From assembly GCA_017506865.1 (NCBI GenBank), contig JAFCMP010000201.1, forward strand, positions 744,001 to 808,000: 64,000 bases of DNA. Reading direction: 5' to 3'. The notes beneath the pieces were generated by a model, which was not told the origin of the DNA, did not search any database, and saw only the letters and a program-made list of their open reading frames with translations. Source of the stretch: Tribonema minus. Its lineage: Eukaryota; Sar; Xanthophyceae; Tribonematales; Tribonemataceae. Positions 1 through 64,000 of this stretch are shown piece after piece. Each line of letters begins with the position of its first letter. Positions within the stretch are counted from its first letter, which is position 1. The position numbers and the translations under genes are program-made.

Positions 1-1289
1 AGAGGTACGTAGGTATATGGCGAAACTGCTGCTGAGCAGCTTAGGGCTTGACCAAAGCTTGGGATTCGAGACAGAGGTACTGGACTTGTGTTCATCGCCT
101 TATATTTATTCAAGAATAGGACAGAGGTAGTGGAAGAACAGATATGCACCCCCCCCCCCAAGCCCACTTGTGTTGCCTGGAGCATTTTAACACAGGCAGT
201 CAGCGGTGCAATTTTTTTATTATCGCAGCATGGCATCCGAGACAGAGGTATGTATGCAGGTATGTGCAACTGAGACCTCGGGGCGCGTCTTGCGTTACAG
301 TAAATGCCCAAGTAAACACCCCCCCCCCCCGGGCGAGCGGATCTGGACCTTTGCACAGCACGCCCATGGGCGTTTACATGGGGGAGGGGCCTGTACAAGG
401 GTGGGGGGGCTTCTGCTCCATTTTGAATTGCCAGCTAGCAGAGGGGGCGTTTACAAGGGGGAGGGGCGTTTACTAGGGCCCCGGAGGGGGCATTTACAAG
501 GGTGCGGGCTCGAAGCGATAATTGAGTTCAAGTTCGGCTTGCAGTTCGGCTTGAATTCGTTATCTCCCGGCTGCTTTTGCAAGCTCTGTGCCAACCTGCA
601 GCCATTATGGTTGCTAGAGGGCGTTTACAAGGGGGGGTGGGCGTTGTTGCCCACTTTGCCCTGGCAAGCACGCCCATGGGCATTTACAAAGGGGACGGGC
701 TTATACATGGGGGGGGGGCGTTTACTCGGGCATTTACGGTATTGCCATTACGTGTTGCCAGGGCACCTGACAATGGCCCCGAGTAACGTAGCCCTTGCTC
801 AAGATTGGACTAGGTCAAGGGTTAGCACGCCCCTTGCGGGCCGAACTCAAAGCAGTTCATGAATTCACAGGTGTTCACGCGCGCGTGCTGGGCCATGAGG
901 GCGCGGCTGCAGCACTTTGACCTTACCTGCCTTTGCTGAGCGCTGCTGCTTTTTCATGAATTCACGTCGTAAAATTATTTATTCACAAGCGCATGCTGGG
1001 TTTTGGAGGCCTCGCCCTGCCATGCTCGTTTTTGCTGAGCACTGTCATTCATTCATGAATTCACTGTGCATCAGGTGTTCACGCGCGCGTGCCAGGCCAT
1101 AGAGGCGCACCTGCAGCACATATCACATGTGGCCTGACCTTATTTTGCTGAGCGCCTGCTGCTTGTTTATGAATTTAAATTAAATCAGGTATTCACGCGC
1201 GGGTGCTGGGCACTGGAGGTCCAGCCACAGCACCTATATAGCCCCTTTGCTGAGCGCTGCTGCTTTTTCATGAATTCATGAATTCACAG
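1..1289. repeat. Left-edge intron sequence with exon-edge copies and a G-rich array
   Basis: No convincing exon here, apart from a possible 19-base one at 229-247 (CAG before it, GTATG after it). Three copies of its end (GAGACAGAG or GGACAGAG followed by GTA or GTAC/GTAG) lie near 66-78, 117-128 and 238-250. Positions 355-735 hold a G-rich repeat described separately. From 850 to 1289 a unit of roughly 105 bases repeats about four times (starts near 852, 952, 1050, 1165). Each carries TTCATGAATTCA, then a degenerate copy of the start of exon 1290-1441 with its CAG acceptor. The fifth copy is the exon itself. Confidence 0.6.
355..735. repeat. G-rich GGGCGTTTACAAGGGGG repeat array
   Basis: The core GG(C/A)(G/A)TTTACAAGGGGGAGGGG and close variants recur about eight times (for example near 367, 447, 465, 488, 610, 675, 717). 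Some are joined by ACGCCCATGGGC, itself a short palindrome that occurs twice (near 359 and 670). Runs of four or more G are dense enough for G-quadruplex formation on the + strand. No reading frame is shared by the copies, so a coding role is unlikely. Confidence 0.6.
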
Positions 1290-4200
1290 GTGTTCACTCG
1301 CGCGTGCTGGGCCATGGAGGCTCGGCTGCAGCACGCGGTTGACCTTATCAAGGGGGACAGGTTCCTAGGGGATGCGCACTGGGAACTGGTCTGGCGGTAC
1401 CTACCCGTGCTCACGGCCAAGACGTACTGGCACAGGATCAGGTAGGCATTTGTCAGTGGCTGAGCACTGTGCGTTATACTAGTACAGGTATAGGGAATGG
1501 CAACATCTACCTACTTTGAAGTATTTTTGTAGAAAGCGCGAGTGGCGTTACCTACCCGTGCTCACGGCCAAGACGTACTGGCACAGGATAAGGTCGGTGT
1601 CTGTCAGCTGCTGAGCACGGTGCATTCTATTAGTATAGGTATAGTGAATGGTAACATCTACCCATTAGTGTAGTTAGAGTGCATAGCGTCCCCTACCCGT
1701 GCTCACGGCCAAGACTTACTGGCACAGAATCAGGTGGGTGTTGTCTCTTGCGGATTTTCGGATGCTCGCATGCTCTATGTTCACATTGCTGCTTTCGGAA
1801 GCTGAGCGCTATGCGTAATGATGCTGTTGTCTGAGCGTTGTGCATTCCGACATTGTAGGTGTAGGAAATGGCGATGCCTACCCTTGCGACGCCTATCCTT
1901 ATGGCCAAGACGTATTGGCGCAGCATCAGGCTCGTGTCTTTCCGCTGGGGGTGAATATGCTGAGCGCTTTTCGTTGTCATGCGCTCATATTTATGCGTTT
2001 CAAGACATGTATATAGAAGTATATATATATATATATGTGTGTGTTTATAAATACTCTGCTACAGTTGCTGGTCCGGTGCCACGCTAGGAGTGCTGCACAG
2101 TCTGCTGCCTCTCCCAGACTCTTGGCAAAAACCTCACACTCTATAAGGCCTGTTCCCCTTATCTTTGCAGGCAGGCCAACATTGTGCTGTCCGACGTGAC
2201 GTGCGCTGCGATTTGCTTTTGTATATGCGTTTTGAATCACTTCACACTGTTTACGGCCTGTTCCCCGTTATTTGGAGTTCTTGCTGTAGCATAGCAGGCG
2301 TGCGAGAGAGACGCCAATTGCATCGATCAGAGCACCTCTGTTGTTCCTCCATGCAAAAGCAAGTGATGGGTGCTGTGCATTGTGCTGTCTGCTGTACGTA
2401 TTGGTGAGCTCATGTACTTTGCAGTACCATGCATACAAAGTGCCTTGTACTCATACGCCACACATTTTCTTTGTAATCTGCAGGCAGGGCAACATCGTGC
2501 TGTCCGATGTGGAAGAGCAAGACCTGCGCCGCATGGCCGATGAGCAGGACGAAGCCGAGTGGAGCGCTGCCATGAGTGCGGGGTTCAGCCGTGGCAGGCG
2601 GCTCCAATACGACATTGGCACAGCTCTACACAAGGCGATACATTGGGTGATCGAGCACGTCATGCCAGGCAAGGGTGAAACGTAGCCTGCATGACATGTA
2701 TTTTCCGCCAGCAAAGTTGAAGTTGATGATGAAGTTGAGCGCTGCCATGAGCGCCGGGTTGAGCCGTGGCAAGCGGCTCCACTACTACATTGGCACAGCT
2801 CTACACAAGGTGATACACTGGGTGATCGAGCATATGATGCCAGGCACGGGCGAAACGTAGCCTGCATGACATGTATTTTTAGCCAGCAAAGTTGAAGTTG
2901 ATGATGAAGTTTGAGCGCTGCCATGAGCGCCGGGTTGAGCCGTGGCAAGCGGCTCCACTACGACATTGGCACAGCTCTACACAAGGTGATACACTGCGTG
3001 ATCGAGCATATGATGCCAGGCACGGGCGGTACGTAGCATGCATGACATTTATTTTCAGCCAGCACAGTTGAAGTTGAGGATGAAGTGGAGCTCTGACATG
3101 AGCGCCGGGTTGAGCCGTGGCAAGCGGCTACACTACGATATTGGCACAGCGCTTCACAAGGCCGTACGTTGGGTGATTGAGCACGTCATGCCAGGTAAGG
3201 ACACAACTTAGCATGCAATCTAAGTTCAAGTTGGTGATGAAGTTGAGAGTATAGTGCGGGGTTGAGCCGTGGCAAGCGGGTACACTACGGCATTGGCACA
3301 GCTCTACACAAGGCGATTCACTGGATATAGGAACACGTGAGGCCAGGCAAGGGCGGAATGCGCACTCGATCAATCAGTTGTATGTTGCGTTGTGCTGCGG
3401 TGGTGCAATGCGTATCAACGTGATGTCGGTGTTTTGCAAGCCGAGCAAAGTTCAAGTTGATGATGAAGTTTGAGCGCTGCCATGAGTGCAGGGTTGAGCC
3501 GTGGCAAGCGTCTCCACTACAACATCGGTACGGCTCTGCACAAGGCTATTCACTGGGTGATCGAGCACGTATGGTGATCAATCATGTTCACTACTGTCTG
3601 TGACATACCCTGCGCGTTTCATGGATACGCCGCACGTGGTACCAACGGCATTTACCTTCAGCAGCGGCTTAGGCACCTACATGCAATTGGTAGGGTTAGA
3701 GCTAGGGTTCACTCCAACGAATGATAAATGCATTGTGACTTTCAACATTGATATTTGTGACATTGCCGCTTGCGTTTCATGACTACAGGTGCAGCAGGGG
3801 GTACCAACTACACTCACCTTCCGCAGCGGTTGAGGCACCAGTGGTACCGATATCACCAGGTACTTGGCGAAATTACACTACTACTTCATCCAGCATGCAG
3901 TTGGAAGTTGTTTGAGTAAATAAACCCTTGGTAAACAATTGTGTACTGAGCAATGCTTAGAAGGTGGATGCCGTCCGCACGTGCGTGCTTTGCACTTACT
4001 TATGGCATCCTTTCTTGTTGCTCATTTATTTACTGTTAAAGACCCAGTGATACTGATTTCACCAGGTACTTGACTGTTGTTGTGATGCTGTGACATCCTT
4101 CGTGCAATCAGTACTTGCAGATACTGCAATAGTGTACTGCACAGTGCTTCGGCAGATGCTGACAACAAAAGCTATTGCCCATTGAAGCACATTTCCAGCT

Positions 4201-7200
4201 TACATGATGTTCACAGCACAGCATCATTCTTGACACTGTGATTGCCATATGCACACGTGCCATGCGACATTGCAGCAAAGTGCGTGCAGCGCTCGCGTGC
4301 CTACAGTTGTACCAGTGCGTTGACATGTATGCCTTCCGGAGCTCTGCTCATTTATTTCTCGGGACACATTTCGTTCTTGCCTGCAGCTGAACAAGGGCTG
4401 ACAAGGCAGGTTTTGATGTTTCAAACGCCTGGTCTCCTATGCCAAAACGCTTGCTGTGCTTTGTATGTTTTCGCCGACCATTCTGCAGATTGCGGTTGCA
4501 GGTGCATGGCCACTTGCATCTTGTGTGCCTCATGCCTGAAGTGCTGATAAAATCCTGCGTACTCTTGCACACCCCAAGCCCTCATTATTTGTCTGCATGT
4601 ATCCTGCTATATTTGCATATGTGTGCAGCAATTTCACGGAGGGGCGGCAGACGTGACGTCCCAGGTATGTAGGTATGCCTGTGGTAGGGTTACTAGAGGG
4701 ACATCTTTTAGGGTTTGGTTCAAGATCAGATCGAGACCAAAGTCAAACCATACTGGACAGCTCATTGTGTGAACTGTGCACACACTAGAGCACTCAGCGA
4801 ACCAGCACTCTGTTGTGTTGCTGTTTCTCATTTTAAAATGTGTGTGTCTTACTGTGCAGATTGAGCAGGCGCGCATACACGCTGCCGCAATTGTCAGCGT
4901 CAATGGTTATGTGGGCTGCACCTATCTCATCACGTCGACTCAATACGTATATCAAAGCAAGCGCAACCATCTTACCCGCAATCTCTGCTGGTGTTGATCA
5001 TCATTCAATGCGGGCGCGGAATTGTGCAGATTGAGCAGGCGCGCATGAACGCGCTGTCGCAAATGTTTCTTGTGCTGAATCTACCTCCTCATGCTGTCTA
5101 CTTCTATATACCTTCAAGAAGTGAATATGCAGCAACCAGACTGTTGCCCTCACGCTCTGCTGGTTTGCACCATCATGGAATGTCCCTCTCTTCTGCTGGT
5201 GTTGATCACCATGCAATGCGCATGCCTGACTGCGCAGATCAAGCAGGCGCGCATGAACACGCTGCCGCAAATATCCCTGCGCTTATCCAAAGGATGCACC
5301 TACCTGATCGCTGACTATGAGTGTACACAACCATCACTCTTACCCGCATTCACTTTTGTGCTGCATGGGACTCTAATGCGTTCACTATCGTGCAGATTGA
5401 GCAGGCGCGCATGAACGCGCTGCCGCAAATGTCCCTGCGCATCGACGCATAAACGCATAAAGCGCACCTACTATACATCACGACGCCAACTATATACCTA
5501 CAGCAATAGGTATCAGACCTGCCCGCGACGTCTGCCGGGTGTCATCGTGTGTGTTTCTTTGATATTTTATTTGTGCAGATTGAGCAGGCGCGCATGAACG
5601 CGCTGCCGCAAATGTCGCTGCGCATCGACGCGTGGGCGGGCGCGGAGGAAGCGGACGGCGCAGACCACCTGCAGGCATTGCTCGGCGCAGCAGCGCTCGA
5701 CAGTGGCAGCAGTGCTCCGTTCGCGCTGGATGGCGCTGCGCCGTTTGACCAGGGAGGAGAGGGGGGGCTCCGACCAGCACGCTCTGACGACACTGCAAGG
5801 TGAGCGCTGCAGCATTCTATCTCCCCAAAGTATGTTTCAAAAAGGCAGAAATGTGCTTCAATAATGCAGCAGCGCTCGACAGTGGCAGCGCTCCATTCAC
5901 GCTCGACAGCAGTCGGCGCTGCGCCGTTTGACCAAGGGGGCTGTGGCCAGCGCGCTCTGATGACACTGCAAGGTGAGCGCTGCAGCATTCTATCTTCCCA
6001 AAGTATGTTGAAAGCATAAAACAATGCAGCAGCGCTCGACAGCAGCGGCAGCGCTCCGTTCGCGGTCGACACCAACAGTGCTGCTGATATGTGCTCCCCT
6101 GCATAGGCGAATCATTACACCCTAAATAACCAATACCCCCCCCCCCCCCCCCCAGACTCAGCAGCCCCCGGAGCCTGGCCTCCCCCCCTTTCTCCCGCCC
6201 CCAAGACCGCGGCTCCCCCCCGCTACCCCCCAAATCGGGGGGTGCCCCCCTCCCCAAGGGGGGTCAGCACAGCTCAGCCCCCACTTTGGGTGAACCCCCC
6301 CACCCGGGGGCTGTGGGAGGGGGGGCCAAGGGGATGTTGTCAATGTACCCTGACTTGGCGGCGCTTGCGGTTGGGGGGGCGCAGGGGCGTGCGCTTGCTG
6401 AGGAGATTGCGCTGCTGCGCGGGACACGCGAAGCGGCTGTGCAGGTGCATACATGAAAGTACTTCAAAAGTATACTATGTGTTTAAAGTTCAAGTATGTA
6501 TTGAGGAGATTGCGCTGCTGCGCGGGACACGTGAAGCGGCTGTGCAGGTGTGTAGACATAAGTACTTCAGAAGTATACTACATGTGTATACTTCGAACAT
6601 GTACTTCGAAGTATTGAAGAAATTGTGCTGCTGCGGGGACGCACGAAGCGGCCGTGCAGGTGCATACATAGAAGTACTTTAAGAGCATACTTATGTGTGC
6701 AGACATCATGAAGAGATTACGCCGCAGTGCGTGACGCGCAGCGCGGGACACGTGAAGCGGCTGTGCAGGTGTGTAGACATAAGTACTTCAGAAGTATACT
6801 ACATGTGTATACTTCAAACATGTACTTCGAAGTATTGAAGAAATTGTGCTGCTGCGGGGACGCGCGAAGCGGCTGTGCAGGTGCATACATAGAAGTACTT
6901 TAAGAGCATACTTATGTGTGCAGACATCATGAAGAGATTACGCCGCAGTGCGTGACGCGCAGCGGCCATGCATGTGCATAGATAAAAGTACCCTATACTG
7001 TGGTTGTGCATGTTGAGTAGATCCAAGAACCTTATACTGTGCGTGTAAATGTTGAGTATATGTAAAGAGATTGCACTGCTGCGCGGAAGGCGCGAAGCGG
7101 CGGTGCAGGTGTACACGAACGACCCAAGCATGTTCCCGTGCATGAAGTGTGTATGCGTTCTTTGAAACGTCGTGCTTCTAAATTGCACTCAGCGCTTTCT

Positions 7201-10200
7201 TCTTTTTTTTTGTTCGCCGAGCATACATACTGGTGCATTAGCTTGAAATGTATTTCAAGCATGACTGTGCAGGTGTAATTTGGGTCCTTACAAATCTCAA
7301 ACTGTGTGACGGTTTTGGGGGACGCGGGAAGCGGCCGTGCAGGTGCATACAAAGGGATACTTGAAGAGTATAAAAGGATGCCATGGTTGTGTGTAAACCT
7401 TGAAGTCTGTAGGTAGAAGTACAGAAGGAGTGCGCAGCTGCATGCCGCGAGGCGGCGGTGTAGGTATACATGAACGACCTGGGCATGGTACCATGCCTGA
7501 GGTGTATTGCGTTCCTAGAATTATGGTGCTTCTGAATTACAAAGCGTACAACTGCGCACGGTGTACACAACAAATGCAATTGATATAACTTGCACGCAGC
7601 GCTTTTATTTCAGTGTCATCGAGCGTACATGCTTGTGCACGTAGCTCACAATACTTTCCAAGCATGTCTGTCGAGGTGCAATTCACGTCCTTACAAATCT
7701 CAAACTATATGACTGTTCAGGTGCAATTCGGGTGCGCACAACTCTCAGCGGGTGGCCGGGAGTGTGTGCTCATCAGTCCGCGTTTCTACCCAAGTCATTC
7801 ACAAGGCATTTGATTTCCATTACTTCATTCTTGAAGTGTCGTCCATACATTGCTGTCGGCCCCCTGGGTTGCGTTTCATCCGCGCACAAGTATTCGTACA
7901 TGTGCAAAAGAAAGGCATCACGGCATTCATTACCATGATTTCATTTAAGAAAATGTATTTCACCGCTGTCGTCCTCAGGGCGTGCGATCTGCGGAGGAGC
8001 GCCTGTACGAGCGCGAAAGGGCACTTGAACTTGCAACTGCGGCAGACGGCGATGACAGCGGCGGCGAAAGCGCAAGTGCGCCGCAGCACAGAGGGCTTGG
8101 GTGGGGGGGCAGCGAAACCGCTGTTCGCACCGCAACTGCCCCGCTGAGCAGCCGCATCCGCAGCATGAGTCTGAGCAGGTGCGTCAGAAGTTGAACATGC
8201 TTGTTGAAGTTGGTGAAGCGCCTACCTTGTTGAGCAGCGGCATCCGTAGCAGCATGAGCTTTGCAGGTGCGTCAGAAGTTGAACATGCTTGTTGAAGTTG
8301 GTGAAGCGCAACCTTGTTGAGCAGCCGCATCCGCAGCAGCATGAGCCTGAGCAGGTGCGTCAGAAGTTGAACCTGATTAGTGAGTTGGTGAAGTGCCTAC
8401 CTCTTGGCCATTGTCATTGTATTGGTGCGCTAAAAGCACTGGACTGTGGTAGGGGGCGCACCCTTAGAACTCGAGATCAACACAGCACTTGGAGATGTCA
8501 GAAACCGATAATGTTGCACTTTGCTAGCTGTTGCGTCAAGCTTGATGTGCACCTTATCGCGAGATGAATTGAGCGGCATACGCAAATTGACGTACTACAT
8601 AGATATTCTACATCCATCAGATATCAAATGAGGATCAAGGGCGCGACCGCCGCCTCAGCTGTGCACGCTAACGCCACCTCCACCAGTGTATCTTGGTTTT
8701 CCACAAACTATGTTTCCTCTCGCTTTCTACACTTCGATGTATATGCAGATGAGCTGCTCTTCCTCGCCCAGTTTTCTGACACAAACACTGGGTGTGCAAT
8801 CCTTCACTCTTGCACGATATTATCAGGAGCCAGGCCGCTACCTGCGCTGGCGTATCCTATCAATGGTATGCACTACATCCATGTGATGTCCGATGCAGGA
8901 GCAATGGCACGCCCGCCGCCGCCACTGCCCGCGCTGAGATCGCATCCAACGGTGTCATAGCAAACTACAATGCTATTTCATGTTCCCTCGCTCGGTCTCC
9001 TTCCCTCTTCACATGTTCATGCCCAGGCGCACACCCATACCCTCTGATTGTTGAAGCTTAACCCTAACCCTAACCCTAACCCTAGCCCTAAGACATGATT
9101 CACCGCTGTCTATTCACATCATTCACCGCCCTTCCTCAATGTTATCAGGAGGAAGAGCACGGCCGCTGCCGCCGCTGCCTTGCATGCCAGTACATTTCAC
9201 CCCAGCCACATCTTTGCCCTGATCAACATATACGCTACTTGAAGCACTTGAAGTACACTGTTGTGTGATGTCCAATGCAGGAGCACGGGCGCGGCCGCCG
9301 CCGCCGCTGTTCATGCCGACGCCGCCTCCAATGGTGTCATTGCAAATCACAAGACTTTGTCGTTCCGCACTCGGTCTCTTTCTCCATTCACATGTATATA
9401 CATTCATACCAGGCGCTCTCCCACACCTCAGTCGTGTCGCAAACGTCTGATGCCATACTCTGCCGCTCTCATGCGATGCTCACAGGAGCAAGGGCGCGGC
9501 CGCCGCCGCTGCTTTCACGCCGACACTGCGTTCAACAGTGTATAATCGCTTTCCCCAATACTCCCTTTCATCGCTCTCTATACCTCGAAGTGTGTGTATG
9601 CATATCAGCTACTATCTCTCACCACGGAGACTGTAAACATTCGCTGTTCTCTTGCGCACAATATTATCAGGAGCAAGGGCGCGGCCGCCGCCGCCGCTGT
9701 TCACGCCGACGCCGCCTCTAACGGTGGCACGTCTCAGCACTCGGCGGCGCTGTCCGAAGACGAGCACCACGCGGTCAACGGCAACGGCCACGAGGACATG
9801 AGCCAGGGGAGTTTGAACATGAAGGACGCCATGGCGGAGGCACGGGTTCGATTTCTCTCTGCGGTCAAGGCAAATTACCAGGTACTTCTTCTTGTTGAGT
9901 ACTACTTCAAGTTCATCTTGAAGTATGCTTCAGGAGGCCTTCGGTCGGAACATGTGACATGTTGCGATTGTGGTGTGAAGCATACTTCTACAGTGCGCGG
10001 CACAACTTGATGTCAGCGATTACTGTCCGCGATCAAGGCCGATAGCAAGCATCGTCGCGGTCGCAGTCGCACCACTTTTTTCCTCGTGAAGTTCAAGTTT
10101 TCTTTCGCGTCAACTGCTTCGAAGTGCAGGGGCTGCCTGCCTCACTGTTATGACTCATGAGAGTGCCAGTATGCTAGCACTCTTGTTGAAGGCCATCTCC

Positions 10201-13200
10201 GCGCATGCAGAGGCCGAGCAGTTGGAAAATTGAAAAAGCCGAGAGCCGGTTGACCTGACCGACCGGCTTCACCGGCTTGCCGGCTTAGCTGAAGCCGGTC
10301 AACTGAGCCGGTTTCGGCTTTGAACACTAGTGGCAGTGGTGGTGTGAAGCATGAGGTGCGCAACGCAAGTTGTTAATAGCGGTTTCTCTCCGCTGTTCAG
10401 GCCAACTACCAGGTACCTCTGCACTTCAAAATGCGTGTGCTTTAGATGCACGGTGGTGTGTAGATAGGCTGCTGCTGCTGGGAGCGACTACTATCATACT
10501 TTCGTAAGGAATCTTAAGAGGTGTCCAATGTAGTCGACACTTCCCAAACACTTGGCGTTAGCTGTGCCACCCCATGGGTGCTTTGTTACTGATTTCTTGT
10601 GATCCATGCACTAACAACTTGAGTGCGGCCCGGCCCGCCTTTGATTGCGCGAGATTTACATGTACTGTTTGCCGAGCGCTGCTGCAGGAGCGGTTACATC
10701 AGGGGTGGCTCAGCGCATCGGGCGCACGCGTGCTGCGTGAAAACATCGATGCTCAGCTCGAGAACACCGAGGCCAGGTCAGTAACTCTAACGTTAGGGTT
10801 GCTCTAACCCTCGATGCGTTGATAACTACGCATAAACATGGATGCTCAGCTTGCGAAAAACGAGGCCAGGCCAGTAACCCTAACATTACGGTTGCTCTAA
10901 CCCTTGGCGTGATAACTACGCACAAACATCGATGCTCAGCTTGAGAAAACTGAGGGCAGGCCAGTAACCCTAAAGTTAGGGTTGCTCTTACCGCTAGCGG
11001 TAATGACTGTGCGAAAACATTAATGCCCAACTTGAGAACACCCAGGCCAGGTCAGTAACCCTAATCAAGGTTGCTCTAACTTTCAATGCGCTGATGACTG
11101 CGCGAAAACATTGGTGCTCAACTCGAGAACATAGAGGCCAGGTCAGAAGCCCTAGCTTTAGGGTTGCTCTTACCCTTGATGCGTTTGTTGATGACTGCGC
11201 GAAAACATCGATGCGCAGCTGGAGAACACCGAGGCCAGGTGCGCAACCTCAACTTCAACTGACGCACCTTCAGTCAATGGCGCACACCATTTGTGTGCAA
11301 CGCATGTTGGTGCGTTGCGGACTGGACATGCGTAGGTTAAAGTCTGAGCTGCGCATGAGATTGTTTACATGTGCATGAGTCTGTTTACACAGGGTTAGGG
11401 GTAGGGTTAGGTTCAGGGTTTGCACTTGCACGCACCACTTACTGTACCCAAACCTCACGTGTGCCTGGTTCGCAGCCTGAGCGAGTGGAGCGTGCTGGCG
11501 CGGAACTTATTCTCTACCATTCCCACCCTGCAAGCGCATACATACCGTTGACTTGCCCCATCAGTGTAACGACTGAAAGTTCAAGAACTGAATCACGTAC
11601 GCCCGCCATTCGCAGCTTGCGTGAGTTTGCCATGCCCCTGCACACTCGCGTCAGAATGTGATTGATGTTCGCACATTGCACATGCCCTAACATACGTATC
11701 CTGCAAGCGCGTGCATACCACCAACTTGCCTTGGCAGTTGCTCTCGTAACTGAATTGTCTGTCATCAGTAGCTTGCGTGAGTGGAGCGTGTAGGCGCAAA
11801 GCTTCGCGATGCCGGCGGCGCGCCTAGTGTCGCTGCAATACTCGTCGCCGCATGTGATCGGCGCTCGCACATACTGTAATATGTCTACTTTTTAGGATGC
11901 ATATACTTCTACTTTTAACTTGCTGCACGACGTAGTGACATAACAATGTGCGTTTATCATGTGCAGCCTGCGAGAGTGGAGCGTATTGGCACGGAGCTTC
12001 GCAATGCCGGCGGCGCGCCTAGCGCCGCTGCAACTCTGATTGCGGCATGTGATCGCCACTGAATTACCTGAGTGTGCCTTGTCCGCAGTTTGCGAGAGTG
12101 GAGCGTATTGGCGCGGAGCTTTGCGATGCCGGCAGCACGCCTAGCGCCGCTGCGCCGCCTGCCGCTTGCCAAGCGACTAGTGGACCCCTTTATCTACGGT
12201 CGCCTGGCCTTCATCTTTGAGCTAGCCAGCAACTTCATCGCTGCGCATGAAGACGTGGACATACTTCAAATCATCAAGGAGGGGCCCGTAGCGTACCAGC
12301 TGGCATTTGAGAAGGTAAAGTACCACCAACCTCAAGATGTGACGCTGCACACTTCTCTTGTGTAGTGCCATACATACTGCAGCTCATCAAGGACTCGTGG
12401 CGTAACAGCTGGCGTTTGAGAAGGTGAAGTACCAACTTCAAGATGTGACTCTGCACACTCCTCTTGGAAGCCGCTGTGCAACGAAGCCTGAGCGCCAACT
12501 GTTGAAGACCGTTGCGTAGCAGCCGGCCTTCGAAAGGTTTCCTCACCTCCGTCCTCAGATGTTAAGTTGGAATACTGGTGTACTTCTGCTTCACTCACGT
12601 CAAACGTACATGCGCCTGTCTCCGTGTTTACATGTCAATGATCTGCCATCGCTACATCATGGATATGTGCGTTGTCAATGCAGACGAAGCAGCTGCGGGA
12701 GGCTCGCGACACGTTGGTGGCACAGCTGCCCGTGTTCCCGGAGCTCGCTCGTTCGCTGAAGACCCAGGTGACTCTCCGCTGATACTGCACGAGCAATCAT
12801 CATTTGATACTTGAAGTATACTTCACAGTTTGCAACTACCTCAGTAACATCATCATTTGCTACCTCAAGTATATGCAACAATATCCTCAACTGACTATGT
12901 GATCGTATAATTAGTCCAAGTACTCTGTTCTCAAGACGCAGGTGACTCTCCTCAGATACTGCACGAGCAATCATCATTTGAAGTATCAATCACGTAACTT
13001 AGTACTCAAGGCGCAGGTGACTCTCCGCAGATGCTCAAGTGGATCACGCAACTGATGCATTTTGTTGGTGGAACTCGGTCTGGTCAAAGCTGCCAGTTGC
13101 AAGGCAAGCGGGTGTCTGAAGTAAAGCTCTCGCGGGGGGGGGGTCTTGTTGCAAGTATGGTGAGGGTAGTGAGAAACACGTTGCACTCAGCGCCGACAAG

Positions 13201-16200
13201 TGAGATAGCTCAATGCAAACACTTATATTTATTGATTATTGTCAGGATTCAAGGCCAATGTCTGCGCTTGCTGAGCCACCTGTTGCTAGAGTAGGCACAA
13301 AAATTCCTGTGTGTGTGGTTGCACATGGGTCCACCGTCACTTGCATTTGTGGTACAGCCAAGCATCCTAATACTACGGATTACAATGGTCGTCGACTGTT
13401 ATGGTGTTGCTTGATGCAGCGTGTCAACACGAATTGCAGGTCGGAGCTGCTTGTATTTGCGGCACAGCCAAGCATTGCAATACATGAAACTGCGATGATT
13501 TTGGTCGGCTGCGATTGTCTTGGTCGCGGTCGGCTGTGATTGTCTCGCTGTGATGCGCATGCAACACAAATTGCAGTTTGAAGCTGCTTCGCCGTCATCC
13601 ACTGTAACCCCCCCAAACGTGCGTATACCCTGTGGCACCTGGCTGCCCAAATCAAGGCTCTGACAGGCGTGGTGCATGCAGTAGGCCCAGTCATGTATGT
13701 TACTACCTAGAAGTACGCTTCGGTCATTTCAACACACATTCACTTAACATTCGCATTTGTGCGTCTGCTATCGGATGGCAGCACGCTATGTCATGCCACG
13801 CAACAGTATCAGTATGTAATATGTACTTCAAGGCATAGCAATCCCCAATGATATACTTCTAGTACCACTACCAATCCCCATTAGTATACTTCCACTGCTC
13901 TGTAAAGCGTTTACTGGCTTGTGTACCTCTATCACACTTCACATATTGTACTGGTCTATAGCAGCATTAACTGGCATGTGCAAATGCTTTTATCAGGTGG
14001 CGGTGGCATACATTCTGGTGCAGCATCATATACACATTGTACTCCAGTTTACCTACTTCCGCTTGAGGGGTGGAAAACCACTGTTTACTTGTATTGCAGA
14101 TAACAAAGTGTAGTACTTGTCTATATATATCAGCATTAATTAGTATGTGCAAATGTGTTTATCAGGTGGCGGCGCGCTACATTCTAGTGCAACATCGGGG
14201 CATGGTGGAGGAGTCTTATCGCCATGGCCACATCAACGACAGAGAGTATGCGCGACTGCTGCACTCAAACAACGTCAGGTGCGGACCCAACATACTGTGA
14301 TGTCCACAGGCGTGCAATGTGCGCTGCATATTTACAGTGCAATTTATCACAGTACATGTATGTCTGCATGTACAGCTCGTGTACTTAAGAATTGCTGGCA
14401 AAATTTGATTCGCATGGCCACATGAGTGCCAGAGAGTGCGCGCGACTGCTGCACTCAAACAACGTCAGGTGCAGATTGGATGCACTGTGCATGTTTACGC
14501 ACGTACTACAGTACGTCTATGCGTACTCTGTGGTCATGGGCATGGGTCCTATCATCGAGCCATGACAGAGAGTATGCGCTACTGCTGCACTCAAACAACG
14601 TCAGGTGCAATCCAAATATACCTTTCATATCCGAGTACTGTACTCTCTGTACAGTACACATGTGCTGTACAGTTGTCAAGTACATGTCTACATGTACTGT
14701 TCTTGTACTCAGGTGCGGTCCAGTGTGCAGTGTATGGCTTTATCCGTACTGACTGTGTACCCTAGAAGTTGTACTTCAAGTCAACGGCAGCGAGCATGCG
14801 CGGCTTCTGTACTTCAACAACGTCACCCCGACCGCAGTATTTCAAGTACGTGGAAGTGTGCTTAAAGTACACATCATAGGGCGTGTTTACAGAAGTGTCA
14901 CAAGCGGCCAAATGCGTGCTTGGTGTGATCACATCGTGCAGCTCACTACAAATCAGTCAGGTAGCGTTTTCGCCGCTTGTTCTTGGCCAACAGTTCGCAC
15001 ACAGCATCTGAGTAGTGCACACGTCAAAACAACGCTGCAATGCCGACTCGTTGATTCTGACTCAGCAAATCTGACTCATCGACTCTGACTTGACCTTTGT
15101 GGCCAAAAGTGGGGGCGTTTTTGCCGTTCTTTTGAGAGTTTCATCCGACAATTCACACGCAAGCTGCATCTGCTGACTGGCGCGCACCCCAAACGCTGCG
15201 CCACCAATGACGACTCACTGATTCTGACTCGGCCACCCTGAATCGTCGATGCAGCCGCGTCAAGCTCGACTACCACCCGCACACAGACCACATCCCGGAC
15301 AGATCGCAGCTGCTGAAGGGGGTACCGTTCTTGCGCTTCTTGACCGACGCCGACCGGGAAACTGTCATACGGAACAGTGCCGCTGTTGTCGAAGAGTTCA
15401 GGGGCTCGCACATCACGCTGATGAGGGTGAGTTGAAGTTGAAAATGGAGGAGTTCAATTTTGTAGATGAAGTTCAAGGGTGAAATTGTCATGCGGAACAG
15501 CGCCGCCGCCGCCGAAGAGTTCAGGGGCTCGCACATCACGCTGCCAGGTGTTTTGAAGTTTACAGTGAAGTACAACTTGAAGATGGAGTTAAACAAGGGT
15601 ATTGTTCTTTTGCTTTTTCATCAACACCGACCGCGAAACTGTCATACAGCAACAGCGCCGCCATCGTTGAAGTGTTCAGGGGCTCGCGATTGCATTGATG
15701 GCGGTGTGCACTGCTGTTACTTTCTTTTTGTCGCTAGCTCGGATACAGAGGTAGGGTTAGGGTTAGGGTTTGCACCTGTCATCCACTACACCGCCGCCCT
15801 TGACAAGCACTGCTCGCCATGACTTGCAGTACCCCTTGCACCTGCTGCGGCGGTCATGAAGCGAGATCTGCTGCCGGCCTGATCCTACATCGAATTGACG
15901 CGTTGTCAACTTAGCAGGGTGTCGATCCGCCTGCAACACCACTTCTTCTGTGATTGTGTACTTTCAAGGGAATCTATGAAGTTCAAGCCCAATCACTGCA
16001 CTGCTTTCTTCTAAGTATCATAACTTACATAGAAGTATACCATCCAATCGCCATGTTCATGTCCACGCAGTGGGATGCACCATTCAATGAACCATGTAGC
16101 AGTATGCACAGTTACAATAGGCATGCTTACAATCACATCTGCGTGCATGGCTCAACAGGAACGGAGCGCCGACGTGACGGGACACAAGCGCAGTGGCTGG

Positions 16201-19200
16201 TGAGCACAACTTCAATACGTCTCGAAGTATATATGTTGATGTACTTCAAGAACATCATAGCATCCGGTGCACGAGGACTTCAGAAGTTGACCACATGTAA
16301 TCTGTATTCCACTTTGTACTGTACTGGTGAGTGCAACTCTGATATATTCAAGTACTTCAAGTACCTCATAGCATCACACAGACTATGACACAGACCAGAT
16401 GAGAATAAAATGTACTCTGCAGAGCTTGAGGGCGCACCGCTGGGCGCAAGCTCAACGGGCTGCCACAAGTACGTGATTAACGTATGCGTCAACGCAGCAC
16501 CTGCTTCACGCGCACAAATGCTACCATCACCAGAACACGTACTTCAGAAGTAGCCCACTTGAAGATTTTAAGTATTTCGGATACTTGGGCAGTACTGCAC
16601 GGATGACGCGCACCACGTCTTCGCAAATAAAGCCCTACCTTCGCTATTGAGTCATACTTCGGAGCATGTTTCCTAGTCACTCACATGATGCCTCCGTGTC
16701 CTGATGCACTGGTTCAGTATGTGTGCCTGCTTACCAGTTTCTGCAAGAAAGCGAAGAGCTGAGCCACCAAACTGAGTACCCAACTGGGTTTCCTCAGACA
16801 CCACGCAATCACTTGACAATCATCATTCACTTCCCGAGTAGGTCTACCGTGCACGTGAGGAGTGTGCCCTGTGCCATAGAGCAAGGCTCACTCACTGCTA
16901 GCACATTATCAATACACCATAGGCATACCGCTTACGTAAAGCTGCAACCAAAACTCACAACTTTTGCGACCTCAGTAGTGCCGTGGTTATTTAGATGTGG
17001 CAGCGCTCACCTGTTCTAGGTCATTGCTGCGATTGAGTCGCCACGCTGACGGCGTTCGCAGCTACGCTGCTGCTGCCACTGCCGCTTCTGCTGCTGGTGC
17101 TAGTCCTGCGCAATGAGTGAGTAGTAAGCGTCCGTTGTCGGTTCACCGATACCTCCTGTCCTGGTTTATATGTGTGTAGCACTAAGCGCCCCTGCTGCTT
17201 CTGCTGCCGCCGCTGCTGCCGCTGCTGCTACTGTCACTGCCGCCGCTGCTGTCGTGCTGCGCTAAATGTGTTTCCTCGTGAGTAGGTATGTTGTTGTCCG
17301 TGGCAGCGTGCGGCAGGTCACCAAGAGCTTTGTCATGGGCAGCGGCAGGCATGGTGAGATTGAAGTTGTTGCTGATTTTAAATTTGTTGTTGAAATATGC
17401 ATAATGTCTAAATCGTCTCTCGCAGTCCTATGGTTGAATTGAAGTTGCTGCATTGAAGATGGTGTCAAAGTTGGCATCACTCGCCATAACCGCTTGCACA
17501 GCTTGAGTACTCGGTGCTGGTGGATATGCCGGTGCCGGATACATTCTTCGCGGTGTAGCGTATGCTTATGTAAGTTGAAGATCAAAGTGTTATTGTGTTG
17601 GATCATTCCATCATTTGTTTGGCCAACATGAGTTGCAACAAACAGGGCAAACCGCACCTATGGCTTTCCGTCACCATTACCTTGTAATAATTCTGCTCCC
17701 ACCACCCCCGTAGCCTATTGCACTAATGACAAACTGACCATGCTATGCTACTTGCTAAGCCCTGCCTTTTCGGCAAGAACTGTACCATATTCGTAACCAT
17801 CTATCCCATCACAACAAAATGCGTTCCGGTTGCTGAGCACGTCACACTGTTGCTGTGTGCCAGTGCGCTGAAGCCGCGACATACTCTTTCATCATTCATG
17901 GTCACTGAGTGATGCCATTTGCAGCACAGTTGCTGACTGACGCCAGCTGTGACCGCGTAGCTGAGCAATGCCACACCTGCTGAGCAATACCACACCTGCT
18001 GAGCAATGCCAGCCGTGACCGTATAGCAGAGCAATGCCACACCTGCTGAGCAATGCCAGCCGTGTGGTCGCAAAGCTGATCAATGCCATACTTGCTGAGC
18101 AATGCCAGCCGTGGCCGCATAGCTGAGCAATGCCACACCTGCTGAGCAATACCACACCTGCTGAGCAATGCCAGCCGTGACCGTATAGCTGAGCAATGCC
18201 ACACCTGCTGAGCAATGCCAGCCGTGTGGCCGCATGGCTGAGCAATACCATACTTGCTGAGCATTGCCAGCCATGATCGCATAGCTGAGCAATGCCACAC
18301 CTGTTGTGCGGTTGCAGCAAACTCAACCGGCAGCCCCTACCTGGGGCCCCTGGTCAGCAGCGAAGAGGTGCTGCCGATCAACTGCGTCATCAACGGTAAG
18401 CATCAACTTCAACTGCGTCATCAACGGTAATGATTAACTTCAACTGCATCATTGATGGCGAGCATCAACTTCAACTACATCATCAATGGTAAGCATCATC
18501 TTCATCATTTGACGCTAAACCTACACCTACCCATTTCTGGCTCTGCGGTGCGGACGTCCCACCGAGGGAGCAACGGTGTCATGAACGGTGCCTTGACGCT
18601 AAAGCTGTGAGATAAGATTGGTGTCAGGATCGTCTGACCCTCCTTGCAACCCAAACTTGAAGAACTGACAGGAGGTGCTGCCAATCAGCTGCGTCATCAA
18701 TGCGAAGTCCTTCATCATCTAACGCTAGACTTAATCATGCCTACCTATTCCTGGCTCTACAGCGGCCTTACATGTACACGAAGCATTGATGCCAAAGCAG
18801 TCAGAACTGTGCGGGGCCAGAAACGGCAAAATGACATGTTAGACAGCAGTATGTTCTGATTCAGCCAGGATTGAAGTTTGGGAGCAGCTGAAGGTTTTGG
18901 GTCACGGTAAGGGGCGGGTTCCGCAGGTCTGCTCGATTGTGGAATGATGCGGTAGGCAAGAGTTTAGGGTTAGGGTTAGCGTTGTTTCCTGATCCCTGCT
19001 TTTGCTGGTGATGAGGGTTGATTGCCAGGTGCGTCGAACACAGAATGTTGTGACGACCGTACTCTACTTCAAATTTGAAGTATCATATCGCAGCGCAAGG
19101 CCAGCTTCCTACTTCAGAAATTGTACGGTAGACTTCTGGGTGCTGTAGAGCACGGCTTGATTCAGGCACGGGCAGCTGCGGGACCATGGGTACCATAGCC

Positions 19201-22200
19201 ATTCCGTGCTGTACTGAGTAGGCACTGCTGCTTCTCTGCCAGCAAGAAGTACAGTTACCGAGATGCCATTTGGCGGCGGCGGCGTTTGAGTGGTTGTCGT
19301 TGCGACACTTTCAGACTGTCATATGACATGTAGGTTCCTTACAGCTAGATGCCAATCATCTGGGCTTTTTCGCGCCCTGAGCGAGAATTAATAAAAAGTA
19401 CAGTTACAGGTTCACCTGCGTACCCACACCACTCTAGCATTTGTCACAGCTAACCCTTTCGCGTGGCCTTCAGCGCATACAGCGCACGCAAGTCGGCAGG
19501 AGCTACCCCACTGGATTGTAATACGGCAATGGCGGTGGCGAAGGCAGGCATACGCGTATAGGCAAATAGGCCAACATCTTGCGTAGACCAACGGTGAGAA
19601 ATTGCTGTTGTCAACTCATTCAAAGCTAGGTGGTGTGCAGGGGGTATGTAGTGTACAGGTTTAGGGTTAGGGGGGGGGTATGTACAGGGGGGTATGTACA
19701 TCAGATAATCATGTATACCGCCCCCAGTCATTCATAGCCTCTCATCTTGTACCCACGTGGCATTGCTCAGGTGACACCATCGGGCGGCACGGCGAAGTGC
19801 CACAGATGGTGCGCAAGGAGCGGCTGCTGCATGCAGGAACGGTCTTCGGACTGGTACGTTGGAACGGCGCTGGAAGCGTTCCGCGTCACACTCTTGGAGT
19901 GCGATTAGTGCTGCCTTATGTTCTGTCCAGCAGAAGTGTGCAGCAGCGGCCGATACAATGCTAGGTTGACGTGATGTAGCTGCTGCAAGGAGCGACTGCC
20001 ACAAACCTAAAGACTCAAGGCCAGGTAATCCTAAGCCTTAACCTAACCGCAACCCTAAGGAAAGATCTTCGCACGCCGCTTATCTCATAACGTGCTCTCA
20101 AAGTGTTGTCTCTTTTCACATGCTTGCGATAGATGACCAGCTCCTGCATGTCCCTGATGCTCACCATACTGCATTGAGAACTCAAGCACGGACCATGTTC
20201 TCGCTTACATACAAACATACCTTGAGCTGTACCGCTGGCGTGCTGCTGCCGCAGGATGACCAACTGCTGGAGATCCCATATCACTCCACCTACACCACCG
20301 CATCCTTTGCCCACCTCTTCTTCTTCGACAAGGCGCAGATACTTGCCATGGTAAGATCTGGAGTTTGATGTTTGTAATATAGTCAACAAGTGACTGCATT
20401 GAGTGTGCTCAAAGAGCTGCGACGGAATGCCTTGTCAATTGCCATGGTAAGAGACAATTCCTTGTTGTGGGGCACGGCCTGAGGGCTGCCTTGAATCGTT
20501 CCTGGGCAGCAGATAGAGCAGGTCTTGCTGCCTGTGAACTTCATCATGTGACTTCAATACAGGACTGCGTTCCACATGCTTGCAGCGCAGCCTCGAGCTT
20601 CTATTCGCTGATGAGGGTATTGATGCGTGTGCTGGTGTCACTACTTCAACATGTGACTGCGCTCGATATGCCTGAAGTTCAGCCACCAGTTGTGACGGGA
20701 TGCGTTGTCAGATTGCCACCTTGAAAGCCCCACTTCAACCGTTATGTGTGCTTTGTGCTTCAAAGCCAGCAGCATATGATCTCATACCCATTCATTGGCG
20801 TGTCAGTGGTTGAAGCAATGCAAGTGCGCAACGCAGACGGAGGATGCAGCAACGCTCAGCAGGGGGCACTGCACACCCCGGCGTACGAACACCGTGCAAA
20901 GCCCAAAACGTGATAGCTCTTGTGGCTGCTTACGCGATGTCATCACAGCTGAAGCGTGCATCTACAGCAACCACGGTGTGACCGTAAAAAAATCTTTATC
21001 AGCAGCTTTCTCTCGTTCTTTGTGCTCTGTGGTTTGCAGGCGGAGGATATGCCGGAACTCAACAGGGGCCTCTGGTGGTCCCTGGCTGTGTCTGTGATGC
21101 GGCATCACAGAGGGTTCCGACGCATGACCCTCAAGGTAACGCAATACATCAGAAATTTCGGCAAGTTAGGCTTGGGCCAAGGACCAGGAAGCAGCCAGGG
21201 GCACAGAAAGAGGGGGAGGCGAGCGTGATGTAGCCATACACATTTTGCTAGACCACACGAAGCCAAACTCTCGTTGACACGGCAACACCAGTCAGTTGGC
21301 TGGCACTGTCACGTGTCTGCTCAATTGAATCAACTCGATTTAGTCAGACGTGTACTTGGGAAGCATTGCATATGATGGCAAAGTTGTTATAAGGGCCGCG
21401 AAACCTGTCATGCAAGCATACATCTGCATTCGACAAACCTGAAGTGGCCTGTACAATTCTGGCGATTGAACCTCAGTAACTCCAAACTGGTTGGGTAGCT
21501 GACCGTACTTTTCAACCGCATCGTGCGCCCTTGCCCTCATGCAGCATGCGTGCCACAGTGAGCTGTGCTCACAAACGCGGATCCATATTCAAAAACCCAT
21601 TATTTAACCTATGGCAGGCGCACATCCACTGTCAACCCCTGCTGCTGCAACCTCTCAAGTATGTACAGCGCTTGGTCCACCCTTTTTTGCATTTGATCAA
21701 CATGCACCTTCCAATGCAGGAAAGCGTTGGAGTTGATTGAGCACTAGCTAATGTGCACCCCATATCAAAGCCGAGTATCTGACCACTCCAGATATCCACC
21801 TCACGGACTTGCTTGCAAATACTGTCTGACTCCATAATCCCCCCCCCCCCCCTCCCTACTTTGTCCTCTGCCTCAAATGCTATGCAGGATGTGTATCAAG
21901 TAATGACCAGCGCAGAGTTTGTGGATGTGCGGCAGCACCTGGCTCATGCGAACGGGCAAGCGCGGGGGCTGGCGGAGGTTGGCAGGTTATACCATAACTT
22001 CAATTTTTAGTTGAAGTGCTCATAGAGTCATTGATAACAGGAAAACATTCCTGATGGTCGTGAGCGTACATAGCGTTAGGGTCAGGGTTAGAGTTAGGGT
22101 TAGGGTCAGGGTAAGGTACGCACATGCCATTAATAGGGTAGACCTGCTGCACTTGCCAGTGAGTGGTGTGTGTTTGTGAGCACAACTGCGCAATGGCCAA

Positions 22201-25200
22201 CCTTGTGTGCGTAGCCCCATATGTGAAAAGCGTGCTCACACCTTGTGGCATCTACTTTTTGCAATGGTCGTCCACATGTGCACTTCAGATCAAAGAGGCA
22301 GCTCAAGATAGCTTCTGCTAGCTAGAGGCGACGGGCAACACGCACCGTTGCGTTCCTCACGAGAGCCACTGCAATGTGTCATTTTAGACTACACTGGCAC
22401 TCTCATGCACGATCATCAAAAGTCATCATGAGACAACACCCAACAAGACGACACCGCCTGTCCCTTGGTTTGCCAGGTATGCCTCACGCGAGCCACTGCA
22501 ATGTGTTCTTTCATACTGCACAGGCACTCTCATGAATAAGGTTGTCAAAACCCCATCCTTGAAGATGACGACCAATGCGATGACGCTGCCTGTCCCTCCG
22601 TTTGCCAGGTATGCCAGCGGAAGCGCTGCCAGCCTGTCAAAGATGCGGCGAAGCAGCGTGGACAGCAGCCTACATCGAGCCTCCGGTGAGTGAAGTTGGG
22701 AACTTGGTGCTGGCACGTCACCTAACTTCAAGTTGAGCTGCGGATCGCTGCTCGACAGTGTGCACAGCATACATCTGACATTCATGCTTTGCATGTTCAC
22801 TTTATATCAAAACATGTCTTTGTATACAGGGAATTAACTGGCACGCTTTCAGAAATCTTCCTAATCACCTCAAACCTTGATGGCAGGATTAGGGTTGCCC
22901 TAACCCTAGGTAAGCTTTCATGACAATGTCCACAAGCGCGGTCACAGTATCTTAGCAGTGAAGCCGGCGGGATGATTCGATGCTATATCATAGTACCCCC
23001 TGTGACGAACGCTGTTGCCACTTGTGTGCTGCCTTTCTCACCAGGCATACTCAGGAGCCTGGCGACGAAGGGGGGAGATCACCCGTCTCAGGGGGAAATG
23101 AAGGGGGATGCCCTGAATGGGGGGGGCACCGTCATGACCTATGAGCCCCTATCGGGGGGACAGATACTCATCTTGCGGGGAAGGGTGAGCGTATGACTCT
23201 GCTGATTGTCAATTGAAGCTCAAATATGATAATGTTGAAGTTTCAAATTCAACTTCAAGAGAGATTGATGATCAGTTTGAAGTTGAAGTATGGGTCGCTC
23301 CGCATGTTGGGCTAGGGGATTGTCAATCGGAACTTGACCATGTGTACAGACTTCATCCTAACCCTAACCCTAACCCTCAGTCAGCTGCATGCACCGTTTA
23401 AGTGGCTAGCTCATGTTTTCTGAGTGCTCACTAGCATGGCATTCTCACCGTGACCCTTACACCCCCCCCCCCCCCCCCCCCCCCTTGCCTTTGAGTTGCC
23501 CTTATTCAACACCACTTGGGCACCAAGTGGTGCTGATTTCACTGCAGTCCGTTTTGTTTCTGGCAGTCGGTGTTGTATCGCGTGTAGGTTACATCTGTTG
23601 GCCCCTTGATCCCAGCAGCATCTCCTGCTCGATCAATATGCCCTGAGATTTCGCCTCAAGTGGAAGTGCACATGTGCCAAGGCAACGCAACAGTAGCCAG
23701 CACTCAAACTTGAACGTGAGGTGCTCCAGAGTATTGCTGTAGCAGCAACATCAAAGGTCTCATAGTATCAGTGTACTTTTCTTGGTTGTTTGTGGTGCTC
23801 TTCCCTTCCCCACGCTCACATTCGCCTGCACGCAAGCTGAAGTACCTTTTGCCCTCAGATCTGAGCCCCATGCTAACATGCATGCTGTTTGCCCTTCCTT
23901 CCTTCCTTTCTCTTACATGCAAGCTGACAATTCATGAATCCCATTTGTCCCACCCCCCCCCCCCCCCCCCTTCCTCCCCCTCCGCTGACAGATGCTAGCG
24001 CGGCCAGGCACCCTCCTCTTCCCCCCCCTCCCTGAAAAAACGGGTGTCGCAATCATCCGTGACGTGGAGGGCCCAATCCAGTTCCTGGACGGAACGGTCT
24101 TCTTCTATCTGCCGCGCGTTCTTCTGGCGCGAACTTCGTCGCCGCGACAGATGCTCATGCACTCCATTCAGAAGATCGCGGAGGAGGGGGGGGCGACGCA
24201 TGTGCTGGGGCGCAGCGGGTGCGTTGAGCGCTGCTGTCATCTTCTAGGGTTAGGGTTAGGGTTAAGGTTAGGGTTAGAGTCGGGGTTAGGGTTAGAGCTG
24301 GGGTTAGGTTTTAGGTACGCCCAACTGTTGAGCAATCTTGTTGTGTGACTGTGCGTGAGCGCTGCTGTCGTCGTGTACGGTTAGAAATAGGGTTAGGATT
24401 AGAGTCAGGAATAGGGTTAAATTAGCGTTAGGGTTAGGTACGCCCATATGTTGAGCAACGCCGGCTTCTGCGTGACTGTGCGTTTTGCCTGGGGCTTGTA
24501 AGTTACTTGCTGAATATGTGAGCGTGCAAGTATGCTGCATCAACGCCAAGAGGCAGCATCATGCTCTGAATCCCTTGTGCTTCAGCCTCAACACCTCCAT
24601 CACAATCACTCCATTTGCTCTTGCTTAAACACCCTTTGAGCCCAGCCTCTGAAACGCCCAACTTCCTTTCCTAACCCTGCGCATGTGCATTTACAGCACT
24701 GCTCGCGGCGACGGGAATGCTTTTGTAGGGTTAGAATTAGGGCCAGGTTAGGCCTCTGAAACACGCGATTCCTTTCCTATTCCTGCGCATACGCAAATGC
24801 AGCACTGCTCGGCGGCGACGGGATGCTCTGTATCTATCTCCAAGGTTACAATTAGGGTTGACGCTAACCCTAACCCTAACCCTCCTATTCCTGTGCATAC
24901 GCATATGCAGCACGGCTCGCCGGCGAAGGGGGCGCGTCTCCAGGGCTAGGATTAGGATTAAACCTAACCCTAATTCCAACCCCAACCCTAGCCCTAATCC
25001 TAACCCTAACCCTCCAATTCCTGCGCATACGCAATTACAGCACGGCTCGGCGGCGGCGGGGGCGCTCCGTATCTATCTCCAAGGCCCCTCCCACAAGCAG
25101 CGTTATGCCAGGGGTGCCCTTGGATGCGCACAGCATGCTTCCCCTCCCTATGGAGGGATCGTCGTTGGCAGGGCTGGCGCCGGACGACCTTCAGGTGAGG

Positions 25201-28200
25201 CTGAAAGTTGAAGTTAAAGAGGTGACGTGCCAGGGGTTCCCCTGGATGCGAACAGCATGCTTCCCCTTCCCATAGAGGGATCGTCGCTGGCAGGATTGGC
25301 GCCGGACGACCTTCAGGTGAAGTTCAATTTCAAGTTGAAGGTTAGCTTGAGGTGACGTGCGGGTCGGGTTTGCACGCTCCAGGGAAGCTGCATGATTGCT
25401 GTTGAAGTTGGTGTTTCCTTCGAATGACGTGTCAATTGGGTTTGCACGGGCCAGGTATGTGACAATGCTTGCGGTTGAAATCATGCTTTCTGAGGGTGAT
25501 GTGTTGGTCAAGGTTACCTGGCTGGCTAATGTAATTTGAGTTGCTTGAGCTCTCTTCTCTCCTTGGGTGACGGTCTGTTTGGACTTGCTCAGGCCAGTGG
25601 TGCTGATGATTGCCATGACTCCGTTTGCGGATGAGGGCGGAGCATGCGCAACGCCCCATGCGCTAATCGAACTGCACTTGTGCACATACCCGCGTTGCTG
25701 TGCTGCAGGGCCGGTGTCACTGTGCACTCATGCAGCAGTGCACATCAAAACGTTGTCTCCTGATTTGTCACTACTACCTAGTACAACCAACACCAACTGC
25801 CACTTCACCGGACCTCACGCCATCACCACGAGCACCAAGGAAGCATAACGTACACGCAATGCGCTCGATACGCCCCTTCGAACGGCACCGGCGCAGCACT
25901 GTGCACTCGCTCTGCATTGTCCAGCACTTTCCGTGTATATTTCATGGCGCGTCTGATCTATTGCTGCAACCATCATCGACTGCTACCGCACCGCGCCTCA
26001 GGCCATCACCCCGAGCGCAGAGGAAGCGCGCCGCATGCGCAACGCGCGCGATATGCCTCTTTGATCAGCACTAACCTAACCCTAACATAACCCTACCCCA
26101 ACCCTAGAGCTAAGCGTTGTGCACCCACCCGTCCAGCACTTCCCTTGTACATTCACGGCGCGCCTGCTCTGTCGCCAACACCAACTATACCATACCTCAG
26201 GCCATCACCCCGAGCGCAGAGGAAGCGCGCCGCATGCGCAACGCGCGCGATGCTGGTCTTGCCGCAAAGGCCAGTGGCCTATGGGAGTGGGCGATCGCCA
26301 CGGACGAAGAGCACCCCCTGGGGCTTGATCAAGAGGCGCGGTCGGCGCATGCTGCGACGCTGCCACTGCCGCTGCCGCGCGGGTCCCTGGCAGGGCTCAG
26401 CAAGCGGGTACGTATAGGTCGAATATGGATATGCTTGGTGCTTGATGCTGCTGTGTACAGCTGCTGCGCGGGTTGTTGGCAGGCTCAGCAAGCGGGTAAT
26501 TAGGGTATGGTGTGGGTATGCTTGGTGCTTGTACTGCTGATGCGACTGCCACCCAACTGTGCTCTCAGTTCTTGTTTGTTTTTCAAAAAATCAGATTCAC
26601 ATTGCAATGACGAGAGCACCTACAGATCACAGTGATCATTGTCAGTCAGTGCTGGCAAGGCTCAGCAAACGCGCAAGTAAGGGTGTGCTTGACACAGGCA
26701 CAGTCTGTCGCTGCTTGAACCAGATACTACTTGGAGTAGCTATATAGTGACTTGTGCACAAGCACTTGGCAATCGCGCATGTTCTTCAACTGAGCCCAAC
26801 ATTGTGATCAGAGCATGATTTCGGTCGCATATAGCTGTGCAGCAGCAGCTTTCGCACCGTTGCCGCTGCAGCGTAGGTGTCGCTCTTGTTCTGCTTGCAT
26901 GCATTTGAGCTGGTATCGTGGTTTAGCCTGTCACCAAATGACTGTTCCTACAGTGGTTCCCTTGAGAACTTTGTCTTGCAGCGCGTAACAGCACTGCATT
27001 TTTGCCTGAAGTCAAAGTTAGGGTCGAGATGATTCTAGGGTTCCAGTTAGAGTTGGGGTAAGACTTATCCTAACTCAAACTCTGACCTTAACCCTCTTCT
27101 TGCTTATTAACCACAGATTTCCGCACACTGCGCTGGACGCTTGCACCGATTATTATGCAATGCTCTTGAAGACAAGCGCGGAGCTGGCTGCACCGATACC
27201 ACGGCCAGTTGTACGGTATCCCATCAGCATTCCAGCGTCACTACCCGTAGCGTTGTGCTGACTTGATGTGATGAGCAATGACATGCCTTGCAACAGTTGA
27301 ACTGGCGTAATCTAACTGAGCAATGCCTTACAATCACATCACTGCGCAGCGGTTCGACAACGCCGCCTCACTAACGGCGGAGAGAGTCGGCAGAGACGGT
27401 TCCGGGGCATCCGCGAGCCGCGATCAACCGCGCAGCGAGCGCCAGCGCAGCTGGGAGGCGTGGGCCAAACCTTCAACTACAACTGCGGACAGCAACTTCA
27501 AGGGCGCACTTCAACAGCAGCGCATTAGCGCGCGGCGGCGCGTCACGAGCGACGTCGACCACGACGACGACGATGAAACCGACGAGCTGCCCAACGAGGG
27601 TGTTCCGTTCTTCCGGCTCGGCAGCGATGCAAGCGACGCCAGCTCGCACGCAGCGCTGCCGCCGCCGCCGCCGCAGCCTTCGCCGCAGCAGTACGGCATG
27701 CTGTCGGAATCGGTGGCTTATGGGACGCCGTACAATTCACTTGTGGGGGAGGTCGCCATGGCAGAGGAGATGGGGGAGGGGGGGGAGGGGGGGCAGCGCA
27801 TTCAGGAGTTGTACGTGGCGGCGTACGAATCGACGCCGCCCGAGGGCAGTGCCGCGGTGAGTGTCGGCAATGTATTTGAGAAGAAGTATACTTGCAGAAG
27901 TGTACTTGAAGTATAGTATGCAGGCACAGCTGTATGTGGCGGCGTATGCATCGACGCCGCCGAAGGCCAGTGCCGCGGTGAGTGTCTACAATGAACTTCA
28001 AAGCGTGCTTGAAGTCGCATACATGATGTGTTCCTGAGTGAAGGGTAAACGTGCATCTACTGGGGATTACTCTGAATTGTACCTTCGCAGGAAGGTGCTG
28101 ATGTTCACATGACAGGCTTGGGGCTATTGTGTCTCATGCATTCGAAATGGGCAGCAGTATGCAGCCAGTTGATGTGCACCGGCGTACCCATGCTACGGCG

Positions 28201-28647
28201 TCTTGTGCTGCTTGCAGCCTGCAATAGTTGGCCCCAGCAGAGGGTCGTTCTTCTGCTTGTTGTGCACGAAGCATGCTTCAAAAGCTGTGGTACTTGGAGG
28301 TACTCCCACTTCAAGTATAATGATGTGCTTGGCGTGCAGCGATGCGTGCAATTAGGGTTAGGTTAAGGGCAGGTTGGACTTACACTAGGGTTACGGGCAT
28401 TGGGCTATGGCTGCATGCTGGCCTGACTTCAACAGCTGACGTTGCATGACGCCGCGCACTAACCCAATCTGCTATGTGCTCTCCCTCTGCTTGATCTGCT
28501 GCTGCCTCTGCTGTGCCGCAGGAGCCCTGGCGTAATCCCCTGTCAGCATCGCAGCAGCCGCCGCCGTCAGCGACTTGGGCGCAGTCCGTTGATGTCGAAG
28601 CCAAAGATGATGAAGACCCAGATGATCCAGATGAAAACTTCTTCTAG
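1290..28647 (+). CDS. SOS1: SOS1-type Na+/H+ antiporter, cytosolic C-terminal half (partial, 27 predicted exons)
   Basis: The product would be the regulatory cytosolic part of a plasma-membrane Na+/H+ exchanger (CPA1/SLC9, plant SOS1 type). Predicted exons: 1290-1441, 2484-2668, 3789-3859, 5579-5799, 6156-6444, 7979-8178, 9671-9881, 10688-10776, 12089-12314, 12684-12767, 14166-14278, 15255-15426, 16425-16468, 17286-17353, 18318-18395, 19771-19853, 20255-20350, 21040-21135, 21888-21985, 22609-22685, 23045-23184, 23992-24218, 25041-25194, 26201-26407, 27350-27856, 27924-27977, 28522-28647 (TAG). All junctions keep phase, giving about 1355 residues. Collinear SOS1-like blocks include GDRFLGDAHWELVWRYLP, ARVRFLSAVKANYQERLHQG, RLAFIFELASNFIAAHED and ELARSLKTQVAARYILVQHR, then a cyclic-nucleotide-binding-like fold and an acidic end (DDEDPDDPDENFF). 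The transmembrane exons are absent and presumably lie upstream. Exon 2 uses a GC donor. Exons 3, 13 and 26 are the least certain. A sperm-type SLC9C exchanger is less likely because no voltage-sensor helices are seen. Confidence 0.8.
1500..1935 (+). repeat. Three echoes of the first SOS1 exon end
   Basis: Copies of the exon end (TACCCGTGCTCACGGCCAAG and following bases up to the donor) recur at about 1548-1591, 1692-1732 and 1878-1928, spaced about 150-190 bases. The first two keep a GT donor. The third reads GCTCGTG and is decayed. Each copy is preceded by a shared linker containing TAGGTATAGGGAATGGCAAC or a variant. Confidence 0.8.
2165..3580 (+). repeat. Echoes of SOS1 exon 2
   Basis: One upstream partial copy of the exon start lies at 2168-2200. 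Five downstream copies of the exon's second half (encoding WSAAMSAG...HWVIEH-type sequence) lie near 2740-2852, 2908-3028, 3095-3195, 3245-3350 and 3455-3572. They are separated by the linker GCCAGCAAAGTTGAAGTTGA. The copy ending at 3195 has a full GTAAGG donor, whereas exon 2 itself ends at a GC donor (GCAAGG). One or more copies may therefore be used as alternative exons. Confidence 0.75.
3640..4075 (+). repeat. Echoes around SOS1 exon 3
   Basis: An upstream degenerate copy of exon 3 lies at about 3640-3685 (GTGGTACCAACGGCATTTACC versus GGGGTACCAACTACACTCACC in the exon, first 20 bases comparable). A downstream copy of the exon end, with its GTACTTG donor, lies near 4030-4072. Between them is AT-richer intron with no other feature. 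Confidence 0.5.
4640..5450 (+). repeat. Four upstream echoes of SOS1 exon 4 start
   Basis: The exon start, TGTGCAG followed by ATTGAGCAGGCGCGCATGAA, is copied at about 4853-4890, 5025-5065, 5233-5280 and 5392-5445 before the full exon at 5579. The copies diverge within 30-50 bases, and each is preceded by a CTGCTGGTGTTGATC-type linker or a remnant of it. Confidence 0.8.
5860..6080 (+). repeat. Downstream echoes of SOS1 exon 4
   Basis: Positions 5865-5974 repeat the last part of exon 4 (GCGCTCGACAGTGGCAG ... CTGATGACACTGCAAG plus GTGAGCGCTGCAGC), including the donor. A shorter copy lies at 6025-6070. The following exon (6156) is preceded by a run of 19 C that serves as its polypyrimidine tract. 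Confidence 0.7.
6490..7475 (+). repeat. Seven or eight echoes of SOS1 exon 5 end
   Basis: The exon end GAGATTGCGCTGCTGCGCGG ... GCTGTGCAG plus GTGCAT or GTGTGT donor is repeated near 6500-6552, 6614-6666, 6740-6772, 6836-6888, 6930-6975, 7063-7115, 7315-7350 and 7440-7470. The linker is mostly ATACATAGAAGTACTTTAAG-like. The segment 6540-6720 is itself repeated nearly unchanged at 6760-6955. Identity to the exon falls with distance, as expected of stepwise tandem duplication. Confidence 0.8.
8215..9545 (+). repeat. Echoes of SOS1 exons 6 and 7
   Basis: Two downstream copies of the exon 6 end (GCAGCCGCATCCGCAGCAGC ... GCAG plus GTGCGTCAGAAGTTGAAC) lie at 8230-8290 and 8310-8375. Five upstream copies of the exon 7 start (GGAGCAAGGGCGCGGCCGCC type, preceded by TATCAG or GCAG) lie near 8635-8685, 8895-8955, 9148-9190, 9278-9340 and 9482-9540. 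A CCCTAA array (9060-9093) sits among them. Confidence 0.75.
9060..9093. repeat. Interstitial telomere-like array (CCCTAA)
   Basis: About five CCCTAA units lie inside an SOS1 intron. Similar arrays occur throughout the introns of the SOS1-like, LYRM4 and CDPK genes in both orientations (see the intron entries and the findings). Confidence 0.9.
10226..10325. repeat. CCGGCTT-rich imperfect hairpin
   Basis: GCCGGTT, CCGGCTT and related heptamers recur eight or more times in both orientations. The outer arms AAAGCCGAGAGCCGGTTGA and TCAACTGAGCCGGTTTCGGC pair imperfectly, so a folded RNA or extruded DNA stem is possible. It lies inside the intron between SOS1 exons 7 and 8 and has no coding potential. 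Confidence 0.5.
10777..11245 (+). repeat. Five echoes of SOS1 exon 8 end, mixed with telomere-like units
   Basis: A unit of about 80-95 bases is repeated. It holds GCGAAAACATCGATGCTCAG-like exon sequence, GAGAACACCGAGGCCAG, a GTCAGTAACCCTAACGTTAGGGTTGCTCTAACC segment (CCCTAA and TTAGGG back to back) and a GATGCGTTGATGACT linker. Copies start near 10820, 10910, 11010, 11095 and 11200. The last keeps a GTGCG donor. Confidence 0.8.
11465..12045 (+). repeat. Four upstream echoes of SOS1 exon 9 start
   Basis: The acceptor and exon start (GCAG then CTTGCGTGAGTGGAGCGTG-like) are copied near 11471-11500, 11612-11640, 11768-11845 and 11967-12040. The last two extend over about 70 bases of exon (GCTTCGCGATGCCGGCGGCG). 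A further downstream echo of the exon end lies at 12380-12430. Confidence 0.75.
12815..14030 (+). other. Intron between SOS1 exons 10 and 11
   Basis: This 1.4-kb intron holds two echoes of the exon 10 end (GACGCAGGTGACTCTCCTCA near 12935, GGCGCAGGTGACTCTCCGCA near 13008), with the intervening 12780-12900 stretch duplicated. A paired segment near 13320-13360 and 13450-13490 (GTATTTG.GGCACAGCCAAGCAT core) is also present. An upstream echo of exon 11, TTTATCAGGTGGCGGTGGCA, lies at 13992. No independent gene is visible. Confidence 0.55.
14400..15090 (+). repeat. Downstream echoes of SOS1 exon 11 and TGACTC repeats
   Basis: Copies of the exon 11 end (GCGCGACTGCTGCACTCAAA, CAACGTCAG plus GTGC donor) lie at 14445-14472, 14573-14608 and, more degenerate, 14788-14826. 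From 15045 to 15090 and again at 15208-15240 a TGATTCTGACTC repeat runs up to the exon 12 acceptor. Confidence 0.7.
15470..15720 (+). repeat. Two downstream echoes of SOS1 exon 12
   Basis: Copies of the exon 12 second half (AACTGTCATACGGAACAGTG ... GAGTTCAGGGGCTCGCACAT) lie at 15480-15548 and 15640-15690. The linkers are GAAGTTTACAGTGAAGTACA-like and rich in TTGAAGT. The rest of the intron to 16424 (15720-16424) shows a TTAGGG stretch at 15750 and nothing else clear. Confidence 0.75.
16469..17285 (+). other. Intron between SOS1 exons 13 and 14
   Basis: No coding or RNA feature is supported. From about 17060 to 17270 it is rich in CTGCTGCCGCTGCTGCT-type triplet runs in two blocks (17058-17100 and 17187-17258). 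The runs read as poly-Ala or poly-Leu in different frames but lack splice signals that fit the gene's phase. Confidence 0.45.
17930..18315 (+). repeat. Minisatellite of GAGCAATGCCACACCTGCT units
   Basis: About 16 units of 23-24 bases alternate between two types, CTGAGCAATGCCACACCTG and CTGAGCAATGCCAGCCGTGACCG. They form higher-order repeats (17955-18060 recurs at 18120-18215). The array runs right up to the acceptor of exon 15 (18318), and its last half-unit, GCCACACCTGTTGTGCGGTTG, leads into the CAG. It is probably the expanded form of an acceptor echo. The reverse strand is open in all frames only because the unit has no stop. Confidence 0.85.
18396..18510 (+). repeat. Four tandem copies of the SOS1 exon 15 donor
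   Basis: The junction AACTGCGTCATCAACG then GTAAGCATCAACTTC is repeated with few changes at about 18381, 18410, 18442 and 18470, period about 30 bases. At least three copies keep GTAA or GTAAG. A further echo lies at 18675-18700. This is the clearest case of a duplicated 5' splice site in the window. Confidence 0.85.
18511..19770 (+). other. Intron between SOS1 exons 15 and 16
   Basis: This 1.4-kb intron holds a distant exon-15 echo near 18675, TTAGGG-like stretches at 18963-18980 and 19662-19678, and a TATGTACAGGGGGG doublet at 19678-19695. No other feature could be supported. Confidence 0.5.
22330..22608 (+). repeat. Tandem repeat leading into the SOS1 exon 20 acceptor
   Basis: A unit of about 128 bases occurs just over twice. 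It includes GAGCCACTGCAATGTGT, CACTGGCACTCTCATG, a CATCAAAAGTCATCATGA-like stretch, GACGCTGCCTGTCCCTCCGT and TTTGCCAG followed by GTATGCC. The first acceptor copy lies at 22471-22478, the used one at 22601-22608. Confidence 0.7.
24219..25040 (+). repeat. Telomere-like arrays and echoes before SOS1 exon 23
   Basis: TTAGGG-type arrays at 24246-24308 and 24380-24440 are each tied to a GCGTGAGCGCTGCTGTCGTC-like echo of the exon 22 donor region. CCCTAA-type arrays (24862-24885, 24962-25012) alternate with three echoes of the exon 23 start: CTATTCCTGCGCATACGCAA, ATGCAG, then CACGGCTCGCCGGCG-like sequence, at about 24700, 24785 and 24890. Confidence 0.8.
25205..26200 (+). repeat. Echoes of SOS1 exons 23 and 24
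   Basis: Positions 25222-25318 repeat the last 90 bases of exon 23 (CAGCATGCTTCCCCTTCCCA ... GACCTTCAG plus GTGAAG) well enough to serve as a second exon. Upstream echoes of exon 24 lie at 25795-25885 and 25985-26065. The latter (CCATCACCCCGAGCGCAGAG onward) is almost identical to the exon over about 60 bases. Confidence 0.75.
26408..27349 (+). other. Intron between SOS1 exons 24 and 25
   Basis: Two echoes of the exon 24 end (GGCAGGCTCAGCAAGCGGGT near 26478, GGCAAGGCTCAGCAAACGCG near 26655) are visible, plus degenerate TTAGGG/CCCTAA near 27010-27095. No additional gene. Confidence 0.5.
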
Positions 28648-29991
28648 TGCCGCGTACATAGCGATGTGCGCCGCACTGCACGGGCATCGCTTTTCACAAT
28701 GTGGCGGTATACGGTAGTGATCGCTTTGAGGCAGGTCTGTGTAGAGCCTGGTCGCTTGCAGAGGCTGCCAGTGGCCATGGCATGTGCACGTGTGGCAGTG
28801 ATCATATACAGCGTAGCTCGTCACTGCAGGGCGCATGCATGGGATGTAGACACTGCCATCAGCACTTGCTCGAGGTGCTGATGCACATTTTGTCGAGCAA
28901 TGCTGCTGCTGCTCTGTCGTTCCGGTTTTGACGGCGCAGTGTCACTGCAGCCATGGAGATGTCCGACCTATCTAAATGGCACATCATGGAAATGCCACCA
29001 GTTCAAAGAATCTTGTTTCTTAGCTGCTCTCTCTAAGCTGTGTGTATATTGTGGCGGTGGCACGGCTGTGTGTTGAATGAGTATTCGAAAAAAAATCGCT
29101 CCATTTCGCCAGCTTTTTTTTTAACACAGACCGGGGATTCACAGGCAGGGGGGGCAGGTGAACGGACAGAAGACATCCCATTGGCGCTGCGGTGTGCTTG
29201 AGCATTCTGTCATTTCGCGGCAAGACATGCACACGCAGAAATGATCAACCACAGGAGAGTGTGCGCAGCAGTTTGCGCAGTCATCCCATGACCTCTACAC
29301 ACATGGACTGGAGGTTGCAATGTCTGGGCATCCCGGTCAGCCGCAGAGATCAGCATTGCTCAGCACAGCATCCGTGGCTGTGTAGGACAAGCATGAAGCA
29401 GGTGTAAATTCCGATGCCCGCGGCGCCGGCAACTACTGAACGGTTGCATTTGCTCAAGGAGTTTTTCGAGGCAGGCATAGAAACGCGATGCACCCGTTTG
29501 CATTGCCCAGAAGCAACAGGAGGTACTGACTGGGATGCATTCTGCCTGTGAGCGGACGGTGCCTTGAAATCGAAGTGCAATGGCATCCATTCCTTACTTC
29601 ATGTTTAAAGTGCACAAAGGCTACCTGCAGTGTATTGCGTCCCACTTCAAGGTGCGCTGCTTTGTAGTTACGAATATGGTGTGGCACCAGCGCTGGGCAC
29701 AGCAACGCAGCACACAGGGTGCAGCGACGACAGATGAACAGAGTCCCGAGTGCCTCAACAGGACTTCTGCTTGGGATGATGGTGCACTTCGGCTGCAATG
29801 AAGTACGGCTGCATGTCAGACATGCATCTCTATCTCGAGGCTATGCATCAGTGAAAGCGCACAAACCGTCAGCAACGGTTTCCACAGGCTAGATCACAGA
29901 ACAAAATGTGACAGATAACGCCGCCACCCTTCTTCAACATAATGCAAGGACTGTGTGTATTACAAAGGGGCCGGCATGTATGTACATGTGA
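28648..29991. other. Convergent intergenic region SOS1 / LYRM4
   Basis: This 1.3-kb stretch lies between the stop codons of two converging genes, so it should hold both 3' untranslated regions. I see no coding frame with support, no RNA gene and no clear AATAAA signal. A short A-run at 29088-29094 and a T-run at 29115-29122 are the only simple-sequence features. Confidence 0.5.
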
Positions 29992-32125
29992 TTAATGCCG
30001 CTTCTGCTCTGCGCTTGCTGTCTCAAACGTGTTAGTCTCCATGACGCTAGGAGCAGCAGGGTACAGCTGGCTCAGAATCGCCTGACGCTGCAGCATTGCG
30101 AGCTGATCCTTCCCGAATGCTAGCGCCTTGTTCGCTGCCTCCCCGGTAAGGGATGCGTCCTCTGCGAAGCCTTGCCGCACGCGTCGCAATGAGTACATCC
30201 TGAAGTTATAGTCCTGCAACGGTGAAAAAAAATCATATTTGAAGGCAGAGGGTTGTGAATTTTGAAGTATGAGTTAAAATTGGGGTTGCTTCTCAGTACA
30301 TTTTCCCAGAGTTGAAGTCCTGTGATCAAAACCAAGCCTGTCATCATTCAATTTGGTTTGTGCATTTTGGAGTATGACATGGAGTTGAAATTAGATTTGA
30401 ATACATCCTGAAGTTGTAGTCCTGCAATCAATGCAAAACACGTTGTGTTTCAAGGGAGAGGGTCAGGAGCTTTGGAGTTGGAGTTGAAGTCGAGGTTAGA
30501 TTTGTGTACATCCTGAAGTTATAGTCCTACAATCAATGCAAAACACGTCGTGTTTCAAGGGAAAGGGCCAGAAGTAGGTTTGTTGTTGTTGTTGTGAGCT
30601 GTCGAGATGGAGTTGAAGTTGAGTACATCCTGAAGTTGAAGTCCTGTAACAATGCAAAACACGATGAACAAGGGTCAGGGTAGGGTTGTGAATATAGCAG
30701 AGTTTGTGTTGAAGTCGGGGCTAAATTTGAGTACATCCTGAAGTTGAAGTCCTGTAGTCAACGCACAGCACGTAATGTTGCAACAAGAAGGGTTGCAGCT
30801 ATAATACGAGAATCTGAGACAGGAAGTAGGGTTTAAAAATCGGCAACTTATTCTTCCCAGCTGCCGTCAAGTTGTCTCGGCTGCGTCCCCACGGAGCAAT
30901 GCGTCGTCTGCAAAGCCTTGCCATATGCGCCGTAGTGAGTACAGGGTTAGGGTTAGGGTTAGTAGTGTGAGGATTAGGGTTAAGTCCCACAATGTGGGAA
31001 AACACGTTGCCATGTTAAGGTGTTGGCTTCATAAAAGGACTAGAGATGAGGAGAGTTCAGAATTGAGAGGGTTACAGATGTAGGTGTGGCAACAGTGCAG
31101 CCTAAGTAGTGCAACCTAAAGGTAGACATTTTGTCATGACGCAAACACGACGTGTTGCAAGGGCATGGGTTTTGGGGTGGAGGTAATGTTTCGGTTGTTG
31201 GAACGTAGTAACTGATTGTGTTGGTGAACAATGGCCCATTCGAAAAAACACGGAAGAGAACTCAGCAGCCTGGCTTTGGAGCATGTTGTGAAAGCATGTT
31301 CTTCAAAGTAAACAAAAGGCAGTCCAATGATTTGTACGTCCTTCCCATGACGACACCGGCACCAACTGCAGCAACGCCGACCGCAGCGGCACCCACAGCT
31401 ATACGCACACCCACGGCAACTTCAACTATGCCTTCAACAACTTTCCTACACATCAGTGTGCACAGGGTGTACACCTTGCAGTAACTTCCGTTCCACAGCG
31501 GCTGCACCAAAGCTCATGCATCTGGTACAGTGACCGCTCGTACTGTGCATGGTGTGTAATGAACGCGAAGCACCTTGAAGACGGCGAAGACTTTCTAGTA
31601 GCAGCAAAGTGTGCAACAATGGCCAGCCTGACCAGATAGCATAGTGACAGCGATCAGATGAGATGGTGAATAATATAACACTGATTGCGTCCAACCTACA
31701 GCGACTTGTCTTCCAGATACAAAAGTTCGCCAGCTCAGATTGATAGCTGGTGTGAAGCCTGAGTCACAAGAAGTGTTTATGGCATCCATGTTGTCGCCGC
31801 AATGAAGCGATCGGAATACTGTGGTGTGCTGAGCCTATTGCTACACATCAATACTGCTCTCAATCAGCTTTCAAGCCTACATGAGAAGGGCACGAACACG
31901 CGGAAGAAGTTCAACTTTACTGAAGGTTGGAAAGTAGACGGAGTAACCTGGGCCTTCGCGTGTGCCTAATCGCTACGGCATCTCATGGCGTCAAGTCGAT
32001 CGGAAGGATGATAGCTGGTATTGCAGACACAAGCTCTGTTTCTCCTGCAGGCAGCTGCATGATCTCACCGTGAGTTTTTTGCCCTCTCTCAAGAGCTGCC
32101 GATACAAGCTCACTGCTGGCTTCAT
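29992..32125 (-). CDS. LYRM4: ISD11/LYRM4, LYR-motif partner of the mitochondrial cysteine desulfurase
   Basis: ISD11 binds and stabilises the cysteine desulfurase NFS1 in the mitochondrial matrix for Fe-S cluster assembly, together with acyl carrier protein. Two exons on the minus strand, 32069-32125 and 29992-30213, are joined in phase 0 across a GT-AG intron of 1855 bases. The 92-residue product matches the usual family length (about 90). It has the LYR signature (SLYRQLLREGKKLT), then DYNFRMYSLRRVRQGF, KALAFGKDQLAMLQRQ and ILSQLYPAAPSVMET, in family order. The start at 32125 was chosen because it gives family length. The frame is open further upstream to 32194, so a slightly longer N-terminus is possible. 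It ends with TAA and is head-to-head with the CDPK gene. Confidence 0.93.
30235..30960 (-). repeat. Echoes of LYRM4 exon 2 start in its intron
   Basis: Read on the plus strand, GAGTACATCCTGAAGTT(A/G)(T/A)AGTCCTG followed by CAA (complement of the acceptor plus DYNFRMYS codons) recurs near 30404-30430, 30505-30533, 30622-30652 and 30731-30757. A longer degenerate copy (GCGTCGTCTGCAAAGCCTTG ... GTGAGTAC) lies at 30895-30945. They lie 5' of the exon on the minus strand, so the echo phenomenon is independent of strand and of gene. Confidence 0.85.
30961..32068 (-). other. Remaining LYRM4 intron
   Basis: Apart from a TTAGGG run (about 30942-30985) and a GCACCAACTGCAGCAACGCC-type repeat near 31370-31410, nothing is recognisable. 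Open frames here are short and without family features. Confidence 0.4.
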
Positions 32126-32667
32126 GTCAACTAGTCCGATTTTTCGCCGACCCTCCTGCCTCCTGCTGCTGCTTCTTCTGCGTTTTTTGCACACTACACA
32201 AACACGAGCACAATTTGAGCACTGCCAGGATCGTTCCGAGGCACTCTCCTCAGACGTAACGTCTTTTTTATTGTGTGGATTTGGCCGAGGGTGCAGTTAT
32301 TGCAGTGCGACCGAGGCTCAACAGTAACTGTTGGTGCTTGTCAATTCGTGTGTGTTTGCAAAAAAGGGAAGACAGAAAGAGTGTCGAGAGGCTAAGGTTG
32401 CTAAGGTTGCGGGCGCGTGCCACGCCGACAGCTATCCTGCACCTGGGCAACGCAGAGGACAGAGCTGAGCATGTCATGCATGCGCTCTGAAATCCCGGTT
32501 TCCCGGCGACCCGCATGATCGCTGATCTGTAGGCATGCAGCGAACACATAGGCACTGCAAAACAGCTTCAGCAACTCTGCAGCAGCCATATCACGAAGAC
32601 ATGGCGCAGCAGCACTTAAGTGGCACATGCAGAAGCTACTGAAGGACTGAACGGAGCGGCGAAAAGG
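32126..32667. promoter_or_regulatory. Divergent promoter region between LYRM4 and CDPK
   Basis: The two predicted start codons face away from each other 542 bases apart, so both 5' untranslated regions and a shared or bidirectional promoter should lie here. No TATA box or known motif could be assigned with confidence. A short upstream AUG for the CDPK transcript exists at 32601 and ends after six codons. Confidence 0.5.
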
Positions 32668-35600
32668 ATGGGAGGGACCGTGGGGAGGGTGTTGGCGCAC
32701 CAATACACCCATTCCTTCACGGAAAACCGCAGGGAGCTGCAATCGAACTTAATGCGGCGGCGAAAAGATATGGACGCTGACAGCTTCTACGACATTGCGG
32801 AAGTCATAGGGCTTGGGTCAATGGGTCAGGTGAATGCAATGTCCTCGCAAATATGCTCATGGATGTGATTTGCAGCATCTGTTCCGTCATGTTGAAGCTG
32901 TCTTACTTGCTGTGCATGTCGGTGCAGATTTTCAGGGTCGTGAAGCGGAGCACAGGCCAGGTGTTTGCGCTCAAAACGATTCAGCTGGCCAGAGTCACGA
33001 AGGCAAGTCTCATGTAACATATACTTCAACACCGACAACACCGACACTGACACAGCTGATAGGCTGCATGAGGATCATGTCTTAATTGTGGCTTGCTGCA
33101 GCTTGAAGCAGTACTGGGAACCTGTTTGAACTGACACACGCACGCTCTCTGCTTTGGTATGTCGGCGCCGTGCTGGCAAACATGCACAATATCAACTGAG
33201 CAAAAAAGTGTTTTGGCAGCACATAGGCTTGAAGCTGTGCTGTGTAGCCGTGCAGCGTGACCCTTGTTCTGTCAGCCACCATGCAGGAATTCATGCTGGT
33301 GTGTCACGGTGTGACGCAATTACTTGAAGTTCGAGGTGCACATCTCGATCTAGGATGCAGGTTTGAAGCGATGCACCTCTCCTTCCTTAATCTCTCTGAA
33401 GAAACATTGGCGGTGTGTGTGCCTGTGCTCTGCTTGCAGAAAATGGTCAATGAGCTGCAGAACGAGATCGACATCTTGCAGAACCTGACACACCCCAACA
33501 TTGTACGTGAGTACCGTGAGTCAGGCGCAGTGATCTGCAGACGTGAAACCTTGAAGTTGAGGGTGCATGTGCAGAGAGGGAGTGCATGTGGTTTTAACTG
33601 CAGCATTATGATCGTGCCTGCTCACGGGTAGGGTGCGAGTCTCACCTGCTAGGGTGAGAAGAGTACTCTTAAGGTTTATGTGCCCACTGATCTGTGCGTG
33701 CATCAGCTGCATGTGGCTCCACATTCAGCAGCCACTGCTCTGTGCTTTTAAGCGATTCATATTGTGCGCACGGTTGGCAACACCATTGAAGCTACAGCTG
33801 CGGAGGTCCATGGCAGACATGCAGCAGGGGAGTGGAGCGCAGCTGCACAGTGCTCAGGAGGGAGAACGCACATTGCTCAGTGGCGACAGGAAGGGAGTGG
33901 GGGGGGTGGGGGGTGGCGGGGGGGGTGGGGGGTGGGGGGCAGGGGGGACGGGGCTCAATGGCTACAGTGCTCAGCAAGACTGTGGTGATGCTCAGCTGCA
34001 CGACTGAGAGCTTCAAGTGCTAAAACTTCAAGTACAACGCTCAGCTCTGTCGGGCAGCGCGCCTGTTGCTCAGTGTGACAACATGGCGCTGCTGCGCAGT
34101 TGGGATTGCATGCCCCGATCTGAGGGTAGCACTTGACGTTGTCATTACATCTTGCACTCACAATGTTCAGGGTGCAAGCACTGCGCACATGGTGTCGGTT
34201 TGCGGACTTGTGCAAAACGGTGCCATTGCCTTGTGAGCTTTATACAGGCAGCGGTGTTGGCTACATGGGCACTCTTGACGAATGCCAAGTGAAGTTGAAA
34301 GTTGAAGTTTGCTTTTTGTGCTTGCTCATACTTGAAGAAGTATAGCCTACGCGCACTGCAGGTCAGGTCAAAGTCACCGGAATTGGTCACAGCAAACGCC
34401 CATCACATTGGTTCGTCTGATGGCATAGCGTTGTACTCCAACGCAATGTTCAACTTGTGCACTAACATCGGGCTGCATGTCCCCCCTATCATACCTCGCT
34501 AATGTCCATGACAGGGCCTCTGGAGGTGTTTGTGATGCATCGGCATATACAGCTCATCATTGACCTATGCGGGGGAGGGGATTTGTATGCGCGAAGGCCA
34601 TATACAGAGGCGGCAGCAGCGATAATTTGCCGGCAAATCCTCAGGTACAATTATCATTGCACAGCACATGTGTACATGAGTCGCATATTTTGCTTTTTCT
34701 ATAGGTTTTCCGCCATTCAAGCGGAAGTACTTCGACGTAGAAGTCCAGTTGTCAAGTTTAATGAGCAGGGTTAGGCTGCCCTGCACATGAACTGCCTCCA
34801 ACTGATGTCTTGCATGTATATTTCAACTACTTCAAAGTCGGTGTATGTAACTAAGCAGATTTTCGGGCTTTGCTTTGGTGTACATTTATACTCGCAAGGC
34901 AAGCATTTGAAGTTCAAGTCCATGAATACTTTAGCTCCAACACTTGCACTAAAGCAGCCGCGGTAATTCGCCGGGAAATCCTCAGATACATTGAGCACAT
35001 GGTGGTGCCCTACACGTCAACTAAACCAAGTGTTGTCTTTGCATGCATTCCTCAACTATGAGACAAAGAAACACTCTGGACTTTGCTTTCTGTACATGTA
35101 TAGTCACAAGGCGAGTCTTATGCATTATGTGTCCATAGCCACTCAAACTCAAACCCTAACCCCAACTCCAACCCGTCCTCTGATCCTAACCCTAAGTTAA
35201 CTCGTGACGTCAACAGTTATTGCACAGTTGAACTGGTACCATATGATATTGTGCACTGATCTTCCTTCCGAGCATTCACATCTCGCATAGTGCCTCCGTA
35301 GATTGAATGCGTAACAGGAGACCCTGAGGAAGCGAAGCTCGCAGTGTCATCGTTGCTGCAGGCTGTGGCATTGCCTATCGTGATGCCAATACCTACTTTA
35401 AAGCTCAAACCCAACAACCAGTCGGCATGTTGTGTGCTGTTGTTGTTGTGTTGCAGCGCAATAGCTTACCTACACTCCAAAGGTGCGTGCCCGTGCGTTA
35501 CTGCGATAACATGCAGATTTCGCTTTTGTTACACTCGCCACCCTGATAATGTCCAATCGTCGTAAAAGTGGTATTAAAGGACTACTCCAGCGTACCCCCG

Positions 35601-38600
35601 GTCTTGCGTATGCACACCTCGCTAGGAAGACGGGGGTCTTATACGACATTATAGATGTCGAATGGGGGGGTCTTATACGAGAGGGGCTTTATACTCCATG
35701 ATTTACAGTACATACCGCATCTCCTGTACGCCTGCCACTTCATGAGCAGCGCCATGATGTGCATACAAACGCAATGTGCACCTTGATGTGAACTGTGTAT
35801 TGATACGCTGTTGGCCTGGCTGACAATGCAATGGCCAGTAACTACAATACCGGACTTGTGCATGGCCGGGGTGTTGATCTGGCTGGAATGAAGTGATCAT
35901 GCTGCGGGGTCGTTGAGCATCTACCTCGAAGTGGCGGGACTAGTGTGTTGAAGTTCATGAACCTTATTGTGCCCATGCAAGAGCCCTGAGCGTGGTGGCC
36001 TTCAAGAGCACTCTGAAGAATGCTCTACCTAGACTTTGGCGTACCTTTAGGCATTTGTGTGCACTCCTGGTATCAAATGCAAACCCATCTGGCTGTCTGT
36101 GCGCCTGTGGAACATGCCTTCAATGATATACATTAAGATGAAGGGGTATCCTGTGAGACACCTTTCCAGTCAACGCTATATTCACAATACTTGCAGTATG
36201 GATGATGGAGTTGTTTCGTTTTGCCTATGCACATTGGCAAATTGTCGTTGACGTGCGCATTCTGCATACGTTGACTGTTGTTTGATTATCAATGGCACGA
36301 GCTGCAGGTGTGTGTCACCGGGATTTGAAGGTGAGAACAACGTTTCGACACATGCTATTCACGATGCATAGCATGCTTGCAGCCTTCCAGTCCAGTTGCG
36401 TGATGAGTTAGTTGCCTGACCAGGCAGCAACATATGCTTGCATTCACAATGACATCATGTTCGAGAGAGAACTCCCAGATGCGGCTGTGAAGGTGAATTG
36501 AACTGAATTTGAATTTGAACCACCTTACTGGGAAATCTGTTTCTGGAAACAGGCTGAGGGCATCCTATGCAATAACCTCATAAGCTGATCGGCTGTAGGC
36601 ATGCAGTTTATCAGCCCACTACATATACTGCAGGAGTTCGGTCACAGTTTGCTATGCTTGATGGTCTTGCATGCGCGCAAATGAGCAGAGTGCACGGGAA
36701 GAAGTTGAAGCGAATATGAGTAGCCTTTATGCTGACAGTAGTCAATGTGGTTTTCTATAGTTGAAGTTGCACCAAAACACTTCTGCTCCACGCTGGGAGG
36801 CGCTCTTGTTGCAGTTTTATAAATGTTCAAATTCACTGTTGCTATTGCAGTGCTGAGCACTGCCGGACACCTTTTGGTATATATTCCGCTGGAGAGCGAC
36901 CTCCCACACATGCCGCTATGAAGGGAAATTGAAGTTGAAGTTGAAATTGACACATGCCGAGTGCTCTCTGACACAGGCTGAGAGCACCCCCTTGCCAGTA
37001 CTCCCACAAACAGTGTTTTGCCGTTACTGGATTCCTGCTGCCCGGATGCATACCCGCATGACCATACATACATACCCCAAGTGGCACATCTTGAACTGGG
37101 CCACGACTTCCTCGTGCTGAGCACTGCTGCATGTGTGCACATGTGACTCTCCCGCAGTTCGAGAACATCATGTTCGAGAGCGACCTCCCAGATGCGGCTG
37201 TGAAGGTGAGGCTGAAATTGAAGTTGAAGTTAAAGCACCCAAAGTGAACTGGCATCCATCTTTGAATACAGGCTGAGAGCACTCCCTACGCGATACTCCC
37301 ACAAGCTGTTATGCCATGCCGAAATCACCTCAACGTCCAACTTCAACACTGCTGTGCATTGCTGGTGACTCAGTTTGACCGCTTAATCTGCTCAAGCTCT
37401 CTTGGCACATGTTGTGCATCTGCAACTGCTACTGTAGTGCTACAGCGCATTCAGGCGAGTGACACACTTTGTCAAGTGTGTGCGCCGCCATTATGTGTAG
37501 CTGCATGACCATACATGCATACCCCAAGTGGCACATCTTGAACTGGGCCACAACTTCCTCGTGCTGAGCACTGCTGCACGTGTGCGCATGTGACTCTCCC
37601 AGTTGCTCGACTTTGGCCTCAGCGCGCGGTATCGCGAAGGCGAGCAGCTGCGGAGCACTGTGGGAACAGCCTACAGCATGGCTCCGGAGGTACAGTACAG
37701 GATCAGGCGAACAACTGTGGAGCACTGTAGAGCTATTAAAGCATGACCCCGGAGGTGAAGTGTTTCAGCGCTAAAATATGGAGTGCGGCTAGAGGTTCCG
37801 CGTCGGATGCATGTGTGAGGGCAATTTTTACAAATAGAGTTGCAAGTAATGTAAGCTCTGCTGGTGATGCAGAACTGCCATTCGCCATGCACGATTAGGG
37901 TTAGGGTTAGGGTTAGGGTTAGGGTCAGGTTTAGGGTTAGGTTTAGGGTTAGGGTTGGGTTGGGTTGGGCATTAGGGTTAGATTTAGGATCAGGCAAACA
38001 ACTGTAGAGCGCAATCGTTACAAACAGAGGTGCAAGTACTTAAGCACTGCGGGTCAGGCAGAACTGCAACTCGCCATGCTTGGAGCCTGGTACGGCACTC
38101 AGCGCCAAACTGATATCGCAACATGCCAGCAATTCCTGAAATTTGGCCATCTGTGCGAGTAACCTTACACAGTGGGCGGCAGGGCCCCACGGGAGGCCTC
38201 TGTGCACCTGATGCACACCAGAGGTCCTAGCTGCACCACATGCTTTGCTTATGGCCCCTGGCTGATAACAGGCCGTCTGTCCCTTGGTGTTCAGTCTGAC
38301 AGGCTGACTGACAGGAGGAACATTAGAACTGCCCTGGTTACCTGTGTGAGCGCTGCTGCGCAGTACAGCAATGCTCAGCACCACGGCAATGACCCTGACT
38401 CGCCACTTCCACTTCATGATGCTGCTGCGCGAATGACAGCAGACCGCCATGAGCGTTTGCTTGATGTTGCATGTGAGCACTGCACACAACGACCCTGACT
38501 TGGCCCTCACAATCATGGTGCTGCTGACCGGCTTTCAAGTGCTCGTCGATCACACGTGCAGTACAGCAGTGCTCATAGTGCTGACCTGCCCACAGGTGCA

Positions 38601-41600
38601 GGTGCACAAACCAGCAAGTGCTCAGCAACACAGCAACAACTCTGACTTGGCCCCGTGACTCATGTTGCTGCTGACCAGCCCAGATGCTCGCCGATCAGAT
38701 GCGCAGAACAGCAGTGCTCAGCAACGCAACAACGACTCTGACTTTGACTCTGACCCTGTGACTCATGGTGCTGCTGTCCCCAACTGCTCGCCGATCGGAT
38801 GTATGTACAGTACAGCACTGCTCAGCACCACATTAACGACTCTGACTCTGAGTTGGCCCTCAAATTATGACTTGGCCTCTTTGCCTCATGCTGCCCCCAG
38901 GTGCTCGCCGACCAGATGTACAACCAAGCGTGTGACCTGTGGAGCGTAGGCGTTGTGCTGTACATGATGCTCTTTGACAAGATGCCCTTCGCCCCTAAGG
39001 TGATTGAAAGCGATACACGCGGTATGTAATGGCTTTCTTGCAGGCGACAACTGTGTGGCAATGGGTCAAGTGCTTCAATGCCGCAAGTTCTGTAGACATG
39101 ATGCTCTTTGACAAGATGCCCTTCGCTCCCAAGGTAATTGTCATTTGCTGCGACACACGCGCTGTGTGGGGGTATCGGTATGTAATGGCATCCTTGAAGG
39201 CGAATGGTGTTGCAATGGGCCATGTGCTTCATATTGCAAGTTCTGTCAGCATGCTGCGCTTTGCATGAGATGCCCTCTGCACCCAAGGTGATCGTCGCTT
39301 GCTGTGGTGCGAGTATTTGATACCTATATGTGCGCACCTGCTGTCAGTTGCTTATCGTAACACTAGGGTTAGGTCACTTACATAGGGTTAGAGTGTTAGA
39401 GTTAGCATACGCCTGCCTTCCGATTGCCTTCACAGCTCATCAGAACTGCAATGCCACTTTGTCACTGTCCCAATGGCTACAGCGGAGTTGCAAGGCAATG
39501 GCAGACAAGATCCGAACCGTCAAGATGGCAGACAAGATCAAGAAGGCAAGTTTTGTCCCATCCGAAGCGCATATGGCTCCTGCTGTGCCATGCAACTTGT
39601 ACACTCTGGCTGCACACCTACACTGAATGGCTGTTGCATGATTCATATGTAGATTGGTGTCATAACTTCTTATACTAGTGCACAAAGCCTGCTCCCCACT
39701 GGATCTGATTACACCGTGGCTACCTATTTGTAGAGCACATAATGCTTTTGAAGTACGTACATTTAACCTCAAGGCATGACGCACCTGCTATGCTTATACT
39801 CGTGTCTATGCAACACATTCAACTTCAAAAGGTGCTCGTTGCTGAACTGTTCTGCTTGCACCGTGTATACCTACAGTATACCAACATTAGCGCCAAGGCG
39901 AAGGAGCTGGTGTGCCATCTCAACATGGTCTAGAAGTACATACATCACCGTCATGGCATAACGCACCCCGCTATGCTTATACCCTGTGCCTCTGCAACAA
40001 CTTCGTGATCTACTGCGCATGTATCTGTTGCTGAACTGCTCTGCTTGCACCGTGTTCACATGCAGTACACAAACATCAGCGCCAAGGCGAAGGAGTTGGT
40101 GTGCCGTCTCATGGAGTTGGATGCCAACAAACGCATCACGGCGTCACAGGCACTGCTGCACAAGTACATGGTCTGGGCACGGTATGTGAAGAAAAAACAA
40201 AAAAATCATGAAACAAAACAGAACATGTATGCACGTACGCTTCCTCGAAATGGTTCTGCAATATGTTCCAACAGGGCTGAGCATTACGGCGCCACAGGCG
40301 CTGCTGCACAAGTACATGGTCTGGGCGCGGTACGCAAATCTAACCGTCACCCGAACACTAACTTTAACCCTAACCCAGTCCTACTCAAAGCCAATTTCAC
40401 ACATGACTTGCAGACATGGTGTTGAACGCATTTACGCTTTTCTGAATGCTCTCTGTGAGATGCTCCAAAAAGGTAGCTCCAATGGGGTGCATTTAGAGTG
40501 AGAGGTAGGATTTTCTTCTAGGGGTTGGCGGATTTGGCTTCGCGTGGTTGCACGCGTAGGTTTCAGCAATGGAGACATTACATGCAGTTTTCAACAACGG
40601 AGAAATGGCATGCTCAGTCTGCGCGCGTACTGTAACTGGGGTTAGGGTTAGGGTTAGGGTTAGGGTTAGGGTTAGGGTTAGGCAGCCAAGCGCGCTGGAA
40701 CAAGATGATCGCTCTGTCACGTGTGCACGCTCTGCAAGAACATAGGCAACACACCTGCAACATATTTTCCTTTTACACTTTACTCCGTTCACAGTCTACC
40801 TTATCCTTGTAAACGTAATGCCCAGCATGTACTTTGTATACACGTTGTACTCACGAGGTAAATGCGTTTACCATCGTGTTCACAATGGGTATGTATGTAT
40901 GTTGCAGAGACGGCGCCAAGTCCAACAGGTCCACAGACGGCAAGGACATCATGTGCAGCCTCCAGCGCTACAGCAGCTACGGCAAGATGCGGCGAGCAGC
41001 ACTCATGGTGGTGAGCCGTGTTGCCAAAACCCTAATTTCCTAACCCTAAACCTTGACCCCAGTCTCAGCTACGGCAAGATACGGCGAGCAGCTCTCATGG
41101 TGGTGAGCCGTGCTGCCCTAACCCTAGCAATAACCCTAACCGCCACCCTGAACCGTAACCCTCACCCTAGCTAAGGCAAGATGCGGCGAGCAGCCCTCAT
41201 GGCGGTGAGCCGTGTAGCTTTAACCCTAAAAACAGTCCAAACCCTAGCCTTGGATCATAACTCCAACCCCGAGCTCGTTCCTAGCTCTGAACCTTAAACT
41301 CAGCTGCGGCAAAATGCGGCGAGCAGCCCTCATGGTGGTGAGCTCTGTCCTGCTCTAACCCTAGCTCCAATCCTAGCCCGAAGCACAACCCTACCTCTAG
41401 CTACAGCAAGATGCGGCGTGAGCCGTGCTGCTGCTCTACCCCTAACCCTAGCCCTCATTCTAGCCCTGAAGCATAAACCTAACTCTGAGCAGTGTCGCTC
41501 ATTTCTCCTGTCACCGCATTCGACCTGTCGATTTTTCGACCGGTGGTCCGTGCAGTGTCGTTTCCCAAGGCAAGGCGTAATCTTTTTCGTTGCATCTGCT

Positions 41601-44600
41601 TTCGCGGTAACCACAGTGGTGCGCCTTGCCTTGTACCATGTCTGTGTGCTGGCTGATTAGGGTTGATTTCAACTTGTTAGGGTCAGGGCTATCTTAAGCG
41701 TAACATGGCGCTACGCCGGTCCTTCGTGGCCACTGTTCATCGACTGCTATGCTATGTTGGAAAGTAGGATGCTTGGAACAAGTCCGTAGAGGAGACAGAG
41801 TGCAGACTGGAGAAGTCTAGCTAGTTGCTGTAAAGCGTGAAGTGAATATTAAGCACAGGTCCAGGCTGCCTCCACCGGGAAGGCGCGAATAAGGCGCAAT
41901 CGTACAAGTGCAATAAGGCACGGTGGAACCTATAAAGCATAATGGTGCCACCAGTCATGCCCCGGGGTGACTGGAGTCCCCCGGCTTAACCAATGCTGAG
42001 CAGACACAGAAAGCCTGCAATTCCAACATGCTATTGCCCTGCGCCCCTTCCCCCTGAACCCCTGTTTGATTCTTGTGCGCAACAAATCATTGTTCCGTGC
42101 CAAGAAGCGATAAATTATGTCTTACTTGAAGTGTTGAGCTGTAGAACGCACAACATGTACCACCCCTCTGTGGCATGCCTCATTGTGGAAGATATCAGGC
42201 ACAACAACGCTGCTTGACAACACGTCATTCGTATGCATGTATGTATATAGCTGCTGTCAGTAAACATCTGAAGTTGGTGCATACATGCATACCCTCAGGT
42301 GGCGCATCAGTGCTCGCCGGAGCAAATACGCGACCTGCGCGATGTGTTCACCAGCTACGACACAGCGGTGAGTTGCCACAAGAATCTTGTACACTTCAAG
42401 TTCAAGCAATAACTGTCATTCATGTCACGCTCGCACATGTATCTTCAATCAGAGGTGGCTTATCAGTGTAAGTCTGTGGCTTGAGAAAGAAGACCTATAC
42501 AGTTGCACTGTTACGCAATTGTTGCACAAGGGCTAGCCCAACTGAGCATGGCTACAAATGCTGACCTTGCCGTATTGTTATTCAAGCTCAGGGTGGATAC
42601 ACAAGCGTTATCAGTAAGTGCCGCAATGGTGGCTGCTGCGCAATTGCATACAAACGGAACTCGACATCTGAAGACACATCAATACTTTGCTGGCGATATA
42701 GCGAGCAGCCCTGCATCAACGCAACCCCTGTTGCAGCTGCCCACCATAATACAATACTTCAAAGTACCTCACATTGGCGATGTATATTTCAAAGGCATTC
42801 GAATTGTGAATCCATGCATGAACATAGATAGTCCACCTTCAACTTGGACAATTGCCATGTCAAGAGGATTTTGCTACAGCAGGCGCTGCTGCAACACGCT
42901 ATGAGCGTGGAGCACATACCTGTATATCACTTCAAACTGTACATATATTAACTTCAACTTCAACACCAACACTTGCCATGTCAGGAGGACGGAACCATTA
43001 CGGCCCTCGAGCCAGCAGGCGCTGCTGCAACACGGCATGAGCGCGCGGCAAATACATGCACATAAACTTCAAAATGTACATATACTAAAACTTTACCTTC
43101 AACTTCAACAATTGCCATGTCAGGAGGACGGAACCATCACGGCGCTAGAGTTGCAGCAGGCGTTGTTGCAACACGGCATGAGCGCGCAGCAAATAGGAGA
43201 GATATTCAGTGGCGTTGACATGGACAACAGGTGCGCGGGCAAGCTTCAAGACCATGTTCAAACTTTAACATCATGTGCATGACTTCAACGGCATGATGTA
43301 ACCTCAAACAACGAGCAGGTGTAATCCGAGACTGAAGCCTTGCTCTGGAGAGGCGATGTGCAAAGCAGCAGCCGCTGCTCTGCTCGCATGCTGCAACTTG
43401 AAGATGGTAAGACTTAAAGAAGTCCTGCACTTCATCTGTGTGGACTTGCAAGCAGCAGGCATCCCTTGCTCACTCTATGGATTCAAACTTTGATTGTGTA
43501 GATTTCCTGTGCCGATGTTCTGCTCTGCGAATTACGAGGAGAGGGGCCCACTGTGGATCCCTGTGTTGCATCGCATCATTTTGCGGCCTCAAGAGATGAA
43601 GAGAGGTGATTGCTAGTTTGATTCAAGGTGTAATGTCAACACACTAGCGGTTTCTGAAAGGCACTGCTATTTCAAACCACATGGCAATGCTGTGACACTT
43701 AGTTTTTGACGATCATGTAGAAAGGTTGCAAGAGGGGCAAGGTGTCTACCCTTAACCCCTGAACCCTGAGGGCAAACGTACACATCTACACTACCCTTCT
43801 CTGCGCTGGTTAAAACAAAGACATTCCAGCATTCCAACGCTGTTGTGCTGCGTTGTACTCTCTGCAGTGGCAAGCTGGACTATACTGAGTTCCTAGCAGC
43901 GACGGTCGAAACCATGGGCTTCCTAGCTGAGGAAAAGATCATGGAGGCATTCAATAGGCTTGATGAGGATGGGAATGGCGTCATCACAGATATGGAACTG
44001 CGGAAACTTCTCGGCAAGGTACGCGGATGAATCCTCGTGGACAGAGTTCGAAAGGAGTACATGCGTTATCGCGTTATCTCACTGATGAAGGCAGCTAGGT
44101 CGCTTGCCGATTTGCAAGCATACTGTGCACATGTCAGGGCGCATGAAGGGCATAACTTATCTGAGTCAAACGAGTGCTTGAGTCGATGAGTGAACCTTAA
44201 GTCATATGTGTCAGCGCTGTCCGGCATATGTTGAAACTACGAGTAATGCATTCAAGTGCTTGAATTGATCATCGGTCAATCTTGTGTCCTCAACAACACG
44301 TGCAGCACGTAATCTGCTAACCCCTCTGTCACCAGATGACAACAGCACTTCAAGGCGCCATATGCATGGAAATGCCATCTTTGAGCACAAGTGGAAAAAG
44401 TGTGCTGCCGACTTTGGAGTTGCCGCTTGTGTGCCAGCTTTCTTTTTCGCAGGGCATTGGTGCCTGCAATGTTTCCGATGGTTTCTGCGATCAGGACTTG
44501 GACCAGGAATAATGACGCTTACCCCAATTGTTCTCTTCAAAAAGGTTTCCGAAGTAGACGTCACGGCTGTTGCGTTTGCAGTCACGTCATGCTCACCGCA

Positions 44601-45525
44601 ACCACCACAGAGCTGCAAGCCCGTGTTGCTATTACCATTGTTGTCAAACCGCCCCTGACCCCAGCCCTTCAAACCCCAGCTGTACAAATTTTCTGTACAC
44701 ATTGACCCACACACGCCGCACTCCATTCATTAAACCTAACCCTCACCCATATTTCAATTTCATCCCTATCCCTAACCCTTACCTATTCAACCCTTACAAG
44801 CAACCTTTGCTCACTACAACTTTGAAGACGTTGAGGCCATGATAGCGGAGGCGGACAATAACCATTTCTGTTCACCTAACCCTAATTATAACCCTGACAC
44901 TAAACCTAACCCTAGTTATACCCCTAACCCTAACCTGAACCCTAAACCTTCTGCGCAGGGCTACAAGTTTGAAGACGTGGAGGCCATGATGGCGGAGGCG
45001 GACAAGAACCACTTCTGTTGACCTCACCCTAGTTGTAACCCTATCCTTTGACCTAACCCTGATTATAGCCCTAAACCTTACCCTACACTCAATCTACATG
45101 CGCCCTGTGCGCAGGACTACAAGTTTGAAGACGTGGAGGCCATGATAGCGGAGGCGGACAAGAACCGCGACGGCCGCATCGACTTTGACGAGTTCATGCG
45201 CCTCATGCTGAGCACTGCCTCAGACAGGAGAGTCACCACCTCGCGTTCCCACAACCGCGCCGCGCTCGACGCCATGCGTATGGGCGCCGACGCCTCCAAC
45301 ACCTTCTCTGAGGACGACCGCACGCACGCCATCTCCGCCGCCATTGCATCTGCGACCGCCGCTGCCGCCGCTGCCGCTGCCGCCGCCGCCGCTTCCGATT
45401 CTGACTCAGAGTCGCCACCGCAGTCGCCGAAACATGCCAACGGCAACGGCGGCAGCGGCAGCGGTAGCGGCGGCGGCGGCGGTGGCGGCGGCGGCGGCAG
45501 TGGTGGCCACAGCGGCGGCAGCGGC

Positions 45526-45556
<31 letters not shown>

Positions 45557-46895
45557 GCGGTGTCGGTTCGCATGCAACAACAGCCAGGAAAGGCAGCGGC
45601 GGCGACGGCGATGGCGACGCGCACATCTGGGGCAGCGGCGGCAGCGGCGGCGGCACCGGCGGCGGCGGCGGCAGCGGCAGCAGGCCCAGCGCGCCGCGGC
45701 TGCGCGTGAGCATCGACTTCTTGACGAACGCGTGCGCATCGCTGCTGCAAGGCGGCGCCAAGAGGGTCAGCACGAGTGCCGCCATTACCCCAGTGTCGTC
45801 GCCGCTGCCAGGGAGCCCTGCCGCCGCTGCCTCTGGCGCTGCTGCTGCGGCCAGCGCCGCTGCCGCTGCTGCCGCCGCTGCTGCGGGCGGTTCTAGGGCT
45901 TCAGTGGCGGATGCGGCGGATGGGAAGCGGGTGGTGAGCAGGCAGGGGACACGGCACAGCTACCCTGCCCTGTCAGGTCAGTTAACCCTATGTTGTTTGC
46001 TGGTTGTCTGACCTTAATCTCCGAGCGGTTTCCATAAAGCTGAAAATCAGCAGGCGGAGCTTAGTTTCAATGACTTGGAGCATGAACAACGCCGACTGAC
46101 GCAAAACCTGTACAAGCAGAAGCTTGCACACATCGCGCCAGATATCAAGCAGTGTGGGCAGTGCCAAGAGTCAAGGCTTTGGCCCTCTGGCAAGGCTTAG
46201 GGTCGACCGACTGTTGCCCCCCCAAAGGACGCTAGCAGTAACACAGTAGTGGACAATGTACTGTTTATTTCTGACATCCGCCGCTTGTTTGCCGCAACAC
46301 AAACTATGGGCACATGCAGCTGTCAGCTCTTCCCATGTTTCCTGCAGGCAGTGACAACAGCATCGCAGACACAAGTGCTGAACATCGCCAGCAGCGGCAG
46401 CATAAGCTGCAGAGGTAACATATGCACACCTTGCACTACATCGCGCTCGCACCCACCGCCACTACGCGTCTGACGCGTGCAGCCCCCGTTCCCCCTTCCG
46501 CCCCCTCTGCAGACCGCATGGGGAGCGGCAACAGCATCATGGGCATGGTGAGCACTGCTTCAGGCAGCGGCAGCGGCAGCGGCAGCAGCAATCAGCGCCG
46601 GCGTGCCACCATCACCCTACGCTACGACTCCGGCGCAATGAACGATGTGCGCACGTGGTGCCAGTCGCGCCTCATTCGGGCCAGCGAGGACAGGTCGGGG
46701 CCCATTATTGTTGAGCGTTGCTGCAGCCCTGGTGTCAGCAGCTCAGCGCATCGGCCGAGAAATCACTCGCACCCTAGCCGCGCGCCGCAAAATCCTAGCC
46801 AAGTGGGCTTGGAGGCAGCGGCGGCAGCAGCGGCGGCGGCGGCGGCGATGGCGGAGGCTGTGGTGACCTCAGCCGGTTCATCATGTTCACAATGA
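32668..46895 (+). CDS. CPK: Calcium-dependent protein kinase (CDPK), 17 predicted exons
   Basis: This is a Ser/Thr kinase activated directly by Ca2+ through its own calmodulin-like domain. Predicted exons: 32668-32829, 32928-33002, 33440-33506, 34515-34644, 35457-35482, 36308-36330, 37158-37205, 37603-37689, 38901-38999, 39483-39545, 40066-40181, 40908-41010, 42299-42367, 43124-43230, 43868-44018, 45115-45976, 46513-46895. All phases agree, giving 856 residues. Kinase motifs: GLGSMG loop (48-53), ALK Lys70, HRDLK (157-161), DFG (180-182), APE (204-206), DLWSVGVVLY. A junction segment like the family autoinhibitor (KMRRAALMVVAHQCSPEQIR) precedes four EF-hand loops at about 354-365, 388-399, 424-435 and 457-468, all with Asp at position 1 and Glu at 12. 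The Pro of HRDLKPEN is Phe here. MGG at the start is a weak myristoylation candidate. The tail is Ala/Gly/Ser-rich. Two introns use GC donors (33003, 39546). The last exon is uncertain; an alternative is given at 46051. Confidence 0.93.
34645..35456 (+). other. CDPK intron 4 with an echo of exon 4
   Basis: Positions 34950-34990 repeat the exon 4 end (GCAGCAGCGATAATTTGCCG versus GCAGCCGCGGTAATTCGCCG), the donor here replaced by ATACA. CCCTAA-like sequence follows at 35150-35190. No other gene is seen. Confidence 0.6.
35483..36307 (+). other. CDPK intron 5
   Basis: Only a short direct repeat (GGGGGTCTTATACGA and variants at 35632 and 35668) is visible in this 825-base intron. It separates two tiny exons (26 and 23 bases) that together encode the catalytic-loop segment. 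Confidence 0.45.
36440..37157 (+). repeat. Echoes of CDPK exon 7 and duplicated intron 3' end
   Basis: An upstream echo of nearly the whole exon 7 (GACATCATGTTCGAGAGAGA ... GCGGCTGTGAAG plus GTGAAT) lies at 36450-36492. Copies of the following intron stretch (AGGCTGAGAGCACCCCCTTG type) lie at 36552, 36976 and 37270. The last 102 bases before exon 7 (37056-37157) are nearly identical to the last 100 bases before exon 8 (37503-37602). Confidence 0.8.
37690..38900 (+). repeat. Echoes of CDPK exons 8 and 9, and a TTAGGG array
   Basis: Echoes of the exon 8 end (CTGTGGAGCACTGTAGAGCT ... CCCCGGAGGTGAAG) lie at 37711-37756. A TTAGGG-type array of about 85 bases follows at 37894-37980. From 38340 to 38860 four degenerate units carry CAGTACAGCA(A/G)TGCTCAGCA, ACGACTCTGACTTGGCC and GCTCGCCGATCAGATG, the latter copying the exon 9 start. 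Confidence 0.75.
39000..39300 (+). repeat. Downstream echoes of CDPK exon 9
   Basis: The segment 39085-39135 repeats the exon 9 end with a GTAATT donor (GATGCTCTTTGACAAGATGC then CCTTCGCTCCCAAG). A more degenerate copy lies at 39245-39292. The linker TGCGACACACGCG.TGTG...GGTATGTAATGG occurs after the exon and after the first echo. Confidence 0.8.
39820..40350 (+). repeat. Echoes on both sides of CDPK exon 11
   Basis: Upstream (39830-39935) the acceptor region and first half of the exon are copied (CTGCTTGCACCGTGT, then ACCAACATTAGCGCCAAGGC). Downstream (40280-40335) the exon end is copied (GGCGCTGCTGCACAAGTACA then TGGTCTGGGCGCGG plus GTACGC). Confidence 0.8.
40346..40907 (+). other. CDPK intron 11 remainder with TTAGGG array
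   Basis: A perfect run of seven TTAGGG units lies at 40640-40682, and a short CCCTAA stretch near 40362-40376. The rest holds no recognisable feature. Confidence 0.6.
40640..40682. repeat. Interstitial telomere-like array (TTAGGG x7)
   Basis: Seven perfect TTAGGG units in a CDPK intron form the cleanest such array in the window. It is TTAGGG and not the plant TTTAGGG or Chlamydomonas TTTTAGGG form. Confidence 0.95.
41035..41480 (+). repeat. Four echoes of CDPK exon 12 end with CCCTAA linkers
   Basis: AGCTACGGCAAGATGCGGCG, AGCAGC(C/A)CTCATGGTG plus GTGAGC is repeated near 41068-41104, 41172-41207 and 41305-41340, with a rump copy at 41400-41430. Degenerate CCCTAACCCTAGC linkers join them. 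The unit is about 110-130 bases and all three fuller copies keep a GTGAGC donor. Confidence 0.85.
41481..42298 (+). other. CDPK intron 12 remainder
   Basis: No supported feature. The stretch is less repetitive than neighbouring introns. Confidence 0.4.
42368..43123 (+). repeat. Two upstream echoes of CDPK exon 14
   Basis: ATTGCCATGTCAGGAGGACG plus GCAGGCGCTGCTGCAACACG-type sequence, copying the acceptor and exon start (EF-hand 1), lies at 42850-42905 and 42970-43045. The second is about 70 bases long and close to the exon. Both have an internal deletion relative to it. Confidence 0.8.
44019..45114 (+). repeat. CDPK intron 15: two echoes of exon 16 with CCCTAA linkers
   Basis: The exon 16 start (TTTGAAGACGTGGAGGCCAT ... 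GCGGAGGCGGACAAGAACC) is copied at 44821-44872 and 44963-45018, each followed by ACTTCTGTT and then CCCTAA-rich linkers (44735-44795, 44877-44945, 45024-45090). The first part of the intron (44019-44700) has no recognisable feature. Confidence 0.8.
46051..46200 (+). CDS. Alternative terminal exon of the CDPK (candidate)
   Basis: An open frame from 46019 to a TAG at 46198-46200 has natural-looking codon use and no simple repeats (it includes NDLEHEQRRLTQNLYKQKLA and ends in LWPSGKA). It follows two CAG acceptors (46048-46053). It fits in phase 0 if the preceding exon stops at 45933, where GTGAGC forms a good donor. The main model uses 45976 and skips this block. The two ends would give different C-termini. 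I do not recognise the sequence. A second possible small exon (46368-46414, between CTGCAG and GTAACA) would change the frame of the last exon. Only transcript data can choose. Confidence 0.4.
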   Translation, partial: QAELSFNDLEHEQRRLTQNLYKQKLAHIAPDIKQCGQCQESRLWPSGKA

Positions 46896-48591
46896 AGTTC
46901 AGCAAAGGCACTTCTGTCGTCAGACCGCTTTTTGTGTGGCGTTGCCTGCCGCGGTCTCCCCGACTGCCTTGGCAACTGCAGCTGCCTGGTCTACTTTTCA
47001 GAGTCGCCTCTGTGCGCTGCTAGTTTGTGCAGCGCAGCAGCAGCAGCAGTAGAACATAGGGCTTGTGGCAGTGCTCATCCGCATGTGAACTACATGTGTA
47101 CTCCTTCTGTCCTCCTTTTACGGCGGATCCACAGGCCAGTGTACACGTACACAGCGCAGCCCGCGGAGAGGCCTGTGTATACATATACACCACGGAGCAC
47201 AATAGAAATACTTCGGAAGCAGCACATGAAGTAGCACATTTGCATCTTGCTCCACTCTGTGTCTGTGACTGCGCTGCCTGCGTGTCATGTGCCAGGTGTG
47301 GCAGATCTGTCCCCGCATTGACTTTTGCATGTTTGTTGCACTTGCATTATCACTCAATAGGCCAGGTGCACGTTGCAGAGCGAGCACACTCAACATTCAA
47401 GCCACCTATGATGTATCGAATTTGGCTGCACTTGTCTGCTGCATTGTTGGTCTCTCTGGGGCTCAATCATCAGAATGGTCAAGGTTGCACATACATGGGG
47501 GCTCTGGACCATAAAAACGCAGCTGACGAACAACAAATCTGCATGTGTACGATAGCGCAATATGGTGGCAATTGGCGGACAAGAGAGACTGGTGCTGCTG
47601 TAAGTGCAAGGCCGCATGCTGCTGGTGTCAGACGCTACAGCAAGACGCAAGGCGCGGATGCTGGACATTAATGCATGCGCATGAATGCCTGCTCATGAAT
47701 AACGCAGCAGTGCTGAACACAAACGAGCTGCACTGGGACTCAGATCACACAGCAACGTCGCTAAAAAGAGAGGATTCTGCAATTTGCAGATGCAAAGTGG
47801 ACATCAGGGCGCTGCTTTCGAGAATTGATACAGAGCACAGCGTGCAGCTGGCTCGCGTCTACTTCTACGCACAAGCTTCTGGTAGTTCTTGAAGTTTAAC
47901 ACCGTCGTGGTGTGCAGAATGTGCAAAACGATCATGCACGACCCGTTTTGCCACTGACAGTTCACAATGAACTGACGGCGCCCATCTACTTGGCGGCCGT
48001 GAAGATTTCTACAATGCCTTCTTTGCTCAGAGCCCAGCACAATGTGCTGAAGCCCTTTGCTGATGCTGTCTGCACACTTCAAATGCCACAATGCGCCAGA
48101 CCCTGTCGAAAACAGCTAGCTTTGCGCAGCTGACTGAGTGTGCTCAGGATCATTGTCACTGAGTGGAGTGTCACAGCATACTGCTTGAAGTTCTGCATAC
48201 CTCATCGAAATGCCGCTCGTGCGCGCACATGGTTGGGCGCACAGTGGCCATGCAAGCTGCGCTGCGGCAGCCAAGCACGCCTGAGTGACGTGTGCCGAAT
48301 GGCATTATCACTTGTGCAGTGGTGCGACCCGCTGCATCACGCACCAGAAGCGACCAGTAAGTGCACTGCAATATGCCTGTACGCGGTTGCCAGCAGGCGC
48401 CTTTCGCAAACAAGTACTTCAACTTGAAGTAACAACATCCTCAGCCCATCTATGTGGTGCCTCTGCCATCCAGAAGTCACCGTGACAGAGGATGGGCGGC
48501 ATCCCGGAGCCGCGCTGCTGCGCTGCCAAATGCTGAAGCGCTGTGACGTTCACTGCGGGCTGAGCATCACCACTGCGGCTGTCGCACATGC
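46896..48591. other. Unassigned region after the CDPK
   Basis: Several open frames exist (for example + 47063-47671 and + 47545-47892) but none shows a family motif, natural composition or splice support. One frame is Cys/Trp-rich and reads through simple sequence. I find no RNA gene or clear repeat, and call no gene. Confidence 0.4.
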
Positions 48592-48966
48592 TCACATTTC
48601 ATATTCAAGCTCGTCACCGAGGGCAACCATCTCGACGCCGCGTTTCCCCCTCCCCTGCACCCGCCCCTCCCCCCCCCCCCCCCCCCTGCCAACCCTAGAG
48701 TACCCTGCCTCCCTCCCGAATGCAGAGTCGCGCAGATTTTGATCGTGGGATGTGCCGTTTTGACGCGCTGCGGCGGCGCGCGCTAGCGCTACACAGGCCG
48801 CGAACAGCGCCACCATGCCCAGCGCGCCAGCAACATAACGCGCACGAGCGCTGCCCCACCCTGCGCAGCACCGCTCAGCAAATGAGGAGAGCGAGTGATT
48901 ACCTTGGGGAATTGGTGATATTGAGGAATGTAGCAATTGCTCAAGCTGGCACTGCGGGATATGCAA
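48592..48966 (-). CDS. Candidate last exon of a membrane protein, function unknown
   Basis: The minus strand is open for 124 codons ending in a TAA-type stop at 48592. It encodes one clear hydrophobic helix (AGALGMVALFAACVALARAA), a basic stretch, a Gly-rich low-complexity segment copied from a poly-C tract, and the tail VEMVALGDELEYEM. That layout suits a single-pass protein with a short cytosolic tail. A 42-base in-frame stretch (about 48865-48906, GTAATC to GCGCAG on the minus strand) may be a tiny intron. Degenerate copies of its 5' part lie at 48960-49925, the echo pattern seen for real exons here, which supports this strand. Upstream exons were not found and I do not recognise a family. 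Confidence 0.4.
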   Translation of the reverse strand: MHIPQCQLEQLLHSSISPIPQGNHSLSSFAERCCAGWGSARARYVAGALGMVALFAACVALARAAAARQNGTSHDQNLRDSAFGREAGYSRVGRGGGGGEGRVQGRGKRGVEMVALGDELEYEM

Positions 48967-49930
48967 AAGATCATTACGCGTACGAGCGCAGCTCCACCCT
49001 GCGCACAGTGAACGAGCGACGTCATTGAGTCAGCGACGACGGGATATCAGTGGTATTGCGGCATGCAGCATGGCGCGCACTGGCAATCGCAAATGCTCAC
49101 AACTTGAAGCAGGCGCTACGGGATTTAAGAAGAACATGGCGCGCACGCGTGCTGCCCCGCCCTGCGCAGCACCGCTCAGGACGAGCGAGTGTTGTCATGC
49201 AGCGGGATTTGGCGTGTCGTGGAGCGGATGTCCTGGCAATAGACAAAAAAACAAACTGCGACCGGCACTGTGAGATACCTGTTGGAATATGGACCTCACT
49301 CATATTCTAGATTCAGTGTCAGCACTGATCAGTTGTATGTTACATGATGCCGTACTTGCGACTACATGGTAAGAATGGTCGTTACAAAACGGTTACATTT
49401 CTCTGGATTCTCCTAGTAAATACTACTGTTCGTTGTTCTGGTCTGGCGCGGCGCCTCCGCTGGCGCCTGCGGGCTGCCTGCGGCAGGTCTACCTTTGTCT
49501 CCTCTCTGCACGGCCTGTGCGTATTTTCAAGGGTTATGAGCCTGATGCGCTTCCTCTGCGCCACGGTGTGTGGTCACACCGACAGGAGCATGATGTGTAT
49601 GAGCGCTGCCCCGCCTTGCGCAGCACCGCTCAGCAAGTGAGCAGACCTAGCAAGTGACCTGGAGGAATTGGCGGCACTGTGGGATATCAAGAAGCACGGA
49701 AACAAATCAAAATATTGTAGGGCTCTAGGTGACATGACGCTTTATGAGTGGCGCCCTACACCCTGTGCAGCATGGCTCAGAACAAATGAGTCATTGTTGC
49801 ATTGGGGAATTGGTGCTGAGATGTTACGTGTTATAAAGCGCATGTCCTGGCAGCCTTGTATTATTTGCATTAGGCACTGTGGGATATCAATCACGTGCAC
49901 AAGTAGCCCTGCCAAGTGCACAGCGGTCCT
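48960..49930 (-). repeat. Echo array 5' of the 48.6-kb minus-strand exon
   Basis: On the plus strand, CGCGCACG.GTGCTGCCCCG, CCTGCGCAGCACCGCTCAG is repeated near 48836, 48975, 49137, 49590 and 49745. Between the copies are GGCACTGTGGGATATC-type units (48950, 49265, 49672, 49873). On the minus strand these read as acceptor (CTGCGCAG, TATCCCGCAG) plus exon start, as in the exon-edge echoes of the identified genes. Confidence 0.6.
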
Positions 49931-50350
49931 CAGAGATTGAACCAAGGTTTGGATAAAGTCAGCTCTGTGGTCGACTTGGCATATGAGTCCGATGGACTCC
50001 CCAATAGCCATGCGACAGCTTAGCACATGCGGTTACCAGTGCAAGTAAGCCCAAGTGCTTGCTCTCGCTCCAAGTCTGAACTGTGCTGTTGTCCTGGTGT
50101 TGTGACTTGACTTGAGCAGTGTGTGAGCTCGGGTCATTACCACTGAGAGTCTATGGTGTCCTTGTTCACGGCCTGCAGTTGCATACAAATATATATATTC
50201 ATATATACTGTATATACACTTCTATATACGTACATGTACGCATTAGCGCCGTCATAATGTGGTAACACCGGCATTCCAACTTGCCTGCAATCTAATCAAC
50301 TCGCCGGTATGATCTAAAGCTGGCCTCTTGATGTTTTGACTCTTTGGCAG

Positions 50351-50524
50351 AGGTGACGGGTGCCAATATTGGGGGTTTAAGGGGTGGGGCCAAAGGTTCA
50401 TTGACTGCAACAGTTTCGACGGACAGTGTTGTGACACAAAGGTGGCACAGGAAGGCGTTGGATCTAGCCAACGCGCTGCAATACAGACCGCAGATCAGAT
50501 ATAAATTTACCGGAAAGAGCACAG
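50351..50524 (+). CDS. Candidate isolated exon, function unknown
   Basis: A 174-base segment bounded by TTTGGCAG and GTGACA is open on the plus strand with an unbiased residue mix (including TQRWHRKALDLANALQYRPQ). The minus strand is also open here and bounded by a TTGCAG, so the strand is not certain. I do not recognise the sequence. It could be joined to the repeated mini-exon array that follows. Confidence 0.3.
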
Positions 50525-50734
50525 GTGACACCGCCACTACTGCTCCATCACCCTCAAGACTGTCCCACTGCTGCGTCCTGCCCGTGATCTACTACCACGC
50601 CAGCTGTAGCAAAGTGTTGGGGCATCAGCGCGCGCTGGCAAGACAAGAGACATCTCACCAAGGCTGCTGCTGAAGGCCCAAGGTGACAGGTGTGTCGGAG
50701 TGCTTAGTAATACCTGCAAACTACTGAGGCTGCA

Positions 50735-51085
50735 GCGTTTGTCATACCTATACTCTGTAGCGCACGGGCTGTTGAGCTGACACTTTCCCTTGCAGCGCCA
50801 CAGCAACATTCTGTACTCTGTAGCGCAAGCGCTGGTATGCTGACATTCTGTAGCGCAAGCGCTGGTATGTTGACACTTTCCCTTGCAGCGCTACAACAAC
50901 ATGCACTCAGTAGCGCACGCGCTGGTATGCTAACACTTTCCCTTGCAGCGCCAGAGCAATATTCTGCACTCTGTAGAGCAAGCGCTGGTCTGCTGACACT
51001 TTCCCTTGCAGCGCTACAACTACATGCACTCTGTAGCGCACGCGCTGGTATGCTGACACTTTCCCTTGCAGCGCCATGGTTTATG
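50735..51085 (+). repeat. Array of mini-exon-like units with intact splice sites
   Basis: Four full units and two partial ones repeat. Each has TTTCCCTTGCAG, a 36-39-base core (types CGCCACAGCAACATTCTG... and CGCTACAACAACATGCAC...) ending GCGCTG, then GTATGCTGACAC. The two core types alternate, giving a higher-order period of about 123 bases. Acceptors lie at about 50798, 50888, 50948, 51010 and 51072. The cores are open in phase 0 (for example RYNNMHSVAHAL). It may be a multi-copy exon or the echo array of one small exon. Confidence 0.7.
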
Positions 51086-51109
51086 AAGGTTGGGCTGACT
51101 GGCCAATGT

Positions 51110-51741
51110 TATTAGTAACATTGTGGAGTCGACATGTCAGTGCTCTACAATGCAGCAGACTGAGTGCTCAGCTGCGGCAGTGCTCAGTCACCCGAATGCA
51201 GCCAACTCGTGCCGGATTTATGCAGGTAACTCGTAATATACAATGGTCATGATGCACCGAGTGCATGTGATCAGTGCATCAATGCGACCATGTCACCGGC
51301 AGTGGATATATCGTGTGACACATGCTGAATGCAGTCGAAGTGTCGTTGTAAAATCGGGGGTGTGGGGGTAACTCATGTAGTATGTATGCATTATGAACCA
51401 GAGGATGGGAGTACATGTGTACTGTGACGTACATTTACAATTTGTTTTTGAGGGGGCGAGTTACGAGTTACAATGTGTTAGTACGGATTAGTTACTAATC
51501 CGTACTAACACAACCATGACCGGGAGACAGTGACCGCCAGACTGAGCTTGGCATGCGCGACAGCACTGCAATACTCTTTATCAATTCTCGCTTAGGGCGC
51601 TAACCCTAACCCTAAGCCCAGATGAATGGTATCTGCTAGTAAGCTTGCTGTACGGAATCTACATGTCGTGTGACAGTCTGAAAGTGTCTATGACAGCCAT
51701 TCAAACGACGCCGCCGCCAATTGGCATCTCGACATCCCCCC
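51110..51741. other. Intergenic stretch with a palindrome, next to the retroelement 3' end
   Basis: No gene is seen. It holds the palindrome described separately, a short CCCTAACCCTAA (about 51602-51614), and the presumed 3' flank of the minus-strand retroelement, for which no poly-A or clear target-site duplication could be identified. Confidence 0.45.
51474..51512. repeat. Perfect 19-base inverted repeat with one-base centre
   Basis: Arms TGTGTTAGTACGGATTAGT (51474-51492) and its exact reverse complement (51494-51512) flank a single T. It lies outside any called gene, about 0.2 kb from the 3' end of the decayed retroelement. No T-run follows, so it does not look like a simple terminator. 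It may be a transposon end, a replication or recombination hotspot, or a foldback element. Confidence 0.9.
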
Positions 51742-52659
51742 CTACGTCCTCGTCCATGTGCCCCCCCCCCCGGGTTCCGCCATGTGTGTCATGACACTGC
51801 AAGAGTACGCCATGTGGAGCGCTGCCGACAGTGCCGAGCGTAAGCGCGCCAGGGCGATGCCCTTGAGAGCTTTCGGGTGCACTCCCCCAGCCTGAGGCAC
51901 TGACATCCTGCTGGCATACTCCGTCGCCACAGCCTCCAGCAGCTTCCGCCCCGCGCCCCGATGCTGCCAAATGACCCAATTGCCAAAGTGGCAGGTTTGT
52001 AGCAATTCTGATCATAATGACCACAATAGTGGGTTTGTTTGGCGGCCTCCTGGGCGCGGCAGCAACGCTCGCAGTCTTCTCCGCCCGCGACGCCACTTGT
52101 GCCTCGAAGCAGGTGACGTCCACCATGAGCGGTAGTTGACGTGTAGGGTCGTCATAGCCATCACTGGGAAGGCGTCGGCAGGCAGCACAATGTCCATCCT
52201 GCGACTACCCGGCGGCCCTGCAGACCCCAGAAACGGCGTGTAGTCTTCGTCCATCAGTCCCGTTTTGAGGTATTGCCGCAGGATGCGCTGATTGGCCCTC
52301 TTGACGTTGTTGTGGACGATGGTGTCGTGCGCCTTGATGCGTGGTGCTTGACACAGCCGTGCATGCAAAGGGCCGCCCGGCAACTGCCCGCACAGCTTGC
52401 AGCCTGTCGTCTGCTCCTCGACTCCAGTGGCGCGTTTGACGGCCAGCTGCCCAGGCCATGAAACAAAGCCGTTGTGGAGGACATTGGCTCGTTGAGGAAA
52501 TTCAATGCCATGCCGATCGAGTGCATGTGGCGGAATCGAGCAAGTGCTTGTGTGCGCTGCGTGCCCTGCGGCAATTGTTGCAGGTCCGCCTCCTGCAAGC
52601 TCGGCAGCGACGGCATCTGCAAGCGCACTCTGACTGAGGCGCCTCAGGCTACACTGCAC
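51742..52659 (-). pseudogene. CCHC knuckle and restriction-like endonuclease region of the decayed retroelement
   Basis: A knuckle CKLCGQLPGGPLHARLC (C-x2-C-x8-H-x3-C) is followed by KRANQRILRQYLK and GSRRMDIVL, which fits the first acidic residue of a PD-(D/E)xK nuclease. The next strand, PLMVDVTCFEA, lies in another frame (break near 52.12-52.19 kb). The C-terminal helix region (HRGAGRKLLEAVATEYASRM ... LRSALSAALHMA) lies in a third frame (break near 52.0 kb). The same order is intact in the 60-64 kb element, which supports the assignment. Confidence 0.7.
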
Positions 52660-53443
52660 TGCTGCAGCAGAGCACTGACGTCTACCTCGTAATCTTCTGG
52701 TGGCGGCTGCAGCAGCAGCTGCATAGGTTGCTGCTGCTGCAGTGGCATTAGCGCTGGTGGCAGTAGATGTTCCAGCTTGTTTCCTATTGCTGCACGTAGG
52801 GATGCAGCAGATGTGGCGATCGTCGGCATGAGGGGCAGGCGCGCCACCTCGGAGTCTGCTGCTGCTGCTCCTTAGAGCATTGCTGGTGTGGATCGCGCAG
52901 TGCCTGCATTGACGGCTGCCGCTGCCGCAGCGGCTGCGCGCGGTGGAGCAGCAGCTGGTGCGCCGCCTGCCGTTGCTGCTGCTGGTGTTGCTGCTGCCGC
53001 AGGTGCTGGTGCAGCCGCTGCCGCATTGGTCGCTGCCACCGCTGTTGCCGCTGTCGCCGCCGGCACGGCTGCGGCGCCGCCTGCTGCCGCTGCTCCTGTT
53101 GCAGGTGCTGCCGCAGCCCTAAAGCCTGAAGCATCTGTGTTGCCTATGCCCGCAGCAGCTGCAGCAGCTGTTGATGCTGCTGCTAGTGATGCCGCCGAGG
53201 CGGCCTGTGGTGCAAGATGTGCTGCCGCTGCTGCTGCCTCTGATGCTGGTTTAGGAGCAGCTGCTGCTGCCGCCGCTGCTGCTGCCAGTGCCGCTGGGGT
53301 GGTTGCGCCGTGCGCTGCCGCTGCTGCTGCCGCTGGTGCTGCCAGTGCGCTGCCGCCGTGGCCGCCGGTCCAGCGGCAGGTGCGACGTGTGTCGCCAGAA
53401 TGGCTGCGTCATCAGCGGCCGGCCCTGAAGCTGCTGTGCCGCC
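52660..53443 (-). other. Ala/Gln-coding spacer of the decayed retroelement
   Basis: GCT/GCC/GCA triplet runs fill the stretch between the RT and nuclease parts. Both strands are open for long distances and give poly-Ala, poly-Gln or poly-Leu products. The intact element has an Ala-rich spacer in the same place, so this is best read as an expanded linker and not as a separate gene. Confidence 0.6.
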
Positions 53444-55862
53444 TCAGGCTGCCGCCACCGCTGCCGCCACCGCAGCAGCTGCTAGTGGTTCTGTAACGGT
53501 CGCCACCATCGGGGCGGCATCGCGGCCTACAGCTGATGCAGTTGCCGCTGCTGGAGCGGTCGCGCCTTCAACCGCCATTGCCGCTGTTGCCGCTGCTGGT
53601 GCTGCTGGTGCTAGTGCTGCTGCCGCTGCAGCCGGCGCCGTCGCGGCTTGCGTTGCCGCATTTTCAGCAGCCCGCTGAGCGTTGTCTGCAGCTAGAGGAG
53701 TCGCCTGCTGCAGCACCCCCGCCCATCCAGAGAGTACTGGTTGCAGAGCTTGCAGCGTGCCCGCCACATACGCAGCATCAGAGATGTCGCAGGCGCTGGT
53801 GATGCCAATGCCGCCGTGCCGCATTGGGAGTCGGGCTTGCTGCAAGGCTGGGCCGTTCTCCGCCAGATGGAAGTGGGCACCGCTTTGCTCAACTTGAAAC
53901 TGGCGCCAGGTCTGGCCTGGTGGCTGCAGGCCCAAAGAGTGTTCGAGCACCCGTTGCGTGACCCGATCCCAGTCCTTGGCGGCTGGCGCTCAGCCGCTGT
54001 CTGTGTACTGGGAATGGACCAGGTGCGCAGGCAGTACGTCATGCGAGGCACCACGCGATAGCGCAGTAACCTGAACACAGCCCTTAGAAATGTCCGGCGC
54101 GCACATCGCTCAGCAAATCGAGCTCCTGCCCCGCCTGCTCCCGCTTCCCTGCGCAGCCATGCCTCCGCAAAGCTGCTGTGGCCCACCGGCACCCCCAACA
54201 ACGTAGCTCTGCGGTTCTGATTTTCATCAGTGTCCCCCACTAGCTGCATGGCGTCGCCCAACTGCTGCAGTTACTTTGGTTGCCGCTCGTGGTCTGTCAC
54301 CATATGCCCCCTGCCAGGCAGCGCGCGTGGCTTGGTGAGGTTTCGCTCCAGCCCCACCTCTGCAAAGTGTTGTTTGAGCTGCGCCACCGCCTGTATGTCA
54401 TCCTGAGTCAGCGTGCAGGCGCCTTATCGGACATTGGCATCGTCCATATAGGCGCCCATCCGCCTGCGCGCGCGCTGCGCTGCCGCCTCCTGATTAAACC
54501 GTTTCAAGCACTGAGCAATGGCGCCGCAGAAGAGCATTGGTGCCGCGGGGTCCCTCGGGGCCTGCTTAAACCCGTGCTGAGACATGATGACGCGCATGGA
54601 GCTGTCGATGTGCTGGAACAGCAGGCGCGGCCGAATGCGCACGTACGTGCAGATGAAATACTTGAGGAAGTCCGGCAGCTGTGCTGCTACCCATTCCGCT
54701 GCCGCTAGGACGAACACCATGCTGAAGGCATTCTTGAGGTCCAGCATGAACTGCCAGTGACCAAGCTCATAAGCGAGTTTGCCGGCCATGGCTGCTTTCT
54801 CCGCCCCTGCTGAGACAGCTACCCCATACTGCCCATCTGGCTCAAGGAGCTCCGCCAGGAAGTCTTTGCGGTCTGCCACATACATCGAAGTGCGTAGTCG
54901 TGGCAGCACCTCGCCGCAAACGATGGGCCGCTGTTTAGCTGTTACAGTACCATCTTCCTGCTGTTCTGCAAGTGGCGTCAGACGCCCCGCGCCATGCAGC
55001 TGCCAGAACGTATCCGGCAGCCGCGCAGCCTCCCGCATGACAGTCTCAAGCCACCTTGTGACAACGGCAGCAAACTCACGCCGTCCCCAACTTGCGCGTA
55101 GCGCGTCCTGCAGGTGGCTATAGCGCACCTTGTGCGTAGCGCGTCCTGCAGGTGGCTATAGCGCAGCCCCGATGGCCCTGCTCCGGTGTAAGGGCTTGCT
55201 CGCTGGATGAGCTTGGCGACCGTCTCTCGTTCAATGCCCTCCCCCTGCAACAGGCTGAGTTCTGCTAGCATGTCGGCTGCCTTTGCCATAAGCTGATTAA
55301 CCATGCTGGATAGCTCATGTAGTTGTTCCCCTGGCGCAGCGGGGGGGTGTTTGGACTGCATGGCGGCAAAGCAGTCATCATCAGGTACCGCTACCGTTTT
55401 GGGCTGAAGGAACCGCGCTGCCTGCTGTAGCCCCTCCCGTATTGCCATGCACTGTAGGACGTAGGCGTTGATCGCTGCCTCCGTTTGCTCGCGCGCGCGC
55501 CAGCGCCGGTGCGCACGCGCGTGTGCGAGGAGCGCTGGCACCAACCGGTTAAGCTCACCGCGTGCCAACATTGTGATTCTGCAGGAGCGAGTGATGCCAG
55601 GTGCGCCATCGTTGGAGGTGATGAGTGACGGCATGAGGTGGTGTAGAATTGTGGCTCGTTGCAGTCGCTGCACCCGCCCTGCGGAATCTGGCTCACGCGC
55701 CGCATTGACGACATCGTCATTGTGTGTGCCAATAGGTGTATTGCAATAGGTATATTGCTGCGTTCTCCAGTGCAGCTCCCACATAGCGGCGATTGCGTGG
55801 TCTTGCAAGGCTTTCAATGTTGCGAACTGCAGCTTGCACAGCTTCTCAAGGCTGATGCTGCA
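53444..55862 (-). pseudogene. Reverse-transcriptase region of the decayed retroelement
   Basis: It carries on in frame from the zinc-finger part. Recognisable RT blocks in order: ASPYTGAGPSGLRYSHLQDA, KQRPIVCGEVLPRLRT, motif A FMLDLKNAFSMV, motif B-like GFKQAPRDPAAPML, motif C AYMDDANV, motif D-like GLERNLTKPRAL, LLGVPVGH, and LPMRHGGIGI...AAYVAGTLQAL at the end. The last part needs a frame change near 53.95 kb. A 32-base piece encoding LRYSHLQDALR is duplicated with a 38-base period, shifting the frame. Motif B lacks the usual QGDPLGP form found in the element at 60-64 kb. Confidence 0.8.
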
Positions 55863-56933
55863 CTAAGTCACTGCTGCAACTGCGGGGGTTGAGATGGTCC
55901 AAGCGAAAAGCCCACCTGCCCCGCCTGCTGCGCCTGCAGACGCTGCTGCTGCTGTTGCCGCACCTGCCGCTCGGGGGCCCCCTCCGCCGCCGCCGCCGCC
56001 GCCGCGGCCGCCACGATCACCGCCTCGTCCACCACTGCCGCTGCTGCTGCCGCTTCCAACTCTGCTGCCGCTTGTCGCTCTGCTACTGCTGATGTCTGCA
56101 TCATTGGTGACGCTGCGAACGCGTCCTCCACTGCCACGTCCGTGCCCTCCGCCATGACCCCGACCCTCTTGAGCAGCGCTGCTGTCCCCGCGTTCCGGCC
56201 TCGTTGAGCTGCCGGAGGAGCTGCTGCCACCAATCTGAGCAGCACGTGCCTGCTGCGCGTGCGCTGGCCCCTCTGCATAGGGGTTGCTGAAAGGGGTGCG
56301 CGCCGGTTGCTGCTGTGGCAGCGGCGTGGTTTCTGTTGCCGTCGATGCATCAGGTGCTGACGGCGCTGCTGATGCTGTTGTTGACAGTGTTGGCGCCGCT
56401 GCAGCGGATGAGGTGATAGGCCTGCACTTGCGACAGCACATGCTTGCAGTGGGACTGCTGATGTTAACCCTGAATGTCTTGTTTGCATGGAACAGTTTTT
56501 TGCACAAAGCACACTTCAAGTTGGTGTAAGTGGTTTGCAAGTGCGAGGTACTGAGGTCGGATCGTTCCAGGAACATTGTTGCTGTCCCGTCGTGGTGGTT
56601 GCGCTGGTGCTTCGCCACCACGTGGGCGTTCAAACTCCGTTGTAACGAGAGCAGCGACATGCCCTTCCTCACCACGACCTTGCATAGGTTGCACTGGTAC
56701 TCCGGGTCCGCACTGCCTCCACCTCCAGCCTCGTCGTCTAGCATCAGACGTTGCTGTTCCAGACTGTTGTGAGCGCTTTGACTGCCCGTATGCTCCGGGA
56801 CCCCTTCGCCAGTTTCATCGGAAATTGAGCAACCGTCATTCTGCACCCTCTTGCGCTTTTGCGCTGCGTCCGTGTCCAGCTGCTTTACTGCTGCCACTCG
56901 TGCCAGCTTCCTGTTGGCAAACGCCACTACCAT
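55863..56933 (-). pseudogene. N-terminal zinc-finger region of the decayed retroelement
   Basis: An open frame of about 357 codons ends in TAG and resumes in the same frame right after it, so it is the N-terminal part of one long protein. It has a C2H2 finger (YQCNLCKVVV ... LNAHVVAKH; Cys84/87 and His107/112 approximately, counted from three codons upstream of the first ATG), a second Cys-rich block (LKCALCKKLF ... CCRKC), then a low-complexity Ser/Gly/Arg-rich linker. In R2-class proteins such fingers bind the target DNA. The target of this family is unknown. Confidence 0.75.
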
Positions 56934-56964
56934 CTGCAGCACTGGTGCTGGTGTCCTGCGCTCG

Positions 56965-57160
56965 TGTGCACGCTAGATCGGATTCCTTGGGTTTCGGCAC
57001 AGAGTTGGCAAGAGTGTGTGTGTGTGCTGTACGGGCCTCCCGCCGCCATGATGTTCTTCTCATGTGCACGCTAGATCGGATTCCTTGGGTTTCGGCACAG
57101 AGTTGGCAAGAATGTGTGTGTGTGCTGTACGGGCCTCCCGCCGCCATGATATTCTTCTCA
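56965..57160. repeat. 98-base direct tandem repeat (two copies)
   Basis: 56965-57062 and 57063-57160 differ at only a few positions (for example AGAGTGTG versus AGAATGTG). Each holds CTAGATCGGATTCCTTGGGT and a (GT)n stretch. The array lies at the 5' end of the retroelement's zinc-finger frame, where some non-LTR elements carry tandem promoter monomers. That role is inference. Confidence 0.85.
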
Positions 57161-58058
57161 TGATCTCTGCCACGCCATGATGCTACATGCTACAGCTCCT
57201 TCGTATGTACAGCACGCCCTACTGTACTTGCAAGCACTGCAATACCATATGACAGCACCTGCAGCCTGAGGGCAATTGACATCGTGTGTGTACAGATTTT
57301 TTTACTCTTACTAAATACCATCAGGAATCGGTGGGGTCCTCCCCCCGACCCCCCCACCGGCGCGCACACACCACACACGCATGCCCGTGGCCTCAGTACA
57401 GGCTGCAACTATCTTATAATGTCCCACGATATCGTCTGCTTCATGCCACCGGCTCTCGCGCGGTGTACGGCGGCTGAAAATGCATTTTTGGTGTGGCTGA
57501 ATGCTTTCTGCGAGATGCAATTGCTCGCGCGTTGCCACACACGCACATATGATCGGCGCACACCATGTCAAATGTATCCTACTATAGCCAGTCAACATCG
57601 TCAGCTGCAACGTGCATGCTCTCGCTGTGTGTTGCAGCTGCTGTACGTTTGTTGTTGAGGGGGCGCTGTTGCAACAACCTCAAGAAAGCACGAAAAACGA
57701 TGTCGACACAGCGCGCGTTGCACTCGTAATGGCACGAACTGATGCTTTCTATCGTGGACTGTCGGCTGCTATCCACGGCGCGCTGGCAAGCACCGTGGCG
57801 AAAGCAATAACAAGGATTCGCCTCAGAAAAAAGCGCAGAACTTCAAACGCAGGCTGCTCTTGCTGCTTGCTCGCGCCACGAAGCTACCGGTGAGCGTTGG
57901 TGGGCTGGGATACTTACAATACGTTGCTCCTGTGCCTTACGCAGCCTCACTAAGTGCCACTCAGCCGGTATGCTGCCTTGCGGCTCGACTGTTTTTCTAT
58001 GCGCAAGCACGCACGCACACTGGGGGGGAACCCCCTAGTTGTGGCTCTCCTACATACA

Positions 58059-58128
58059 CACCAATTCTTGTTTTTGTGTCGCAGCTTATGAAACTCAAGG
58101 AAAAGAGGCACAAAAATTGGAATTGGTG
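58059..58128. repeat. Imperfect inverted repeat, foldback candidate
   Basis: CACCAATTCTTGTTTTTGTG (58059-58078) and CACAAAAATTGGAATTGGTG (58109-58128) are reverse complements except for four central bases. G-run/C-run sequence outside them (58020-58035, 58125-58142) extends the symmetry loosely. It could be a small foldback or MITE remnant. Confidence 0.55.
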
Positions 58129-58543
58129 GGGAAGCACCCCCCACTTATTCACACCTGATTCCCTTGACAAATTGTTTTACAACACGTTGCAGTCACCCTC
58201 CTTTTGATTCTTCCTCGCTTGCGCAAAACATCATTGTAGACGAAATCTTGTGGTTCTCTGCAGTACTTTAGGCTACTACTGTAGTACACAATGCCCCCCC
58301 CGGGCCAGCTCGCCAACATCGAAAGGTGTGGCAGTGCCATGAAGTGGAGGGTGGGGGCTGCTTATTTGGCGCGCCTAGCATGTTTCACCAGCCATGGTGC
58401 ATCTGACGCGCCGCAACAGCACCTGCAGGCATGCCAAATTGGCAGCCAATGTGACATTTCAGCCGCACATTTGAAACCCCTTACTACACAGCACCAGCAG
58501 GCCACAGGAGCAAAGCGTTTGAGCTCGAGGCATCGACAAGGAC

Positions 58544-58933
58544 ATGGAAAGCTTTGCAGTTCGCCCCTCGAGCAGCACGAGCAGCTACTTCCCTCCTCTC
58601 ACGCCACCCAAGGATACTCCGGGCCTTCTGGCACCGTTGATTGTCATACCAATTGGTCTTCGAGCTGATCCGTGGCTGAAGCAGAAGAAGTGGGGCTCAT
58701 ACAACTGTGCGCAGCTGCTGCAGACTACGCGTGTTCGGCCGTCGCCAGGGCTTGTGCCTTCTCCGCCATGTGCCGACCAACATGCGCTTGAAGTTCGCCA
58801 CCAAGGACACTATCTCGGGGCTTCACGGCACCCTGGATTGTTGACCCTACTCCTATGGAGTGTTGTTTGTGTGGCGGCAAACCGCAGCTTCTGCTGGCAC
58901 CTCTGGCCCCGACTGCTGCATTGGCGACCATGA
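58544..58933 (+). CDS. Hypothetical open frame, Ser/Pro-rich start
   Basis: 129 codons from an ATG, beginning MESFAVRPSSSTSSYFPPLT and continuing through LIVIPIGLRADPWLKQKKWG. The first two thirds have a natural residue mix. The last third lies over the 58.8-kb repeat copy and is probably not coding. Its PKDTPGLLAPLIV segment corresponds to the repeated element of this region. No family is recognised and no splice structure is established. Confidence 0.25.
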   Translation: MESFAVRPSSSTSSYFPPLTPPKDTPGLLAPLIVIPIGLRADPWLKQKKWGSYNCAQLLQTTRVRPSPGLVPSPPCADQHALEVRHQGHYLGASRHPGLLTLLLWSVVCVAANRSFCWHLWPRLLHWRP

Positions 58934-60168
58934 CATCGGATCTGCGCTGCCTTCACCAGCGCTTGCTGCCGTACACCGCATTTGCTGCCCCAGCACCTCA
59001 CATCTGGACAGTATCTTGGGGCCTAGCGGTACCCTTGATTGTTGTAGCACACACTCTTTCGGAGTCTTGTCTGTGGGGAGGGTTGGCGATGCAGCGACGG
59101 AGGCGCAGGCAGGTGGCGGTTTTGCCTGCTTGGTGGCCGACGCCGACGCAGCGACTGAGTGTCAAGCCTGCTGCCTGCTGCGCCAAGATCATCGACCGCG
59201 AACATCAACACCTGCAACAATAACGTCGAAGACTCGAGCCTCTCCGCCGCCGTCCCTGCCGCCGGCGATGGCGCACGCCTTCAACCCACAACCGACACAG
59301 GGACACTATCTTGGGGCCTCGTGGCACCCTCAATGGTGGGTCATACAACTCTGTGGAGTGTTGTCCAAGGAATGTGGTTAGAGAGCGGCGCCTGTGCGCG
59401 GCGACGGGGCAGGCGGCGGCAGCTGCTTGGCGGGAGCGGCGCGGAGGAGCAGGAGCAGGAGCAGCAGGAGGAAGGAGTTCGCAGCAGGGGTTCCAGTGTG
59501 CGGCCGGGGACTGTCACACCGGGGGGGGGGTAACACTAGCAAATGGAAGGGCGAGGTTTAGTAGATATGCTTGCTTTAGTGACAGCATCAGCTTTTGCAG
59601 CACCAGTGCCTGGCACTACTAGTAGTGATCCATGACCATTGTCCTCACTGGCAGTTCCGGGCGCTGCTACCAGTAGCTCAGGCCTGCACAAAGCTGTTCA
59701 CGGTTAGGACCATTTTGGCAGCGACACGGGAGGCCCTAAAGTGGGTATGGTCGTGTACAGGCAGTAGCTTAGGCACTTTGGTGCAGCATGATAGTGGGGA
59801 CCAATCAGGGTTTGGGTCACGGTGGGGTTTAAACAATTGTTGGGGTTAAATCGGACTCTTCCGAACTACTAGCAACAGCATTGATACCCTTAGCACCAGT
59901 GCCTGGTGCGCAGTGATCCTTTTGCCTAGAGGCATGATCAAGACGTGCCAGCATGGTCCTCAGTTCTGGGCGCTGTCAAAGGCGACCCAGGCCTGCATAA
60001 ATCTTTTCCAAGACGGGACAAGTGTGCATCAAGGCTGGTCAACCCTAAGTAGGGTTTGGTTGTGGCCACGGGGTGTTGGTGGTAGTGTTAAGAGGGGGAA
60101 GCCTGTTTGCGTATGAGTCTCTCGTCGGAGAATGAATGTTGCACTGAGTGCACATCCAAAGAGAGGGC

Positions 60169-60194
60169 TTTTCGCGCCCCTTGCGAAGCGAAAA
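60169..60194 (-). other. Hairpin in the 3' region of the second retroelement
   Basis: TTTTCGC and GCGAAAA arms flank a short G/C loop about 90-115 bases past the stop codon of the 60-64 kb element. R2-class reverse transcriptases recognise folded 3' untranslated RNA, so a structured element here is expected. The functional link is inference. Confidence 0.45.
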
Positions 60195-60284
60195 TAATGA
60201 AAGTACGTATGGACTTGTATTTATAAAGGCCCAAGGGAGGCCGGGTTGCCTATGCAATCGAAAAGCTTGCGTCAACGCAGCAGC

Positions 60285-63200
60285 CTAGTCTGCGCTGTGC
60301 CCTAGGAGTTTGGATACCGGCGCCGCAACACAGCCCAGCATTCGCGCTCCACGTGTGTATGCCATGACGCGCTCCGCCAACTCCCGCGCCAGCGATATGC
60401 TCAGCTCAATGTGGATCTGACGCTTAGCTAACCCGGCCTTGCGTAACACATCTGCCTTCCCCCCCCCTGAGCACAGTGCTGAGTGCATTGCCAACTCCTT
60501 AACAAAAAGGCTTGTCTGCTTGCCTAGCCGTCCGTACGACTCCTGCACGAATGGCACAAAAGCCCAAGATGACGTCAAGGTGCCGGTGTGGTGCTTGACC
60601 TTCGCGTCCTCCCCCACCCCAGCAGCATAGCCGTCCGTGTTCGAGGCATTTGTTTTGCCTGTCAGGTACGAGCTCGCTGTGGGTGCGCGCACACTTGTGT
60701 CTAGCACTATTCCCTTGTTACGGTATGCACTGCTAAAGTGCAGACACCCTGGGTCAATGACTGTGTCCGCCCGATACCCCGGTACCTTGAAGACGCTAGC
60801 GTCCTCATTGCGGACAATAGAGACATGGTGCTGTCTCAAGATGCGCTGTAGGCACCGCTTTTGGGCAGTGTGTGTCGCGTTGTGCCCCCGTATGTGCTGG
60901 CTGGGGCAGCTGATCGCATGCGTGGAGGTGGGGCTCACGTCACTGCACCGCCATGGGCACACCTCGCCCTGTATGCCCCACCCGTCTATAAAGATCGCAA
61001 CCATAATCATCGTGGCTGCTGCCATACTGGACATGGGCGCCGCACCCGGGCGGTCATTGGCAGCGGGTGGCACGCTCATCCACGCCATTGCCCCGGACGC
61101 ACGCTGGCTGCGCAGCTGCGCCAGGACCCGCGCGCTAGCCTGTTGGCGGCGGCGGCTGGTGTCACGCAAGTCACCAATAAGTGTAGCCTGCGTCGGCTTG
61201 CCCACGGCACCAGCCGAGGCAGCCTCTAGGTCCTCCACCAGGCAGTCCTCGTATTGACGTCGAAGAACATTTGAAAGGCCGGCTTGTAGTCCGTGCGTGA
61301 AGTGACCGCGCCGGCGGCGGGGCACTACCTTTCTGCAGATCTCGTCAGCATAGGCCTCCCAGTCGTCGTCGTCGTCCTCCTGCCCGCCGCTGCAGCTGCT
61401 TTCTTCCGCGCTAGTTTGTGTTTTAGCGGGCGTGGAAGAGGCAGCCGCGGCAGCGGCTTGAGGGCCAGGTACGGTCGCCGCCGCAGCGGCCGCCTCGGCG
61501 CCAGGCACAATGCCGTGGGTGTGTGGGGCTGGCTCAGTGGTCCCCGTCTCCGTGACGGCAGTTGCGGCGTAGATCGCTTGCACCGCAGTGGGGAGCGTCG
61601 ACGCTGCGGCCGTTGTATCCGCTGCCCACCGTAGCAACGATGCTGGGAGCTGCTCGGCCACAGCTGTGCGTGATTTTTCGCCGCCATCAGCTGTCAGCGC
61701 TCGCGTAGAGCGTCGCACGGCCTCGATGATTGGCGGCAGTCCCTGGTCCTCGCGTATTGCGCATGAGTGCTGCGCGAACCAGGTGACTGCGCCGTGTTCG
61801 TCAGTGCCGAGCCTCAGGGCCCCTGCTGCCACAGTGGCATGAATTATTGCAGGCCGCAGTGTTGTGCATGCCTGGGCCGTGTATGCGGCTGGTGCCAGTA
61901 GCCCCAAAAGCGGCATGCCCAGACCGCCTCGTCGCTCCGGCAACCGTGACGCCCGCAGTGGCACTGCGATGTCCGTGAGTTCTGGCGGGCCCAAGCGCGG
62001 CAATACCAGCACGCTGCCACTGCTGGCTACCTCATTGTCACCAGCAGTGCAGGCGGCCAGCAGGTGTGACTTCATGACTGCCGCGGTAGCGCAGCCGTGC
62101 AGGTGCAGCATGCGTTCAAGCGTCCATGCACAGAACCCGTCAAATGCGTGCAGCCATGTCTCACTCAAAGCCGTGTCAACGACCCGAGCTAAGAAGCCCA
62201 TGCGCTTTGTCAGTGACCTGCGCAGAATGAATTGTGCTGCCTGTAGGTGATGCCGCGCCATCCCAGCTAGCTGCCACGACAATCGCCATGTCCCTGCGTC
62301 AACAAGATGCTTGCTCATGGCAGCATGCACATAGGCTGGGTGCCCTACCGGTACCCCGACCGACGTAAAGCCCTGACTGGATTCTGGCATGGTGGCGTCC
62401 ACAAACGGTATGTCAAGGGCGCGCAGGCGTGCTCTGGCCGCTTCATCAAACACTGTGCCGCGCATGGCAATGGCCAGCGACTTGTCTGGTCGAACGCGTA
62501 GGCCCCCTGCCGCAAGCCGACGGATCACCTCTGCCACCCCAGCGGCCGCTGCATCGTCGAAGTAGGCAGCTTGCAGCACGTTGAGGTCATCCAGGAAAGC
62601 GCAGTGCGGGGCTGGCGGTTCCGCTGTGCTGTGGCCGTAGGCCGGCATACTGCCGGGCGTCGCACTCACTCCATCAGGGTAGAAGAGTAGGAATGCCGCT
62701 GCCACTGCAAAGTACAGCGGCCCTAGAGGGTCCCCTTGCTGGCACCCTAGGTGGGAGCAGATAATGCGAGCTTCACCGTTCACCTCCACTCGCATCTCTG
62801 GGGCAGTGTCACCACAGTATACGGACTCAAAGTGCGGGAGCAGCTCCGGACAGAAGAGCATAAGTCCCCGCACAATGGCGGCGCGATCCACACTGTTAAA
62901 TGCGTTCTCACAGTCCAGCTGGATTGTGGTGCCATACAGCTCGTGCCACACGCGCGCGCGCGCTGCCACATGCTCGACGCCAGACCGGTATCCTACGCCA
63001 AACTGCGACATGGAGGCCAGCAGCCCCGATATTTTGCCCTTGACACCCCGTGCCGCTGTGGACCCGAGGAGTCTGCGCCAGACACTGGAGCAGGCGATCG
63101 GACGCCGCTTCTGTCCTATGCCTGAGAGGGCCGCGGCGCGGAGAAGCCGTTGCGATTGCTCCGGCAGCAGTTCGGGCTCAACAAGCAGCGTCGTGAACAC

Positions 63201-64000
63201 CTTGGCCAGGTGATGGGCGAATGCCGGTTCCATCACATCCGATTCTGAATCACCAGCTAGTCCTGGCGAGGCACTGCCCACGGGGCGGGTGGCTGCTTTC
63301 ACTGGTGCACCAGGCCCAGCGGCCATCAAGAGGTGTTCATAGCGTAGGCCGTCCAGCCCTCCTGCCTTCCCCGCCCCTGCTGCGGACAAGGTCGACAGTA
63401 TGTCTGTCGCCTCCACCTCGAGGCGCCGTCCGGCTGCGCTGGCAGCATCCTCAGGCCTATCGCTGCGATCATGCGCCTGACCCGATTCGAAGACGGGACT
63501 GCCGCTGCCAGCGGGCCCGGCGGTCGTTGCCACCCCTGCGCCGTGCAAGCAGTGCCGCCGGGCGTCGCGTACCAGGCCGCGCACTTGCTCCATTGGCGTA
63601 TCGACTACCCCGGGCCGGGTGCCAGTTTCAGGGTGCTTTGCTGCCAGCACCTGTGCCGTGACCTCGTCTGCTGGGGCGCATGCTTCACGCGCCTCTAGTC
63701 GTGCGGCAGCCAGGCCTACCCCCCGTCGCTTGCCTGAGAGGGCAGCGCATGCTGTTTGCTGCCTGGAGTCAGCCTCCGTCCAGTCGGCATCGAAGTTCGT
63801 TTGTGCCGACGCCGTAGCTGCGTTGTTTGGTTTGGGGGCCCGCAGCGCCGCTGCTGCTGACAGCGTCTTTCTCAGTAGCTCCGCAAAGTCGCCAGACAGC
63901 AACGCTGCCAGCCGGGCCGCAGGCGGCATACCGGTTCCCTCCGGTTGCCTACCAAAGGCCATTGCTGCTAGCAGGTGCAGCAGCCTGTAGCCGCGCTGCA
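60285..64000 (-). mobile_element. R2-like (RLE-type) non-LTR retrotransposon, intact over the visible part, cut by window edge
   Basis: The element reads right to left and continues past the right edge. Its one long frame (next entry) carries RT, CCHC knuckle and nuclease in the same order as the decayed copy at 51.7-57.2 kb, in the same orientation. The proteins are clearly related in plan but diverged (FLDD versus YMDD, different linkers), so they belong to different subfamilies. The 3' end of the element lies somewhere between 60284 and about 59900 and shows no poly-A. The N-terminal fingers would lie beyond 64000. Confidence 0.8.
60285..64000 (-). CDS. Reverse transcriptase / restriction-like endonuclease protein of the retroelement (5'-partial)
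   Basis: The frame is open from the window edge to a stop at 60285. The first ATG inside is at 63962, giving 1225 residues, but codons upstream of it are also open, so the true start lies outside. RT blocks (numbered from 63962): GLDGLRYEHL 202-211, KRRPIACSSVWRRL 285-298, motif A LDCENAFNSVDR 349-360, motif B QQGDPLGP 408-415, motif C FLDD 456-459, motif D VRPDKS 490-495. The C-terminus has a knuckle C1002-x3-C1006-x8-H1015-x3-C1019, then a PD-(D/E)xK-like core with Asp1066 (YRADTVID), Asp1088 (GIVLDTSVRAP) and Lys1121/1123. No stops or shifts break it, so it may encode an active enzyme. An Ala-rich spacer separates RT and nuclease. Confidence 0.85.
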   Translation of the reverse strand, partial: QRGYRLLHLLAAMAFGRQPEGTGMPPAARLAALLSGDFAELLRKTLSAAAALRAPKPNNAATASAQTNFDADWTEADSRQQTACAALSGKRRGVGLAAARLEAREACAPADEVTAQVLAAKHPETGTRPGVVDTPMEQVRGLVRDARRHCLHGAGVATTAGPAGSGSPVFESGQAHDRSDRPEDAASAAGRRLEVEATDILSTLSAAGAGKAGGLDGLRYEHLLMAAGPGAPVKAATRPVGSASPGLAGDSESDVMEPAFAHHLAKVFTTLLVEPELLPEQSQRLLRAAALSGIGQKRRPIACSSVWRRLLGSTAARGVKGKISGLLASMSQFGVGYRSGVEHVAARARVWHELYGTTIQLDCENAFNSVDRAAIVRGLMLFCPELLPHFESVYCGDTAPEMRVEVNGEARIICSHLGCQQGDPLGPLYFAVAAAFLLFYPDGVSATPGSMPAYGHSTAEPPAPHCAFLDDLNVLQAAYFDDAAAAGVAEVIRRLAAGGLRVRPDKSLAIAMRGTVFDEAARARLRALDIPFVDATMPESSQGFTSVGVPVGHPAYVHAAMSKHLVDAGTWRLSWQLAGMARHHLQAAQFILRRSLTKRMGFLARVVDTALSETWLHAFDGFCAWTLERMLHLHGCATAAVMKSHLLAACTAGDNEVASSGSVLVLPRLGPPELTDIAVPLRASRLPERRGGLGMPLLGLLAPAAYTAQACTTLRPAIIHATVAAGALRLGTDEHGAVTWFAQHSCAIREDQGLPPIIEAVRRSTRALTADGGEKSRTAVAEQLPASLLRWAADTTAAASTLPTAVQAIYAATAVTETGTTEPAPHTHGIVPGAEAAAAAATVPGPQAAAAAASSTPAKTQTSAEESSCSGGQEDDDDDWEAYADEICRKVVPRRRRGHFTHGLQAGLSNVLRRQYEDCLVEDLEAASAGAVGKPTQATLIGDLRDTSRRRQQASARVLAQLRSQRASGAMAWMSVPPAANDRPGAAPMSSMAAATMIMVAIFIDGWGIQGEVCPWRCSDVSPTSTHAISCPSQHIRGHNATHTAQKRCLQRILRQHHVSIVRNEDASVFKVPGYRADTVIDPGCLHFSSAYRNKGIVLDTSVRAPTASSYLTGKTNASNTDGYAAGVGEDAKVKHHTGTLTSSWAFVPFVQESYGRLGKQTSLFVKELAMHSALCSGGGKADVLRKAGLAKRQIHIELSISLARELAERVMAYTRGARMLGCVAAPVSKLLGHSAD

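Follow-up and report, generated by a model that had tools for sequence, protein, structure and literature searches.

Do the introns of the yellow-green alga Tribonema minus lengthen by copying the splice junctions beside them? The question is raised by a stretch of 64,000 nucleotides (the window), in which an earlier note described copies of exon edges, splice site included, inside the introns of three genes: gene 1, which we take to be SLC9C-like, a CDPK gene and a LYRM4-like gene. We found these exon-edge echoes to be real and present in all three named genes. Of 187 exon edges tested, 52 had a copy on the correct side in the intron next to them, whereas the control comparisons were positive in 3 of 935 with other loci, 1 of 187 when introns were reversed and 6 of 182 when the intron on the opposite side was used. 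The screen published for chicken (PMC12954441), rerun here on the plus strand only, with one shuffle and in eight gene segments not all randomly chosen, gave 54 proximal and 0 distal matches, with 25 of 68 introns positive, and its shuffled control held no match of at least 20 nt. The other-locus, reversed and opposite-intron controls, the distal and shuffled parts of this screen, and length-matched slices reject chance similarity.

With 30-nt edge probes, scored as positive when above all 40 length-matched slices from other introns, the two larger genes showed echoes in 26 of their 38 introns and at 33 of their 76 edges (19 donor, 14 acceptor). By this criterion an echo lies on at least one side of 24 of 40 exons (16/25 in gene 1 and 8/15 in the CDPK gene), which is a majority, but "nearly every exon" was an overstatement, and the pattern is patchy elsewhere in the genome (14/94 edges). 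Donor echoes are commoner than acceptor echoes (31/63 vs 18/64 edges, p=0.018, uncorrected for genes). In 5 of 16 cases a probe from the middle of an exon also scored above every one of its controls in the downstream intron, which counts against edge specificity. Rfam gave 0 matches in the window at gathering scores. The arrays of the window are as follows.

856..1347, plus: acceptor-side echo array, exon 1290-1441 (SLC9C-like gene)
1392..1947, plus: donor-side echo array, exon 1290-1441; 3 copies, spacing 151/141/196
2166..2511, plus: acceptor echo, exon 2484-2668
2558..3570, plus: donor echo array, exon 2484-2668 (GC donor); 5 copies, spacing 175/176/175/152/231
4808..5631, plus: acceptor echo array, exon 5579-5799; 4 copies
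5687..6074, plus: donor echo array, exon 5579-5799
6399..7541, plus: donor echo array, exon 6156-6444; adjacent copies alternate linker type (two-unit blocks)
8145..8402, plus: donor echoes, exon 7979-8178; spacing 88/88
8608..9729, plus: acceptor echo array, exon 9671-9881; 5 copies
9849..10420, plus: donor echo, exon 9671-9881
10733..11248, plus: donor echo array, exon 10688-10776; 5 copies, spacing 90-97
11459..12153, plus: acceptor echo array, exon 12089-12314
12259..12466, plus: donor echo, exon 12089-12314
12756..13035, plus: donor-side duplication, exon 12684-12767, with only ~12 exon nt; 30-nt probe not above controls
13957..14196, plus: acceptor echo, exon 14166-14278
14223..14825, plus: donor echo array, exon 14166-14278
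15320..15687, plus: donor echo array, exon 15255-15426
18365..18758, plus: donor echoes, exon 18318-18395 ("exon 15" of the earlier note)
24645..25084, plus: acceptor echo array, exon 25041-25194; many CCCTAA-like repeats in the linkers
25106..25360, plus: donor echo, exon 25041-25194
25784..26251, plus: acceptor echoes, exon 26201-26407
26371..26539, plus: donor echo, exon 26201-26407
27807..27993, plus: donor echo, exon 27350-27856
30134..30943, minus: acceptor echo array, LYRM4-like last exon ending at 30213; 5 copies
34613..34990, plus: donor echo, CDPK exon 34515-34644
36452..37315, plus: CDPK exon 37158-37205 and flanks, copied; exon included in the upstream copies
37638..38010, plus: donor-side duplications, CDPK exon 37603-37689
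38357..38920, plus: acceptor-side duplications, CDPK exon 38901-38999
38962..39304, plus: donor echo array, CDPK exon 38901-38999
39742..40111, plus: acceptor echo, CDPK exon 40066-40181
40133..40332, plus: donor echo, CDPK exon 40066-40181
40974..41486, plus: donor echo array, CDPK exon 40908-41010; 92/102/133 spacing for three copies
42819..43195, plus: acceptor echo array, CDPK exon 43124-43230; spacing 138/139
44767..45166, plus: acceptor echo array, CDPK exon 45115-45976; spacing 147/156
48825..49815, minus: five-copy array beside predicted exon 48596-48860 of an unnamed gene with an unsupported model

The last of these resembles an acceptor echo by eye, yet by the edge test on the 187-edge set it is not one.

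Copy numbers given previously largely held: five for exon 10688-10776, five for the LYRM4-like exon and four for CDPK exon 40908-41010 (exon 11 here, formerly "exon 12"). For exon 6156-6444 the donor array is present, but six copies, not about eight, pass threshold; at exon 18318-18395 two donor copies pass, against four given earlier, with weaker ones visible by eye within 18412-18490. The copies form head-to-tail arrays of often near-constant spacing (e.g., 175/176/175, 93/90/91/91/97 or 131/128/135/133), mostly 88-231 bp with a full range of 88-429. The exon part of a copy has a median of 46 nt at donors and 48 nt at acceptors, within the 60-nt limit of the probe, copies diverge from their exon by ~11% on average, and the linkers are rich in telomere-like repeats. 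Identity just beyond the far echo ends is 0.17-0.50, a figure that does not amount to a test of microhomology. Within arrays, the nearer copy is better preserved in 67 of 99 untied comparisons, a tendency in line with the earlier note, and the nearest copy is the best one in 13 of 24 arrays.

The proposed consequences for introns are supported. In the window, median intron length is 991 bp when an echo is present (n=22) and 720.5 bp when none is (n=16; p=0.008; upstream edge of exon 1 left out). Strong decoys are produced as well: of the echoes that reach the junction, 21 of the 50 at donors and 10 of the 29 at acceptors equal or outscore the genuine site of their exon.

By contrast, a process that duplicates junctions as such is not supported, because introns as a whole are duplicated, although some junction excess remains, mainly at donors. 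Local duplications cover 0.30 of intron middles and 0.013 of exon core (2,462 bp), in a profile that leaves out two echo-free genes, pairs more than half composed of telomere-like hexamers and pairs at least 3 kb apart. Masking the exons leaves 21-33% of intron bp locally duplicated in the two SLC9C-like segments and in those of CDPK and CNNM. Pairs at least 92% identical account for just 1.1% of intron-middle sequence.

We consider it probable that introns in genes of this alga grow by local tandem duplication, filtered by splicing and selection. The introns of many T. minus genes would enlarge by repeated, imperfect local tandem duplication of units mostly ~90-230 bp long, and a unit that happened to straddle a splice junction would duplicate the exon edge with its GT or AG. 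A donor-crossing duplication would be harmless as long as the exon-adjacent, 5′-most donor remained in use, and an acceptor-crossing one as long as the exon-adjacent, 3′-most acceptor did; duplications inside exons would be purged, and the copies would afterwards drift as non-coding sequence. The local tandem arrays, their sidedness, the splice sites that they carry, their near-absence from exon cores and their patchiness between genes are direct observations, while we infer how the copies arise (by slippage, unequal exchange or break repair), the use of exon definition in T. minus and the neutrality of the copies. The exon-proximal choice is what would be expected from splice-site pairing across a short exon. 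In human data, exon definition favors exon-proximal sites, with upstream acceptors retaining some advantage (PMC9225289), and the predominance of donor echoes fits these data. This proximity rule would explain why the exon-nearest copy is used in long introns, but it is a tendency of human genes, and a partial one even there (PMC9225289).

Three observations count against the splicing-filter model: the junction excess over uniform duplication, a low N/S and a high AG retention. The first of these also speaks for duplication targeted to junctions through transcription- or splicing-tied breaks or replication trouble (e.g., R-loops at 5′ splice sites), by which introns would grow from their edges inward. 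Local-duplication coverage reaches 0.58 at donors, an edge-to-middle ratio of ~1.9. With exons masked, pairs crossing donors exceed the uniform expectation 3.1-5.4 fold, an expectation built on alignment lengths, which understate unit lengths. When uniform tandem duplication was simulated with junction-crossing units tolerated and exons constrained, the edge/middle ratio was 0.27-0.57 for donors and 0.43-0.65 for acceptors in three long-run settings, and likewise below 1 in six shorter runs; uniform duplication therefore fails to reproduce the observed ratio. The better preservation of nearer copies also favors targeting. However, acceptor coverage is flat relative to intron middles (ratio ~1.0), the exon-masked excess at acceptors is 1.1-2.7 fold but its interval spans 1 in five of six settings, and no exon is touched by 14 of the gene region's 50 families of local duplications, counted with the same hexamer and 3-kb limits. 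In addition, the excess may be explained in part by one-sided exon decay and by the understated unit lengths. Junction targeting is thus a doubtful account of the whole, even though junctions, above all donors, are duplicated beyond the uniform model and this excess is so far without explanation.

The second observation concerns coding signal. Exon-echo differences number 106, 95 and 320 by codon position, and their N/S is 0.28 (0.22-0.36), compared with ~0.5 estimated for neutral echoes; this third-position bias is also so far without explanation. It might suggest that the echoes are functional, as alternative exon ends or selected splicing decoys, and the AG survives in 28 of the 29 acceptor copies that reach the junction, somewhat above the exon-identity expectation by our own arithmetic. 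Yet only 1 of 79 junction-reaching echoes gives an in-frame open product; GT is kept in 39 of 50 donor copies, about what a per-site exon identity of 0.89 predicts; and the N/S bias is alike on both sides (0.27 donor, 0.29 acceptor), the donor side being one where the frame into the echo is arbitrary. Unequal crossover between exon and array, filtered for an intact protein, could also yield the bias. A functional role for the echoes is therefore improbable. In favor of the splicing-filter model, exon-adjacent junctions are those joined in the public T. minus protein model P0001, taken at face value, which connects CDPK exons 7 to 15 exactly but omits predicted exons 4-6. No echo peptide occurs in a homologous exchanger, which aligns over exons 1-2 and again from late exon 6 through exon 18; the window exchanger has one 33-residue stretch absent from the homolog, and exons 3-5 did not align.

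Both unexplained features would be accounted for if junction hot spots were combined with exon-array exchange, that is, expansion and contraction filtered for an intact protein. In this tentative and rather unlikely scenario, 5′ splice sites above all would be hot spots of tandem duplication, introns would grow outward from exon edges, and arrays would exchange sequence with the exon; the whole would act on intron length as a mutational ratchet coupled to splice junctions.

Introners are dispersed, intron-creating elements responsible for mass remodelling of introns, with near-identical copies at many unrelated loci. The confinement of the units to introns and their repeated linkers recall introners or another dispersed mobile element, but a search of the 158-Mb genome, with very common words skipped, placed all matches of two exons that have echoes, and of two linkers, in the neighbourhood of the exon concerned, and every array copies a different exon. 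The units are thus of local origin for the sequences searched, a dispersed element is rejected for these four queries, and this reading is very improbable in general. Equally remote is an assembly artefact or chance similarity: tandem arrays are error-prone in assembly, but the ~11% divergence is unlike that of duplicated contig ends, the controls exclude chance, and echoes occur on several contigs.

The pattern is uneven between genes. Echoes recur on several contigs (C3, C51, C201 and C235 among them), but the intron-rich 6PGDH gene has none at 22 edges and SNF2 none at 10. Exon-masked local duplication amounts to 0-9% of intron bp in the DJ-1, MCF, 6PGDH and SNF2 segments. Across the eight segments, introns have 48-52% GC, and exons 62-66% in echo-rich vs 54-59% in echo-poor segments. 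Exons outside the window were called by our own predictor trained on the window, except that the L027 exon was placed by eye and HMM. Peptide identity was used to check the predicted genes: Pfam supports eight peptides, with no match at 1e-5 for the DJ-1 and LYRM4 peptides; the names of these two, like those of the L023 genes, were assigned by eye. Edges were not sampled at random: L027 was picked for an HMM echo and L028 for the lack of one, and we interpret L021 as an upstream portion of the gene in the window itself. Among ab initio exons at random loci (score at least 25), echoes occurred at 5/109 donor and 8/109 acceptor edges, with wrong-side controls of 3/109 and 1/109. This low rate stands; many ab initio calls were transposon or spurious ORFs, and we therefore turned to recognisable genes. 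Profile searches gave 56 matches for PF00118, with clearly overlapping ranges in three places (C51, C5 and C135), and at least 99 for PF00063 (65 of 139 candidates scored), with one such place (C522); they were not used for prevalence because most echoes are too short.

As for known systems, a tandem duplication across an intron-exon boundary of the potato RdRp gene copies the branch site, tract and 3′ splice site. That single duplication makes a new intron, whereas existing T. minus introns hold many copies, unused as far as tested. The Rogers model, in which an intron that relatives lack is a duplicated AGGT-bearing exon segment from first GT to second AG, does not describe the T. minus units, because they include intron linker and have a GT or AG of their own within the intron. 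In the literature searched, there was no report of such echoes in Tribonema or another non-vertebrate, and the consulted parts of two Tribonema papers (PMC12459048, PMC12477816) hold nothing bearing on them.

The view that no named system resembles the echoes is nevertheless out of date. The T. minus echoes have the anatomy of exon stuttering (or sequence stuttering), described from chicken dot chromosomes (Hron et al., 2026; PMC12954441), in an organism very distant from chicken. Shared features are imperfect local tandem copies in introns, with neighbouring introns affected; pieces of exon edge, donor or acceptor included, duplicated in the adjoining intron; and highly repetitive introns (21-33% in four segments here). 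The exon part has a median of 36 bp in chicken and 46 bp in T. minus. Positive introns make up 3.4% of annotated chicken dot-chromosome introns vs 25 of 68 in our not entirely random segments, copies per expansion have a median of 4 vs 1, and >90% of chicken matches lie within 1 nt of the border vs 29 of 54 here (PMC12954441). That paper, in the parts consulted, covers birds with an aside on gerbil genes, reports extensive within-species variation in intron length, and ties stuttering to GC-rich DNA, although GC-rich genes and dot chromosomes are an association outside its three main features. T. minus, unlike chicken, is a stramenopile with introns of 48-52% GC and telomere-like repeats in its linkers. 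Every array offers a natural experiment on how splice sites are chosen, its sites being nearly equal and its history of copying legible, and since the exons are conserved, the echoes may serve as a clock for intron growth. As an independent case, in an alga with introns near 50% GC, the T. minus echoes suggest a general route of intron lengthening wherever redundant sites are tolerated by splicing.

The echoes are real and striking: degenerate copies of exon edges occupy the adjoining introns, as the earlier note had claimed. When the adjoining intron was searched with edge probes, 26 of 38 introns in the window had an echo far above controls, and in the wider gene set an echo was found for 52 of 187 exon edges, compared with 3/935 in other loci, 1/187 in reversed introns and 6/182 in the opposite intron. 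The further claim that the copies carry the splice site also held, as 79 of 103 echo copies reach the junction, with GT retained in 39/50 and AG in 28/29 of these. Spacing between consecutive copies is frequently even, and beside exon 6156-6444 adjacent copies switch linker type in alternation, as when two-unit blocks are re-duplicated. Tandem repeats of ~60 bp, most with an acceptor-like CTTTCCCTTGCAG, were seen by eye at 50752-51076, with no adjacent gene model. The window genes are:

1290-28647: gene 1, SLC9C-like, 25 exons in a single open frame, except for a provisional exon 2-3 link
Minus strand: gene 2, LYRM4-like, named by eye, with no Pfam match at 1e-5
Gene 3: CDPK, 15 exons in our model

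We take gene 1 to encode the cytoplasmic portion of a protein that resembles Na/H exchangers (SLC9C-like), because an exchanger domain (Pfam PF00999, E 2.1e-45) lies directly upstream in locus L021, and several homologs join both parts in a single protein. Exon 18318-18395 of this gene lies inside a 33-residue stretch absent from the homolog P0121, and is perhaps lineage-specific or mis-modelled. The assembled CDPK protein of the window is 100% identical to the Tribonema minus protein P0001 over 65% of the length. Two introns, at 2669 and 33003, start with GC instead of GT. At 51900-64000 (minus strand), a reverse-transcriptase-like retroelement was recognised by eye in the predicted peptides; some of these peptides also occur in two other sampled loci (L022 and L025).

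Beyond the window, the pattern recurs in some genes of the 158 Mb genome and is missing from others:

CNNM/CBS and DJ-1-like genes, one contig (C3): echoes at 8/18 edges combined
Chaperonin CCT gene, locus L027 (picked for its HMM echo): 2/2 edges
Chaperonin CCT gene, locus L028: 1/8 edges
Carrier gene: 1/8 edges
Galactosyltransferase gene: 2/8 edges
HPPK/DHPS gene: 2/8 edges

No echo was found at any edge tested in 6PGDH (0/22), SNF2 (0/10) or the genes of locus L023 (0/12). Once the window genes, L021 and L027 are left out, 14/94 edges are echoed; the window genes are above average (30/81). In random loci, a rougher count based on ab initio exon predictions, of which many are spurious, found echoes at 5/109 donor and 8/109 acceptor edges.

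The earlier note had proposed a process that duplicates splice junctions, and this stands only in part. Across 52 donor and 52 acceptor junctions from six of the eight gene segments, local-duplication coverage was 0.58 for donors, compared with 0.31 for acceptors, 0.30 for the middles of introns and 0.013 for exon cores; therefore, duplication builds introns as a whole, sparing exons. Exon edges also stay recognisable longer because decay affects just one copy of the pair, and, in agreement with this prediction, junctions are where pairs of 85-92% identity are most frequent. In simple simulations of uniform duplication, however, junction coverage fell below that of intron middles, and exon-masked pairs still contacted donors above expectation. 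A modest junction preference, chiefly for donors, may exist. The gene region holds 50 local-duplication families, 21 donor-crossing, 13 acceptor-crossing, 2 within an exon and 14 without exon contact, with strand labels left as they are for the minus-strand gene.

Echoes occur at 31/63 donor versus 18/64 acceptor edges (p=0.018, with no correction for genes). The decoy splice sites anticipated earlier are strong, with 21/50 donor and 10/29 acceptor echoes equalling or exceeding the score of their own real site. Such copies may be tolerated: a donor-crossing tandem copy leaves the true donor 5'-most, an acceptor-crossing copy leaves the true acceptor 3'-most, and pairing of sites across the exon would then keep the mRNA unaltered. 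Human splicing under exon definition shows a tendency of the same kind, with a residual pull to upstream acceptors (PMC9225289); this fits the donor excess.

Per-site distance is greater between echoes (0.17) than between exon and echo (0.11), as expected if the exon is held still. Exon-echo differences are enriched at third codon positions (106/1,546, 95/1,552 and 320/1,541 for the three positions), and N/S over 49 echo-bearing edges is 0.28 [0.22-0.36], below the ~0.5 that we estimate for echoes that are fully neutral and lie next to a constrained exon. Our preferred candidate explanation is that array and exon exchange sequence, with a filter for intact protein. Translation of the echoes is unlikely, since only 1/79 is in frame and open. 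Composition was ruled out as the cause of the bias, with predicted third-position mutability 0.99 of that of the others.

Telomere-like TTAGGG/CCCTAA was counted 97 times in the 57.9 kb of intron from the eight gene segments, versus 12 expected (first-order Markov), and once in their 11.6 kb of exon. Examples lie at 24241-24310, 37895-37980 and 40632-40681. As judged by eye, these repeats often fall within echo linkers, and they could be marks of break repair. TTGAAGTT and AACTTCAA are ~30-fold over-represented in the same introns.

The earlier note knew of no named system of this kind, but the same anatomy has been described in chicken, on the dot chromosomes, under the name "exon stuttering" (Hron et al., 2026; PMC12954441). 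That paper lists repetitive introns, within-species variation in length and occasional involvement of exon fragments as the main features, and among vertebrates it places the phenomenon in birds, with gerbil genes as a data-not-shown remark. The chicken screen, replicated in T. minus (plus strand, published threshold of 42.1 bits), gave 54 proximal hits over threshold, no distal hit and 25/68 positive introns, and shuffled sequence gave no hits of at least 20 nt. Among the eight segments, exons of the echo-rich ones have 62-66% GC and those of the echo-poor ones 54-59%, which recalls the GC link proposed for chicken. In potato, a single duplication over an intron-exon boundary created a new intron (PMC4974935). 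Two quantitative puzzles, the donor excess and the third-position bias, stand beside the assignment to stuttering. The T. minus pattern, seen in one assembly, is an independent case, in a distant lineage, of a very recently described phenomenon.
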